Below are positions 1-64,000 of a stretch of 64,000 nt of DNA, piece after piece (positions within the stretch are counted from its first letter, which is position 1; each line of letters opens with the position of its first letter). The notes below the pieces were generated by a model, which saw only the letters and a program-made list of their open reading frames with translations, was not told where the DNA came from and did no database searches. Origin of the DNA: Ceratodon purpureus (taxonomy: Eukaryota; Streptophyta; Bryopsida; Pseudoditrichales; Ditrichaceae). The position numbers and the translations under genes are program-made. The stretch spans positions 14,480,517-14,544,516 of the forward strand of contig CM026426.1 in the NCBI GenBank assembly GCA_014871385.1, written 5' to 3'.

Positions 1-378
1 CAAGGATGTGTCCGACCCGGTGTTGGATTAATCGTTATACAAGTACTCTGTGATGATCAGCTCTACATTGAGTTCTTACTGGACAGTTGCACATTCAGAA
101 TCGTGTTCGAGAAAAAAAGGAAGGAACCATACAGGTGAAGGGGTATTTAAGTAATTATGGACAAAACGCTCAATTATGGACTACTTTGCATCATCAGTAG
201 ACGTCCAATTCATGTGTTATCCCTCAAATTTAAAGACAAAGATGTCAAATATTTATGAAAAAATGCATTCCGTTTACAAGGGATAAAATCATTTGAGTGA
301 ATTTATTATAATGTTGAATAGAGGACATCCCAGTCCCACTGTCATGGCCGAATCTCTCGGCGAGTGGCTGACTGAGAA

Positions 379-450
379 CCCTAAACCCTAGAAACCCTAA
401 ACCCTAGAAACCCTAAACCCTAGAAACCCTAAACCCTAGAAACCCTATCC
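379..450. repeat. Interstitial plant telomere-like repeat
   Basis: Four uninterrupted 16-bp units made of CCCTAAA plus CCCTAGAAA run from 379 to 442 and end in a partial CCCTATCC. CCCTAAA is the plant (Arabidopsis-type) telomere heptamer; alternation with a 9-mer variant shows an interstitial, diverged tract rather than an active telomere. The first 378 bases of the window hold no gene I can support. Confidence 0.85.
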
Positions 451-738
451 TTAGAAATCTATCTGTTCTAATAAAAGGAAATACTTGCTCTCCAAAATGT
501 GGATCTGTGAAGTGAAGCGGGTGAAGGGAAGATCGTCGGCGACCCGCTGAGTGGACACGACTGCCAGGCATCTCACATTGGGGTGTCCGTCTGTGACGAC
601 TCCGGAGTCGTCGTTTAGAATGAACAGTATTCACGGTCACAACGAATGGAAGTCCTTTGTAGTCGGCTGGCCGCCGACTAGGAGAGCCAACCTCTTCCTC
701 ACTGAACCGACCTCTGGAATCTGAAATACATATAAAGA

Positions 739-1033
739 TGATGAGGAAATAAGTCCTAGTCCTAGTGATAAAAATGATGAGTAAGCTAGTCCTAGTCGGC
801 TATCAGCCGAGTAGGAGAGTAGGGGCTACTAGTCCTAATGATGAGTAAATAAGTCCTAGTCCTAATGATGCAAATGATGAGTAAGCTAGTCCTAGTCGGC
901 TACCAGCCGAGTAGGAGAGTAGGGGCTACTAGTCCTAATGATGAGTAAATAAGTCCTAGTCCTAATAATGCAAATGATGAGTAGGCTAGTCCTAGTCGGC
1001 TACCAGCCGAGTAGGGGAGTAGGGGCTACTAGA
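739..1033. repeat. Tandem repeat with 100-bp period
   Basis: The CCTAGTCGGC landmark recurs at 791, 891 and 991, so the period is exactly 100 bp, with about three copies. Each unit carries a palindrome with TCGGCT/AGCCGA arms related to the dispersed mini-repeat, plus repeats of AGTCCTAATGATGA. No coding potential is evident. Confidence 0.85.
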
Positions 1034-2042
1034 CTAGGTCGACGTTGGCAATTAGTCGTCCAGAAAACCCTAGAGAAGTGGATTACTAGAACGTTTACCA
1101 GTTTACTAGACGAACTCGTCGGCTGTCCACTGTAGAAGAAGGTCGCATACTGTAGAAGCAGGTCGCATACTGTAGAAGTTAGTCGCATATTGTCCAATAT
1201 TTTGTCGTTATGGTGAGGCGGGGTAGCAATGTGAGACCACTGGGTTATCAGGAGTCAACGGCTGACCTCGAGGAGCTCTGGCCATGGTATAGGGCGGTGG
1301 TCGCCCGTTCTCGCAACACCGCCATTCCACGTTTCAAATACATCACACGCCTTCTGCGTCAGGTGCGGTGTGGTTTTGGAGTATTGCTCACACCATAGAG
1401 TTGTTGGAGATCGCTGACGCTTCCGGCATCGCCTTCCCACTGACATTCGAGGAGTCCGAGGAGTCTGAGGAGTCCGAGAGTGTTGGCAGCGTTCACTTCA
1501 GCCACACAGGGGAGGTGTCAACGCAGACCATGTCAACGGCAGGGTGGCTCCGCATTGTTGGCAAAGCATACGACAACTTGGAGGGTGCTGGAAGTCGGTG
1601 CTCTGGCCAAGATCAGTGGTGCGGAGGGAACGCAAGCCCGCAGTCCACGTATTCGTCGTTTGGATCCGTACATCCATCCGTCGATACTGGGTGTAGTGCT
1701 GTCCGAGCCAAGTCTACTGCGAAGGACTGATCGCTTCATAGCGTTGGCGACCATATGCAGCTTTTTGGTTTTTTGGCTTTAGGGTGAATTACTGTGTGTT
1801 AGAACTGTCCAGCTCGTTTTCAATAGAGCTGCTTCACACACTCGGATAGTTGTAGAATTCATGGTTAGTATTTGTTACTGAGGCTTTAGGAGTAGTGGCA
1901 TCTCTGATGTATACACAATACAAAGTAACATGTAAAGGGCGGAACACTACCGTTGTACTCCGATAAGAATATAATGAAATGGATAAATATTTTTTCCCAG
2001 TTTCTCAAAGCGCATAGTGGTTCTACCAATGTTGTGGAAAGC
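1034..2042. other. Spacer without a supported gene
   Basis: A short tandem repeat of about 23 bp (CTGTAGAAGNNGGTCGCATA-like, three copies) lies near 1128-1193, and a GAGTCCGAG run lies near 1450-1485. Open frames here are short, overlap on both strands and show no domain, so I call no gene. Confidence 0.5.
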
Positions 2043-2380
2043 GTCGGCAGGCAGCCGACTAGAGTAACAGTGTCCACCGTAAAAATCACAGGCCATACAA
2101 TATAGACCAGCCTCACAAAGTCACCGTTCATGATGCTTATCTAACATGGTTAGAGGCATCGGCGGACAGCCGACGACCACCGAAGAAGGAAAAGTAAGGC
2201 ATCAGAACAACAAATAGAAGACAAAGCGTAATACATGACTAGTATTGGGTCTATGGTAGAATACAATTCTTATTCGAAGGAATCACAGTGTTTACAATAT
2301 TCAACTATAACGTTTACAGAGGAAACCATCACTAGCTACATCTTCTACAGCTAAGATCACAATCGTCGGCGGGCAGCCGA

Positions 2381-5300
2381 CTAGTCTTCCTCCTCGTCAT
2401 TCCAGTTCATCAAGATTCCATGCGATTCGAAGTTTGCCATGGCAGCAATCACAACATCTTCGGGTATTAGATGGGACTTTGGGGGCCCCTCATGCGTAGT
2501 TTTCTTGGTCCTATGAGTGTATACGACGGATTTACACTCCACCCACTCCGCAAGAGTCAACTCCCTTTCCCACCGTCTTGTCCAACACTCTCTCGCAACC
2601 TTCTTCTTACCTTCCTTCTTGCCCTTCATCGGAGTCCACCATTCAACCTTGAACTTACCGTAATTAGGACCAGGCTCTGTTATAACAGGCTCTATCGCCC
2701 TACCCATCCAAATGGGTAGGTGGTCTTCCTTACACGGACGACAGAAAACCCAATCGCCACGTAAAACGTCACGATATGGGTTAAACACAGACTTCGGCCT
2801 AGAGTTTTTCGGACCACAGAAAGGATAGGGCTCCACCTCATCCTCGTCACCGGGACGAATATCCGGATCCGGTATATATTCGTCCTGTGCATCGAATGTG
2901 GTGACGTGGTCCCGCTTCCAGTCTGAGATAGGCCAGAATCCTTCCTGTAAGGTGGCGGAATTGGGGGGCAGTGGCTCGTTGACCTCCTTTAAAATTCGCT
3001 CCCAATACAGTACATATGGTAACATGTCTTGTGCGTATTTCTTATCCCGAGCCATGCCAGTTCTCCAGTACTCAATGTACTTAGATAATCCACTTTTAAT
3101 GAAATTTCTCTTCTCTGAACACTCCGCTGCCCTTGCCACCTCTTTATCCGCGTTCTTCTTGCCCTCATCGACTTCAACACTACCCCATAAGTGCTTATGA
3201 GGAACCGGTTTGGGATCACCGACGGGCAAACGTGGTTTACCCTCTTTGTCTGCCCTCCACATTTTCACGGGTTTGCCAGGTGGAAGCCATGACGGATCAG
3301 TTGCACGCTTCTTGTACCTCATTACGGGCCACCCCGCATCCTCCCCATCCTCCACTACATAGAACTTAAAAAGATGCATTTCACTGTGACCTTCTATCGC
3401 ATTACCTCCGTCGTGATGAAAATCAGCAACATAACTTTTGAAGTCTGCCACTTCCTGAACAACCTCTGGAATAAAGGCAACTGTCTTCTGAGAATCCATG
3501 AATGCCTTCATAAGGTCTGCAAGGCAGTATGTGTTCTTTTGCTTAATGAGTTTCGATAGGTGACTGAAGTGGGCGTCGATGTCCTCATGTGTGTGTCCCA
3601 CAATCAGGAAACCAACTGTAACTTCCTTGAATATTCGCCTCGCCGTCAGCAACGAGCAGAATGCTAGAAGAAACCGGTTCTTGTTGTCCTTTGCAGAATT
3701 GTCAAGCTGGAGATACAACTTCTTCGGCAAAGGAACAGCAGGCCTAATAGGCAGAGGTGGAGTGAGTGGCTCATCTCTAGAAGGTGGAATTGAGGGGATG
3801 CAACGTGACGATCCATGCAAAGAATTCATTCTGTGGCGGTGCCTCGAAGAGTGCTTTTGACTCCCGGACAGGTAGTCTCTCCAAGGCACGGAATACCCTG
3901 CACAACGAGGAGATTGTGAAATTTGGGTCTCCTGGCCACAGGGCAGTTGCATAGTGTGTGTAGGCGCCATCTCCGTGACCGTGAGTCCGCATTCCAGTAC
4001 AGGAAATCGGAATTTGACCAAGCCCTGCCGTAGCCTTCGTGATACGTTGCATGCGGGGGATCGCTGTTTTCGATGTGTCCATCTTATCATGTATGATGCA
4101 TAGGAACTCAGTAGGACTCTGTATAGATTGGGTTGTCCATCCGTAATAAATGTTGCGACAAGCTCGCTGATAGTTCAAATGCCTTGTCCTATCCTTTGTC
4201 AAGCTCTGCCACTCGTCCGACCCTCTTGGATACTTGGCAATGAGTTCAACGAGGAAGTCACACTCAGTGCACTTGGAGAAATTACTTCCTACTGCCTTGA
4301 CCTCAACGTTGCGGAAGTACTCCTTCCTCATGCGACTAACGGAGGACTGCGAAATCAGCTTCGCGTTGCACTGCTCATTGACCTGAATATCACAGAGTGA
4401 GGTCGATCAGTTGGGAAGTTCGTCATCCAGTCGGCGGGCTGCCGACGATAGTAATCACTACAATTCAGTAAACTATCCAAGGTGAAAGAAGATGAGGAGG
4501 AACTTACGGCGTTGGCCATTTCGCGCATGTGATTCCAGTTCATCGCAGACGGGAGTACTTTGAGCGCGGCCACTCTCTTCTTGCCAATCATCCGAAACTC
4601 ATTGGGCATTTGGTCGGCATTCTCATTAACGATAGTGGTCAACGTCGCACGGGCCTGGATTGTGTGAATCTGGGGACGATGTACACCGGAATTTCCGTGA
4701 CTCCCACTGTCACGACCACTTCGGGCCGCAGCCTTGTAGCTGTAGTACGCGGATTTCGATACTCCGTGAATGATATACCACGCCACTTCACATACGTCAA
4801 CGTTCGCAAGAGTAACATAGAGCTTCCGCTTGCCGGGTACAGTATGTAAGTGCCCTTGCACAGCGAAGGACATCTCTCGCCTCGCCTGGAATGTTGTTGC
4901 GTAAAATTTACGCCGAATACTCACAGTATCTTCCCATCTAAAAGTCTGGCAACATCGGTCCTTGCAACAGCGCTTTGAGCTCACTAAGCGGCATTCAGCA
5001 GGGACAACCATTCGACGAAGCTTAGTGGAAGAGACGTCATCTTTTTCGCGGACTTTCCTCCGCACCGATCGATAGGCATTCTTCGGGACACCATCCAGAC
5101 CATCGTCCGCGTCGGCGTCTGCTAAATTCTTGGAGCAGTAAGTAATTATATCAGAGAGAAGGTGACCCCCTTCTAAGCGAGTGTGAGTCAGACGCCATCT
5201 GAGAGTCGTCATCTGCAGATGATCGTCTTCAGAGACGAAGAGAACCCCAACCTCTGTATCCCCTAGGACTTCATCATCACATGCCTCGTCCGGTAAACAT

Positions 5301-6280
5301 ACTTGAATCATTGCTCTACCACGGACTGATAGATCATCGTTAAGAAGTTCGACATACCGATTTCTCCAGAGGTGGCGGTCAGGATAAGAAGCATCTGGAG
5401 TGGAAGGAGTACCCGAGGTCCCGGAATCCGGACCCCAACAATGATCATCTGTGTCTACGTCGGATTCCCCTTGTTTAGACACATCGTCATCACTGCTGAT
5501 ATTCATTGGAGACCTAGTCCCCAGATCCTGCTCAGACGGAGCGGAGTTGCTTTCATCAATTTCTTCATCTTCGTTCCCTAAGTGGGGCTCCGTCGGCGGG
5601 CAGCCGACGGGACATGTGCCAGCCAACGCGCCGTTCACAAGTGGACAGACCTTGTATCCACTCCAAAGTACCAATCGCCCCACAGCACACTCGATCGTTA
5701 ACACATCCGGTAACTCGCAGAAAGCAGGTGTTTCAGAGAATTCTGGATTGACGGACGACACTCTCACTATTAGAAAGAAGCTGTGAGGAATCAAGAACCC
5801 CTCCCACGTTCCTTTAGGAGAGCACTCCATAATGACTCCAGCGGCTACACAACGCTTTGAGCCTCCGGATTCCTCGAGGAGCGCAACTTCCATCTGCTCT
5901 GCGAGGTCCAGGAATTCTTGAACGGGCTTGACATCTTCTTCAACATCCGTCGGCGGGCAGCCGACGGCCTTGATGTCATCGTCTTCCACCTCTCCGAAAG
6001 GCCTGAGGTCCGCCGCCTCCCACAATATCATTTGTCCTAAGCAGTTGCTCAAGGACTTCACACCCTCATCCGGAAATGGTATATTCATTTCCATGCTGTC
6101 TGAAACCTCAATCACTTTTACCACCACCACTATAGGATCAAATTCTACAACACGTTGGATCACTGCCCTGCCTGCATAATAGAGCCCAGAATGAGTAAGG
6201 GCCACGACAACGCCCTTTTTAACCTTCCACCGCCCTGATCGGCCATTCCTTAGAAACGTCTGGATCGGCTCTACTTCCAT
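2381..6280 (-). CDS. DUF7869-type transposase-like protein (frame change in exon 2)
   Basis: A two-exon model: exon 1 spans 6280-4508 and exon 2 spans 4382-2381. The intron (4507-4383) has a GTAAGT donor, a TTCAG acceptor and phase 0 on both sides. The first in-frame ATG is at 6280; the open frame extends upstream to 6454 only through non-ATG codons. Residues about 440-590 hold a Cys cluster (CCKDRCC) and the KSAYYSYK / HGNSGVHRP stretch. Exon 2 holds IIHDKMD, THGHGDGAYTH, LQLDNSAKDNKN and GHTHEDIDAHFS, the acidic motifs of DUF7869-type proteins, which look like DDE nucleases of transposons. The N-terminal 440 residues contain about three diverged copies of a roughly 100-residue module (GRAVIQ/GRAMIQ, GQMILW/GRLVLW). 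Between about 3850 and 3740 the frame changes once, either by an indel or by a very short intron, so intactness is uncertain. Mini-repeats lie in exon 1 (5592, 5949), in the intron (4430) and against the TAG stop (2365). Family recognition is by motif only. Confidence 0.7.
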
Positions 6281-7289
6281 TGGATAAAAGATGAAGACCT
6301 CGTCGGCGGACAGCCGACAGGGTCGACGGGAAGTGTCCCCGCCGACGGAGTAAAATGTATCCGCCGACAACGAAGACGACTCGGCGGGCAGCCGACGCGG
6401 ATCGTACGACTCGGAGTGTGCACAGAAATAGCATCCGCCGACGATGACGGACACGTCCGCCGACAGAAATTGCAGGGGACTTGAGTTGAGAAGCAGTATG
6501 ATGTCCCTAACCTGTCCAATCAGAGACTCCTCTCAACCGTCCAATCAGAAACGATAGACGAAGACAACAGAAACGGCAACAGAAGGTGCGGGACAGTTAA
6601 GCACATGCGGGAATAATAACGGTCCTCTGAGGAAACGTGTGCGTCAGGAGCACTCTCAGAGGGAATCGAAAGTGCAATGACAGAAATAGAATGAAGTATG
6701 CGCATCTGACGGGGGGTTAGTTATGAATTCCCAGGAGTACAAATTGGCGCCAGAATCGAATTCAATTTTGCGCGCCTTGGACAGATCAAGATCCCATCAT
6801 GGCGGCGAGATGCCCCCGCCGTCACAGAACAATGTTAGTTCATTATTACGAATTTGAACGTGGCGATTGGAGCAGCTGTCATATCACATGCCCAGGCCAT
6901 CATGACAGGGTGACAGATTGAAAAAAAGTCAAAAGACGTCCCATCATCATCCTACGTGGCGTGATGGGACGGATGTTAGGGATGACCATCCATGCATGGA
7001 TGGTATGTACATAGCCATACGTCATGACCCATCGGGCGTGACGATTCAGTCTCGGGAGGTGAAGGTCTGCAAAGTATACACCCGCCACTCCCGACATTTC
7101 CTCCTCATTTCCATCCTTCTCTTTTTCAGCTCTCTTTTGTCCTCTTCTCAGCGCTCTGCAAGGGTCGCGTCGGCTGCTAGGTTTTTCTGCAACGGCTGCT
7201 AGGGTTAAGGGCGTCAGCTCCTTCACCTGCGCGCGTCGGCTGCTGTTCGAAGGTCATCCGCCGACGGTGAAAGGCCATCCGCCGACGCC
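6281..7289. other. Shared upstream region of two divergent genes
   Basis: This kilobase separates the divergent transposase-like gene (start 6280, minus) and the ParB/methyltransferase-like gene (start 7290, plus). It holds mini-repeats at 6302 and 6380, many half-sites (CCGCCGAC), and a pyrimidine-rich stretch at 7090-7150 that could be the 5' leader of the plus gene. No convincing TATA box was found. Confidence 0.5.
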
Positions 7290-10200
7290 ATGGCAGCCTC
7301 CGAGAGTGGGTAAGTTGTCCAGTCGGCTGTCCGCCGACGCTCCCCTTCTTGAGTCCTTCAAGTTTCCGTTTTCTCGCATGGGTTTCTCCCTCCCGTCGGC
7401 TGTCCGCCGACGCCACCCCTTCTTTTGTCCTTCATGTTTCCGTTTTCTCGCATGGGTTTGTCCCTCCCGTCGGCTGTCCGCCGACGCCACCCCTGCTTTT
7501 GTCCTTCGTGTTTCTGTTTTCTCGCATGAGTTTGTCCCTCCCGTCGGCTGTCCGCCGACGCCGTGACCCCTTCTTTTGCCCTTCATGTTTTGTGTTCTGG
7601 CGCATGGTGTTGTTCCTCCTGTCGGCTGACCGCCGACGCCACCCCTTTCTGAGTCCTTCATTTTTCTATTTTCTCACATGGGTTATTCCCCCCGTCGGCT
7701 GTCCGCCGATGGGGAGGGCGTGTCCATCCGCCCCGTCGGCTGTCCGCCGATGGAGTGAGAATCTGATGGTCTAATCTTGTGATTCTAATTTTGCAGGGCG
7801 AAGGTCGACTCCACTGCAAAACCAAATGGGTTACGGTGGCTCTGTGACAAGGTTGTTGATCCTGAAGTAGAAATACTCGCACGGGGCTTGAAACCGAGGG
7901 TGACATTCCTCGCTGATTCGAAGATAACGGAGTGGGGCATCACCTGGCGTGACACTCCCATGTCGCAGGGCTTCGTGACCAAAATAGGTCAGAAGCAAAT
8001 GGCAGGTGGACCAAGATTTGAGATTATTGGTGCCAGGGAATGCGAGGATAACGACAACGTGTTCTTGGTGTTTGCATCGGTTCCTGTCGCGGAGGGCACA
8101 CCAGTGGACTGCTTCGCGGTTGTAATTCCGGTTGAGAAGTGCATGGACGGCTTGTGCTCTAAAGAAGTACAGGATGCGGCTACTTGGGGCAGGGGCGAGA
8201 ACATAGCTGTTGAACAGATACTCGACGTGATTGATACGCTCGGGGACAAAGTGATGGAAGAGAAGACGAAGAACTCGGTTAAGCCTTCAGCAAAGAAAAG
8301 AGGCGGCCGCAAGTCTGCTGTAGAAGCGGGCACTGGTACAGTCACCCCCGAGACCGGAGAGACACAGACGACAGGGGAGTCATCGAGAAGGAAGAAGGGA
8401 AAGGCAGCGGCTGCTGAGGGCGAGGGTGGGAAGAAGAAAGGTGGGAAGAAGGAAGAGAAGAAGCAGACCGTGGCGGAAGCTCTCATGCTCGCAAACAATC
8501 TCACTTCCAAAACAAAGGACTCCGACGTCCTTGCCATGTACCAGACGTTGGAGGAGGGACTTGGGCACTGCTTCCCCAACGGGCAACGTGCCCTTCCTTG
8601 TCAGATTCCATATAACAGGATGCACATAGCTCCCGACGAATTCAAGTATAGAGCGATATTCAGGAAGAGGCAGGATCAGATAAGTCTTTTCTACAAAGGA
8701 CTTGGAGCAATCCGGAAGAAGCCCGAGCTGTACTGCCTTCCTATGAGTGGTGACCCCAGAGTAAAGGATCCAGTGACAAGTGAGATTAAGCTTAAAGGCT
8801 TGGAAGGACTTCTTCGACCTTGGCATGCCCTAAATATCAAGTATTCACTTACACTGGATGACGGCACATCTAAGCTGGTACCTTGGTATGAAGATGAGGG
8901 CATCCACTGGTACATAATTGGGGGCCAGCACACGTTTGAGGCTTGTCGAGAACTGGGAGAGAAGGAACCACTGGACTCTCCTATGCGGCAGTATTACCTT
9001 AACCACGACATCATTCCTGTATATGCTGATAACAAGGATACCCTCATTAAGGTCTCTAACGCATTAAACATCGAGGTGAAGGATAAAGTCGCCGAAGTAA
9101 GTTTCAGGTCCCAGCTGGCGAAGATGCGCGCCAAATGGATCGAGCGGGGGAGGATCGACAAGAAAGATGACTACAGCGCATGGAAGGTAATTCACATCTT
9201 CCTCTTTTCCTGTTGTTTCCATGTAGTTGAAAGTCGTCGGCGGACCGCCGACGCTCAAGTGGTTCTGCGTATTGCAGAAGTGGGATTTATTTATCAATGT
9301 CATTTTCTTCTTCCTTGCAGGAGTTCTGCAAGGAGTACCTCAGTCCGATTCTCGGAAAGTCCCCTACGTCCCAAACCTTCAAGTTGCCCTTAGTCTTTGT
9401 GTCTGACGAAACATACAACGAGTGGCAACTGGTGTTCGACGCCTGGGAGGAGGGGAGGATCATCGGGGAGGACGGTCTGAAACCAGGATTTCCCCCAAAG
9501 CCAGCCCGCCGGGACATAACATTCAACGACATGCAGTACGTGATCGGTCTTCGGGACCACGAATGCAAGAGGCTGGCCAAGGAAATTCTGGACCTTAAAG
9601 TGTACGTCAAGGTCACTGGGAAAGAGGTGGTTCAACGGGATGGAACATCAGTGGAGAATTGGTGTAAGCGTGTGAAATTCGAGTATGTTGTCCGGAACGA
9701 GCTCATGTGTATTTACAGGGGCTTTGCACTGAAGAAACCAGGGACTAGGAAGCATATTGAGTGGACCATGGATGACTGGAATTCTCTTGAAGTCGAGAAG
9801 GGGTTCAATGATACAATGGTTAGTAATATTCGGGCTGACTTGGAAGATAGTCCTGAGGGGAAGGAGTGGCTTAAGGGACGGAATCATCCGCTCACGCCGT
9901 CGCAAGGGCCAACACGAGAATTCTTCAAAGACATTGTGCAAAAGTACAGAAAATCGGATGTGGACCAGTCTTCGCAGTCGTCTGTACAGTTCGATGTTCG
10001 GATTGCAGAGGACCTGGGTGAAGTGTGCACAGCTCTTGACGTTGGCGGAGCATTCTCCTTCAACAAGGCACAGTATGAGATGTTCGTGGTCTTTGGCTAC
10101 AATCCAGCGGGAAAGGAGATGCCTAACATGCGACAACAACACGTTATAACTGTCGCTGAGAGGATTCACCGTGAGGTGGAGGAGGAGGTCATTCTGGATG

Positions 10201-11971
10201 GGGAGGTAGATACAATTAAGGTGAATAAGCTTGTCACCCCATCCTTGTGGCTACTCGATGCTGAGTGTAATCACACTCTTCAAGGCGTGTCAAGGCTGAC
10301 GAGTAATTCGTGGACGGTTCATACTATGCAGTACTTCCCTGATAGTTCCGCCGGGTTTCAAAGGTGTTCTCTCATTGACTCTAGACCCAAGGTTCATGTG
10401 TCCGTTATGTATCCAAGAACAACGCTCGGGGATGCATGGAATACCTTCTCGGACTTCACTGGTTTGAAACGTCCGCTTCCTCCCTATGTGGACGAAGGAG
10501 AAGATCATCTTGGGGAGGATTGGTCTAATGGAGACTGCCACGCTAGTTACTCTTTCCTCCAATCTCTTCTGGAGAAAGCGATGCAGATTGAGGACGTTCG
10601 GGTGATCAATTGCTGGGGAGGGGGGAACGTCACGGCCCTCGCTCTGGTAAGTTACTGCAGTCTCTTCTGGTGCCTTCGCTGTTTGCTCACCGATCGTCGG
10701 CGGGCAGCCGACGCTGATTGAATCCTTCGTGTTTCTTGGGTAGAAGATTTCCTTAACCGTTTCGTCTTGTTCTGCTGCAGAAAAACCATTTGACTGTAAT
10801 TGAGATCGTGCGTACCGAGGAAGAGAGATACGAAGCGCACTGTCGGGTTCGGAATATGACGTTCATTCCGGGCGTTTATAACGTGCCCGTCCAAGCTCCA
10901 GTTCAGACCACGCAGTCTGGGGCCGGGCCGTCTGTCCCCGCCTCTGCTAGAGGCAGGACTAGCTCTCTCACGGCTGCCGACTTGGGTGTGAATGCGGAGG
11001 AGGCCCATTTGGTCGGGAAGGGTGGATGTATGGGTTCGGGGAAGACTGCGGGGGTTCCCTCACAGATTTTTCAGGACTCCGACGACGATGTCGACGAGGA
11101 GCCACCAGATGTACCCGACCCAGACGTTGAAGATGAAGCTACAGATGGTGAGGAACAGCTAAGAAACGAGGACGACCAAGCTGAGGCTTTCATTGCAACT
11201 GGAGATGCAGAGGTAGAGGAGCGAGACACGGAGGAATAAGACTATGAACCAGAACCCGACGAATTACCACTGGAAGAATCGAATCCTCGTTACGTGAACC
11301 CACCGATGTCGCAAGTTCTAGGGGAGCAAGGAACTGACTCCCTCAGCTTCGGTATTATTTCTCCTACATTTCAAGAGCAGGAGACTCCTCTCGCCGATCC
11401 AGAACGTGATTTAGACCAGGCGGGGCGTCCAAAGAAGATGCAGGTTCCTCTAGCATCGAGGCCTGACGATGAAGTGGTTCTCCGTGTCCAGAAGACAACC
11501 CAGGAGCCTGCAGTGAGCATTGAAGGGCATGTTCCTCCTGCTGCCGTCGGCGGGCAGCCGACGGCAGACGAGCAAACCTCATCTAACCCCTCTGCCAAGA
11601 CCAAGTTGACAGGGAAGTCAATCGCATTCGTCACTCAAGGTGTGAAGGGCGCAACTCGGATGATTGGCCCGGATGAGAACCCTCTGGTGAAGACACGATC
11701 AATGAAGAGAAGTAAGACCGATGGTACTGCGCAGGATTCCTCTCTTGTGGGTAACTTATCCCGTGATTCCTCAGGGGTTCAGGAAGGGGAGGAGTCCTCT
11801 GGGAAGGGCAAACGGAAGGCTGCTTCGAAGAAGACTTCCTCCAAGAAGGGCACATCTGGGGATCTGCTCATGAGTCCCAGGAATGTGGACGCTCCAGAGG
11901 ACGTTCTGTCACCTGTGCGGGCATCCAAACGGGAGCCTAGGCCGAAGAAGCACAAAGGTGGAGGTCAGTGA
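7290..11971 (+). CDS. ParB-like / DNA-methyltransferase-like protein, in-frame TAA
   Basis: Exons 7290-7309, 7797-9186, 9321-10646 and 10781-11971, all bounded by GT-AG sites in matching phase. The start ATG at 7290 gives MAASESG. About residues 150-200 are Lys/Glu-rich and disordered. Near residue 380 WYIIGGQHTFEACREL, followed by IIPVYADNKD and ALNI, resembles a ParB/sulfiredoxin-like core, with the usual Arg after His replaced by Thr. Near residue 693 FDVRIAEDLGE stands where a methyltransferase DPPY motif would be. Near residues 895-930 VRVINCWGGGNVTALAL, then TVIEIVRTEEERY, resembles the SAM-binding motif of permuted (beta-class) N6/N4 methyltransferases. The order matches the minus-strand paralogue at 31.5-38.6 kb. 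An in-frame TAA at 11237-11239 interrupts an acidic linker, and the frame stays open after it to TGA at 11969. A mini-repeat is translated as VGGQPT at 11546. The missing catalytic motif suggests a non-catalytic or nucleic-acid-binding role (inference). Confidence 0.7.
7310..7796 (+). repeat. Intron 1 minisatellite built on the palindromic mini-repeat
   Basis: This 487-bp intron contains seven mini-repeats, starting at 7322, 7395, 7469, 7543, 7621, 7694 and 7735. The first six are spaced 73-78 bp apart. Each is followed by a similar unit (CACCCCTTCTTTTGTCCTTC, then TTCTCGCATGGGTTT). The tandem units end 45 bp before the TTGCAG acceptor. Open reading frames seen across this array on either strand are artefacts of its stop-free composition. 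Confidence 0.9.
9187..9320 (+). other. Intron 2 (134 bp) with one palindrome
   Basis: GTAATT donor and CTTGCAG acceptor, phase 0 on both sides. The single palindrome occupies 9236-9252, beginning at offset 49 from the donor and ending 68 bp before the exon. Length and offset are identical to intron 3. Confidence 0.85.
10647..10780 (+). other. Intron 3 (134 bp) with one palindrome
   Basis: GTAAGT donor and CTGCAG acceptor, phase 0. The palindrome at 10696-10712 again begins at offset 49 and ends 68 bp before the exon, as in intron 2. The rest of the two introns is not obviously alike. Confidence 0.85.
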
Positions 11972-12072
11972 ATCAGGCGGTGGCCCAGTCCATCTTTTAA
12001 ATGCCTACATTGATAATTTAGTGCAGTGATCGGGCGCTAGGATTGTGTTAGATGTTTGTACTGCCAAATATG

Positions 12073-12078
12073 AATAAA
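12073..12078 (+). promoter_or_regulatory. Candidate poly(A) signal AATAAA
   Basis: AATAAA lies 102 bp after the TGA at 11971. It would serve a transcript ending with exon 4. It also lies inside the predicted intron 11964-12203, so using it and splicing to the FCP1-like exon would be alternatives. Confidence 0.4.
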
Positions 12079-12203
12079 TTTTCGGTAAATGCCAAGTTGT
12101 ACGCTTTCCCTTTTTTCAAATAATGTTGCTTGCAAGTCGGCTGTCCGCCGACCGTCATCCTAACCGTCACGTTTGTCCTCTGCTTTGTTTTCTGTCACTC
12201 CAG

Positions 12204-12973
12204 AGTCCGCGGACAAGGAAGTCCATGGAAAACTTCACGAAGATAGACCCAGTGCAGTTCTGGAGCAGGGACCTCCACCTCTGAATCCACTTCACATAGC
12301 CCCGGAACAGGCTGGTACTCAGGTACACGATCCAGTGCTGAAGTACTTTCTGGTTCTGGATATTAACGGCCTGCTATTAGTCCAGACGAAGCAGGGTACT
12401 AGGTGGAGTACTAAACTTAGACCAGGTTTAGAGAGGTTCCTAGAGTTCTGCCTGGACAATTTCGAGGTGGTCTTCTGGAGCTGCGTTCAGGAAAAGAGGT
12501 TCCAGATTCTGTGGACAGCGTTGCAGCAGCGCTGTCCTCGTCTAGATGCCGAAGTGCGCTACAAGTTCGACCAGAGTTTCTGCGAGACTTGCGTACATAA
12601 GGCTAGTAGGGAGTTTTATTTGAAGAGACTCCAGACCCTCTTTGACCTCGATGACGGGCTGAAGGGGACGGGGGCGTCTTCAATTAACACTCTCTTGGTT
12701 GATGATTCCCCTTATAAGAATGTCGCAAACACTCCTTGGAACGCTGTGCACCCTACACCATATACCTTCGAGTCGAAGGAGTCGGAAAGTAAGAGGAATT
12801 ATCTGCTTGGAGAATTGATTCCTTGGCTTACCAGTTTGAAAGAATCCAAACTCCCCATGCCCGAGTACTGCCAGAAACATTCCGAATTCGGTCAGCGTCG
12901 TCTGTTTCCGGGGGATGAAGCTTATAGTCTCTTCTCTCCACACATTGATTGCCCTAAACGAAAGAGAACATAG
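12204..12973 (+). CDS. FCP1/NIF-like HAD module A (acceptor-led exon)
   Basis: The frame has no ATG before the domain and an in-frame TAA at 12161, so this must be a spliced exon. The acceptor is CACTCCAG at 12203. A donor G|GTCAGT at 11963 in exon 4 is in phase 1, and joining 11963 to 12204 gives an uninterrupted frame (KHKGG-E-SADKE), removing the TGA at 11969 with a 240-bp intron. Residues about 48-60 read FLVLDINGLLLV, where the FCP1/SCP/NIF family has D-x-D-x-T/V; the first Asp is kept and the second is Asn. EVVFWS and NTLLVDDSPYKN match later motifs of the family. Loss of the second Asp suggests a binding module rather than an active phosphatase; TIM50-like proteins of the same fold are an alternative. 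It ends at TAG 12971, with AATAAA at 13062. Confidence 0.7.
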
Positions 12974-13061
12974 TAGATGTAGAAACTGTTTTAGAGAGCA
13001 TGCACATGATTCAGTCGGCTGCCCGCCGATGGGATCTTCATGTATTTAGACTTTTTCAGTA

Positions 13062-13067
13062 AATAAA
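13062..13067 (+). promoter_or_regulatory. Candidate poly(A) signal AATAAA
   Basis: AATAAA lies 89 bp after the stop of module A and just after the mini-repeat at 13014, consistent with a transcript end here. Confidence 0.4.
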
Positions 13068-13230
13068 GTTTTCCTCCTTTTAAATATATGAGAACGGAAC
13101 TCAGTGTCGAGACTGTGTATTCTGTCGTGGGTGTCTTATTGTGTCTCCATTTGTACACTAGAGCAAGTATGAATTGTGAGCATGCGATTGATCACCGGAA
13201 TTTTCTTGGAATTTGTCCTTCATTTTTCAG

Positions 13231-14328
13231 GAGTCACTGGAGGATGACGCTGAAATTAAAGTGCACCAGGGACCTTCCCTTCTTAGTATGCTCTTGGAGG
13301 AGTACCCAACATCTCCTGATGGTGATGCTCACAGAGAAGAGTCTCCGGGAGCGGAAGCCGAGAATGAAAGTGATGAGGAGGACGAGTACGACTATCCAGT
13401 CAGCGGGCCGCCGACGCTGTCTGCTGCACATAGCTCTGGCCGGTGTGCGATGGCTTCCACCTCGTTCGTCGAGACCAACGTCGCGATCCCGCGCACCGGT
13501 TCCCCGCGCGATGATTCCGTCAGTGTCAGCACTGATATTATTGCGCGTAATATTGAGGTACCTCTCCAACGATACTACCTTGTCCTTGACATTAAGGGAT
13601 TGCTCATGGCGGAGCACCACGGGTATATCGGTGATGACCAGAAGACAAAAATTCATATCCGGGCTAGACCAGGACTTCTTTCATTTCTAGAGTTCTGCAC
13701 GGCGAATTTCGAGGTAGTCTTTTGGTCCACGGTTTCTGAAAAGAATCTCGATCGTCACTTCCAGAAGCTGTTAGCCATTCATCCTTTGCTCAGGAGCAAT
13801 TACAGACGCCTTCCACGATTCTGGTGTGATATCTCAACAAGGACTAATCCGAATGGGAAACGGGAGTACTTGTTGAAGCGTCTGGATAGACTTTTCTGCA
13901 ACACTAGGCTACTGGCTCGATCAGGTGCCACTGTCCAGAATACCCTACTGGTAGACGACCGCCCTTATAGGAATGTACTTAATCATCCATTTAGCGCTGT
14001 CCATCCTAATTCCTTTTTCTGGGACTCTGCAGAGTGCAAAGAACCTCAACCCACCCCCAATCCCTATTTAACTAGGGTAGTTACACCATTCCTTGCAGGA
14101 CTTAAGCAGTCTGGATTGGATGTCCAGGAGTATTGTAGGAGGAATTCTAGCGTGGGGAAGCCACGTCTTTTTCCAGAATCTCGCGAATACCAGAAGTATA
14201 GGGAGGTTATTCCTTCTCATGCATGCGGGTTTGACGTCCCGGGTAATCCTGGATCTTGGTTTGTGAATTTACCTTGTCCTCCGGAGGCCCCTGGTAGTTC
14301 CATCATCGGCGGGCAGCCGACTGATTAG
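13231..14328 (+). CDS. FCP1/NIF-like HAD module B (acceptor-led exon)
   Basis: This exon follows a strong pyrimidine tract and acceptor (CATTTTTCAG at 13230) in phase 0. It begins with an acidic, disordered stretch of about 110 residues containing a degenerate mini-repeat (13399). Next come YYLVLDIKGLLM (second catalytic Asp replaced by Lys), ARPGLLSFLEFC, EVVFWST and NTLLVDDRPYRNV. It aligns along its length with module A, including the tail (PRLFP near the end). The last codons before TAG are encoded by a mini-repeat (14305), giving IIGGQPTD. An in-frame ATG at about 13288 could serve if this were an independent gene, but the acceptor is a better boundary. Function is unknown; a phosphopeptide or Pol II CTD-related binding role is inference. 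Confidence 0.65.
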   Translation, partial: ESLEDDAEIKVHQGPSLLSMLLEEYPTSPDGDAHREESPGAEAENESDEEDEYDYPVSGPPTLSAAHSSGRCAMASTSFVETNVAIPRTGSPRDDSVSVSTDIIARNIEVPLQRYYLVLDIKGLLMAEHHGYIGDDQKTKIHIRARPGLLSFLEFCTANFEVVFWSTVSEKNLDRHFQKLLAIHPLLRSNYRRLPRFWCDISTRTNPNGKREYLLKRLDRLFCNTRLLARSGATVQNTLLVDDRPYRNVLNHPFSAVHPNSFFWDSAECKEPQPTPNPYLTRVVTPFLAGLKQSGLDVQEYCRRNSSVGKPRLFPESREYQKYREVIPSHACGFDVPGNPGSWFVNLPCPPEAPGSSIIGGQPTD

Positions 14329-14637
14329 AGCCTACATTAGCGGCGCCACTAGTTTTAAAAATCACATATGATACTCTGCACTCTTTAGTTTAATACGCTA
14401 AGACTGTTCCCTTTCTGAACTTCCCTGCACCACACAATTGTTTCCAGTGTTGCAATTCGGTAGTTCTTTTTGTAGATGCATGCATGACATTTCACTTGCT
14501 GCACATTTACCTTTGAGGTTTCTTCAATGCATCGTTTTGTCGGCGGGTCGCCGACGACTTTGAATGTAGTCCATTTCTTTCATATACTTCGTCCTGTTCC
14601 TTGATTTCCTTCACTGATTGCATTTCATATTCTTCAG

Positions 14638-15315
14638 GGTTCCTCGTTTTATTTCAAATGCCTTCACGGTCCACCTCATCATGTCAAGAAATGTATTGTC
14701 CTATGCGTCAATGGCCTTCTCTGCTATGTGGATCCCAGGATAGAGGCTTTGCCATGGGATACGCATCGGAATGTAGTGAAGCGCCCAGGTTTGAAGAAGC
14801 TTTTCGACATGCTTTTCTTGCATTTCCATGTTGGTCTGTGGTCGAAGATGCCCTTGGGAGAACTGAAGCCTTTACTCACACATATTCTGTCGGCCGGTGT
14901 AATGGAGAGGCTGTCCTTCGTGTATAGCAGAAGTGACCTTATCGACCGGGAGAATTTCCCCTGGAGTTATAAGACGTTAGGTCAAGTTTGCTCCAAGGTA
15001 CAGTCTAGAAACGTCTGCAAACTAGATCAGGTGCTATTTGTGGATGTTGACCCGAGGTCATTGAGGAGGACACCAAACTGTATGTGCTACATTCCTTGGC
15101 CTTTTCAGGGTCATCTAAACTTTCCGAACGATGACGGCGTTATACCTAACATTGCTACAGATATCCTTCCTCTGGTTTATCCCTTGCACAAGTTCGGATC
15201 TGTACCGGAGTATATGGCGCAGGCGTGTAGGCCGGGGCAAGTGCACTGGGCAATTGAAGCTGCGAGAAAGTTTGGACGTGCACGAGTGGACTGGACTGAA
15301 GTTTGCTGGGACTGA
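14638..15315 (+). CDS. FCP1/NIF-like HAD module C (acceptor-led exon)
   Basis: Acceptor ATTCTTCAG at 14637, phase 0, and no ATG before the domain. The motif I region reads IVLCVNGLLCYV, so even the nucleophilic Asp is replaced by Cys. Later landmarks are RPGLKKLF, HVGLWSK and VLFVDVDPRSL, the last matching the VDD motif of modules A and B. It ends at TGA 15313. This is the most diverged of the three and almost certainly not a phosphatase. Mini-repeats flank it at 14539 and 15382. Confidence 0.6.
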   Translation, partial: GSSFYFKCLHGPPHHVKKCIVLCVNGLLCYVDPRIEALPWDTHRNVVKRPGLKKLFDMLFLHFHVGLWSKMPLGELKPLLTHILSAGVMERLSFVYSRSDLIDRENFPWSYKTLGQVCSKVQSRNVCKLDQVLFVDVDPRSLRRTPNCMCYIPWPFQGHLNFPNDDGVIPNIATDILPLVYPLHKFGSVPEYMAQACRPGQVHWAIEAARKFGRARVDWTEVCWD

Positions 15316-16638
15316 GTTAGGCGGACTTTTTCGCCTCCAATTTGCACTTCTTCCCTCCTCCTGACCAACATAACACCTTCCATCGGCTGCCCGCCGACTT
15401 GGTCGACCCGTTTGTGCGGCCTTCAAATATATGATTTACTCATTGACCTTACGGCTATGCTTTCAGGGAAATAGTTTTCAGAGTAGGTTATAATGTGATA
15501 GGATTTACGTGAACTTGGTACATAGTGCTGGGTGTAGACTTAATGTTGTAGGACTTCAGGACTCAAAGTGCTACGGGACTAGTTAGTTTAGCGTGTTCTA
15601 TTATCGGCGGGTCGCCGACTCTGTATTGTACATTTCAATACTTGAATCAACATGATATTCTTTAAAGTATTCATTGTAACTCTTATTCTGCATTATATGT
15701 CGCAATCTTCGGGTTCATATATCCATCACTGGCAAATTCTGCCCATGCACATCTCGATGTCTAGTTTTGCATTCCATATTCTGTGGTATTCATGTACAAT
15801 GACACTGTTCATCTGTGGTCTCCATCCATCGGCGGTCCGCTGAGTTCGCATTGGTCATTTTTGAATTCTGGACTTTTTTTTGTCCAGAATTACCTAAATA
15901 TCCCTTGGTGGAGGTTGCATGCAAGATTTTTTTTTATTTTTTGACACAAAGGAATTCCATTGCAAAAGATAGATTACAAGCTCGCATGCAAGAGTCTTTC
16001 ACGCATTGCCGTGGCTACAACACCAGTATCGTACATGGAGAGGATACACAACATACGCAAAAACTAATTAGGGGTAAGGCAGGCACATGACAGCCGTCAG
16101 AGCCAGAATTCCATAACGCAACGCGGACTCGATATCACGACAATGAATGATCCGAGATTTAATGCACGCCGCCAACTCCATTGGACGAGAATCTTACAAA
16201 ATTGGGACTTTATTGGACGTTGCCAGAGCACTGTTCTATACATAGTGAAAAGGGACATAAACCGATAGTAACAACATGTCTAGCAAAGGTTTGTGCAGGA
16301 TTAGAAAAGCCGAGTAATCCAACCTAGGATCACTTTCCGTAAATCAAAAACAGGAACTGCAAAAAAGGGATCTGTGAGACGTAAGTTACAGTGAAGAAAA
16401 GTTCTCAAAATGAAGCTTAAAAACTGCAAAGCTCATTATGCACCGCAGCTCCAGCAGACCCTCAGAAGAGGCAGATTCAAAGAAAGTTGCAATGCATCGC
16501 TGGCGGGTTCATACTTCGACTAAATTGTTCGTTTGAATGCAGGTCCACCCCTTCCATTGCGCGGATACCCGCTCCATTCTAATAAGCCCGTAAACTGTTC
16601 CACTTCATATGGCTCCGTAGTGTCCACTTACAAATGGA
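15316..16638. other. Spacer; last mini-repeats and a hairpin
   Basis: Mini-repeats start at 15382, 15603 and 15828 (degenerate); these are the last in the window. A 10-bp hairpin with a T-rich loop lies at 15864-15891 (AATTCTGGAC / GTCCAGAATT). I see no gene. Confidence 0.6.
15864..15891. repeat. Small hairpin
   Basis: 10-bp arms (AATTCTGGAC / GTCCAGAATT) around an eight-base T loop. Confidence 0.7.
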
Positions 16639-17253
16639 TTAATAGTTACACGTGCATTCCGGCTCCGACAGAAGATCCACGAAATCGGTCTGCGTTCCCT
16701 GGTCGCGAGTGACGCGCCGGGGCGTCGTGGATCCGCGAAAAGCAGGAAATGGAAGAGGGATACCTTCGTAATCGCGACTAAGCCGCCATTCCGGACTTCT
16801 GCGATGCCGTGCGACTCGGCCACCTTCGGCAAGAGTCCGTGTAGATATGCCCGGTCGGATTGGAGCGGGGATGTCCGTCTCGCGATGCGCGCTTGTGGGT
16901 GATCCGGTCTGCGAGTTCGTGGGAGTTCCGCTCTGCGCGTGAGCCGAGCCGTGTGCAGTTTGATCTCCCGAGTTCGCAGCTCTGGCTGCGAGTAAACTCC
17001 GTCGCACCCAAGTGTAGTTCAACACATTGTTGACGTTGGTGAACTGCTCCTGCATAATGGGCGTCCACTGGAAATCACGAGAAGTATTCAACAAAGACCT
17101 CACAATATCCTGGTGATCTGGTAAATACCGGAAATCTCTAATCTCGTGCATCACGCGGGTTACAAGCAGCCACTGCAAAACATCCGTGGCGGTCTCAGGG
17201 TGCGGGGAGGACTCTGTCGGACTAGGCATTCTAAACGAGGAGCTCCCGGCCAT
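16639..17253 (-). CDS. Hypothetical protein, 204 aa
   Basis: An open frame from ATG 17253 (MAGSSSFRMPSP) to 16639. The N-terminal half (residues about 20-95) looks globular and helical; the middle is a Ser/Thr/Gly-rich linker (TPTNSQTGSPTS); the C-terminus is basic and ends in ECTCNY. I recognise no family. It lies among repeats and may be an accessory ORF of a transposon. Confidence 0.35.
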   Translation of the reverse strand: MAGSSSFRMPSPTESSPHPETATDVLQWLLVTRVMHEIRDFRYLPDHQDIVRSLLNTSRDFQWTPIMQEQFTNVNNVLNYTWVRRSLLAARAANSGDQTAHGSAHAQSGTPTNSQTGSPTSAHRETDIPAPIRPGISTRTLAEGGRVARHRRSPEWRLSRDYEGIPLPFPAFRGSTTPRRVTRDQGTQTDFVDLLSEPECTCNY

Positions 17254-17286
17254 GCTACGAGACGATGCGGAAATCAAGAGAGTCAA

Positions 17287-18006
17287 GTGGGAGTCTCAAA
17301 TGACAGTCTCAAAAATACGCACCTTGTTCATTTTAAAACGAGAGTCTCAAGAATAACCAAAATTACTATACGCATATTGTGGAAGAGCATAGGTAATCTA
17401 CCGTCTAGACAGTAGACTGCCGTTGTAGAAGAATGAGTGAATAATGACTGAACAATGCATTTGATATGATATCCGAGAGCAGGGAAAGAGTGACAATGAT
17501 TAGATCAAGCATGCTAATCATAAGTACTGATGTTTTGGTGGGAGTGGAGACATATTAGTGCATGACTTAAAGAAGAACGTCCACTCAAATCCGACATTGC
17601 CTTCTGTCGTCCGACCTTCGTATCCGCGCTCTCCGCATCCCGTCCGCTTGAACCCGGGTGCATTTGGATCCGACGAGAGCACGCTCCCGACCTGTCCGAC
17701 CCACTGACCGCGTAATTCCTAGTGTTGAACGCAGGTTCCGATGGCTCAATCGCTCCGATTCTCCGATCACAGCGATTGTCACGGACCATGCAGCCAAGAA
17801 TAAACAAAAATACGAAATTCATGGAGAAAAGAAAACGCTATGAATGAAGAAGGATGAATAAGCGTTTAACAAGAAAAAAAATTAAGGGAAAGTTATAGAG
17901 AAATTATGAAATAATGTTTAAATAAGGATGATATAGAAACAAATTCGTGAATGATAAAGGAATGAGGTAGGAGTACAGAAGAGAATACTGAGAGCTAAAT
18001 AATATG
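17287..18006. other. Repeat-rich spacer without a gene
   Basis: Short frames overlap on both strands around 17580-17800 in a TCCG-rich stretch; none has a domain or a clean start. Confidence 0.4.
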
Positions 18007-18865
18007 TTAACCCCTGAAGTTCTGAGGGTATTTTTCATCAAAACTGCCTGAAAACAGCTCCTCTTCAAAACAAGGTGGATTCTGAAACCTTGGGGTTTTT
18101 TTTTTAAACATCTAACCGTAAGATCCTGTAGCTAACTTCTATGTCTACATGTACACCAAATCTCACACACTCATTCTTCACCAATTGCAAGATCGTAACA
18201 TTCAAAGTAGGAAAACAAGTTTTTATTCCCTGCGAAAAAAGGGGACATCAGAGTCTTGAAGGCCCAAAAAACCATTTTTCTGCATTATGGAATTTGGGGG
18301 TTTTGATGCACGTCAAAGAAGACTGAGTTAGCTAATTGTGTTGAGAAAATTATATTCAAAAAAGTTGTGAAACGTTGCCAAAAAAATCATTTTCCGCTAG
18401 GGGGTATTCTGAAATTCACAAACAAGGCCGTTTTTGGACAATACAAATAGCATACGGAAAATTCCTGGATTAGAAATCGGAACGATGGAAACATGCTCTA
18501 CTGTCTTCTCTATGCGTAGAAATTTTTATTTTTGAAAAATATCAAAACCTCAATTTGTGGTGGAATTTCAAAGTTTCATCTTTGGGCAAATTTTGGCGGT
18601 TTTGGGCAGTTTTGGGCAGAATTTGCTGCATTCACAGTGGCTTCGAAACATTCAGCAGCTGTCCAACGAGCAGCGTTTGACACTTAAACCTTCATAACTT
18701 TTGATCCCGATGTCGGAATTGAAAAATAAAAAAACCCACACGAAGATCTCCAAACGGACCACCTTGAACAAAAATTTCAGAAAATCCTGATATAAATTGC
18801 ATACATACGTACATGCCCAAATTCAAAAAAAGCCGAAATGTGGCAGATTGTCCTTTAGGGGTTAA
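18007..18865 (+). mobile_element. Non-autonomous piggyBac-like element, 851 bp
   Basis: The element (18011-18861) begins CCCCTGAAG, ends CTTTAGGGG, and is bracketed by TTAA on each side (18007-18010, 18862-18865). Both the TTAA duplication and ends starting CCC(C)T are hallmarks of piggyBac transposons. No transposase is encoded. Its ends match the shorter element at 31148-31313 in reverse orientation. Confidence 0.8.
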
Positions 18866-20196
18866 AAAGGATAAATACAGAGTGATTACTAACGGGAGTA
18901 TTGGAACGATTTTAAAAATAAAATTAATTGGTGGCAATGATCAATTAGATGGCATAAGAGCGAAAGTAGACTAAAAAATAATATAGAAGTCCAACTACAA
19001 TAACATTGAGGACAATTAAATTTCCTTAAAAAATATAAAGACCGTATAAATTATACTACTATTTATCTAGGTATGACTAAGTTGGTTGGCGTGTATGCAA
19101 AAGGTTTAACATATGTAGGCCAAAAGTTATGGATATGAAAGGCGTTTCAATTAAATCTTAACCGCAACTTACCGCAACGTTACATTGCTTTAAACAGTAA
19201 GTTGCCACATTGCTTGACGAGTATAGTAGTATGACAACGTCCAATCTAATGGTAGTAAAAAAGCCCAACCTCTCTATACTATAATGATTTGCTAAAGTTA
19301 CAAGTTTTTAGCGTCATTATTGTTCTTGCATGACGATTAAATATTTTGTGTATTCAAAGAATGATTCACAAACAACATATGACTTTTAACAAATTGAGTT
19401 ATTTAGCAATGTTAAATTTGATGTGTTTATTATACGTTTTTCTTTACCTTTTAAATTCATATTTGACCAAATACATGTATCTTTTGTTAAACTTTATGTT
19501 AAACTTTGATGTGTTTAACAGAGGAACCAGCAGGGCTTGCAATTGGCTATGTCATACTAAAGCTAATATACTAAAGCCAGTAAATCTTCAGGTCGACCCA
19601 GAGTCACCTGAAGATCCTCTAAGTGCTTGAGTTCAGCTGATGATTCGTCAATATCCATTGTTTCAAACGTAGCAGAAGACATGGCCATCGTTGGAGAAGA
19701 CGTTCGTTGTAAATGGTACGGCAAAGACAAATTCCCTTTGCCGAACCTCGCAACTAAGCGGAGCTATGTGCACACGGAGAACATGAAGAAATGAAGGAGA
19801 GAGACGACTGCATGTGCATTGTGAGGTAGCACTACCCCCCCCCCCCCCCCCCCCCTCCTCCCCAACGTTAACCCCCACATCCTGCCCGTGCGCCAAAACC
19901 CAGCATATCACCTCAGAAGGATGTGAACACCCCATCATGGTGACCTCACCACCCAAACTCATCATCGCTCCATATCACCATGAGTGTGAATGTAATCATA
20001 CGTAACTCCCCACTCCCCAACTCCCCACTCTCCCTTGCTAAAGTTACAAGTTTTTAGCGTCATTATAGTTTTTGGATGACGATTAAATATTTTGTGTATT
20101 CAAAGAATGATTCACAAACAACATATGACTTTTAACAAATTGATTTATTTAGCAATGTTAAATTTGATGTGTTTATTATACGTTTTTCTTTACTTT
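18866..20196. repeat. AT-rich spacer with a direct duplication and a poly(C) tract
   Basis: About 155 bp at 19294-19450 is repeated directly at 20038-20195 with a few substitutions. The second copy continues into a short echo (TTTGATGTGTTTATTAT). A run of 21 C lies at 19835-19855. Nothing coding is supported. Confidence 0.75.
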
Positions 20197-21519
20197 GATG
20201 TGTTTATTATTCATTTAAAGATAAATTGATGTTGATATAGATTTGTTTTAAAGAAGTTTTATTTTAAATAATAGTATTTTAAAGATGATATTGATAAAAA
20301 CTCGTGAAAGATAAAAGAAATAAGCGAAAGCACATAAAAGAATACAAACAGTTAAATAAGATACAATGAATAACTAAAAAAATGGTTATTCATAGAAGGA
20401 TTGAAATAATAGTAAAAATAAAATAAAATGGTGGATATGATCAATGGTATGGCATACGAGTGAAAGTAAACTGATACAATAATGGAGATGACAAGACACA
20501 GTAGCCATGAGGATAATGGGATTTGGGTTTAGAGAGCACGTACAATGAGGATAATGGGATTAGGGTTTAGAGAGCACGTACACTTGGAAAAAATAAGATA
20601 AGAGAGCATAAATTTATATTCATTACCATATGCATATGTTTGTTATATGAATATGATTACTATATTCATGTGTTCGTTGCATAAACAAACATTTAAAAAA
20701 TCAATTAAAAATATATCTCCAAAGTTCTGAGATATTATAGAAATCTTGGAATGTAAATGCTGAAATTAGTAACTGATTGACACATGCTTTAGTAACTTGT
20801 TATTTGTGCTTTTAAAAAACGGATGCAAATTTTTTTTGATGTTTTCCTTATTCCATTTGTCTTTTATAATACAGATCCTCGCTGTGTTTGTATATCACGT
20901 ACAATTACATCCAGATGTGGAATACTATACCAAATGGGACTTCCCACGATGCATGCTCTACGAAATAATGATATTTTTATTATTCGGAACAGGATAAAAT
21001 AGACAAAATTGAGGGACGGATCGCGGAGGCTGCAATCTAATACGCACGGAAGGGAACTGAACTGTACGCAAACGGGGACGAAGATAACAATGCACCCCGT
21101 CCGACCTGCAGCGGACATCCGACAACGGGATCAGACAAGTAGCCTCCGAGATCATTCAATCTGTCTAGGCGCCGGACAGTGAGTCGGACAGTGCCATATC
21201 CGGGGAAGCCAAGAGTGCATGTCCGACACAGAAGTGAGGATGGCGCGAGGAGGGGAGTGCGAGGAGGGGGAGTGGGAGTGGGAGAAGTTTCCAGGGCCGC
21301 GGGACGGGAGGGGCAAGACACAGAACACTAAAGGATCCATGGCGGAGAGCCACCAAACGGGGGTCGGAGAGCCACCAAACGAGGTCACGAGGCGTGGGCG
21401 GACAGAGGTCGCACATCTGTCGCGGAGCAGACCGATTCATACGCGGACGGGTCACGAGGTTGTCGGACACGGCTCGGATAAGTACGGAACGGAGGTCTCC
21501 TCATATCGTAGTATGAAGA
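20197..21519. other. Spacer without a supported gene
   Basis: Two tandem copies of a unit of about 38-40 bp (ATGAGGATAATGGGATTNGG) lie near 20510-20580. From about 21000 the base composition changes to GC-rich with frequent CGGA/TCCG words that continue through the hAT region. Confidence 0.5.
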
Positions 21520-24500
21520 CTAGGCGAGCGTTAACTCTCGGATCCGAACAGTTGGGTCGTTGGCTTCGTCGCAACGTCGGTCCTCCTCGGATTCATCTAT
21601 GCTCATGTCGTCATCAGACCGCGGACTTCTAGTGCTTAGACGCAACTCATCGTCTCTGCTAATAACTAGCTTCTTCGTTGGACGGGATCCTTGGGGGTCG
21701 CGTATTCCATTTTCATCGAGTTCTAGTCTACCTTCGGAGTTGTCAGGTTCGTACGGGGCGAAACGCGTCGCAGTCCCCTGGAACCTTTTATTTCGCTTTA
21801 CACCTCTTGTTGTTTGTTGGATAACACTTCCCCTTGCAGGACCACTGGACACTCTTTCCCCAGTCGTGCAACTAGATGCACGTGCCGCAACGTCCCGGAT
21901 CGACGTAGATGGAACCCCTCTCCGCACGGGCCGGCTGCGTGAAGAAGACGCAGTCATAACAACGGACTGGCTACCGTTGGTTACAGCAGATCCTACTGCT
22001 CGGCGTCTGCGTCCCCGGCCGGAGGTCTGCTGCGGAAGGATGTGACCCCTACCAACGGGGGTGGAGAGCAGGGCAGAAGCTGGCTGTTGCTGGTTTACAG
22101 CCATACTTCCGGACGTACTAGCAAGGCTTCGAGTTATGAGACAGCGTATTTCCTCAGACGGGGTCTGAACTTCCTGGTCGGCCATCCTCCTTCTCGAATC
22201 TTCCTCCGTCATTTCATCTCTCCGGCGATTGATAGGTGGTAAATCCTCCTGAAAAACTATTCAAATCTCTCCCTCCATGTTCGCCAGGTTCTCGTCGAAA
22301 TCCCTCTGGCCGAATGACAAAGAATCACTCCAAAGCTGCGAGAAGTCCGTGTCGACGATAGGTATCCTCCGGGCCGGACTACCATCTCCTCTGTCCGACT
22401 GTATTTCTGCTGCGTTGATCGGACTCTGAGCTCGACGCTCACCTCCAGCATACGCCTGCCGTCCGACACGAGTATCCTGGCGAAGGATATCTTCAACCGC
22501 ATCCCGGTTGTGTCCTGCGTCGAACATATTGTGGAAGAGCTCGGCAATCCGGACATCGCCACCGTCGTCACCGTCAGATCCTGCGTCGTCCGATCCGGAT
22601 TCCTCAAAGTTGCTCTCGGGTGGATCATCGTCCGCAAGTCCGACACCCCCCATGCGGGCATCCGCCCTGTCCGACACCATCCATGCGGGCATCGTCCGCC
22701 ACATCGTCCGCCACATGGTCTCCTCCCTGTCCGACGTCTTCCTCCTCGTCGTCCTCGTCCAGATCCTCGCCATCGAGGTCATCGTCGGAATGAACCTCCT
22801 CTAAGCCATACCACTGTGCCGGACTCGGGGCCCGGCGGTGACAAACGAGTCTACTGTTCGTGTAGATATACACGAGGTCCTCCGCTCGTACATGTTTCAA
22901 TCTATTGCGCACCTTGCTGTGCACGTAGGAGTACATGCTCCAGTTGCGCTCACACGCAGACACGGAGCATACCTGTCCAAGTATACGTCTAGCTATTGTT
23001 TGGAGAGCCCGGGCTCCACCTCCCATTGCGTCCCACCATTCGTGGATAGCAGTGCCGTGCGCCTAGGGATCGGTTGAATCAGCAAATGCCCCCCGATTCT
23101 CGAGGAAATCCTGATACTGGACAAGGATCTGGACGTAATTCTCCCCTAGACGATAACTTGTGAAGAACCCGGTTTAAAATGATCCTCGACTCCTCGTGGT
23201 TATGAAGTGGCGCCCATCAACGTAGGGTCGAGTTGAGCATCGCACCTACCCAATGAAGATCTGTCAACATCATAGCCCATCTGTGGTCGAATGCTTGCAT
23301 GGCGTCTGCTGCCAGGTCCGCGTTCAATCTAAACGGATGGGAGGAAAAACTGCGGACGTGGTTCTTCAAATCGTACATCGCCCTCCAACCTAGGCCCATT
23401 GCAGGTGCCTTCCCATCAAAAAGGCGTAATGCCTTCACCACTGGGATGACCATGTATAAGAAGTTATGGCACGTGTTCTTAAAACCGTCCGCACGCACAT
23501 ACTTCCGCATCAGGCGGACCTTCTTCTCCGCTGAGCTGTTCACATCAGGATAGGTTGCTAAAATACCTGCAAACGCCGGATCGATGACCATTCTCTCAAA
23601 TGCATTCCGAAGTTCCACAAGACGCTCGATCATAATGAAATTGGTCGCGAACCGCGTCTCAACGGGCACTCGAATGGTCAGATTGGCACACATCCTGCGA
23701 AACAAAGCCATTGCTGAATGATGATTTCTAACCCATAGACAAATAAGTCTCGCCTTTCTGACTATGTGCTTCACCCAATCCTCCTTCCCCCAATCTTTGA
23801 GCGAGAGATCCAAGCAGTGTGCGGCACACCCTTGAACATAAATGTGAGGATATCGTGTCTCGAGCATCCGACTGGATCCAAGCATGTTCGGAGCATTGTC
23901 AGTGCAAACTTGGACAACATGTTGCGGTCCGACCCGATCCACAAACGGACGGATCTGAGAAGCGATATAATCGCTACCTTTGTAATGTCCCGTCGTGTCT
24001 ATGGTTCCAAGGAAAACGTCGCCCCTGGTCCCACTCTGGCTAACATTCAGAAGAGGACGACTCTGGACGTTGTCCCAACCGTCTGAACATATCGTAACAC
24101 CGTATTTCTCTGTGGAATTGCCCGTGAGTTCTTTTACTTGTCTCACCATTTCCGCCTTTCTCCCGGTCAACAATTTTGTGCGAATAGCATTCATCGATGG
24201 CGGCAGGTATGCCGAGAAGTGGGATCGTACTGTTTCCCGAACGGCGTTAATGAAGGCAGGATGCTTAACAACGTTGAATGGGATATTGGCTTCGTAGAAT
24301 GCCGTCGCCCACACTTTATCTAATCGAAGCTTCGTGGAAGCATTGAATCCTTGCACAATATTCACTTGACGCATTTCCCTGGGTGGAGAACCCTGGGGTG
24401 CCATATCGGGCTCCTGCATAGCTGGCCCATCATTCGCGCGTGCCCCCTCGTTATCGGGAGCTTGAGGTATTACCGGATCTGGGACCCCGTCACCTCCCAA

Positions 24501-24776
24501 GCCAACGTCATGAACATCATCGGGCTCTCTTCTAGGAACTTCACCTCCGCAGTCTACGAACAACCTCCTCACCCACACACTCAGTAACCTGCAAATTTGT
24601 ATACCGTAGTTATTTCGACCACCTAAAGGTCTGTATCCAAAGTGGGCGAACATTCTATCGCGACGGTACACAATAGTCACATTACAAATTCTACACCTAA
24701 CTTGTCTCTGAGGCCTCGCACCTACCACGTCCAAGTCTTGCCACCACTGATCCCATGCCTCTACTCTTCGCGGCAT
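21520..24776 (-). pseudogene. Decayed hAT transposase (DUF659 type)
   Basis: The N-terminal part runs from ATG 24776 to 23217. A BED-like zinc finger (VRCRICNVTIVYRRD) comes first. A DUF659-like catalytic region follows: TICSDGWDNVQ, then VQVCTDNAPNML and GCAAHCLDL. At 23217 the frame closes. Homology resumes in another frame, passes two in-frame stops (about 23185 and 23060) and reaches the hAT C-terminal dimerisation motif near 22900-23026 (EWWDAMGGGARALQ, ACERNWSMYS). Downstream, 22782-22257 is an acidic tail and 22212-21520 a Ser/Arg-rich tail, possibly joined by an intron ending TTTTTCAG near 22250. The copy cannot encode a full protein as assembled. No terminal inverted repeats were found. 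Confidence 0.75.
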
Positions 24777-24815
24777 GCCTGCGACAGAAAGCAAGAATCT
24801 GGAGGGTGAACGCAC

Positions 24816-25800
24816 TATTTAAGGCGAGATGGACCTATTACAGAAATTGCGCCCTACAACGCACTTCTAGCGTCGTTGAACGAGGGTGGAGGGATGGACT
24901 TGCCCTGATTATGTTCCAGATCTCCGATGGAGTTCGGACGGTCCGTTCTAGTGGGCTATGCTTGACCCCTCGAGCACACTTGGGTCTCATGCAGAGGAAC
25001 CTCAGACAAGACCCCAAAGTCCTGAGACACGAGGTGCAAAGAAGGGAGAACAGATCGTGGTGAGTCGCATCTTTTATGGCACTCCCCGAGCGTGTCCGGG
25101 ACCACGAAGCGGAAGATCGCGGAGTTTAACCGGGTGTTGCGGACGAGGTCGGACGAGGGCGGGATCGATGGCGGTCCAGTAACCAGATTCGATTTTGGTC
25201 CGCGTTGTAGGAAAAAGATGGTCAGGATCTGCATATATATGGCACTCGTGTGCTGACATCGGGGAGGTGGTTCGCACTCCGTGAGATTGGCCCATGTACG
25301 GAGATGGATCAACCACGGACGGGCGGACGACCTGAAATCCGATCGATTTGCGGAATGTGGTCACTCCGCAATCGGACATCAACTAGGTACCCCGACGGAT
25401 TAGAGGCTCGGACGTGGTCCGCCGATCGAAACGTCCGCGTTCTGGAATCGGTTGGACGCAACCCCGGGGCAGGACTGCGGCGAAGGCGGACATAGTTGAT
25501 TATAGGGACGATTAAACAATATCGCGCCGTTCTTCTAGAGCACAGGACAGGGGTCGGAACTTTGCGAAACGTAATTGGACTTCGGACAGGCGGATTGTGT
25601 CTCAACAGTGAAAACGGCGCCGGATAATACGAACCTCGCACATCCGGCCTTTGGCAGGAGATTGTGCCGGTCTGGTCTAGCGCGGATGGTGATCCGGTAC
25701 GATCGGATAGGGGCAGCAGGCAACGTACGTTCACATTCAATCCGAGGCAGCGTCGTCCGGCAAAGGGCGAATGGCGGACTATAGTGCGCGAGGTATGCCA
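24816..25800. other. CGGA-rich spacer
   Basis: Short frames overlap on both strands, reflecting the CGGA/TCCG word bias. No domain and no gene supported. It may be the 5' flank of the hAT element. Confidence 0.4.
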
Positions 25801-25803
25801 TGA

Positions 25804-25810
25804 TATATAA
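25804..25810 (+). promoter_or_regulatory. TATA-box candidate
   Basis: TATATAA lies 81 bp upstream of the ATG at 25891, a plausible spacing for a core promoter and short leader. Prediction only. Confidence 0.35.
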
Positions 25811-25890
25811 ACGGGAAGTGCGATAACACAGGTCCCTTTTGATGCAGTTAGCCCGCAAGTTATTGTGGACGAGTCCTCCCCAGTTACAAG

Positions 25891-26349
25891 ATGGATCCTT
25901 GTGACATAACTAGTCTAGAGGATGAGGTATTAGAGTTCTTGCTCTCTTGGAATCCCGAGAGGAACGAAGTCGTTGGGGACACTGATAAGGAAACTGCTCC
26001 AGGATCGGGCAGTGGAGACAAGGACATCGGCGTAGACAAGGTACCAGTATCGGGGGGAGGTCTATGCATTCCAGCTAACGAGGGATGCAAGTGGAAGGAC
26101 AACAATGAGTACAAGAAGCCCGGAGGAAGTTGTAATGGGAGGTCATCCCCAGCACAGGGAAGGAAGCATTCCACTGCTGCTACGACCGCGATAGGTTCGA
26201 TACGAAGGAACACGCGGGGGAGACCAGCCGCATCCGTAGAGACCAAAACTTCAAAGCCTAAGACTTACGTCGAGGAATTGGAGGCGATTTGGCCATCCAA
26301 GTACCTGAAACTTAAGAATGACATCGAACAAGCTAGGAAATCTAGGTAG
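25891..26349 (+). CDS. Hypothetical protein, 152 aa
   Basis: ATG 25891 to TAG 26347. The first 20 residues are acidic (DPCDITSLEDEVLEFLL); the middle is Gly/Ser-rich; SIRRNTRGRPAAS is an AT-hook-like GRP core; the C-terminus (TYVEELEAIWPSKYLKLKND) looks helical. No family recognised. Its position beside a hAT transposase suggests an accessory ORF, but that is inference. Confidence 0.4.
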   Translation: MDPCDITSLEDEVLEFLLSWNPERNEVVGDTDKETAPGSGSGDKDIGVDKVPVSGGGLCIPANEGCKWKDNNEYKKPGGSCNGRSSPAQGRKHSTAATTAIGSIRRNTRGRPAASVETKTSKPKTYVEELEAIWPSKYLKLKNDIEQARKSR

Positions 26350-26724
26350 TTACGAAGTAAATAGTGTCCGGTTAAATACGGAGAATCTCCGTTATCGACG
26401 CAATGCATTAGCAATTAGATAAGAGTTTGGAAGATGCATGTCTGCTTAGAAACTGCACTGGATGGATATTTCCGAAACAGAAAGGAGATATCAAACTACG
26501 GGGGACGTTCGGAATAGCTCCATCATTATAAAACATAAATATACTCTGATCATCGGAAGATCAGCATAATAATAAACGGGGAATAAATATTATAGTAAGG
26601 CCGAAAATTTACGAAAATTCTCGTCCCAGATACAAAATAGTCAGAGAAAGAGAAGGCCAGAGTTAAGCATTCCAAGATTGGTAGTGAGCAAATCATTATC
26701 AGCGGCAACACTCGTCTATTAAAA

Positions 26725-27564
26725 TCAAGCGTTTTCCCAAAAACCTTGTGAAAAACCCTCCTGTTTGTTCACAATATCTGACATCTCACCGAGATAAGGC
26801 ATCGTTCTCCAGCAATACCGTTGGAACTCGTAGTCCGTCATTTCGCGAGTCTCGTCACTTTCATGCTCCGAGTCGTCTTCCTCCTCGTCCACCTTACGCT
26901 TCTTAGCATCATCGGAGGATTCGCGTGTCGCATTAGAAGATTCTGCATCCGCCCTTATGGATCTACAAGATTCCAGCGCAGCGTCTCCCGCTTCCATCTG
27001 CAATGAAACCTGGCCAACTCCTTTGATTCTATCCCGGCGGAGTGGCGTCGTCCTCGTCCGACTTCCAGCCCTCCACGATCGGGCATGCGCGCATGCACAC
27101 CCCTCACGCACTCGATCGCTCGATGGACCCCCAGTCCGTGTCCGCACGATCTTCCGAACCTCCTCGTCCCCCCGGACCCCACTTTGCACCACCCGTTCCG
27201 CTGGAATGCGCACGCGTATTAGATGCATGATGCCTGTGCAGTTCGCCACGGATTGGAACTGCAACACTGCGACTGGGTCCCAGTTCGACGCCCACAGGCG
27301 GGTCTCCATGAGGGGCACGGCGGAGAAGTCGGGACACAAGAGGCGATACTCTTCCTAAAACGCGTCGACGGATTTGAGCCAAGTCCGTAGACATTCCTTG
27401 GATCTCGGCACATCTCTCGCATGTTGATACTCCCCTCCCCTTCTCCTCGCTGCATCAACCCACACTGGCAAATCCGCGGATTCGTAGTCCGATCGGAGAA
27501 ACTCGCTTAGGCGCCGGCTACTCCCCTCCATACAAGATAGCGGGCACTCGCGCGAGCAAGCCAT
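26725..27564 (-). pseudogene. Hypothetical ORF with one in-frame TAG
   Basis: One frame runs from ATG 27564 to 26725, broken only by TAG at 27355-27357 (LKSVDAF-stop-EEYRLL). The N-terminus (SEFLRSDYESADLPVWVDAA) looks globular. A basic middle is followed by an acidic nuclear-type stretch (DAKKRKVDEEEDDSEHESDE) and a hydrophobic C-terminus (EFQRYCWRTMPYLGEMSD). The family is unknown. Confidence 0.35.
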
Positions 27565-28255
27565 CGGGCACGGCTTGAAATGAGTTGAGGTTGGTGCAGG
27601 TCAGCGTGCGGAGAATAGACAACGCTACACTACCCAGGAAGAACGTTTTCCGCAATGGTGCTGCATTACCAACGGCGCTCAACACATAGAAGAAGGGAGG
27701 CGATGATCATCATAGTTCCAAATGGGCATTTAATCTTCCCTCTCTATTGCAATAAAACTAATAATCCACCTAGATTTTGGATTATGAAATCAATCCCAAG
27801 CTGCGAACAGACGTACACGCAGTTATAACAGGGCCGACGGTATAATTATAAAACGTAACACGCTCGATACGTCTAGGGATTATGATATCATTCATAATAC
27901 ACCCTATCACACGAGTATCACTCGAGAACAGAATTGATAGTCGCCCCCGGACATGTATTGGCATCATGAACTTATTAGTGACCACGCATGTACAAGTATG
28001 ATTACAATATCATCAATGCTTTAACAATTAAAGTTTCATGATTCCAATACTTAAGGATTCGATATCATGATAAACCAGCCTTATTCGGCTGCAATGCAGT
28101 GTCCGACCCGTTGTCCGATAGGTGTCGGACAATGGTCGACACCAATCCGACCATCGCAGACCTGCAACTACGCTAAACCCTAAGCCTTGCAGGTCTTGAT
28201 GTTCTAAACTGCGATGTTCGGTACCCTACACCTTAGTGTTTCAACGAACAATATC
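27565..28255. other. Spacer without a supported gene
   Basis: AT-rich except for the end, where GTGTCCGACCCG (near 28098) echoes the start of the window (near 8). Nothing coding. Confidence 0.4.
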
Positions 28256-28603
28256 CTAGGACTCGTCTTCTGAATCCATATAAGGCCGCAGGTTGAATGC
28301 AAGTCGGCTCTGGTACCAACATGGCTGAATATCCACAAAGTTCCTCCACCCCCTCCAAACACAACGGTGGACAGTGCATGTTCTGTAGTTCTCGATGTCG
28401 TCGTCCTCGACCATCAACATCTTCCAGATGATGCCCTCCGAGACGTCTCCCAGGATGGCAGGTAAGAAACTCGGCCTGACTCTCGTCCCCATCTCCACGA
28501 TCGCCAAATACTCTTCATCGTCGCTAAAGTCAGAATCGTTCCTAAACTGGGCTGGCCCGAATAAGGCGATAGGACTCCCTGGAATCCTAGCACTGTGAGC
28601 CAT
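28256..28603 (-). CDS. Hypothetical protein, 115 aa
   Basis: ATG 28603 to stop 28256. It contains an acidic patch (NDSDFSDDEEYLAIVE) and a Cys/Trp-rich stretch (TVHRCVWRGWRNFVD). No family recognised and no paralogue seen in the window, so it could be a chance frame. Confidence 0.25.
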   Translation of the reverse strand: MAHSARIPGSPIALFGPAQFRNDSDFSDDEEYLAIVEMGTRVRPSFLPAILGDVSEGIIWKMLMVEDDDIENYRTCTVHRCVWRGWRNFVDIQPCWYQSRLAFNLRPYMDSEDES

Positions 28604-29260
28604 CGCTGAAATGCAGTCAAAGTGTCACGTTTCAACGAGCCGTTGCCGAAGTGGAAAATAATGCACCAATTCCTAGAACGACCATGAAGATAAAGCAGGC
28701 GTAGCATAGTACGCCAGTCCATTTGATGGGAGGCGAACCGGGATATGTTGCCGGACATCCGAATTCGATATGCGTCGGACCCGAACTCATGTCGGAACTT
28801 GGCAGTCGAAGGTACGATGTCGGGATAGTGGCCGAACCAGGGTCCGACGACGAGGAGTGCAGGAGAATGTGGCGGACTTCATCGGAGCCGACAGCAGTCG
28901 GATGGCGGATAAGCGCCTTGAGGGATGCCGGAATGCGGACGAGATGACGAAGGCCCGTCGGATGACGGGGCATTGATCCGGCGGAAAGCGGATGTCGGAT
29001 CGGACATCGGACTGGGTATCGGATCGTACAGGGTGGCGCGGACGAAGCGGACTGGTACAAGGGCCCACCAGTATCAGACCACCTTTATCGCAAACGTGGA
29101 CATCGGCTATCCGAGGTGTCGCCGGGGCGGAAATGTATAAGCGAAAATGTTGCCGTAAATATTCGGGCCGTCGCGATCAAGACCGAATGGGACGTCCGGT
29201 CGTGACTGTAAACCGTCGTGACGTCCCGACATTATGACGCGAGAGGGTCACGTCGCGACC
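28604..29260. other. CGGA-rich block
   Basis: Dense CGGA/TCCG words (for example CGGATGTCGGATCGGACATCGG) with short frames on all strands. It abuts and appears to truncate the Harbinger fragment. Confidence 0.45.
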
Positions 29261-29870
29261 GTATAGAAAACCCTGGTTACCATCTATCGCCCCTAATATC
29301 AAAGGAATGCCATGTAATGCCTCAAATCCAAAGGCTGTTTCCCTCATCCTCCCAAGAGTTGGTTTTGGAAAAACTAATGGTCGGAGATGAATTACAATAG
29401 CCTCACAACATTCCCTCTTAACCATAGAAGTTGTACTTAACCCAATGCCATACAAATCTCCAATCATCCGTAATGAATTTCCAGTTGCCAACCGAGACAA
29501 AGTTACGGCAACTCTACACTCAACACTAATACTCTCTCTCAAATGTGTATCTTGCTTCTTCAAAACAAGCCCCATTAGAGTACATAAGAAATTGAACGTA
29601 GATTTACTCACCCTCAATCGACGCTTATATTCCCTCTCTGGAAGTGATCCCAAAAGTGTTTGCTCCAAAAACCCTCCATATCTCTGAAAACGCCAACAAG
29701 ACCTTTCGAAATTCACCCTCTGGCCTTGTGTGATAGATACCGCCATCAACATCATTTGGACATTTTGTTGAAAAATTGCAAGTTTTTGCAATGCCAAAAT
29801 GCCCACAATAACATACTTCATAACCATGAATATCGAAAGGAGCAAAAGGATTTTTTCCCTTCTAGAATCC
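29261..29870 (-). pseudogene. PIF/Harbinger transposase fragment
   Basis: From MDSRREKILLLL (near 29870) the frame reads through RRLRVSKSTFNFLC, LATGNSLRMIGDLYGIG and IPLILGAIDGN, which match the N-terminal helical region and first catalytic Asp of Harbinger/ALP1-like nucleases. Homology stops just after this Asp near 29265, and the rest of the open frame (to 29177) is foreign CGGA-rich sequence. The two later catalytic acids are therefore missing and the copy is truncated. Confidence 0.75.
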
Positions 29871-29914
29871 ATGGTTAAAGAGTGAGAGACGAAAATTTCA
29901 GAAAATACCCCCAT

Positions 29915-30603
29915 TCATGTATCAAATGGTCATTCCACATTTTGGCAAATACTATGAGGTTTGGCCTTGGGGACAGTTAGTATGTGAGCAGAGAGCGGAG
30001 AGCGGAGAGCAGAAAGCAGAGAATGGACAGCAGAGATTTGACATTTAGCCAAATTTTTAAAAGCAATGTAAACCCTATAACCGTGGAAAAAACCTAAAAA
30101 AAGGCATGATTTTGTTACTTTTTTTAGTAAAGGAGTATATTTCCGTGGAATTCACGGTTATGTCTGGTAAATTTTTTTTTACGTTTTATTTTAGAGGTAC
30201 AAATAAGGGCTGATGTCATGATGACGTCATCCATACAATCCTTTAGATTTGGTCCCTTATTGGATCTAGATACGAGTATTCCAGCATCATGTTCTTAGAT
30301 CACAACATTAAATATTGAATAGAAAAGTATAGGGAAAAAAAATCATAAAAGCTAAAGTTAATGGTCTGAAACCTTCGTGGAATATATCAAAGTTCGTGTA
30401 CAATAATCGAGCTGCAAAAACCAAGATGTATACCATGTCAGACTGTTTGATTTGGTTGAAGAATTCTCGGTCTTTAGATAAGACCATTCGTACCTTTAAT
30501 GTCAAGCAACGATCTATATAAACCATTGCGGACGTCCTTGAAGTTGTATTAGCTCAATGATTTCTGTAGAATTTAATCTTGTACTTGCTACGAAGTTGAA
30601 GAT
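29915..30603. other. Spacer with GAGAGC tract
   Basis: A tract of GAGAGCGGA/GAGAGCAGA words lies at 29990-30035; its reverse complement occurs at 44877-44945. The rest is AT-rich without a gene. Confidence 0.5.
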
Positions 30604-31116
30604 ATGGGCGATTCATTTGAGGTCGTTGCCTGTGAAACGATTTTACAAGACTTGCTTAAGCGGATGGCGGATGGACCTAACCCCTCGGATCATGTAAGTA
30701 GTACTGCAACACAGGGTTGGACTCCTCTGACGGTATTCACGTTTGAAGACGTTGAGAACGCTCGTGCTGTGTCAAAGCTTTGGAAGCGTGAGATTGACAG
30801 CAGTCCTGAATACGCATGCCTTCGGCTAGCGAGGTGGGATTACTTTTCGTACGAGGATGGCCATTGGAGTCCGAAGGACGAATACAAAGTTAATCGGTTC
30901 AACATCAACTGGAGTGTTTTTAGGAGTTCTTGGAAACATATAAATTCAATTTACAACGACAGGTTAGAGACAGCGTCCCTTGGAGAACTTTGTTGCGTTG
31001 AGTTAGATCAGTTGAGGTCATTGCTATTGGCCAATGGGAATCAGGTCTTAGATGTACCGGAAGGAGAGAAAATTTCTCCGAGAGATGGTATCTGGATCTC
31101 TCACAAGAATAGGTAA
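30604..31116 (+). CDS. Small F-box-like protein, 170 aa (tentative)
   Basis: ATG 30604 to TAA 31114. The segment TFEDVENARAVSKLWKREI resembles the second half of an F-box (a V-x-x-A-R-x-V-S-K-x-W pattern), followed by RLARWDYFSYEDGHW. No Kelch or LRR repeats follow. The last codons (AATAGGTAAC) could be a splice donor, so the real protein may be longer; a piggyBac-like insertion starts 31 bp downstream. Confidence 0.4.
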   Translation: MGDSFEVVACETILQDLLKRMADGPNPSDHVSSTATQGWTPLTVFTFEDVENARAVSKLWKREIDSSPEYACLRLARWDYFSYEDGHWSPKDEYKVNRFNINWSVFRSSWKHINSIYNDRLETASLGELCCVELDQLRSLLLANGNQVLDVPEGEKISPRDGIWISHKNR

Positions 31117-31147
31117 CATGGCTATGGAAATGCAAGATATTGAATGA

Positions 31148-31313
31148 TTAACCCCTAAAGGACAATCTGGCACATTTGGGCTTTTTTTGAATTTGGGCAT
31201 GTACCTATGAATGCGGTTTATATCAGGATTTTCTGAAAAATCCACCTTGCTTTGAAGAGGGGCTGTTTTGAGGCAGTTTTGATGAAAAATACCCTAAGAA
31301 CTTTAGGGGTTAA
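31148..31313 (-). mobile_element. Short non-autonomous piggyBac-like element, 158 bp
   Basis: The element (31152-31309) is flanked by TTAA on both sides. Its left end (CCCCTAAAGGACAATCTGGCA) is the reverse complement of the right end of the 851-bp element at 18.0 kb. Its right end, about 80 bp from CCTTGCTTTGAAGAGG on, is the reverse complement of the left end. It is an internally deleted copy in opposite orientation. Confidence 0.8.
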
Positions 31314-33725
31314 GAAAGTAATTACAGCATTCTATATATTTTGAGCATTTCAGTTATAACATTTCATTGTTCACGTTACATTTTGAGCATTACAGTTGCA
31401 ACATTTCATCATTTAAATACACGGATACGAACTGGAAATGAGGATCATAACCAGTTTAGGGTGTTTGCAGTAGAGTAGACGAAGGATAATGCAATCAATT
31501 CCAATTAAATCAAATCAAATCAGATGAAAACAATGATGGACGGAAGTCTCCTTCAAACTCACAACATGCTACAATTGCTACTTCCACTCTCAGAACCAGA
31601 GGACTCTGAATCTCCAAATACAGCCTCATCATCGACGAATACAAGGGCCCTGGGATCAAAAGTAGTTGGCCAACTAGGAACATATGCAAGCGCTCCAGAT
31701 TGGAGCGCTTGTGCTACGCCCTCTGCATAATCTGGAAGTATATAAGGCTGAATTGGATTGGAATGAAGACGCCACGATGGAATGGACCCGGGCCTTGGCC
31801 TACGTGGCGGTGTTGCCGCAACTACTCTGCAAGAGAAAATCGAGAGTGGTAAGAATAAGTGGGTGAAGATGGAATCAATAAAGAAGCAAAGAGAACTAGC
31901 AAAGTAAGAAAATGTAAAGAAGAACTTACAGTATTTATCTCGTCTTGCTCTCTTTGGAGGTGCATCTTCAACTGCTACCGGTCTAGGATGTTTTGGAGGG
32001 CCTATGGCGGATGGCGTAGCCATATACGGTTTCAGAAGGACGTTGAATATGGCTTCGTCCTCCTCACAAGCTATAATATGACGACCAATACTCTGGCAAG
32101 CTTTGATGGAGGCCCCTGAAACATGTAGCACAAAAAAAAAAATTAAGACTCTGTGGAGAAAATCATAGGAATGGAAATGCGGAAACTGTTAATAAAGGAT
32201 TACTAGTTCCTGCAGACCACTCAAAGACTATATCGCCGGGCTTGGACATCTCCTCAATAAGGCCCCGCATCATCTGAGGGGCTTTCTCCCTTGGCCCTCT
32301 CCACGGCACCTCCCCATTCATGTGCTGCGATTCCACATCGGTGAAGTTGAGAATGGCATCACTCTCGGTAATGTGGAGGTCGTTGTATACGACATCGGAT
32401 TTCTTCGTTTGAAAAGAGAACTTAGATGGAGGATGGCCACCACGAATGAAGACGCGCACCCAGAATCGAAGAGACTGCGAGACATCAAAATGTGTGAGTG
32501 TAATGAATAAGAAAGTTTAGCAGAATGCAAAGACAAGGAACGATAATGATGTACATACCAAGGAGTCAACGATCGTAGGGTGAGCCAAGTGCATTGAAGC
32601 CCCACTAGTCTCGGTGCTGCACGAAGCCATCAACATTAGCCACTTCAGAAATCTTCGAAGCCAGACCTTGGTCGTTGTTGTGGATTACGCAAAGGGCACC
32701 ATCATACTGCAAGAAATGTCTTGCAAATTCGAAGAGGTCCTCCAAATACTCCTTATGACGTCTGTTCCAAGATGGAATGATGTAGGGGGGATTGGATATC
32801 GTAGGAAGCGGAAGATTCTCAGGGATGTCGGCAATGATCAAGTCAAATCCCAAGTGATTCTGCTCTTTGCATCTTGGCGGAACTCGGTTCTCGCGGCCTG
32901 CTCCAAACTTTAGTAAACAAGAAAAAAAGAGTTAGACATTATAAGATTTACAGTAATGTACGTATTGAAGGGAAAGCACGAAGCAACGAATCATACCCTT
33001 CGAACGATGTCTAGAGCCTTGTTCCATTCGTGATCGCCACCCACGTTAGAGAGCTGCTTGTGTCGAAGCAGAACGGAATCCACAGAGGAGTTGATGACAT
33101 GAACCTTTGTGGAATGGGAAGATACAGCGGAAGAGGTAGTATGAGGAAATTGCTTGGCCTTCCTCTGCTCAAGGAGACTTCTGGTGACCTCGGAAGCATT
33201 GATCGAGGAAGGACCCGGCGAAGAAGTGGAAGAAGGCTTCGTAACGACATTACCGGGAGAGGGCTCTGGTTCCTTCTGCTTCGACGCGGAAGACTCCGCA
33301 CCGGTTTGCTGTGATGCCTCTGATAGAGAACGCAGTGTTTTAAGTCGGCGCCCTCTCCCTCTCTTCAGAGCAGATGATTGATCCTGCTGTCCTTTGAAAT
33401 CTTCTGCACCATCCACTGTGTCTTCGACCACCACCTCACCACCATCGTGTAAAGTCTTGATGTCCACCTCCGAGTCAATAGTGAAACCACAAGAGCAATC
33501 AAGATACCAACATCCAGCATCCAAGTGAGGAGCTTTGTTCCTTATCAACTGCTGGGGAGAATAGATACACTGGTCTGAGGTTGTTTGCGTCCAAGCATTG
33601 AAGTGCTTGGGGAGCTGCTGAACGGAGATGGCCCCCTTCAAAACAAGCTCCCGCTTGAAGTACCTAAATGAAGACATGTCAAAGTTTAGTAGCATTGAAA
33701 AATGCGACTAAGTTAGGAAACTAGA

Positions 33726-33790
33726 GCGAATTATACAATGCAAATGCGATTATACAACGCAAATGCGAATTATACAATGAAAATGCAATT
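33726..33790. repeat. Three tandem 20-bp units
   Basis: GAATTATACAATGCAAATGC-like units repeated three times in the intron between exons 8 and 9 of the minus-strand ParB/methyltransferase-like gene. This helps place the end of exon 8 upstream of the tract. Confidence 0.7.
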
Positions 33791-35886
33791 AACTTAGGAA
33801 ACGTATCGGTAAGTAACCCGCTTGACAACTTGAGCTGTTCCAGGGAATTTAGCGAAATTGGACTTCTTGTCAAAGGGTTTCTCAGCCTTATTTCCAATGA
33901 ACGTAGGGAAGGCCTTGTCCCATAACAGAATACGTGAACTCTCCACATAATCGCCTGGCTGTTGGACATCTGGAAATGCCCTCCAATTGATATCAAGGTT
34001 CTCCGCCTTGAATATGTCCTCAACTTCGTTGATGACGGCTTCCTCCAACCGTAAAACAGAATTCAAATAAGTAGCAACGAAGAAGGAATTCAGTAAAATA
34101 AGAAAGCATGTTGTAATTGGAAAAGGTATATTTCGAAACCATACCCCAGCCCAGAAAGAAGCCCTGTTCAACCAAGGGTCGAATTCAGTATCCTTGAATT
34201 CGGGCGGTGGAAATCTGTAAGAGAGTCGGGAACTCAAAGATGAGTTCCACCACCTCAGCCACCGAGCCTTGTATTTGGGCTCAACCGCCGCGGGACAAAT
34301 CTTCTGGAGCTTATCGAGGGACATCTCAGGTTTAGAATTTAGACTGTAATGCCGATTGATCTGCGAGGAGTAGAGAAGTATTAGATAATATGATAGCGTA
34401 ATATTGTAAGAATTCCAAATACCGAATTGAAATCTACCGAAGGTCTCACCTCATTGAGGAAGTCATCTCCATTCCTAGGATTTGCAATTGCCAAGTACTT
34501 GGTGAAGTCCTTTCTCTTAATAGAGTCCACCATTCAATCTGATGCGTTGTTCATGACATCCCAAACCGCAGATGCCGTCTGTTCATCCGCCAATGTCTTC
34601 TCAAGGTAGGCCTTAGCTGCTTCATCCGAGGCCACTGCAATTTCGCGCTGTGGAAAGATAACCAAATCTCAGAGAATTCATAAATGAACGAATTATAACT
34701 TGCAAAGAGTAACAGGAGATTGACTTACTCGGTACAGAAATGCGATGAAAACTCTAGTTGTCAAGGGAAACCATGACGGGTTAGGTGACTTGTTCTTCAA
34801 ACATGCATCAAATTCTTCAGGAGTCAGTAGGTCTTTAAACTCCTCCAGTTCATCACCCCGAATGAGCGGATTTGAGACAATTTTGCTGGGAGATTACTCT
34901 TCACGTGGTCATTCTCAGTCGACCTGAATAGCAAATTAGGCATTACTTAAGTATAAAATATAATCGAAACAGACCTTAATATGGATAACAATTATTCAAT
35001 ACTTAAAAACGTACCAATTGATGTCGTACATGGCGTGAAGGAGATTGCCCACATGGCCGCGGGGTTCAAGTACAATGCAATGCACAGATATGTGCCATGA
35101 TGGGTCGTCCGCATGATACTTGTTTATATGCCGGAGCCATGCGAAGAGGCGGTGATTACCCTCCCAGACAAAAAACATCTTGTGCGAGAACTGCATCCAA
35201 TCCTCATCTCCTTGGATCTCATCATCAAAACAATCACTCGCGGCCCTTCATGAAGGGCTCCAACTAGCCATGATATCCGCCGTAACATTCTTCGTCTGCT
35301 CTTCATTGTTGTACATGGAGATGTACATGACGCGGTCTCCATCTCTATATCCCTTAACAAACTCCCGCTCTAAGTGCTGGACCCCCATTTCACCCACTGG
35401 TCTAACCTTGGCCATTGGGATCATCCTGCACAGAGGCACCATCATTCGAGACTTCGGCCAAGGTTTGATCCTGAGGTTGTTGATGACAGCTATGGAGTCC
35501 ACCTTGTATTGTGTTCGATGCTGCAATTCCCCTTCCATAGCAGTCTTCAAGTCAATCGGACAAAATGGTTTTGCCAACACATCTTGTGTTTGCGTAACCT
35601 GCAAGAAAGTGTGCAAATTAGAAGAAGAATCACAATCATAGAAAGTCATGCAAAGAAGACAAGTATGTAAAGAAAGTAACAATATAATTTGATACTGTCA
35701 TCTCTTTTGTAACAACTCAATTATCATCTGCGCTGGGGAAAACTATCTACGTGATGATCGACTATAGTACTCTTTAGACTGTCTACAGTTCCAGTGACGG
35801 CGCCTCCTCCAAAACCGCCTGGTTTGCTGAACCGGGAACGACAAAATTGCCGGTAGAGCGAACATTACATCGGCTGGCCTTCTCAC

Positions 35887-36195
35887 TCTAATAGGCGAGG
35901 AAGGAGAGGGTGGAGACATAGGCGGTGAGCCGCTAGGAGGGGAAGTGGGCATGTAGGCTGGGGACGTAGGCTCATACACTGGAGACGTAGGCATGTACAC
36001 TGGGGATGTAGGCATGTACACGGGAGAAGTAGGCATGTACTGTGGAGAATGGACCTCGAAAGGTCCACTATCTCCAACTACAGGGTTGGCTACATCACAG
36101 GTACAATAAGGCTGATCAAATGAATCCGAGAGATCGAAAACATTGATAACTGAAATGGTGGAGGTCGCGGACATCTCAGGAGCATCTAAATATAC
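35887..36195 (-). other. Exon encoding Pol II CTD-like heptads
   Basis: This 309-bp exon (acceptor CTACTCTAG, donor GTGAGA, phase 0 on both sides) encodes five consecutive heptads with the pattern Y-(M/E)-P-T-S-P-(V/A/P), near residues 58-92 of the 103. A Pro/Ser-rich tail ([13 protein letters not shown]) follows. The canonical RNA polymerase II CTD heptad is YSPTSPS: here Ser2 is replaced by Met or Glu while Tyr1, Pro3, Thr4, Ser5 and Pro6 are kept. The DNA shows 21-bp periodicity between about 35950 and 36045. Confidence 0.8.
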
Positions 36196-36576
36196 CTAGA
36201 GTAGAAGAAATGAAGAGAGGGTTATATTCCACCTTTAAAAGAGTCGTAAACAATAAATTAAAAAACAGAAGTCAAGTACGAAGAACTCGTGATGTACCTC
36301 GGTCTCAGCTGGAGTTGAGACTTCACGTTGGCTCCCCATATTACCCTCAGAAGACTCCTAATTCATACACAAAGAAATTGACTATCTATGATAAAACAAC
36401 TGTAAAGAGAAATAAATGTGACTAAACAGCCATCAAACCTCCATTCAAAATAAATGTTTAAGACTAATCTAGAAGAAATATAACCTGAAGCACAAGTCAA
36501 ATAACAAGGACACTCCAACAATTTAACGCATAATAAGAAAGATGTTTTAAAAATTGAGGCCATCATTGGTACAGCT

Positions 36577-36915
36577 TTCTAGCAGTACCTCCGGCCGGGG
36601 GGAATCGAACCCAATACTCTCTACAAGCTAAAATGAAATAGCCCCAAGCCGAGCAGCCCAAGGCACCAGAATGAGAGCAAAGATCACCAACACGAACAAG
36701 TCTTAAAATCCCCCTCCCCTACTGTCGTCACAGACAGTAGGATTGGGGGTACTTTTTAAAATGAAAAATTAAAAACATCAATGCTTCTAAAAGCTTGGGA
36801 AACTTGAAAACAAAAACAAAAAAATAAAATGAAATGAATAAGCCCCAAGCCGAGCAGCCCAAGGCACCAGAATGAGTGCAAAGATCACCAACACGAACAA
36901 GTCTTAAAATCTCAG
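36577..36915 (-). repeat. SINE-like repeat with tRNA B-box, and a partial second copy
   Basis: In intron 1 of the minus-strand gene, GGGTTCGATTCC (reverse complement of 36601-36612) matches the RNA polymerase III B box of tRNA-derived SINEs. A 69-bp segment (starting GCCCCAAGCCGAGCAGCCCA) occurs at about 36641 and again at about 36842. No A box was confirmed. Confidence 0.5.
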
Positions 36916-36989
36916 GGCTGAATCTATCTAGCTGCTGTCAAGCTCAAGGCTCAAGGCTGAATCTATGTAGCTGCTTTCAAGCTCAAAGC
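36912..36989. repeat. Short tandem duplication
   Basis: Two copies of a unit of about 40 bp (GGCTGAATCTATNTAGCTGC) lie head to tail inside intron 1 of the minus-strand gene. Confidence 0.7.
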
Positions 36990-38186
36990 AATGCTTACCG
37001 AAGCAGATGCCGACTGTTGATTGAAGGAGACAAAGCGGTATCAAGCAAAGCTTCATTTATACTTGCGTACCCGTGAACATAATAATTCAAAAACAACATC
37101 GACATCCGACCAGGCAGAGCTTGGCACACACAACGACTGGTTGTCAAACAAACCCACCCCAAGAAATCACAATCGATTCCTAACATTACTGTATAGAACT
37201 ACGAGAGCCGGGGTGGTGTATGGACATAGAAAAACCCGCTGCCTCTCGCAAAGTTGATTACTACTTTGACTGACCCGATAAGGCCTGGCTTTTCTCGAGC
37301 TCCCACCCTCTGAAAGCCAAAAGCAGGCGAGCAGGCAAGCACAGCACCACCAAACCATTCCGAACCAATGTCTACCTCAAGCAACCCAAATCCGCACAAA
37401 CCCAAATCCCACAAACCGAAGACACGCAGCAAGAAAGAGCAAGCGAGAAGGCAAGCATAGCAGCCCATGGAGAAACAACAAAGAGGAAAACTTCACATTA
37501 ACAAGTAACGCAACCCCGACTTCCCAAACCTCGACGCATCATCCGCAACCTCCAATCCCCAAATCCAACCCATGATCTAAACACATTCTCCGAATCCCAC
37601 TAAATCCCAAAACCCGAATCGAGGTACATTTGTACCACCCATCAGCCCAATCATTGCCGTACGACCGGATAAACCCAACATTTGAAAGACGACGTAATGT
37701 CACATCAAGAAATTCACACCCACTGTCACATCAAGAGCTGCTGATTGAGGGAGAAACCTCGTCGTCGTCATCTTCTTCATCAACTGGGTCCTCCTCTCTA
37801 GCTTCGGCCCCCTCTGCTGGCTCACTCTCATCTGTTGCTCCGTGCCCGAGCCCTCCAACTCCCGCAACCTCTGCAAGCTCCAGCTCCTCCCCGCCCATAC
37901 CGGCCGCGCCTCCTCCCCAAGGCAGATCTCCCTCCTCCACGCCTCGCCTGAGCTCACCCGCCTCCCGTACCGCCATCGCTAAGCCCCCTTCACCAGCCTT
38001 GAGAATCCGTTCTCTCGCCCTTCTCGCCACGAGTATGAGATGCTCACTTGAATCTCCGACTACCCTTATCCTTTTGTTACTCTACTCATGTAATTAAAAC
38101 AATTTTCAACAGTGAGGCAATTCCGTGAGTTAAAGTCGATCTTTAAAAAAAATTCCTAAGTCAATTACAATTTGGTAAATACTTAC
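36990..38186. other. Remainder of intron 1 of the 31.5-38.6 kb gene
   Basis: GC-rich open frames near 37630-38097 (both strands, Ser/Pro-rich on plus, Gly/Glu-rich on minus) are low-complexity shadows of one another. I call no gene here. Confidence 0.4.
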
Positions 38187-38633
38187 CTTATCAGAGTTAA
38201 AATCTAGATCCAATTGAGAATCCGGTTCCCCTGTTGAAAATTCATTGAATTTGATAGACGGCTGCGGTGACTCCACTCTTTGACTACAATTAAAAACAAA
38301 TTCTTCCGTCATGGCCTCACGTGTAACTCCACTTAAGCGTACCTCCTGTTCCTGCTCGTTATTCCCAACGACCGGGGTCTCTAAAAACTCTTCCTTTCCC
38401 TCCACTATAGAGTCCAGAACGAGTTTACGAATGCTACAAAACTTCAAAGCTATAGGCAGACCTGCTCCTCTCCTTTTCACGGGTGCACTTAAATGGTCAC
38501 CTTTAAATACTACCTTCTTACGTGATGCTCTCCTCTTTCTAGCTCTCCTATTCGTAAAATCTGTACCACCTGGTTTTCTTCTAGGTTTAGGAGTGACATA
38601 AGTGGAGGGAGATGGCCTTCCACTCTGCTTCAT

Positions 38634-39230
38634 GTGTCTAAGTAACCTAATGACCTTCCTCACAATAAAGGACAGTTTAGAACTTTAGCTCTGCTTATAT
38701 ACTCATCATTCCTAACTACTGCTGAAAAACTGCTTCTATCATATAAATATTGATCACTGACAAGTATCTTTAAAATTGGTCACTGACATTGTACAACTAA
38801 AGATAAATAAATTTTGAATTAAAGTTGATGTGCAAATAAATATAAATCAAATTGATTGGAAATGACTAAAATCTCCACTTTAATAGAGTTGATGACAAAG
38901 AGTCACCCATCACAGAGGGCCTGGCCAAAATTCTTGAATGAAAGGCGGCTACAACTAATCCTAGACATGCTGTCTTCAACAAAAAATCAAACCACGATCT
39001 AAAGTGGTACTGACATGAGTTAATATAAGTGTACTTAAATTCTCATTACGACGCCAGGGATAACTAACTCTGTTACTTACAGTCTAACTAACTTCCGTTA
39101 CTCGAGATTCAAATTCATTTCCTAAGATGCAACTAGAACTGTATATAATCATTGTACTCGACCTCTTCAGTCTCTCATTCTTGTGCACCTTCACTCCATT
39201 AGTGTCATATCCCCCCACTCTACGTTTCAC
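38634..39230. other. Intergenic spacer
   Basis: Lies between the minus-strand ParB/methyltransferase-like gene and the plus-strand MULE. AT-rich; no promoter element could be singled out. Confidence 0.4.
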
Positions 39231-42200
39231 TATGGCGTACACAGCTCCTCAGGAAGTCCAAGGCACAGTCGTCCTTTATGCTCACGGCCTTGGAATCCCT
39301 CTCTCTTTTCAGACTAGTGCCGATGGTATGGCTAGCGTGTCCCCCAACACCTAAGTATGAGATTCACTTTTAGAGAGGATACAATCAGGGTGGAAGAGGA
39401 GATTTTTGACGAGATAACAACTGAGGTCACTCACACTGTAGGTCAGTTGTCCAAGAGGGGTGACAATGGAATTCTGTACTGGCACTTGTATCCAGGTTCA
39501 TATAGAGTTTATAGACTTACAGATTCGTAGATGCAGACGTCTACAGAGATTCTTACTCCTCGTCGCTCCTCTACTTGCACTTTTCAAACTCCGCTTCCTC
39601 GTGACGTGAAGGTCAAGGTAGAGTCTGGCGTGGATGCCACTTTTCAAACTCCGGTCATCTCCCTCTCTTCAGATGAAGAAACTAGTCCTGCAATGTCGTC
39701 CCCTCCTGTCACGCAGGACGCTGCAGAGTCTACGCCCGCAGTCCCCCCTCCAGTAATGTCCCCCAGTCCCTCGCAAATGTCAGAGAATAGTACTATCACT
39801 ATTGTCGATTCACTTCGCAAGCTTGCAGAGAGACCATGTAGTAAGAACGTTCTGAAAAAAATAAATTACTCAAGAATGCGTCACGAGAGAGTAGGGTACT
39901 TGCCTGCCGTTTTCGATGGACCAATTCTCTTCGAATTGCCCCCTGCGGCACTAGGAGCATCACGGTCGCAAGCAAAGTCCATGCAAGGAATGGACAAATG
40001 ATACGACGGCCACGTCTAGACCAAGACCATCACCACCAACATCACCAACGACTTGGGGCTGTCTTTCCAGTCCTCCACCTGCGTCGGATGGCTGCGCTGC
40101 ATCAACAAAGACTGCCCATTTCTGGAGCGCTGCCCTCGGATTCATGATGTGAACGAGACTGACTTCGACGGCTGCACACTTCAAGCCTTCAGTGTCAACC
40201 AACCACCACCAAAAGATTCCATGGTTGTATGCAAGGTATGCAAAGAACCCCCCGCCTGCATTGCTACCTATGGGGCCCGAATTTTTTACGTGTCTGGTAC
40301 AGTCAACCAAACCAGGGCGTGTATCCATCTTGGAACTCACGATCACCCTGTTAAGGTTGGCAACTACAGAGATTCAAAGGAAGAGATCAATAGTTTGATC
40401 TCTGAACAGGTCGAAACACACCTTGAGCAACGAAGAACTCTCTCGTGCTGGAGGCGAGCAAGGTTCTAATCGGGAATTACTTGCTCCAGCCGGAGGATGC
40501 ACCTCCCAAGAAACTCACTATGGAGAAGCTTATTCCAGTCCTTGACAGGTGCAAGGACATGGCATCTCCGAACATTCGCAACAAGGTAATGTCATTCCGT
40601 CAGTTGAAGAATTATGGAGTAATGGATGCCATAACAAAGCTGCGTGGAATCAGTCTCTGGGCATATGTCCAAGAGAACAAATTCCCTGGCCAAGGGAAAG
40701 ATCTCGACAAGGTGTTCCTCTTTAAGATGTCGGAAGTGGGTCCCGGAAGCGGTGTCGATCTCGTTTCCAGGATGCAGCCCGGCGGTGATCTCCAGAACGC
40801 GTGGGTGATGTTTGACCACGTCAAGCGGGTACGCGATTGGAAACGTTGGCATGCCACGTGTACGACTCCACGTACTGCCAGGTCATGACGATTGCTACCT
40901 ATGACATGATGTCGGAGGATTGCGACGCCCAGATCCTGTTTTGGAGAAATCTAAATGTTGTCATGGAGAGGAATGGCGTTCTAGCGCCAAACTTCAAGGG
41001 CTTCATGGCGGACAGCGCACAGGCCAACTGGAATGCAGTACGGATCGTGTATGGGACAGGGAACAAGGAGGACCGTATGGAGAATATGGAGAGGACCTGC
41101 CTATTCCATTGGACGCAGTCCATGGTCAATAATACTAAGAAGTACATCCCTGAAGAACTGTAGGAGCAACACAAGATAATGTGCCAGCAATACCGGGCAG
41201 CGAAAACAATGGAGGAAGCGGATACTCTCTACCTCGCAATTAAAGGTTGGTGGGTTTCTCTTGGAGCTGTCTCAGAGAAGGCCCTAGCTAGATTGGAGCT
41301 GTGGCTCTGTTTCTGGCACTTCAGATTTCGCCAGTGGGGCGGCTTCATGACTGAGGTACCTTTTTTTTTTTTTCTTACTCATTTACTCCTATTTCTACTT
41401 TGCAATTACCCCCACCGCACTAAATGCCGAACCACATCTAACCACTATAGCCCTTGGATGTACAGAAATTTACTGAGGAAGAACTTGCAGAAATGCCTAC
41501 GTGTAACCTTGCTGAAACCGTTCACAGCAAATGGCTTCAGTCCTCTGGTAACAAGTGCGGCGACCTCTACGTGGCTACAATTGATGACTATGTTCGGGCA
41601 TTTCTTCAAGTTGTCAACTTCTACCAGTTTCTGAAAGGGGAAGTTGGAGGGACGGGTCCATCCAAGAAGGAACTGAAGCTTAGAGCGGCAGAGTGCAGGG
41701 CGAAGTTGACAGGGAGACCGCATGTGCTTGAAGACCCCATGTTGGAGATGCGTGGAGCAGACGAGTTCTGCACACGTCTGCCACGCCTAGCTGGAGAGGA
41801 AGTGTTCGGATCCATGAAGCGGAAGCCCGACCTACCCCTTGGAGCTGAAGAAGAATCTCACCGTCCGGACAAAGTAAACTACTCCCATCCAAAAGCACCC
41901 GGTCGTAATGTCAGGGCTCGCACCTCCCAGATGCCCATCATTGTTGAGGATGACACCGAAGATGACACGCAGGTCGACAAAGGCCAGTCTCCTACAGAGG
42001 TTGCCGTGACGATCCCGGAGACCCCACGAAACGAGATCGGGATCCGCCAGGTGAATGCAGTTCAGGAGACCAAGGTTGACGTCAAGGAATGGCACATCGC
42101 AAGATTGTTGAGGACTTCTGCAAAGTGCTGCTGGGCCCAGAGAGCTGTCACTAAGAAGAAATGTACGGTGAAAATTGTGAGGAACGTGAACGCTACTGCT

Positions 42201-42959
42201 GCACCAACCTACACTCGAGTTTGGACCAACATCCGCCGGAACACTTCGGAGAGGACGGAATTCTTCTTTTGTTCTGACGACATCGAAAGGTGCGTGAAGG
42301 GCTCAAGGCGCAAGTGGGTTGCTAAGTACTCGGCAACCCAGGAGATGCCTCCAATTCCAGCCGTCTGGCCTGTAAAGCTCGGGACAAACCTCAACATCAC
42401 AAAAATTCGTACACTAGAGGCCGCTGGATTCCAGCTCCCAGAGAAGAGGCCGGTCTCCCCACCATGCCTCTTCTCCTCCGCTCCGCCACCAGCAAATCTA
42501 AGTTCCTTGCCAGTTCCTGCAGATACTGACCGCTACCCAGGCAAGAGAGACGGGAAGATGGTGAAGCGCACTGCCACTCGCCCTAATCCGCCGCAGCGAC
42601 TCTCCATGGGCTCCTCCGACACCCTCAAAGCTCGCCTCCGTTCTCTCACCATGATACCTCATCCTGGCCATGGTTGCATCATAAGGTTGGATTCCGGCAT
42701 TCCACCTAATGTCACGCACTACCAGATCACCATCAGCTCCAACCCCGGTTGCAGTTGCCCAGCATTCCGGAAGACCATGACTAAGTTTCGTGGGCGGGTC
42801 CAATTCTCCTACTGTAAGCACGTTTATTTCATCCTATTGAAGGTTTGCAACCGCGATCCCGACGACGACCTTTTCATCCACGCGCCTACCTACAGCTTTA
42901 ACGAGGTGAAGATACTTCTTGAAAGCGGAATCCTGACACACCTTATAGCAAGAAACTAG
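39231..42959 (+). pseudogene. Decayed Mutator-like (MULE) transposase with SWIM finger
   Basis: The coding trace starts at ATG 39231 (MAYTAPQEVQG) and ends at TAG 42957. A Ser/Pro-rich N-terminus is followed by a GCM-like Cys/His region (CINKDCPFLERCPRIHD, then CKVCKEPPACIATYG and HLGTHDHPVKVG; 40090-40360). Next is the MULE DDE core (MADSAQANWNAVRIVYG, RTCLFHWTQSM; 40840-41160). A 95-bp GT-AG intron lies at 41356-41450. A C-terminal SWIM zinc finger follows (CSCPAF, then YCKHVYFILL; 42745-42840). Lesions include stops at 39352, 39528, 39999, 40050 and 41161 and frame changes near 40410 and 40830. Several stops fit TGG to TGA/TAG changes, as expected from cytosine deamination. Inactive as assembled. 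Confidence 0.8.
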
Positions 42960-43217
42960 GGGGCAATCTACTTTTAGTCCATGTTCTTTCACGTGGACGG
43001 TGGCAACTAGGTTGCATAGTAGTTGCTACTTGAATTATTCTCTGTATCAAATCAGCAATACATATTTGTATTGTTTTTTTTTAATATATAGAGTCCCACT
43101 ATTCACATTGATTGACACGCCTAGTAATTGGTCCAACTAATAATGCAATGCATGTCACATTACTACATTTAACCACTTGTACCCTTCACTCGTTAAGCAC
43201 AAAATTATTATAGTAAA
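42960..43217. other. Downstream flank of the MULE
   Basis: AT-rich, no gene; includes a T-run near 43074. The MULE terminal inverted repeat was not identified. Confidence 0.4.
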
Positions 43218-43951
43218 TCATGGGGGGAAGCACAATAAAGTGGACCACCAAGTGCAATATGTGATCACTAGTAAGTGAATATGAAGTGTGCTGTTTTTTA
43301 TAGCTCAAAGCTGATTTTGAGCATTTTGGTGTAGTTTTTGAGCATTTTAGTCACTTTCTAAGGTGTCATAAGGTATCTTACACACATCTCAATGAAAAAA
43401 ACATCTTCAATTGAAACTTTATTTGACCCCCAGTTCTAAATCATGAAAATGAACTTTTCCAAAGTCTTGATTTCTTCATTTGGGGCCCTCTATTGTCTTT
43501 AGAGGATGTTTTTTCCAATTTAAAAAACAATGTTCGGTGAAAAAAACCTCACAATAAGTTTCACCAAAAATAGTGTTTTAAAAACGTCCCGGGGATACTT
43601 TTCGCCAATCTAGGATTGCAAACACGGCCACCCGGATCATTTCTACAAGCGTAATGTACAAACGAAGGGCCCCACAAAGTCAAAAGTGATTTCTGTCAAA
43701 ACTACAATGTAATTCCAAATGACTGCATTCACTTTGTTCAACTTTGTCGTGTTCATAGAGGTGTCTCAAGTCAACAACTACAAACACAAATTTCGGAAGT
43801 TGTAGTACATCAAGTCTACTTTTCGTATCCTAAACTTAATTTCCCATCAAGAAGTTTTAGATGCCACTTTCTAGCGTGTTTACACAACAGGCTGAAATTG
43901 GCAATGAGCTAAGCACTTTTGTGGTCCACTTTATTGTGCTTCCCCCCTCAT
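43218..43951. mobile_element. Non-autonomous DNA transposon with long TIRs, 726 bp
   Basis: The ends at 43222 and 43947 are inverted copies beginning GGGGGGAAGCACAATAAAGT and continuing GGACCAC. TCAT flanks both sides (43218-43221, 43948-43951), so the target duplication may be 4 bp. There is no coding sequence inside. A diverged partial copy begins at 50189. The superfamily is uncertain. Confidence 0.75.
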
Positions 43952-43990
43952 CACTTTAATTCAACCAAGAAACATCTGCAAATAGCTATT

Positions 43991-44446
43991 TCATACTCTG
44001 TACTTAATTCGTTTAGCTTTGCCCTTTGCATTCTCAGTATATGTACCAACATCAGACTCTACTACTTGAGAAGCTACATTCTTGTCCATTTTGGGTCCCA
44101 CTCTAGGCAATTCCAAACCTAGGTAGGGCCGTTTCAATAATGGACTACTCCCATTTGACCCTTTAAGTGCTTCCCTCGAATAAGTCCCGGGTGGGATCTT
44201 CCCAACCTTAGAGTATGTATGAGCTGTCAGCGGCTTCTCCACCTCGTCCTCAACCACTATGATCTCCCTAGGATCTTGTAACACTGAAGGGTCTCTTCCC
44301 AACTCCACTCCAACATCCACGACCTCCGGAAGTGTAAGTGCTTCGCCTCATCCAAACAGCTCGTCTTCCCCCTCAACCTCCACGTAAGGTTGAAACGGGC
44401 ACACAACATCACCAAGGGAAACAGCAACCACCTCGATGTCCTCCAT
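43991..44446 (-). pseudogene. Hypothetical coding remnant with one in-frame TGA
   Basis: From ATG 44446 (MEDIEVVAVSLGDVV) the frame runs to TGA at 44348-44350 and then continues in the same frame (EVVDVGVELGRDPS, IIVVEDEVEKPLTAHTYSK) to 43991. A possible acceptor (TTTGTCTAAG) precedes it near 44475. No family recognised. Confidence 0.4.
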
Positions 44447-46228
44447 AATCGAGGATCGGTACAAAACATAAGTGTCCCTTAGACAAAACAAAAAGAAGGC
44501 GGAAATGAAGAAGACATTCCTCTCACCTTGAACTTAAATATCTTAAGGCATTGACTTGGCGCCCTAAGATCACGGACATTGCACCAGACACCAACATTCA
44601 TCAGACGGAATGGGATCAATAACAAGGAGATTTTCACAGGAATGCGTCAATTTTTTAATCCACCACCAAAAATATTTAAAACAATAAAACGGTAATAGGA
44701 TCAAAATGTCTTATAGTTCCCTGAATATTTTAAAAAATTCCACGGCCCAAGGTCTCAAATTCAGCTTTTAATTAGGTAACAGTCTAAGAATATTCTCAGA
44801 ATATATTAATTTTCTAATTTTTAGTGTCTAATTTTAGTAAAAAAATACTGTTTTTAGATTTTAGACCCCATTTTTTGCTCTCTGCTCTCCAAATCTCCGC
44901 TCTCTGCTCTCCACTCTCTGCTCTCCGCTCTCCGCTCTCCGCTCGCATACAAGTCTCCCTCGTTTGGCCTTTGACCTTCTCCTTTGGGCCTTCACACTAT
45001 GCCCGGCTGAAGCCCCCAACTTCATTATTTTAAGATTACTTTTCAGCCCAAAACCTTGTCCTATGGACCAAGTTCGGGACAGTTGACTGGGCTTCTCCTC
45101 TTGACTTTTCCACAGTCTGAACCAGCCCTTAGTACATTAGATGGAGGCACAAGATTTCTTATTAATGCAAGGGAGGGTAGTTTTGAATGAAAGACACCTA
45201 TACTAGCATTCAATTTGAATTTAAATCAAACTTAGTTAGATTGCCGGAGGATGGACCAATTCTAGGCTGCAAAATAGATAGAGACATGCTCGCTGAAATA
45301 TTAGAGGTAAAATTAGAGGCCTTACCTTGGAAGGGGAAAGCTAACCACCTAGTTACAAAGATAACGTAGAAACTAAGAAGCACTTGAACTATGTGATTTT
45401 AATGAGTTGACTTGACAACAATAGGATGATGATATTGACAGTGATGGCCTTAAACCATTACATGTAAAATTTGAATTCATAATTCAAACTCAAATAACCT
45501 TTGACATGCATTGCATATACAACAAGATGGGCCTAAATACAACATGGGAGAGAGTATCAACTTTTTTTACTTTTTAGAAAATGTTTTGATCAATGGGCTT
45601 GATAAAAGACATTTTGGTGGAGGCCAACCATTTTGGCTATAAATTGAATGCAAACATAAATTCACATGGTAGGCCTTCTTGAGAGGGATTAATATTTTTT
45701 GGATTGAAGGCCTATCTTGCAATCATCATTTTTATACGAGAAGGTGTGAACAAGGGGTCGTTGCTGCAAGGAGGCAGGACATTACGGCCAAGCCGGCTTG
45801 TGTTGTTCAGTTGGGTACTACATTGATTAAGATGTGAGTAAACCTTCAATAAGATTTACGGGAATTTGTTTGAGGCTATGGCGATGTGGGCTCATATAGT
45901 CCTTTAATCTTGAGAATGATAAGGAATCAACAATTGAAATTCAATAGTCTACTACATGGTTATATGAATTATAAGATCTTGTGGTCAAAATCACCCAAGG
46001 GTATGTCGTTAAGAAAAGATTGCTAGGCTGTACAAATGAGTATTTTAATATTAATTTCAAGAATCAATAGATGAAGGCCATTTCAAGGTTAAATGTAACC
46101 AACAAATCTTGGATTATGATTCAAAAATTGGTATATAGACAGTATGTTGACGGGAAAAAAGTATATCACTTCTAAATGTCAAAAAGTCCAATCGATTTGA
46201 ATGAATTCTACATTGTCACTTATTGATA

Positions 46229-46230
<2 letters not shown>
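44447..46230. other. AT-rich spacer
   Basis: A tract of CTCTGCTCTCC / CTCCGCTCTCC words at 44877-44945 is the reverse complement of the tract at 29990. Otherwise no feature and no gene. Confidence 0.45.

Positions 46231-46293
<63 letters not shown>
46231..46293. repeat. (AT)n microsatellite
   Basis: About 31 uninterrupted AT dinucleotides. Confidence 0.97.
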
Positions 46294-46295
<2 letters not shown>

Positions 46296-47064
46296 TGCTA
46301 ATATACATATTAGTATTTCTAAGCTCAACTATTGATTCTTCCTAGTTATAGTAGTTCCTGGCCTATTTTCATTGATTTTACATCAACGGATTAGAACTAG
46401 ACTTGATGTAAACCATTTGATGAAAATTTGAACTATTGATTCTTGAAGATTAAGTTTGAAATTGGAGTTTTAAAAAAAATAAATTAGTAAGCATGTATAA
46501 GCATGTGGAATAATAACTTCAGCCATCAATGATTTAACTAGAATTTTCTAATTTTAATTTAGGAAATTTAGGCTTCATCAGATAACTATGAAAGAATTCA
46601 AGTAAATGAAGAGAATCTTTGACATGAAAAGGAGCACAGAAATATTGTAAAATACATGAGAACATGATTTTTGAAAAGACATCCAAATGAGGAGAGTAGA
46701 AGGTTCTGGCTTCTAAGACAAAATGCAATTAAACGGCCAAGAATATAGTAAGTCACGTATATTGCATGAAATCTTTGATAAATGAATCAATGTGTTTATA
46801 AGGGGAAACACAATGGATCTGCCATTTTACCTTTGGCGAAAACAAGTGGATATTAACACGACAGATGAAATAAAGTCTACTTACTTTGTTTTGAGAAGAA
46901 ACATTATGATATAATTGTCTAGCTTATGAATTGCTAAAGCTCCAAAACATGTCTTGATAATTAATTTTAATTTGTTGAAGAAAAGAGCGATGGTAGAAGG
47001 AAAGATGAAACTCTGATGCAGTGTCCCAAGAGACTCCTTGAGATTGGTGAAGACGCCCTTAAAC
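46294..47064. other. AT-rich spacer
   Basis: No coding sequence or repeat of note seen. Confidence 0.4.
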
Positions 47065-47165
47065 CTCTATCCTACATAGAGTAGGGAAATCTTTTCTTCA
47101 TAGAGTAGAAACTCAAGGGAGATACCCTATGAAGAAAAGTTTTCCCTACTCTATGTAGGATAGAG
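47065..47165. repeat. Inverted repeat (fold-back), 39-bp arms
   Basis: 47065-47103 (CTCTATCCTACATAGAGTAG...) is the near-perfect reverse complement of 47127-47165, with a 23-bp loop. Each arm also holds a small internal palindrome (CTCTATCCTACATAGAG). It could be a very small MITE or a cruciform-forming site. Confidence 0.85.
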
Positions 47166-48649
47166 ATTTCTTGCCGTTCAAAACCTCCCAAAAAGGTGAG
47201 TATTACCTTCTAACCATCATGCACTAAATTCCATGTACTAACATTGGCTTAACTGCCATGTCAAGACAACTATGTGTTTTATCTAGTGTGGCTAAGAGTG
47301 TAAGACTTGCGGATATAAGGTTGTGATTGGTGTATTTTCCTTATGGATGTAGGTTCATTGTAGATTAAGGAAAATATATTGAAATTGCTCATAGATTAAG
47401 TTTTATCGATTGTTTTAGTAGTAGTACTAGAGATAAGACCATGACAATGACAATTTCAAAGTTAAGGAAAACATAATAAATTCGCCTTTTAATACAAAGA
47501 TTTCCATGTGCTTTATAATATCTTCTTAAAACATCAAATTGATATGATATATCTATACAATTCTGCATATGCAATTACTCTAAAGTACCAACTACTCCTC
47601 TCTACAATATATACCGCTAAAACAAACAGAGGGAGAATGAGGGTGAAAAGCCTTCTAATCCTCTTTTTCACCTTTGTTACCACATTGACCACTAGCCAAT
47701 CTAAATATGCGTTTTTCATCCAATAGTCAAAAATCTCATTGAAAATGGTCTTCATCAACCTAGTCCAAGATCAATTTACTTTTACATTGCAATCACTATC
47801 TAATTTCCACCATGTAGTTAATGTTTTTATCATAACGCGTCAGTGATTGATCACATTTACAACATTGTAATAGTTGACTAATTCTAAATTATTGGACCAA
47901 CTAATAACCAATTAATATTATTTCATTTTTATTATCTTCTTTCTCTAAATTGAAAGTTTAATAGTATTTAAAACAACTTCAGATGTAAAAGATTTATAGC
48001 CTTTAAAGCTTGTGAAACAAATAATTTTTGATTAAGATAAATTTCAATTAAAATCTAAAGTAGAGTTTTCACAGATTAAACACCTCGAAAGGGGTGTTTG
48101 GTGCTATTTAAGAGTCAAGACCGCACCCTTAATACCTTTTGTATTAAACGTATCTTCAATGTGATAAATATTTATAGATTCTTTTCATCAAAAAATAAAA
48201 ATAAGTTATATACTAGTCCAACCAATCCTACATGTAATTCTATATCCCAGCCACTAGTTAATGAAGAAGCTGTGGTTCCTATCCTTAATGCTCCAACTAC
48301 TCCACTGTTGTTGATTGTTGGTTAAATTAGTGCTATTTTAATTCTAGATGGTGGTTGTATTTTAAGGGTGCGTATCTAAATGGAGAGGGGTAGTGCAACT
48401 AGGTGGTATTGAGAAGAATAATTTTCCTTAGTAGTTCTATTTTGAGCCAATCTTAAGGGAAGTTAGCCCACTAGTCTTCAAAATGCCAAGTTAAACTATC
48501 CATTGGAAGCATTAAACAAGCCTCTGAAACCCTCCGTTCATCTATAAAAAACTATTTTTTCCCTTTAGATTGAGCAAATTAGATGCAAAGAGAGTCAAAC
48601 ACGCATAGTGACTATCTAACTAGTCTTCAAAATGGCCTTCTAATGCTTT
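47166..48649. other. AT-rich spacer
   Basis: Only short frames on either strand; nothing I can support as a gene. Confidence 0.4.
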
Positions 48650-48950
48650 CACTACAAGAAAACATGGTCTATAGCAACGTCTAGGCCGCTGCTGGATACA
48701 CTGAAAACAAGGCCTATTGTAGTATCCGAAACGTCATTTTAGCCACGCCCAAGACGTTACATTGAAGGTATGACGCCTGGGGAGATGTTTTAGCAACACC
48801 ATTTTAGGAAACGCATAGAAAACAAGAACGACTGCGCGGGGGTCGCAGACAAGGGGACTTAGTGCGTCCAAGCTGAACCGCTCATATGAGACTTTGAAAC
48901 GCCATTGCCCAAAGTAAAAGTTGGGTTTGGAGGCAATCGTCAATTTCTCT
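48650..48950 (+). mobile_element. CACTA-type terminus (partial element)
   Basis: CACTACAAGAAAACATGG followed by ATAGCAACGTC is the classic end of plant CACTA (CMC/EnSpm) elements. It is followed by subterminal repeats rich in AACGTC, ACGCC and AACACC. No matching opposite end was found downstream, so only one terminus is claimed and its right limit is approximate. Confidence 0.6.
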
Positions 48951-49820
48951 CGTTAACACTACGTGAAATTTTTGGTGGTTTCATCTTGATGAATGGGGTT
49001 CATACGGAGCACTTTGTTTCAACTCTGTTTATTCATTCTGAATATTATTTATGCAACGAATGTGCCCTGCTAGTAACTGGTGCATTTGAATTCTCATGCA
49101 TGGCCGGGACGGAGTTCATGATGCTCATTTACAACAAAATTATCCATTAACAATTCTAACATTTACTTCACATATATTCCCCGCATTTATCGAGAGTCAT
49201 GCTTTTAACACCTCTGTTTATAGAACCAGACGCAAAGTATTGCTGATTTTGGTACTTTACAATAAGTTACATTAGTGTGACTTTTTAATTAAAACTGGTT
49301 AATTCAGGTAATTACATGTGGTTGTGGTGTGGCAAGTGTTGGTGCACTCGTCATACACGTAATATCCAATTTTGCTTTATTATCTCTTCCATGGAAAAAG
49401 TTTTATATCCAAATTACAATTCAATCCTTAATATTGGAAACTGAAGATTAAAAAGAGATCAGGATTATGCACAGGTTTCCTTTCACAATTACGTGGAGAA
49501 TCCTACAAAGAGAGAAGTAATTTAAAAAAAAAAAATAGGAAAATTGTATACACATGGTTATAGGTTGCACTCGCCCACTAGCCACCTTGTGCCAACTTTA
49601 GACTCATGCAGATCATAGCAGTTCAATTTTAGTGTTCATTAAACAAGATTGGTTTACAGCTTCGACGTTTAAAACATGTATTCTAGTATCCTGTATAAAA
49701 TATGTACAAATACTCAATTCTAAAGCAACCAATGCCTACGTCTTCCTACAACTTCAAAAATCTCCACATTCCGCTCAAATCTGGGAACTACTTTTCCTAC
49801 AGACTTTCCTCTGCGTACTA
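48951..49820. other. AT-rich spacer
   Basis: No gene supported; only short open frames lie here. Confidence 0.4.
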
Positions 49821-49947
49821 GATAATGGAGGTGAGGTCCCCTGCTACCGGTGGTAGCGGGGAGACCTCGCATGGCGGAGCCGCGTGGCGGCGACGACGCG
49901 AGGTCGACCGGCTACCACCGGTCGCAGGGGACCTCACCTCCATTATC
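49821..49947. repeat. Large fold-back hairpin
   Basis: Arms 49821-49857 and 49911-49947 are 37 bp long with one mismatch (GATAATGGAGGTGAGGTCCC...). The loop itself contains a further inverted pair (ACCTCGC / GCGAGGT). A second, outer inverted pair joins 49950-49977 (CGTAGTTGCCGGGAGGGCTG) with 50127-50153. It is GC-rich in an AT-rich setting, which suggests an inserted element. Confidence 0.85.
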
Positions 49948-50188
49948 GTACGTAGTTGCCGGGAGGGCTGGTCTCGCGGACAGCTGGTCTGCCTTGTATC
50001 TGCATTGATCTCATATTTTTTGGTCCTCTTTCCTGTTGATATCAAATTCTTTGGTCCTCTATGCGATGAGACACTTCTACCTTGTGATAGTTAACCTGCT
50101 CTCAACTAATCAGGAGTCGAATACTTTGCGAGACCAGCCCTCACGGCAACTACGGGTACCTCATCCGGGCCTACTATTTATAGTGCCT

Positions 50189-50420
50189 GGGGGGAAGCAT
50201 GGTAAAGTGGACCACAAAAGTGCTTAGCTCATTGTCAATTTCAGCCATTCTTGCAAACACTAGAAAAAGTGGCATCATCATTTTTGGCATGTTGAAAAAA
50301 AGTTTGGATATGGAAAATAGACTTGGTTGTAAAGAGCTTGGGGAAATTCCGGACGGATGCGTGGCTTTTACGATGTCGAACGAGAAGCGCAAAGTGGGAC
50401 AAAGTGAAAGCCGTCATTTG
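50189..50420 (-). mobile_element. Partial relative of the 43.2-kb TIR element
   Basis: Begins GGGGGGAAGCATGGTAAAGT and follows the inverted right end of the 43.2-kb element (GTGGACCACAAAAGTGCTTA, then CTCATTG, CAATTTCAGCC and AGTGGCATC). Similarity fades after about 100-230 bp. No second terminus was seen. Confidence 0.6.
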
Positions 50421-51287
50421 AAAAAGTGATAAGAAGATGGGGAATTTTGTTCAGAAATCACTTTTGGTTTCGACGACACCTCTGTTTCTTAATTGCAGTT
50501 GTAGAAATGGCCATGACGAATTCAATGGCGGATTTGGGTGGGGTAAAAGTATCTCAAACACGTTTTCGGAGACCTATCTTCCGTGAAACTTTTTGGGGTC
50601 TTAATGGCAATTATCGTGACATTAGAATATATTTCCGGACAGATTTTGATGAAATTGAGGTGGCGCAAAAAAAAAAAGGGAAAACAAATTAAATCCAAAA
50701 TTACAGTTACACTTGATATTCACGTTGGAGAAAGTGGAAAGGGGTCGCAAGTGCCTTAACGGGATGCGACGTAGTAACCGGTAGTTGAGCTACACTTTGG
50801 GAACGTCCTCCGTTTCCCGTGCATGCGAATGATGTCGTACGTGCGAGGTTACAGTCCTCGGTTGGGGGCTGCAAATGGTTTAGGTCGTTTCATTATGGAT
50901 TGGCTTGAATCAAATCCGTGTAGGGACTGCCATGTCGAAGATCACCGAAATTGGTCAGTGAGCGGGAGTAAATGTGATGTAGAAGCGGGAATCATTGAGG
51001 AAAGATATCGGCTTGGGAAGGAATCCTAATCTGGGGGGTGGTTCAGAACTTCGATGATGTTGCTGTGCGGGGCTGCGAAGTTTGCAAACTGCAATTAGGG
51101 CTTTACTCCGACCCTAGGGTTCGTCGGTAGGGAGCACTCCGAGAATCGTCGTGATTGACGTGATCTGCAGAAAATGCAAAATCCACAAGATCAGAACGTG
51201 GTTGCAAAGATGGGGTACCGTCGCGCATCGATGAGAACCTGCAGCGTGGCGCCGGGCACATGAAAAAACTATTGTGAAGGTTTAGGG
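50421..51287. other. Spacer left of the CACTA-like element
   Basis: Short plus-strand frames at 50426-50692 and 50823-51029 lack recognisable domains. No gene called. Confidence 0.35.
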
Positions 51288-53658
51288 TTTCACTAAGCCA
51301 GAGATGCGTCAAAGATAACGCCGTTTAACGCGGTTTTTTAACGCGGTTTAACGTGGATTTTTTTACTAGTCCAAAGTGACGCGCATTGTCACATAGGTCT
51401 GTTGATTATGACGCGGCGCGTCATGGCACGTTAAAACGTTTTAACGTGCGCACGTCATCTTTGTTAAACCACGTTACTCGGAATAGCCAGAAGTTACCTG
51501 GGGTCAATAAATCAAGGGAGTTACTTTTTGCCACGTGAGCATTTCCCGTTGTTTTTCATTCCACGTTGGAGTTTACGTGGATATTTCCCTCCATTGTCCA
51601 TTCCACGTCAGATATAGCGTGGCAGTTGACGTGGCACTTGATTTCAATGGTTGAGATGGTGACACGTGTCATGATCATGGATCGGAGAATATTCGCGGAT
51701 GCGTTTATGGTGTTGAGTTTTGTATGTTTACAGAAACGGTTTATGTTGACAGTTTTTGTGTGTTTACGTAAACGTAGTGTGACGTGTTTTGTATGTTTAC
51801 GTAAACGTAGTATGGACGTTCATCATAAAGTGTTTGGACGCTGATAAATGCATGTGTCACGTATTTGAATGCGTTTTGAAAAACGCATTTAAATCGAAGT
51901 TGACGTTTGCAGCGTCAACTCTTTGTAACATTAAAGTGGATTTTGGGTGTTCACTGAAACGCAATTTAATGTTTATCCGGACGCATAGCTCATGATCATT
52001 ACGACACATACAATCACTATTGAACGTAAGCAATAACGTTGTGTAACACAAGAGAACGTCATTCAAAACGCAAACGAAGCGTCAATTAAAACACAATTAA
52101 ACACGCTATAACTTTTTTGATAAAATGTTTTGTCATTCAAATACTAAATACATAAAGTCTACCTTTACATTGCGATAGCATACAGCTTTCTACCAAAATG
52201 AGCTCGTCCACTTCTTGGAGGTGCGATTGGCATGTAGAAGACGCAAACAGTGCGTACATCCCAGGAGGCTCACGTTAGATTCTTCTTAATCTACACAGCC
52301 CACGTGATCAAGCCAATAGTGAAGTCACAGCAACAAATCAGCCAAACAATCCCATCTGAAGGTTTAGTATCAAGAAGCTCATACCCATTTAAAAGGTTTT
52401 CACCGGCACTGTTGCATTCTGTCCCAGCAATTTCTCCAAACCCCCAACTTCTTCCTGTATACACAATTGCGTCATCATTAGGATAGAGGAAAGTAATGGC
52501 CTCATGAAAGACCCTTATTCAACTTCTACACTTTCACACACTCACACACATTCCTAGCTCCACACTCATACACACACCCACACACACTCCTAGCTCCAGC
52601 TGAAACACCCAGATAGAGAAAAAAAGAGTCAATCCTCACTCCAAAACCCCCTCAAAAACCTAGCCGCCAAACCCTAGCCGCCAAACCTTAGCCGCCAACC
52701 CTAGCTGCCTTCATTTTTTGTAATACATTTGAACGCACTTTATGTTACAAGAAACGCACTTCCCATAACAAGAAACGCACTTTCTGACCCAAGAAACGCA
52801 TGCGTCACTGTTAACAGCCTCCTAGACTCCCAAATAAAATATTGCAGGTCAAATCTTAAATTCCACGTCACCAAATTTCTCCACGCACACGTTCCACGTC
52901 TGCGCACGCATTCCACGTCAGATATGTTCATACGTTTTTTGTAACACATCTTAACGCACTCTCTGTCACAAGAAACGCGCGCGTCAATATTGACAGCCCC
53001 CTCAGAGCTCTCAATCATTGCTTGACCGATCAAACCCTAAACCTTCTACGTCAGCCTATCACCCTACAACGCATTCCATGTCAGCACAGTCATTCCACGT
53101 CAGTCTTCTCGGTACGTTTTTTTTAACACACTTGGACGTGGCGCATGTTACCTGTAACGCCTCAATGTTATAAGAAACGCGCTGCTCAGGATACTACTAT
53201 GGTCAACCATAGTCAAAACTACCTTCCACGTCAGCCATTGACTCTTCAAGCATTCCACGTCAGCGCACTCATTCCACGTCAGTCAATGTGTTACGTTTTT
53301 TTTAAATCATTTTAACGTAGCACCTGTTAAGATAAACGTCCTCCCTGTTATAAGAAACGTGCTGACGTGGAGACTTACTATATTTAGTCTTATCTAAAGT
53401 TCCTTGAGGTAAAAAAGTAGATGAAAAAATTACTGTCCAACAGGAACGTGCCCGTTTAATTTAACGTGATGCCATTATTTTGAACGTATAAATTCTATTC
53501 GCGTTTCACCCATATCCTCTTTGACACAGTGACGTTATTGGTGACTTTTTCACGTTAAAACGCTTGACGCGCGCCACGTTTAATTGGATATTTTTTCCAC
53601 ACTAATTCAAGATAGTGTGAATTTACGTCAAGTTTGACGCATCTCTGGCTTGGTGTTT
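51288..53658. mobile_element. Non-autonomous CACTA-like element, 2365 bp
   Basis: The element (51291-53655) has 23-bp terminal inverted repeats starting CACTAAGCCAGAGATGCG (one mismatch: the right end reads CACCAAGCC). A 3-bp duplication TTT lies on each side (51288-51290, 53656-53658). Short TIRs starting CACTA with a 3-bp duplication are diagnostic of the CMC/EnSpm superfamily. The interior is filled with subterminal-type words (AACGCACT, CCACGTCA, TTAACG, AAACGC) on both strands. No transposase is encoded; the short frames inside are repeat artefacts. Confidence 0.8.
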
Positions 53659-54262
53659 TGAGAGAAGGGTGAAGGAGGATGGTGCCAGGTATGTGGGCTC
53701 GAGTAGCGATAGGGCACGAACTGTGGAGGGGACCTGCGCAATCCTCGAAGATGAATCGAAGAGAAGGGTCTACAATTTCGAGGTTCGGCACTTGATGTGT
53801 TTCTTGCGGTTTAGGGTTTCGAAGCTCAGGAGACATGATTTGCTGATGCATGGTTTGTATACGGGAGGAACGGATAGTATTGTGAAAGAAGAATCTACAC
53901 TCACATGTAGCGGTTTTTTTTAATGGATTGTGGATTTTTTTGTCCGTTCTTTATGACGCATAATATGTCACAATCGCGGATTCACTGAGGGACTGATAGT
54001 CTACAAGATCTGAGAGTCAGAAATATGTTAGGGTGATCGTCCATGGGAATGGTGATTTTGGTTCTACATTATTTGCATCGTTTCTGCTTTTGAAGTCAAC
54101 TAAATTGATTCTACAGCATATAACTTCAGGGCGTTATTTCCGCATAAGACTGAGAACGCCACAGGAATTGTGCGGGGACCCTGAAGAGTTCATTTGGAGT
54201 TAAATTACTGTAGGAGTTCATCTTAGAAGGGCAACTTAAAAGTATATCTAATTTAAACAGAA
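53659..54262. other. Possible 5' exons of the 54-60 kb transposon
   Basis: A plus-strand frame at 53669-53923 shows no domain; it may belong to the transposase gene downstream or to an interrupted locus. Not called. Confidence 0.3.
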
Positions 54263-57200
54263 ATGCCCAACAGTTCCTCTGGGACCACCATCGGGTCCAC
54301 GGAAGCAATGGAAAGAGCGCTGGGTTTAAGGAGTGAGGAAACAGTAGCCATCGGTAGCAGCAATCTAGAACAAGACGTCTTGCTCCAGCTGGGCGTGAAT
54401 GTGCCTGAAAAGAAAGAGCGGGCAGGGAAACTTAGTATAGAGGGAGAGAAAAGTAAAACAGAAGCGAGGAAAAGGAGTTTGAGGGACATGCTCGTCCTCT
54501 CCAGAGTCATCCTCGAAAAAGCCGTAGCTCTTAAGGTTGAGATGGAAAAAGTATTAGACAGCACAGCGGAGGACCTCGACAATAGTGCACTGCTGAAGAG
54601 GTAAAGATCACCCGCCCTCGTGAACTTCATCCTGTCGATATAATTCCAGGACCTCCTCTTCTTGGAGCACTTACAAAGTACAATTCATTAGTCCGACTAG
54701 CTAAAGATGCGCGTCACCGATTCGCCATTTGCATAAGATTGTGAGCTTTGCTCATCAATCACTAAACCAACCGGGTCTTAACAACGATGTTGATTTCAAA
54801 GTAATTGGTACCCTCACTCTGAAATGGTTAAGATGTTTTGTATGATTCTGGAGTACACATGATTGCGTAGAATATGTGTGCACTGTGACGAGAGACTGAG
54901 TTCTGATTGTAACAAAATGTGCAGGTACAAAGTGGGGTGGGTACAGAACATGCACTACAGTAGACTATAGCTCACATGGAAAGAGCAGGTGAAATGAGGT
55001 GGCACTACTTGGAAGCTCATCGCCAACCCGCTTCCACATGAAGCCTGAACTTCACAGCTCAGGACTCCCTCATGGTAGCGTCCATTTGATTTCAGAACTT
55101 TGAATATGGTTACGAGCAGCTTCTGCAAGTAGAACTTAATGACCGACACTTACTTGGTGGATTAAATCCAAACTCAGCAGGTCCCATTGAGACATGGTGA
55201 TTTCCTGTAGGCAGGTAGCTTTGCATATCATGTGAATGTTTTATGTACTTTTGGTTCCACGTCTTAGTCGGAACATTGTTGGCGTCTGACGAGATTTGGT
55301 AACTTCCACATTTCTCCACTTTCTCGCGACGGCTTGCATGAGGTGGCCGGATTTCACACTGTCACAGTGGTTCAGAACTAAATGTTGACCCTGTGAATCT
55401 CAAAGGTATGACATTACGGACTGCTAAATTTGAATGCGAAAAATGTGGTGTAGGTTACTGCCCTGTATCGTCAGTCTAGGAGTCGTCAAAATTCTCTTTG
55501 TGAATATTCATGGTGTCTCTGTTCTGATTTCTTTATACCTGGGTGAGGCTGCACAGGATGTGCTAGCCAGAGCAAAGAACCAGGACATGTTCGGCTGTTG
55601 CATGTCCAGGAATTTTAAGTGAGTGGCAAAGACTGCTCTGTGGTTGCAGCACCTCCCGGCAACGAGGTGAGAATTGACAGAAGACCCCAGCCTGGTCTGT
55701 CGATCTACATGCAACCTAATCGGAACAGCGCAATTTGTTAGGTATGCTGTGCAGCTGGTTCATTGTATGTGTTGTATTCATGGCGTAACGGTAGGTTGGT
55801 CTCTAAATCTGGAACGTGAATGTTTGCAGGGATGGGGAACAAGAGAAAACAGATTGCGAGGGCGCCTATACCGCAACGGAGAGAGATGAGGGCGGAGCGA
55901 TTCCAACGGAGGGAGGTTGAAATTCTGCTTGAAGCTGAGCAGGAAAGGCTTCGGGAACTCAGGTGCGTATTGCAAATGTGGAGTTGGGGTACTTCAGGGT
56001 CTCCGCAAAATACATGTGGCGTTCTCAGTCTTGTGCGAATGGATCACAACAGTTTGAAAATTACTCAACTGTAGGATCAGTTTGGTTGACTTTGAAATCA
56101 TAATTTATGGATGGGCCTTCCGTGGCTCACTTTGCGTGCTGAACAGAGCCCAGCAGAAATGGGATCATCACCGACTAATGGAGACTGCGTGCGCAGGCAG
56201 ATGAGATCGAGGGTGGAATGCTTGACAACGGCAGCGGAGAGGGACCTTCCCACGTACAGGGTGAGGAGGAACAGGTTAATTTGGAGCATCCTTTTGGAGG
56301 GTGATGACGTGCACAACAGTGCAACGATGGAAAGTGGCCCAGGACAGTCAAGCGGGGCAGAGTCGGTACCGGAGAATGTTGTCTTGACTCAGGATACGGA
56401 GTCTGGAGGACATAACACCGATGACATTGACCGGGAAAGGGTGACAATTCGAAACCGGAAGTGCTCCTGGGCGGCTTCAAAGGGAGTGGAGATTTGGGCG
56501 CGCATCTTGGATAACACGGACTTCTCTGAAGAGGAGAAGAGAATGGTGTTTCATCGCTGGTTATCTCATGAACGCATTCGAGCTCTGGACCCCGAAGTGT
56601 CCACGGGTGTTCAGAAGGTGCGCTCCGTGGCTACCACATTGGGACAGAGCCTAAGAGGGGCATTGCAGACCATACGGTCCACTTGCATTGAGGGGAAGTC
56701 AAAGGTGAGGAATATTGTATTGACAGCCGCGGTGTCGAGGGGCGATTCACAGCGAAAGATTTGCAAGGCACTCGGCGCGTCATGATATCTAGTTCGTAAA
56801 GCCTACCAACGACGTGCTGAAGTGGATGAGACCGGGGAAAATCTCTGGGCCGGGGGGGACAGAAAAAGACGGAGCGACTGCCTGAGTGCGCATGATCAGA
56901 CTGGAGTCTGTGGCTGGTGGGAGACGGAAACAACGGTTTCGCCTAATAAGCGAGATGTGAAGAGGCGTCGGATTGGAGTTAAGGAGCATGAAACTCACGC
57001 AACCCATTATTTGCAAGTTTCGCAGGTAAACCAGGCACGCGTCAACACCAGGTTATCTAGTTTCCCAATGCAGATGCTGCAGAGTCAGTTCATTAGTAGC
57101 ACTGTGATCCGAATGTGAGTTGGGCATGACCTTGACTGTGATGGTCTCGTTGATTGGGCCACGTAAGTGCGGCATAGAGAGCAATGGCTACTGCGTTAGT

Positions 57201-60200
57201 GTTGTTCTTGATGCTGTCTTTCAGATGCAGAGGACAGCCGTCGAGTGTTTCGGAAGATGTCCGGGTAGGAAGTGTGCGGGTTTAGCTCTTGAATGCATAA
57301 CTGTGAGAAGGAATCACATGTGAAGTATGCATGCTTGTATACAAAGCTGCGTGAAAGGAAGAAAGCGATGTATTAAGCTGGGTAGACATGCGGGGAGGAA
57401 TGCATGAGAGAGTAATTGACCTGGGATAGTTTTCAAAGATAACATTAAGTGTCGTGGCTACATGCAGTGTGAACATGTGAGGCGTGAGTTCTGATTGAAA
57501 CGGTGGTGGAACTTGGCTCATTCTTGGTTATTGAAACGGCCCTCAACTCTCATACTCACTGTGCGCGTGGGTGAATGGCAGCTGGAGTTTCACACAAGGT
57601 TCAGGGAAGCTAATCTGGGCAGTCAGGTGGGGCTCAGGGCATTTGAGCTGTTGAAGCCGTTCTATGTGAGAAGGCTAATGGAACGGAATACATGCGCGTG
57701 CCGGTACCATTGTGAAATGGCTGAACTCGTGAAAGGCTTCAATAACATGCGTACCGCGACGAAGGGAATCCATGGGCGCCATTGCGGATGTAGTTGCGAG
57801 GTCTGTGTTGCACCGGGTACCGCACTGCCGTCAAGTGAAGGAGGGCCGAGCGCGTGTCACGCTGACCTGTCACACTTTACAGGGCTCACGGACCTGTGGC
57901 ATAGTGTTCTGTGTCCGGCGGAGGGGGACGGCAAGTGGCATTCACCGAAGTGCATCAAGGGCACGTGCGACATGTGCGGGGTGGATATGCTACAACTCTG
58001 TCCGAGAGAATCGGACGAGACTATTCCTCTCACGGTACAGTGGCATAACTTCGAGATGGTTGACCATGGGAGGACTCGAGCAGGCAAAGAGAATAAGGTG
58101 CTACGGATGATGTACCAGACAACGGGAGCGCCAACCTTTGTGTAGTATTTGAGGCAAAAATTGAGGGCCTTCATAATCCACAATTATATTTCCAAATGGA
58201 AAGCAGAGCAATTCAAGGTATCCCTTGATACTTTCCCTCCTGACTCCATTGTGTCTGTCGTTGATTTTGCTGAGAACTACACGTTCCAGCCGTACTAGGA
58301 ACCGCAGTCGATGCACTGGCTTCAACACCAAATAACGATCCTTGTGCACATTTGTTATCGATGGAATCCCGACTTCCTTGCAAACCCAGAATCGGATGCC
58401 CCGAAGCTGTTGACTGAGTACCATTACTACATTAGTGATAGCATGGAGCATGATACACTTTTTGTACAACACTCATTAGGAGAAATTTGGGGTCATGAAA
58501 AGGCCGTGTAAGCCTGCCCTTTCTAGGTGAACTCCCTACTTTGGGCACCTCTGCCGCTGGCAGCGGATGCCAGAGTTGCTGCCCGCACAGAACTGCGTGG
58601 CGCACTCACAACGAAGGTCCTCGGAATATTTAGTTGAGACATGAATGCCTTGGCTCGGGCTTTGGTCCCAAGTGGGCAGGTTGTGTCAGCCCGACACTGT
58701 AGCTCGTGCCCTCCACACGCCTCGCTCGGAGGTCATTGGTTCGAGCCCCCGTGGCGATTGCTGGCACCACGGTGGCACAGCCGGTGCCATGTCAAAAAGT
58801 ACGCGGGCAGCGCCTGTTTTTTTCTCTCACGTGCCGCTTACACGGCCTTTTTGTGACCCGATTTTTCTCCTAATGGTTTTGGAAGAACATCATCGACAGG
58901 GGTATCAAACCGAATGAGCACATAGTGTGGTCCAACGGCTGTGCGGCACAGTTCAAATCAAGGAGGTGCTGGTATCACGTCTCACGGTATTTCTCCCTTT
59001 CTCATTTGCTGTGTTTCTGGGGACGTATTCGGTTCAATGTTTTCAACCTACCTCTGTCAATATATAACAACTTTGAATCTGAGTCAAATTCTAGGTACCC
59101 GTCTACAACTGTGATGCCGGGGTTACCAAATGGCTGCCGTATGGTATGGTCCTATTTCGGAAGTGGGCATGGGAAGGGGGTACACGACGGAGCAGGGGCC
59201 ATGCTGAAATGCGCAATACGCAGCGAGGAGCTGAGTTTCGAGTCCCGGACTAAACTGCAGAGTGCAGCTGATGTGGTGCGATTTTGCAACCGGAAGGAGC
59301 ATGAGGAGTACCGCGCCTACGGGAAAGTCCGGAGGAAAGTCATTCGATTCTTCCATTTGATCGAGCCCGGTGCAGTCGATAGGAGTCGAGATTCGGACTG
59401 CCAGGCAATACCAGGAACAAGATCTGTCCATTCCGTGTCCTCAGTGTCAGCGACAAATGTCACCTGTCTGCATATTAGATAGCTTGCGTGTTTCTGTCTC
59501 AAAGGTATGGATGACAACCCAATGCTTTGTGCTAAGCAAGAGCACGTGCGGCACTGGGCCTTGATAGTGTTGCAGCCGTTGACTCCAGTTCCGGTAAAAA
59601 ACCTTCCATGTATCCCAGTTAGGTGTCCTCTTTCGGCACGCTTGTATTCTCCGCTTATCACTCTGTCCTCATGGTTGGAACATTAGTGGATTATTTGGGG
59701 TGAGCGTAGATGTGATTCTCTGGCTAATTTGCGGTTAAATGAGAGGATACGGGTGTTCACCCTGTGCGGACATGTGGTGTGCATGTGCTTCACTGCGGAG
59801 GTCACTTGCACCGGGACTCGTTCGCAGAGAGCAACTGGGCAGGCTGGGGAGACATCGGGGATGCGCGAGGAGAGGGACTGCCATGTTGTAGAAGCAAGTC
59901 CAGATTTGGCACACTACCAAGCAGATGCGGTACAGGCATTCTCAGATGACGGGGGTGCAGATTTTGATGACGATCTGGTAGACGAGGGCGAGGAAGACGC
60001 CGACTTGGATTCTGAGGCACAGCGAGTGGAAACTGGGGACACATACGTGGTATACACTGACCGACCTGAGCATGGTGACCGATTTTTCTTGGTCCTCTGT
60101 GACATGCCCGTGCACAACAACAATGCTACGTTTACAGACGGCTAGGGGTGCACGTGGCCGAAGGACACAATGCTTATAATTGGCACATATTATCGCCGCC

Positions 60201-60620
60201 TTCCAAGTGTCGGTCGAGACGCGGGCTCTTACAGGTACGAACTGCTGGAAGACGAACCGAAGGCCTGGAACTACTCCCACCTCGTGGTGTAGTCGAAGGT
60301 GGAGTTGTTGCAGTACAAGAGTGGCAAGAAGAATCCACGCTTCAAGATGGCGGCAGCGACCAGGGAGGCAATCTTGTCCAACGTAGAAGAGCGGCAAGCG
60401 TACAATGCACATTGAAGACGCATCGCAGCCTGGAAGGTACGTCCCTCTCGTGCACAGGAGATGCTGCCATAGTTGGTGCCACACATCATTGCCGTTGTTG
60501 CTCGTTGGATTAGTGGCACTGTTGGAATTCTCACTTCCCCTTTGCAGGTGACGAGCATCAATACGCGGGTGCATGAATCATACGAGACCACTACTATGGA
60601 GTGCTGAAATCGCTCCAACA
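54263..60620 (+). pseudogene. Decayed multi-exon DDE-type transposase gene
   Basis: Exon-like pieces in order: 54263-54604 (helical N-terminus); 55831-55961 (charged coiled coil, acceptor TTTGCAG); 56111 to about 57025; 57495-58500, with a Cys-rich block (CACRYHCEM, CGCSCEVCVAP, CIKGTCDMCG) and a first acidic motif DFAENYTF near 58263; 58880-58987, with WSNGCAAQFKSRR; 59095-59480, with GSGHGKGVHDGAGA; and 59729-60450, with a C-terminal acidic stretch. The order DFxENYxF, S(D/N)GCxxQFK, HGKGxxDGxGA matches a DDE-type transposase family I recall but cannot name. In this copy the Asp of the second motif is Asn (codon 58936-58938). In-frame stops lie at 56783, 58143, 58296 and 60143, with a one-base shift near 60240. 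A MITE splits it at 58476-58878. Inactive as assembled. Confidence 0.6.
58476..58878. mobile_element. MITE-like insertion with tRNA-type B box
   Basis: Terminal inverted repeats of about 38 bp (CATTAGGAGAAA...GGCCGTGTAAGC at 58476-58513 and its complement at 58838-58878) bound a 403-bp unit that interrupts the transposase frame. Inside, GGTTCGAGCCCC (58737-58748) matches a Pol III B box, so it may be a composite of a tRNA-derived sequence and inverted ends. Confidence 0.65.
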
Positions 60621-61067
60621 CTTGCCTATCCTTTGGAAGTGGTTCACCCGAAGCTCATGAGTTGTAGGAGCAGAGGTTTAGGTAATTGTGAAGTATAGCA
60701 CTTGACCTGGTGAGCTCTTCGCTTCGGTGACCATACTGAAGTCTATGTTCGGGTTTACTTATTTGCTTAGGGTATCAAACTGAAGCAGCATTCCAGTAGA
60801 CGATGGTAATTTTACCCAACTGTAAGGAACAGCTCTTGTTCATCTTTTCTGTTAATGCATTGAGCAGTATGCTGTTAAATCTTATGTTTTCAAGCTCGCA
60901 CCGAACAGAAGTGAGGCACACGTGTTATCTAAAAAATTGAGGTGGAGTGCTCCATTTTAAGTGGCCGCCCATTCTCGATACAGATTGATCCAAGCAGTAA
61001 GTTATTGAGTGCACGCACTATATATATAGCATTAGATATACTTCTCAAGGGCATCGTCTGTTTCAGA
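60621..61067. other. Spacer
   Basis: No domain and no gene supported. Confidence 0.4.
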
Positions 61068-61273
61068 GGAACACGCATTCGTGGCTTTGGGTACAAGATG
61101 AGCGCTGGAAGGTACACAATCCGGGTACTTCTTTTGGGTACGAAGTACGAGAGCTTTTAATGGTAGATGTTTGGAAGCAATACTCTTTGGCGCATAATGC
61201 TGCAGGTTGGACCGATGTTGGGTTTACTAACGTCAATGAGAACTTCGTTACAATCGCCCCTGCTCGAGAAGGT
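61068..61273 (+). CDS. Exon-like segment, unknown protein (partial)
   Basis: An open segment between an acceptor (TCTGTTTCAG) and a donor (GAAG|GTGAGC) reads NTHSWLWVQDERWKVHNPG, then YEVRELLMVDVWKQY and TDVGFTNVNENFVTIAPA. It reads like a globular exon but I recognise no family and could not link it securely to other exons. A following acceptor (GCCTGTAG, near 61341) may continue it. Confidence 0.35.
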
Positions 61274-63826
61274 GAGCTAATAACAATCATGATGATGAGC
61301 TTTCCATACTCTGAGCTATGTTCATTGGTAATGCCTGTAGGTGAAAAGCGTTATCACCTGAAGCTCAGAAGATAATTATGTCAGCCGCTGGGTGCTTGCA
61401 GAATTTTGAGAAGCACTTCGCCGGTTGACTTGTTTTCTGTGACTGTTCAGGCTTCGGTTTGGGAGAAGTTCATGAACAAGAGAGACGATGTACAGAGAGG
61501 GTCTGAAATCGCGGATGTTCTCTCTCTTGAGCCACGGCATATTGAGTACGCTTCCTTCAGTTCCTGAGCCCGAAATATTTTCCCAACACTCTGTAATTTT
61601 CAAAGCTTTTCATTAATCTTTGTTTGTCAACCACGTCTGTCTACCCAGTAGTACATAGAGTTTTTGAAAACTCATTACGTAGAGGATGTGCTCTGCTTGC
61701 AGGTGGTCTTCGTATTGATCTCTTTATCCGTAACTTTATTTCTGTCCAGGAGTTCTGTTTCCGAGGAGGTCAGTTGCACTGTTCCTTTCTCTGCTTTCTC
61801 AGAAATAAGACTTAGATTGTGCTGTTGTAAAGCAATATCATATAGTTGGAAGTCGAGCTAGCAGGTATGATGTGCGGGTTATACTTGAGGAGTCTGTTTA
61901 GGGCAGACAATTTGAAATCTAACTTCATAGGGATCATGCTCACTAATTCCGTAGTGAACCAAGCTTGGCAGTTCTGTTCTTCGATTTGTTCAAAACAGCT
62001 CCCATTCCGTTTGGTAGGCTACCCATATGCTCTTGTTAATTCTACTACATCAAGTCATTGCTCATTTTCATTTGTAATTTATGTCAGATTTTCTATTCTT
62101 CGTGCTATCGTAGCTTCTTATACAGGGGGTTTCAGTATCCATCCTGATGCATATTCCTTGGCATTTGCCAATGTCTTTAATTTATGCTTAACTCAGTCGA
62201 TAGGAGTTAGTAATTCTCTTGTTACTGAATGTTGTAGGCTTCTTTCTATTCGTCTTCTTTTTCGACGGCAGAGCAAGCTGCTATTGTTGCACCCTCTATA
62301 GACATTGGTGCCATTATGCCCCGTCACGAATTCTTTCGCGCTAGTGATGGGTAAGTTATTTCGGAGAAATCCAGAGTTCGCGATGTTACACAGCTCCGGC
62401 ATGTGAAGTCTGGTACGTCTCTTAACATCCTCCAAAAATAACAGATGACAAGAGGATTCTCAGTGTTATCAAATATAGAACAGGTGTTGAGTAGTTTCAT
62501 CGTATGGCAACATATGTTGGCGGTCTCCTCAGCTGGGAGAGGACGGTGACATTTTCAATAGGCCTTGGTGCAGCGGCGGATTCTGTAGGTCGGTACGAGG
62601 GTGCGACTTCTGACCTAATGTGGGCAAACATCAGCGAAGACGCATTCTCCAGGGCCTGGATTATCAAATACTGCTGGTTGACACTTTCTTATATGCTGCT
62701 TTAGCTTTGTACAGATCAGACGATTTTTCTGGTATTACATATGGCATCGAGCTAGTTACTGAAAGATCTGAATTACCTTCGCTTCCTCTTGTATCTATCG
62801 AAATATGGACATGGCTCATTTCATTAAGTATAAAGTGCAGCAGCATTCAGGCAATTTCAAATCACCTTTCTCTTCGTGGTCAGACTTTGTGCAAGCATAC
62901 TCACTTATTCCTTATTTTAGCAGACACAGGATCTACTCTTCAAGGAGATTACGCTGCACATGGTAGGAAACCAGCAATGAAAAGCCGTGAATAGTATATC
63001 AGCCTGAAGGAGAGGCCAATTGCCCCAGCATTCCGGCTTGCTGAATTCGGAAGTCCACTATCACGTGTTCATCATGTCATGAGTATTGATGCGGTCGAAG
63101 AAGTCTCTCGACCTTGGCATTCTGGTATGTGTATCTATGCTGTTTGATTCAGAGAGGAATTTACCTTATGGCTTGAGAGACAGAAGCGGCCGCCCCCCAG
63201 TTGGCAAACAGGCTAGGTTCCGGAGAAGAGTGAAAACCATCCCGGTTCGGGCGATCAGATGGTGGGAGAGGACATTGCCGGAGTCGGAAACGCAATCCCA
63301 CGTCTAGGTCTGGTCTCCAACATCGCACTCATGATGCTGGAGATGAGCGCTGCTGGAGCACAGCTAGAATGGCGCCAGATGAGGCGATGTGGTAACCAGG
63401 AGCGAATGCGCGAGCTCTGAAGGTACTAGTTTCAGACTCCGGGATGGCGTGATGTGCACTGAAGTTGGGGTAATCTGGTGGATCTCGCTGTGGTGGTTCT
63501 TATGCCAGGGTTAGAAACGGGTCTAGAAACTTTTGGGTCATGTGTTGAAGTTTTATGTGTCGCAAGGTTTGGGTCTCAGATCTAGAGTATGGATGTGTGT
63601 GGGATCAGGATTTAGGATTTAGGGTGATTTGTTTGAAGCTGGTGGCAGATCAGAGCTTGGGATGTTGGAGTTTTGAGATTTGGGCATAGCGAATGGAATG
63701 CCCATCTCGGAGTTTTAGGTGGGAGGCTTTAGGGTTTGGAGTGGTGTGGCAGGGTGGGATCAGAGTTCGTTTGTGCTTGAGAGGGAGGGAATTGGAGAGT
63801 GTGGCATGGGGATAGGTTGTGAGGCA
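61274..63826. other. Region of weak exon-like fragments
   Basis: Short plus-strand frames (for example near 61846-62301, 62504-62704 and 63086-63307) lack domains and consistent splice links. They could be remnants of a transposon or untranslated exons of the kinase gene. About 63430-63826 is a G/T-rich stretch with GGGTTT and TTTAGG words, probably the leader or promoter of the kinase gene. Confidence 0.35.
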
Positions 63827-64000
63827 ATGGGGTGCACATGGTCAGGGCTGGATGCCCTAGTCGAAGCTGTTGGCAGGGGGGTGGAGGTGTGGGTGAACAA
63901 GCGACGATTTCGGATTCAACGCCAGCTTGGAGAGGGAGGATTTGCGTTCGTGTATCTGGTCAGAGAGCAGCTCATTGAGCAGCAGCAGTGGAAGGATGCA
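63827..64000 (+). CDS. STK16-like protein kinase, N-terminus (runs off the window)
   Basis: From ATG 63827 the frame is open to the last base (58 codons). It reads MGCTWSGLDALVEAVGRG, then NKRRFRIQRQLGEGGFAFVYLVRE. GEGGFAFVYLV is the glycine-rich ATP-binding loop of a protein kinase. An N-terminal MGC (a myristoylation and palmitoylation signature), a short lead and RFRIxRQLGEGGF are characteristic of the STK16/MPSK1 group of the NAK family, membrane-linked Ser/Thr kinases. An upstream in-frame ATG at 63806 (MGIGCEAMGC) is possible, but the MGC start fits the family better. The VAIK lysine, catalytic loop and DFG lie beyond the window. Confidence 0.75.
   Translation, partial: MGCTWSGLDALVEAVGRGVEVWVNKRRFRIQRQLGEGGFAFVYLVREQLIEQQQWKDA

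Follow-up and report, generated by a model that had tools for sequence, protein, structure and literature searches.

The DNA analysed here, hereafter the window, is a 64,000-nucleotide stretch of the Ceratodon purpureus genome that carries two intron-containing genes, designated P and M. Gene P lies on the plus strand at 7290-12973, when module A, an FCP1-like module to which its exon 4 can splice in phase, is included. Its exons are joined by phase-consistent splices and comprise exon 1 with the proposed start MAASESG (7290..7309), exon 2 with an N-terminal domain, a basic linker and a "ParB-like" region containing GGQHT (7797..9186; also supported by copies), exon 3 with a middle domain and a methyltransferase-like region up to its glycine-rich strand (9321..10646), and exon 4 with the remainder of that region and an acidic and basic tail (10781..11963). 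A TAA at 11237-11239 interrupts exon 4 in the window and is absent from six other copies. As the original prediction had stated, FCP1-like domains follow P: three plus-strand modules matching PF03031, namely A (LDINGLLL, 12204..12973, E 3e-13), B (LDIKGLLM, 13231..14328, E 1e-9) and C (LCVNGLLC, 14638..15315, E 1e-4, 22.3 bits versus a cut-off of 21.8). At the junction between P and module A, the six other copies retain the acceptor AG (6/6), the donor GT (6/6) and the exon length (5/6), and in three of them the frame stays open across the join. Modules A and B show 96% identity to the database proteins P0004 (from a 2.3-kb ENA contig) and P0003, respectively, while module C is 98.8% identical over 168 amino acids to P0005 of Ceratodon purpureus. 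Because P0004 and P0003 have a Met of their own and include residues encoded 5' of the acceptors proposed for the two modules, it is likely that at least some transcripts are separate.

The prediction had further described P and M as paralogues sharing a ParB-like domain and a permuted methyltransferase-like domain; the parts are largely real, but the paralogy is unsupported. Comparison of the two proteins by BLASTP, by hhalign of single sequences and with a two-sequence P profile detected nothing (best BLASTP E 1.6; hhalign probability at most 0.3%). The "ParB-like" label derives from the motif GGQHT in P and GNHR in M, which we take to resemble ParB; neither P (including that of the second family described below) nor M matched the ParBc profile, and the "ParB-like" parts gave no significant PDB sequence match (best E 1.6). 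The methyltransferase assignment held for M but not for P, whose corresponding part matched neither PF01555 nor any other profile. Sequence and profile searches demonstrated no DNA-binding fold in P, and no homologue of P was found at E 0.001 among 5.8 billion proteins within the length limits of the search.

The P block forms part of a complete DNA transposon, F1, which occupies positions 138..15906 (15,769 bp) and is delimited by imperfect 26-bp terminal inverted repeats (138..163, plus strand; 15881..15906, minus strand; 23/26 bases matching) and by the target site duplication GGTG (134..137 and 15907..15910). Its terminal sequence reads AAGGG. Divergent from P runs a DUF7869 gene (PF25273; 2381..4406, minus strand; E 3e-38), which is the candidate transposase of F1; a 725-aa open frame 5' of the DUF7869 domain (4355..6532, minus strand) probably belongs to the same gene. 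The suggestion that P and M may act on silencing of mobile DNA was right about the link with mobile DNA, but the genes appear to be cargo of the mobile DNA itself. The complete transposon around P, the membership of M in another multi-copy family, the stops and frameshift in M and the TAA in P had all been missed. An Rfam screen of the window gave no match above threshold. A viral origin of these genes was rejected: viral contigs were scanned with four queries (P exon 2, module A, the methyltransferase part of M and the DUF7869 protein), and no relative emerged.

P is a multi-copy gene: at least 92 copies of exon 2 were scored in the genome, 80 of the 92 without stops, and copies occur on each of the contigs C1-C13 as well as on two small contigs. 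Exon 3 had a pN/pS ratio of 0.45 and the ParB-like part one of 0.56; the ratio was higher in the N-terminal domain (0.75), module A (0.88) and exon 4 (1.53), and in these last three regions little or no purifying selection is visible among young copies. Exon 3 was broken in two of the six divergent copies examined.

A second family, F2, has related termini, which read ATGCC; one copy spans 22.7 kb, with the duplication TTCG and ends that match each other at 26/26 bases. Its P is about 24% identical to that of F1, the best pieces of its DUF7869 protein are 48-53% identical, and the 725-aa frame shows 30-47% identity in family-2 copies. The order DUF7869-P-FCP1-FCP1 was found in four of the six fetched loci (C11, C6a, C6b and C1, the last being counted although P exon 3 alone matched there); locus C5 had no DUF7869 gene and locus C8 no P, so that a DUF7869 gene stands beside P in four of the five P-bearing loci. 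This sequence evidence supports the FCP1-like modules as conserved companions of P, as their order relative to P recurs in F2. At C8, where no match to M was found, a SWIM gene adjoins the FCP1-like pair common to family 2, indicating that module exchange occurs. By eye, the position lists place two FCP1 matches, C6:53323991 and C6:4590139, at a distance of 3-4 kb from same-strand P copies.

F1 also holds 28 exact dispersed palindromes, TCGGC-N5-GCCGA (663..15618), whereas no exact copy occurs elsewhere in the window or in the 10 kb upstream of it; allowing at most one mismatch, 33 were observed versus 0.82 expected. Twenty-one of the 28 lie outside the named open frames, seven are in P intron 1, all three P introns and the intron before module A contain some, and the 725-aa frame contains five. 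Genome-wide, the 17-bp form of this palindrome occurs 2858 times versus 3 for a reversed control, and family 2 has a different palindrome with 403 occurrences versus 0. The first 50 distinct F1 sites in the list are all on C1, and 49 of them fall into three clusters, each with a P copy; none of the six fetched loci contains the F1 palindrome. Among the sites examined, the F1 palindrome is almost confined to one element family. In family 2, 36 of the first 50 listed sites have an FCP1 match from the list at 10 kb or less, and 14 have none that close.

One explanation of these palindromes is that they are transposase sites or transposition hairpins, with P and the FCP1-like proteins working in transposition or in the control of copy number, and not against silencing. 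CACTA elements, which carry subterminal repeats, offer an analogue. The palindromes do reach close to both ends of F1 (663 on the left, 15604 on the right), and the DUF7869 gene accompanies P in most P-bearing loci; however, they are distributed along the full length of F1, introns included, and are not concentrated at its ends, and we consider this explanation rather unlikely.

Gene M (38633-31559, minus strand; 13 proposed exons) belongs to a second amplified, multi-copy family, other than that of F1. The copy in the window is decayed, with four in-frame stops in the exons 35598-35015, 34647-34450 and 32907-32559 (two in the last) and a frameshift in the exon 34923-34729. A SWIM-zinc-finger-like gene (41451..42959, plus strand; PF04434 E 0.014, below cut-off) lies head to head with M, and a SWIM gene is also present in the 17 kb around an M copy at C9, where no match to the FCP1-like modules of the window was found. 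We infer that M, too, resides within a transposon; no F1/F2-like terminus was found at the M block, the C9 copy did not reveal the element ends either, and a search for an M-element transposase found none.

The permuted N6/N4 methyltransferase part of M (31930..32907, minus strand) is split by introns, one of which falls within the SAM motif, in line with the predicted splice site inside or just after that motif. It matches phrog_3008 (1.4e-10), and the C-terminal part of M matches PF01555 above the Pfam cut-off (31.5 bits versus 26.7; positions 147-217 of 221), as phage and bacterial N6/N4 DNA methyltransferases do; unlike those enzymes, M has about 1330 residues, introns and heptads. The motif IV region, where a DPPY-type motif was sought, reads ADIPE ... 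SNPPY in the decayed copy of the window. The "ParB-like" exon of M (35015..35598, minus strand) carries the motif GNHRLFAWL.

The CTD-like heptads ascribed to M are real and strongly constrained, but they are no tail: they lie near the N-terminus, at about residues 222-256 of 1328. They are encoded in an exon at 35887..36195 (minus strand; YMPTSPV three times, with 14 protein letters not shown) by a 21-bp tandem repeat of 4.9 copies, and match PF05001 with E 0.0029 and 18.2 bits, under the cut-off of 20.3. This exon has 152 matches in the genome, and all five Y-led units are kept in 12/12 other M copies read. The units hold a tandem YxPTSPx register, keeping Y1, P3, T4, S5 and P6, while in the window copy position 2 is Met or Glu and position 7 is Val, Ala or Pro. 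The Pol II CTD consensus has Ser at positions 2 and 7; neither is present in the M heptads of the window. Two homologues of M, covering 4-5% of the query, were found among the 5.8 billion proteins; both are heptad-bearing and RPB1/RPB2-like, and apparently viral.

Across 13 copies, pN/pS of the heptad exon was 0.16, with 0.087 in the heptads and 0.219 in the rest of the exon. These values bear on the view that P and the FCP1-like genes are neutral passengers, captured from the host and functionless, and that the heptads are a low-complexity repeat. The broken M and the TAA in P within the window, the broken P exon 3 copies and the ratio of module A all fit such passengers, but the heptads are more constrained than their own exon, most P exon 2 copies are free of stops, and the gene set is common to two diverged families; we thus regard neutral carriage as improbable.

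The original prediction proposed that the two genes may form a ligand-reader pair, which would mean that the FCP1-like modules of the P elements recognise the M heptads, across two element families. The Pol II CTD is the classic substrate of FCP1-family proteins, both families are abundant in one genome, Ser5-Pro6 is kept in the heptads, and locus C8 joins a SWIM gene to the family-2 FCP1 pair. However, neither M locus read (window and C9) has an FCP1 module with M, and the modules have lost catalytic residues. FCP1/SCP-type CTD phosphatases carry the motif DxDx(T/V), in which both aspartates are catalytic; the second is missing in A (LDINGL) and B (LDIKGL) and both are missing in C (LCVNGL), which makes dephosphorylation of the M heptads unlikely. 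We therefore judge a ligand-reader pair very improbable. Plant FCP1-homology-domain proteins (P0023 of Carex and P0029 of Cicer, "C1271.03c-like") share the Pfam family with the modules, show 26-35% identity to module A where BLASTP aligns and have LDING in common with it, but modules A-C are multi-copy transposon genes and module C is more degenerate. Two M-FCP1 neighbour pairs were noted by eye (C3, 6 kb; C6, 14 kb), about the number due to chance by a rough estimate.

The reading that we prefer, for which we see roughly an even chance, is that the locus presents two sets of transposon cargo genes whose accessory proteins influence the transcription or silencing of their own elements. A large DNA transposon with a DUF7869 gene would carry P and its FCP1-like companions as accessory genes. 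Most likely, P or some other element-encoded protein would bind, as a dimer, the palindromes specific to its family; the DUF7869 protein is an equally good candidate for this role. Such binding would counter silencing or drive expression in cis, as VANC does in Arabidopsis VANDAL transposons, and the FCP1-like proteins would most likely bind the transcription machinery without acting as enzymes. M would be an accessory gene of the second amplified family, and its heptads would most likely engage readers or modifiers of the Pol II CTD at Ser5, beside a DNA-methyltransferase-derived domain. The transposon ends around P, the gene order kept in two families, the concentration of palindromes in these families and the constraint on the heptads speak for this reading; the absence of a demonstrated DNA-binding fold in P, the weak constraint on its N-terminal domain, exon 4 and module A, and the 14 family-2 sites away from listed FCP1 matches speak against it. 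In a bolder version, P would be a transposon-borne ParB-like clamp that, with FCP1-derived readers attached to it, loads on family-specific, parS-like palindromes throughout the element and marks all of it for expression, while competing M elements would expose a Ser5-only imitation of the CTD beside a DNA-methyltransferase domain. We hold this version to be quite improbable; if true, it would place the polymerase tail and DNA marking in a plant nucleus under transposon-made control.

The closest known parallel is the VANDAL (MuDR)/VANC system of Arabidopsis, which resembles F1 in having an extra gene and scattered, family-specific non-coding motifs that are dense in the element alone, and in which the motifs differ between VANDALs (PMC5735166). 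VANC motifs are 8-9 bp direct motifs, whereas the F1/F2 sites are 17-20 bp palindromes (PMC5735166). Seven of the 28 palindromes lie in open frames, while VANC motifs are mainly non-coding, and we counted this against a VANC-like view. DNA transposons with TET/JBP dioxygenase or SET methyltransferase cargo likewise carry genes for epigenetic factors (PMC12730594). The cargo here differs: it consists of P and FCP1-like proteins or, in the M family, of a protein derived from an N6/N4 methyltransferase that bears CTD-like heptads.

Lanisha DNA transposons are presumably linked to Ceratodon. Lanisha is a recently reported DNA transposon lineage, and its clade makes 2-5 bp target site duplications, with termini that are mostly CA..TG and an EnSpm-like transposase, whereas the ends of F1 and F2 read AAGGG and ATGCC (PMC12730594). 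F1, F2 or M may still be identical with Lanisha. Literature searches for DUF7869, and for transposon-encoded CTD heptads with RNA polymerase II and phosphatase, gave no match; among the matches listed, titles on Ceratodon purpureus transposons named no such element, and those for transposon, ParB, methyltransferase and moss were bacterial.

If the conditional parts of the preferred reading hold, plant transposons of two independent families would be armed with transcription-machinery mimics and self-recognition sites. The 17-bp palindrome with its 2858 copies, the candidate binders that its element encodes and the constrained heptad peptide are testable leads. The contig of the window measures 110.5 Mb, a size that suggests a sex chromosome, in which case these elements would bear on its expansion.

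The block that holds gene P is a complete DNA transposon, here called F1 (138-15906), which is bounded by inverted repeats at 138-163 and 15881-15906 agreeing at 23 of 26 bases, with GGTG flanking both sides. The palindrome TCGGC-N5-GCCGA occurs 28 times in the window, always between 663 and 15618; none was found in the rest of the window or in the 10 kb upstream of it. Allowing one mismatch raised the count to 33 sites, compared with 0.82 expected, and 21 of the 28 exact palindromes lie outside open frames, in non-coding DNA and introns. Genome-wide, the 17-bp form of this palindrome was found at 2858 sites, against 3 for the reversed control. The listing of distinct sites begins with 50 on C1; 49 of these first 50 fall into three clusters, each holding a P copy (C1:1258421, C1:4089915, and C1:5725923), and one is isolated. 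The 608 candidates for P exon 2 yielded 92 scored copies (the window's included) with 92-100% identity, of which 80 are stop-free. The contig that bears the window (C6:14480517-14544516) makes up 110.5 Mb of the 362.5-Mb assembly, a size that fits what is presumably the Ceratodon purpureus sex chromosome.

Spliced by hand, P comprises exons at 7290-7309, 7797-9186, 9321-10646, 10781-11963, and then 12204-12973 (+ strand), giving one frame of 1562 codons with a single TAA inside. Exons 2 and 3 were compared between the window copy and six copies from the more divergent end of the scored exon-2 set. This sample gave pN/pS values of 0.75 for the N-terminal domain, 1.29 for the basic linker, 0.56 for the ParB-like part, and 0.45 for exon 3. 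All six added copies have an open exon 2, and four have an open exon 3. For exon 4 and module A, the first FCP1-like companion of P, the window copy and six copies from the most similar end gave pN/pS values of 1.53 and 0.88, respectively. The TAA of the window copy is missing from all six of these. When exon 4 is joined to module A, three of the six give an open frame, two have one stop in it, and one has a 13-bp loss.

The FCP1-like modules predicted to follow P were confirmed as Pfam NIF/FCP1 domains at 12.2-15.3 kb. Judged by the motif of catalytic aspartates, the second aspartate is missing from modules A and B, and both are missing from module C. The change in module A is common to host proteins, because P0023 from Carex and P0029 from Cicer, both plant proteins, read LDING as module A does. 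A Ceratodon purpureus database protein matches module C at 98.8% identity over 168 residues. Database proteins 96% identical to module A and to module B start upstream of the proposed acceptors; therefore, A and B may be separate genes.

Six loci that match FCP1 strongly were fetched (30 kb each, with about one third of the C1 locus being N). Three of them (C11, C6a, and C6b) carry, in order, a DUF7869 gene on the minus strand, P-like exons 2 and 3, and two FCP1-like genes. The C1 locus has the same order, but P exon 3 alone matches; C5 combines P with the FCP1 pair and shows no DUF7869 match; and at C8 the FCP1 pair adjoins a SWIM gene, with no P match. The five P-bearing copies share mostly 93-99.5% identity in long blocks. 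The C6b element measures 22,677 bp, with perfect 26-bp repeats at its ends, the target site duplication TTCG, and termini similar to those of F1. Homology between its P and the window P extends over most of the protein (BLASTP E 8e-17, 21%; global alignment 24%), and the motif IIGGQHT is common to both. No F1 palindrome was found in the six loci. Instead, ATCGGG-N6-CCCGAT ranks first among repeated 6-base-arm palindromes in C1, C11, C5, and C6a, when tandem arrays and AT repeats are left out, and the extended C6b contains 11 copies of it. Its 20-bp form was found at 403 sites genome-wide, against 0 for the reversed control; of the first 50 distinct sites listed, 36 have a listed FCP1 match within 10 kb, and ten of the other 14 form two clusters on C3 and C6. 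The gene order and site data of F1 and this second family (F2) thus indicate that the families retain the gene set and the scattering of dyad-symmetric sites but differ in the sequence of the site.

VANC motifs are family-specific and mainly non-coding, also occurring in introns (PMC5735166). The F1 and F2 palindromes are like them in being family-specific and scattered in non-coding DNA and introns. By this resemblance, the scattered dyad sites are putative recognition sites. P would be the first candidate binder and the DUF7869 protein the second, and the FCP1-like proteins are probable binding modules. These uses are inferred, whereas the P element's structure, its copy number and gene order, the clustering of palindromes, and the selection on the M heptads are shown by the data. 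Transposons with epigenetic cargo are already known (PMC12730594). No report of the present cargo was found in the literature searched, but part of it may be described in the Ceratodon genome paper, which reportedly describes Lanisha transposons.

Gene M belongs to another amplified family, apart from the P elements, and neither a palindrome of the F1 or F2 kind nor an F1/F2-like terminus was found in its block. Hand splicing divides it, between 38633 and 31559 (- strand), into 13 proposed exons, in which four stops lie in frame and one frameshift occurs. The methyltransferase-like part predicted for both genes was supported for M (Pfam N6/N4 DNA methyltransferase, with which phage families concur) and not for P, where Pfam gave no methyltransferase match. 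The nearest solved chains to the M domain are bacterial adenine methyltransferases (weak E 0.007). Counted per exon, this part has at least 395 matches (3143 first-look candidates), and the heptad exon (35887-36195) has at least 152 (1227 first-look candidates), six heptad-exon rows among the matches listed containing a stop. Twelve heptad-exon copies were chosen across the listed identity range. All twelve retain five Y-led units of the CTD-like heptads, and in ten copies each of the first three units reads YMPTSPV exactly. With the window copy included, pN/pS was 0.162 for the whole exon, 0.087 in the heptads, and 0.219 outside them, and the heptads are therefore under more constraint than the rest of the exon. 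Y1, P3, T4, S5, and P6 are present in most units, which lack Ser2 and Ser7; the M heptads would probably recruit Ser5-directed CTD factors.

The original prediction further held that P and M are paralogues with a ParB-like domain and may form a ligand and reader pair. Pfam gave no ParB match in either gene, and BLASTP and hhalign detected no similarity between them, leaving architectural resemblance as their sole link. That the FCP1 modules of the P elements read the M heptads is a possibility whose evidence is limited to a common genome and one mixed-module locus, C8, where the mix of a SWIM gene and the family-2 FCP1 pair represents module shuffling between elements.

Several other features were observed. 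The C8 FCP1 pair, at a locus also holding the SWIM gene, shares ~98-99% identity with family 2 across 3.1 kb, and C8 contains a tandem array of 73 palindromic units (CCTCGG-N2-CCGAGG) at ~161-bp spacing. At C9 (17 kb), the sole other M copy fetched with flanks, all M parts match at 62-95%. A SWIM gene is also present there in an arrangement unlike the window's, its C-half being inverted relative to the window, and tandem units spaced by ~200 bp (9.2-13.2 kb), located in a long M intron, match window 36623-36911. In the window, a 137-nt inverted repeat (43811-43947 and 50189-50325, 76% complementary, 6.2 kb apart) is probably a nested element adjoining the SWIM gene. An open frame at 29177-29914 (- strand) resembles a Harbinger-type transposase by eye, with no Pfam match. 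YMPTSPA and YAPTSPT heptads occur near the C-terminus of the database proteins P0001 (RPB2-like) and P0002 (RPB1-like), and P0001, an RPB2 with a CTD-like tail, looks giant-virus-like. Finally, a hAT-like transposon gene lies at 23217-24818 (- strand; DUF659 domain, PF04937, E 1e-35), and a 45% match to it is located ~10 kb beyond the C11 FCP1 pair.
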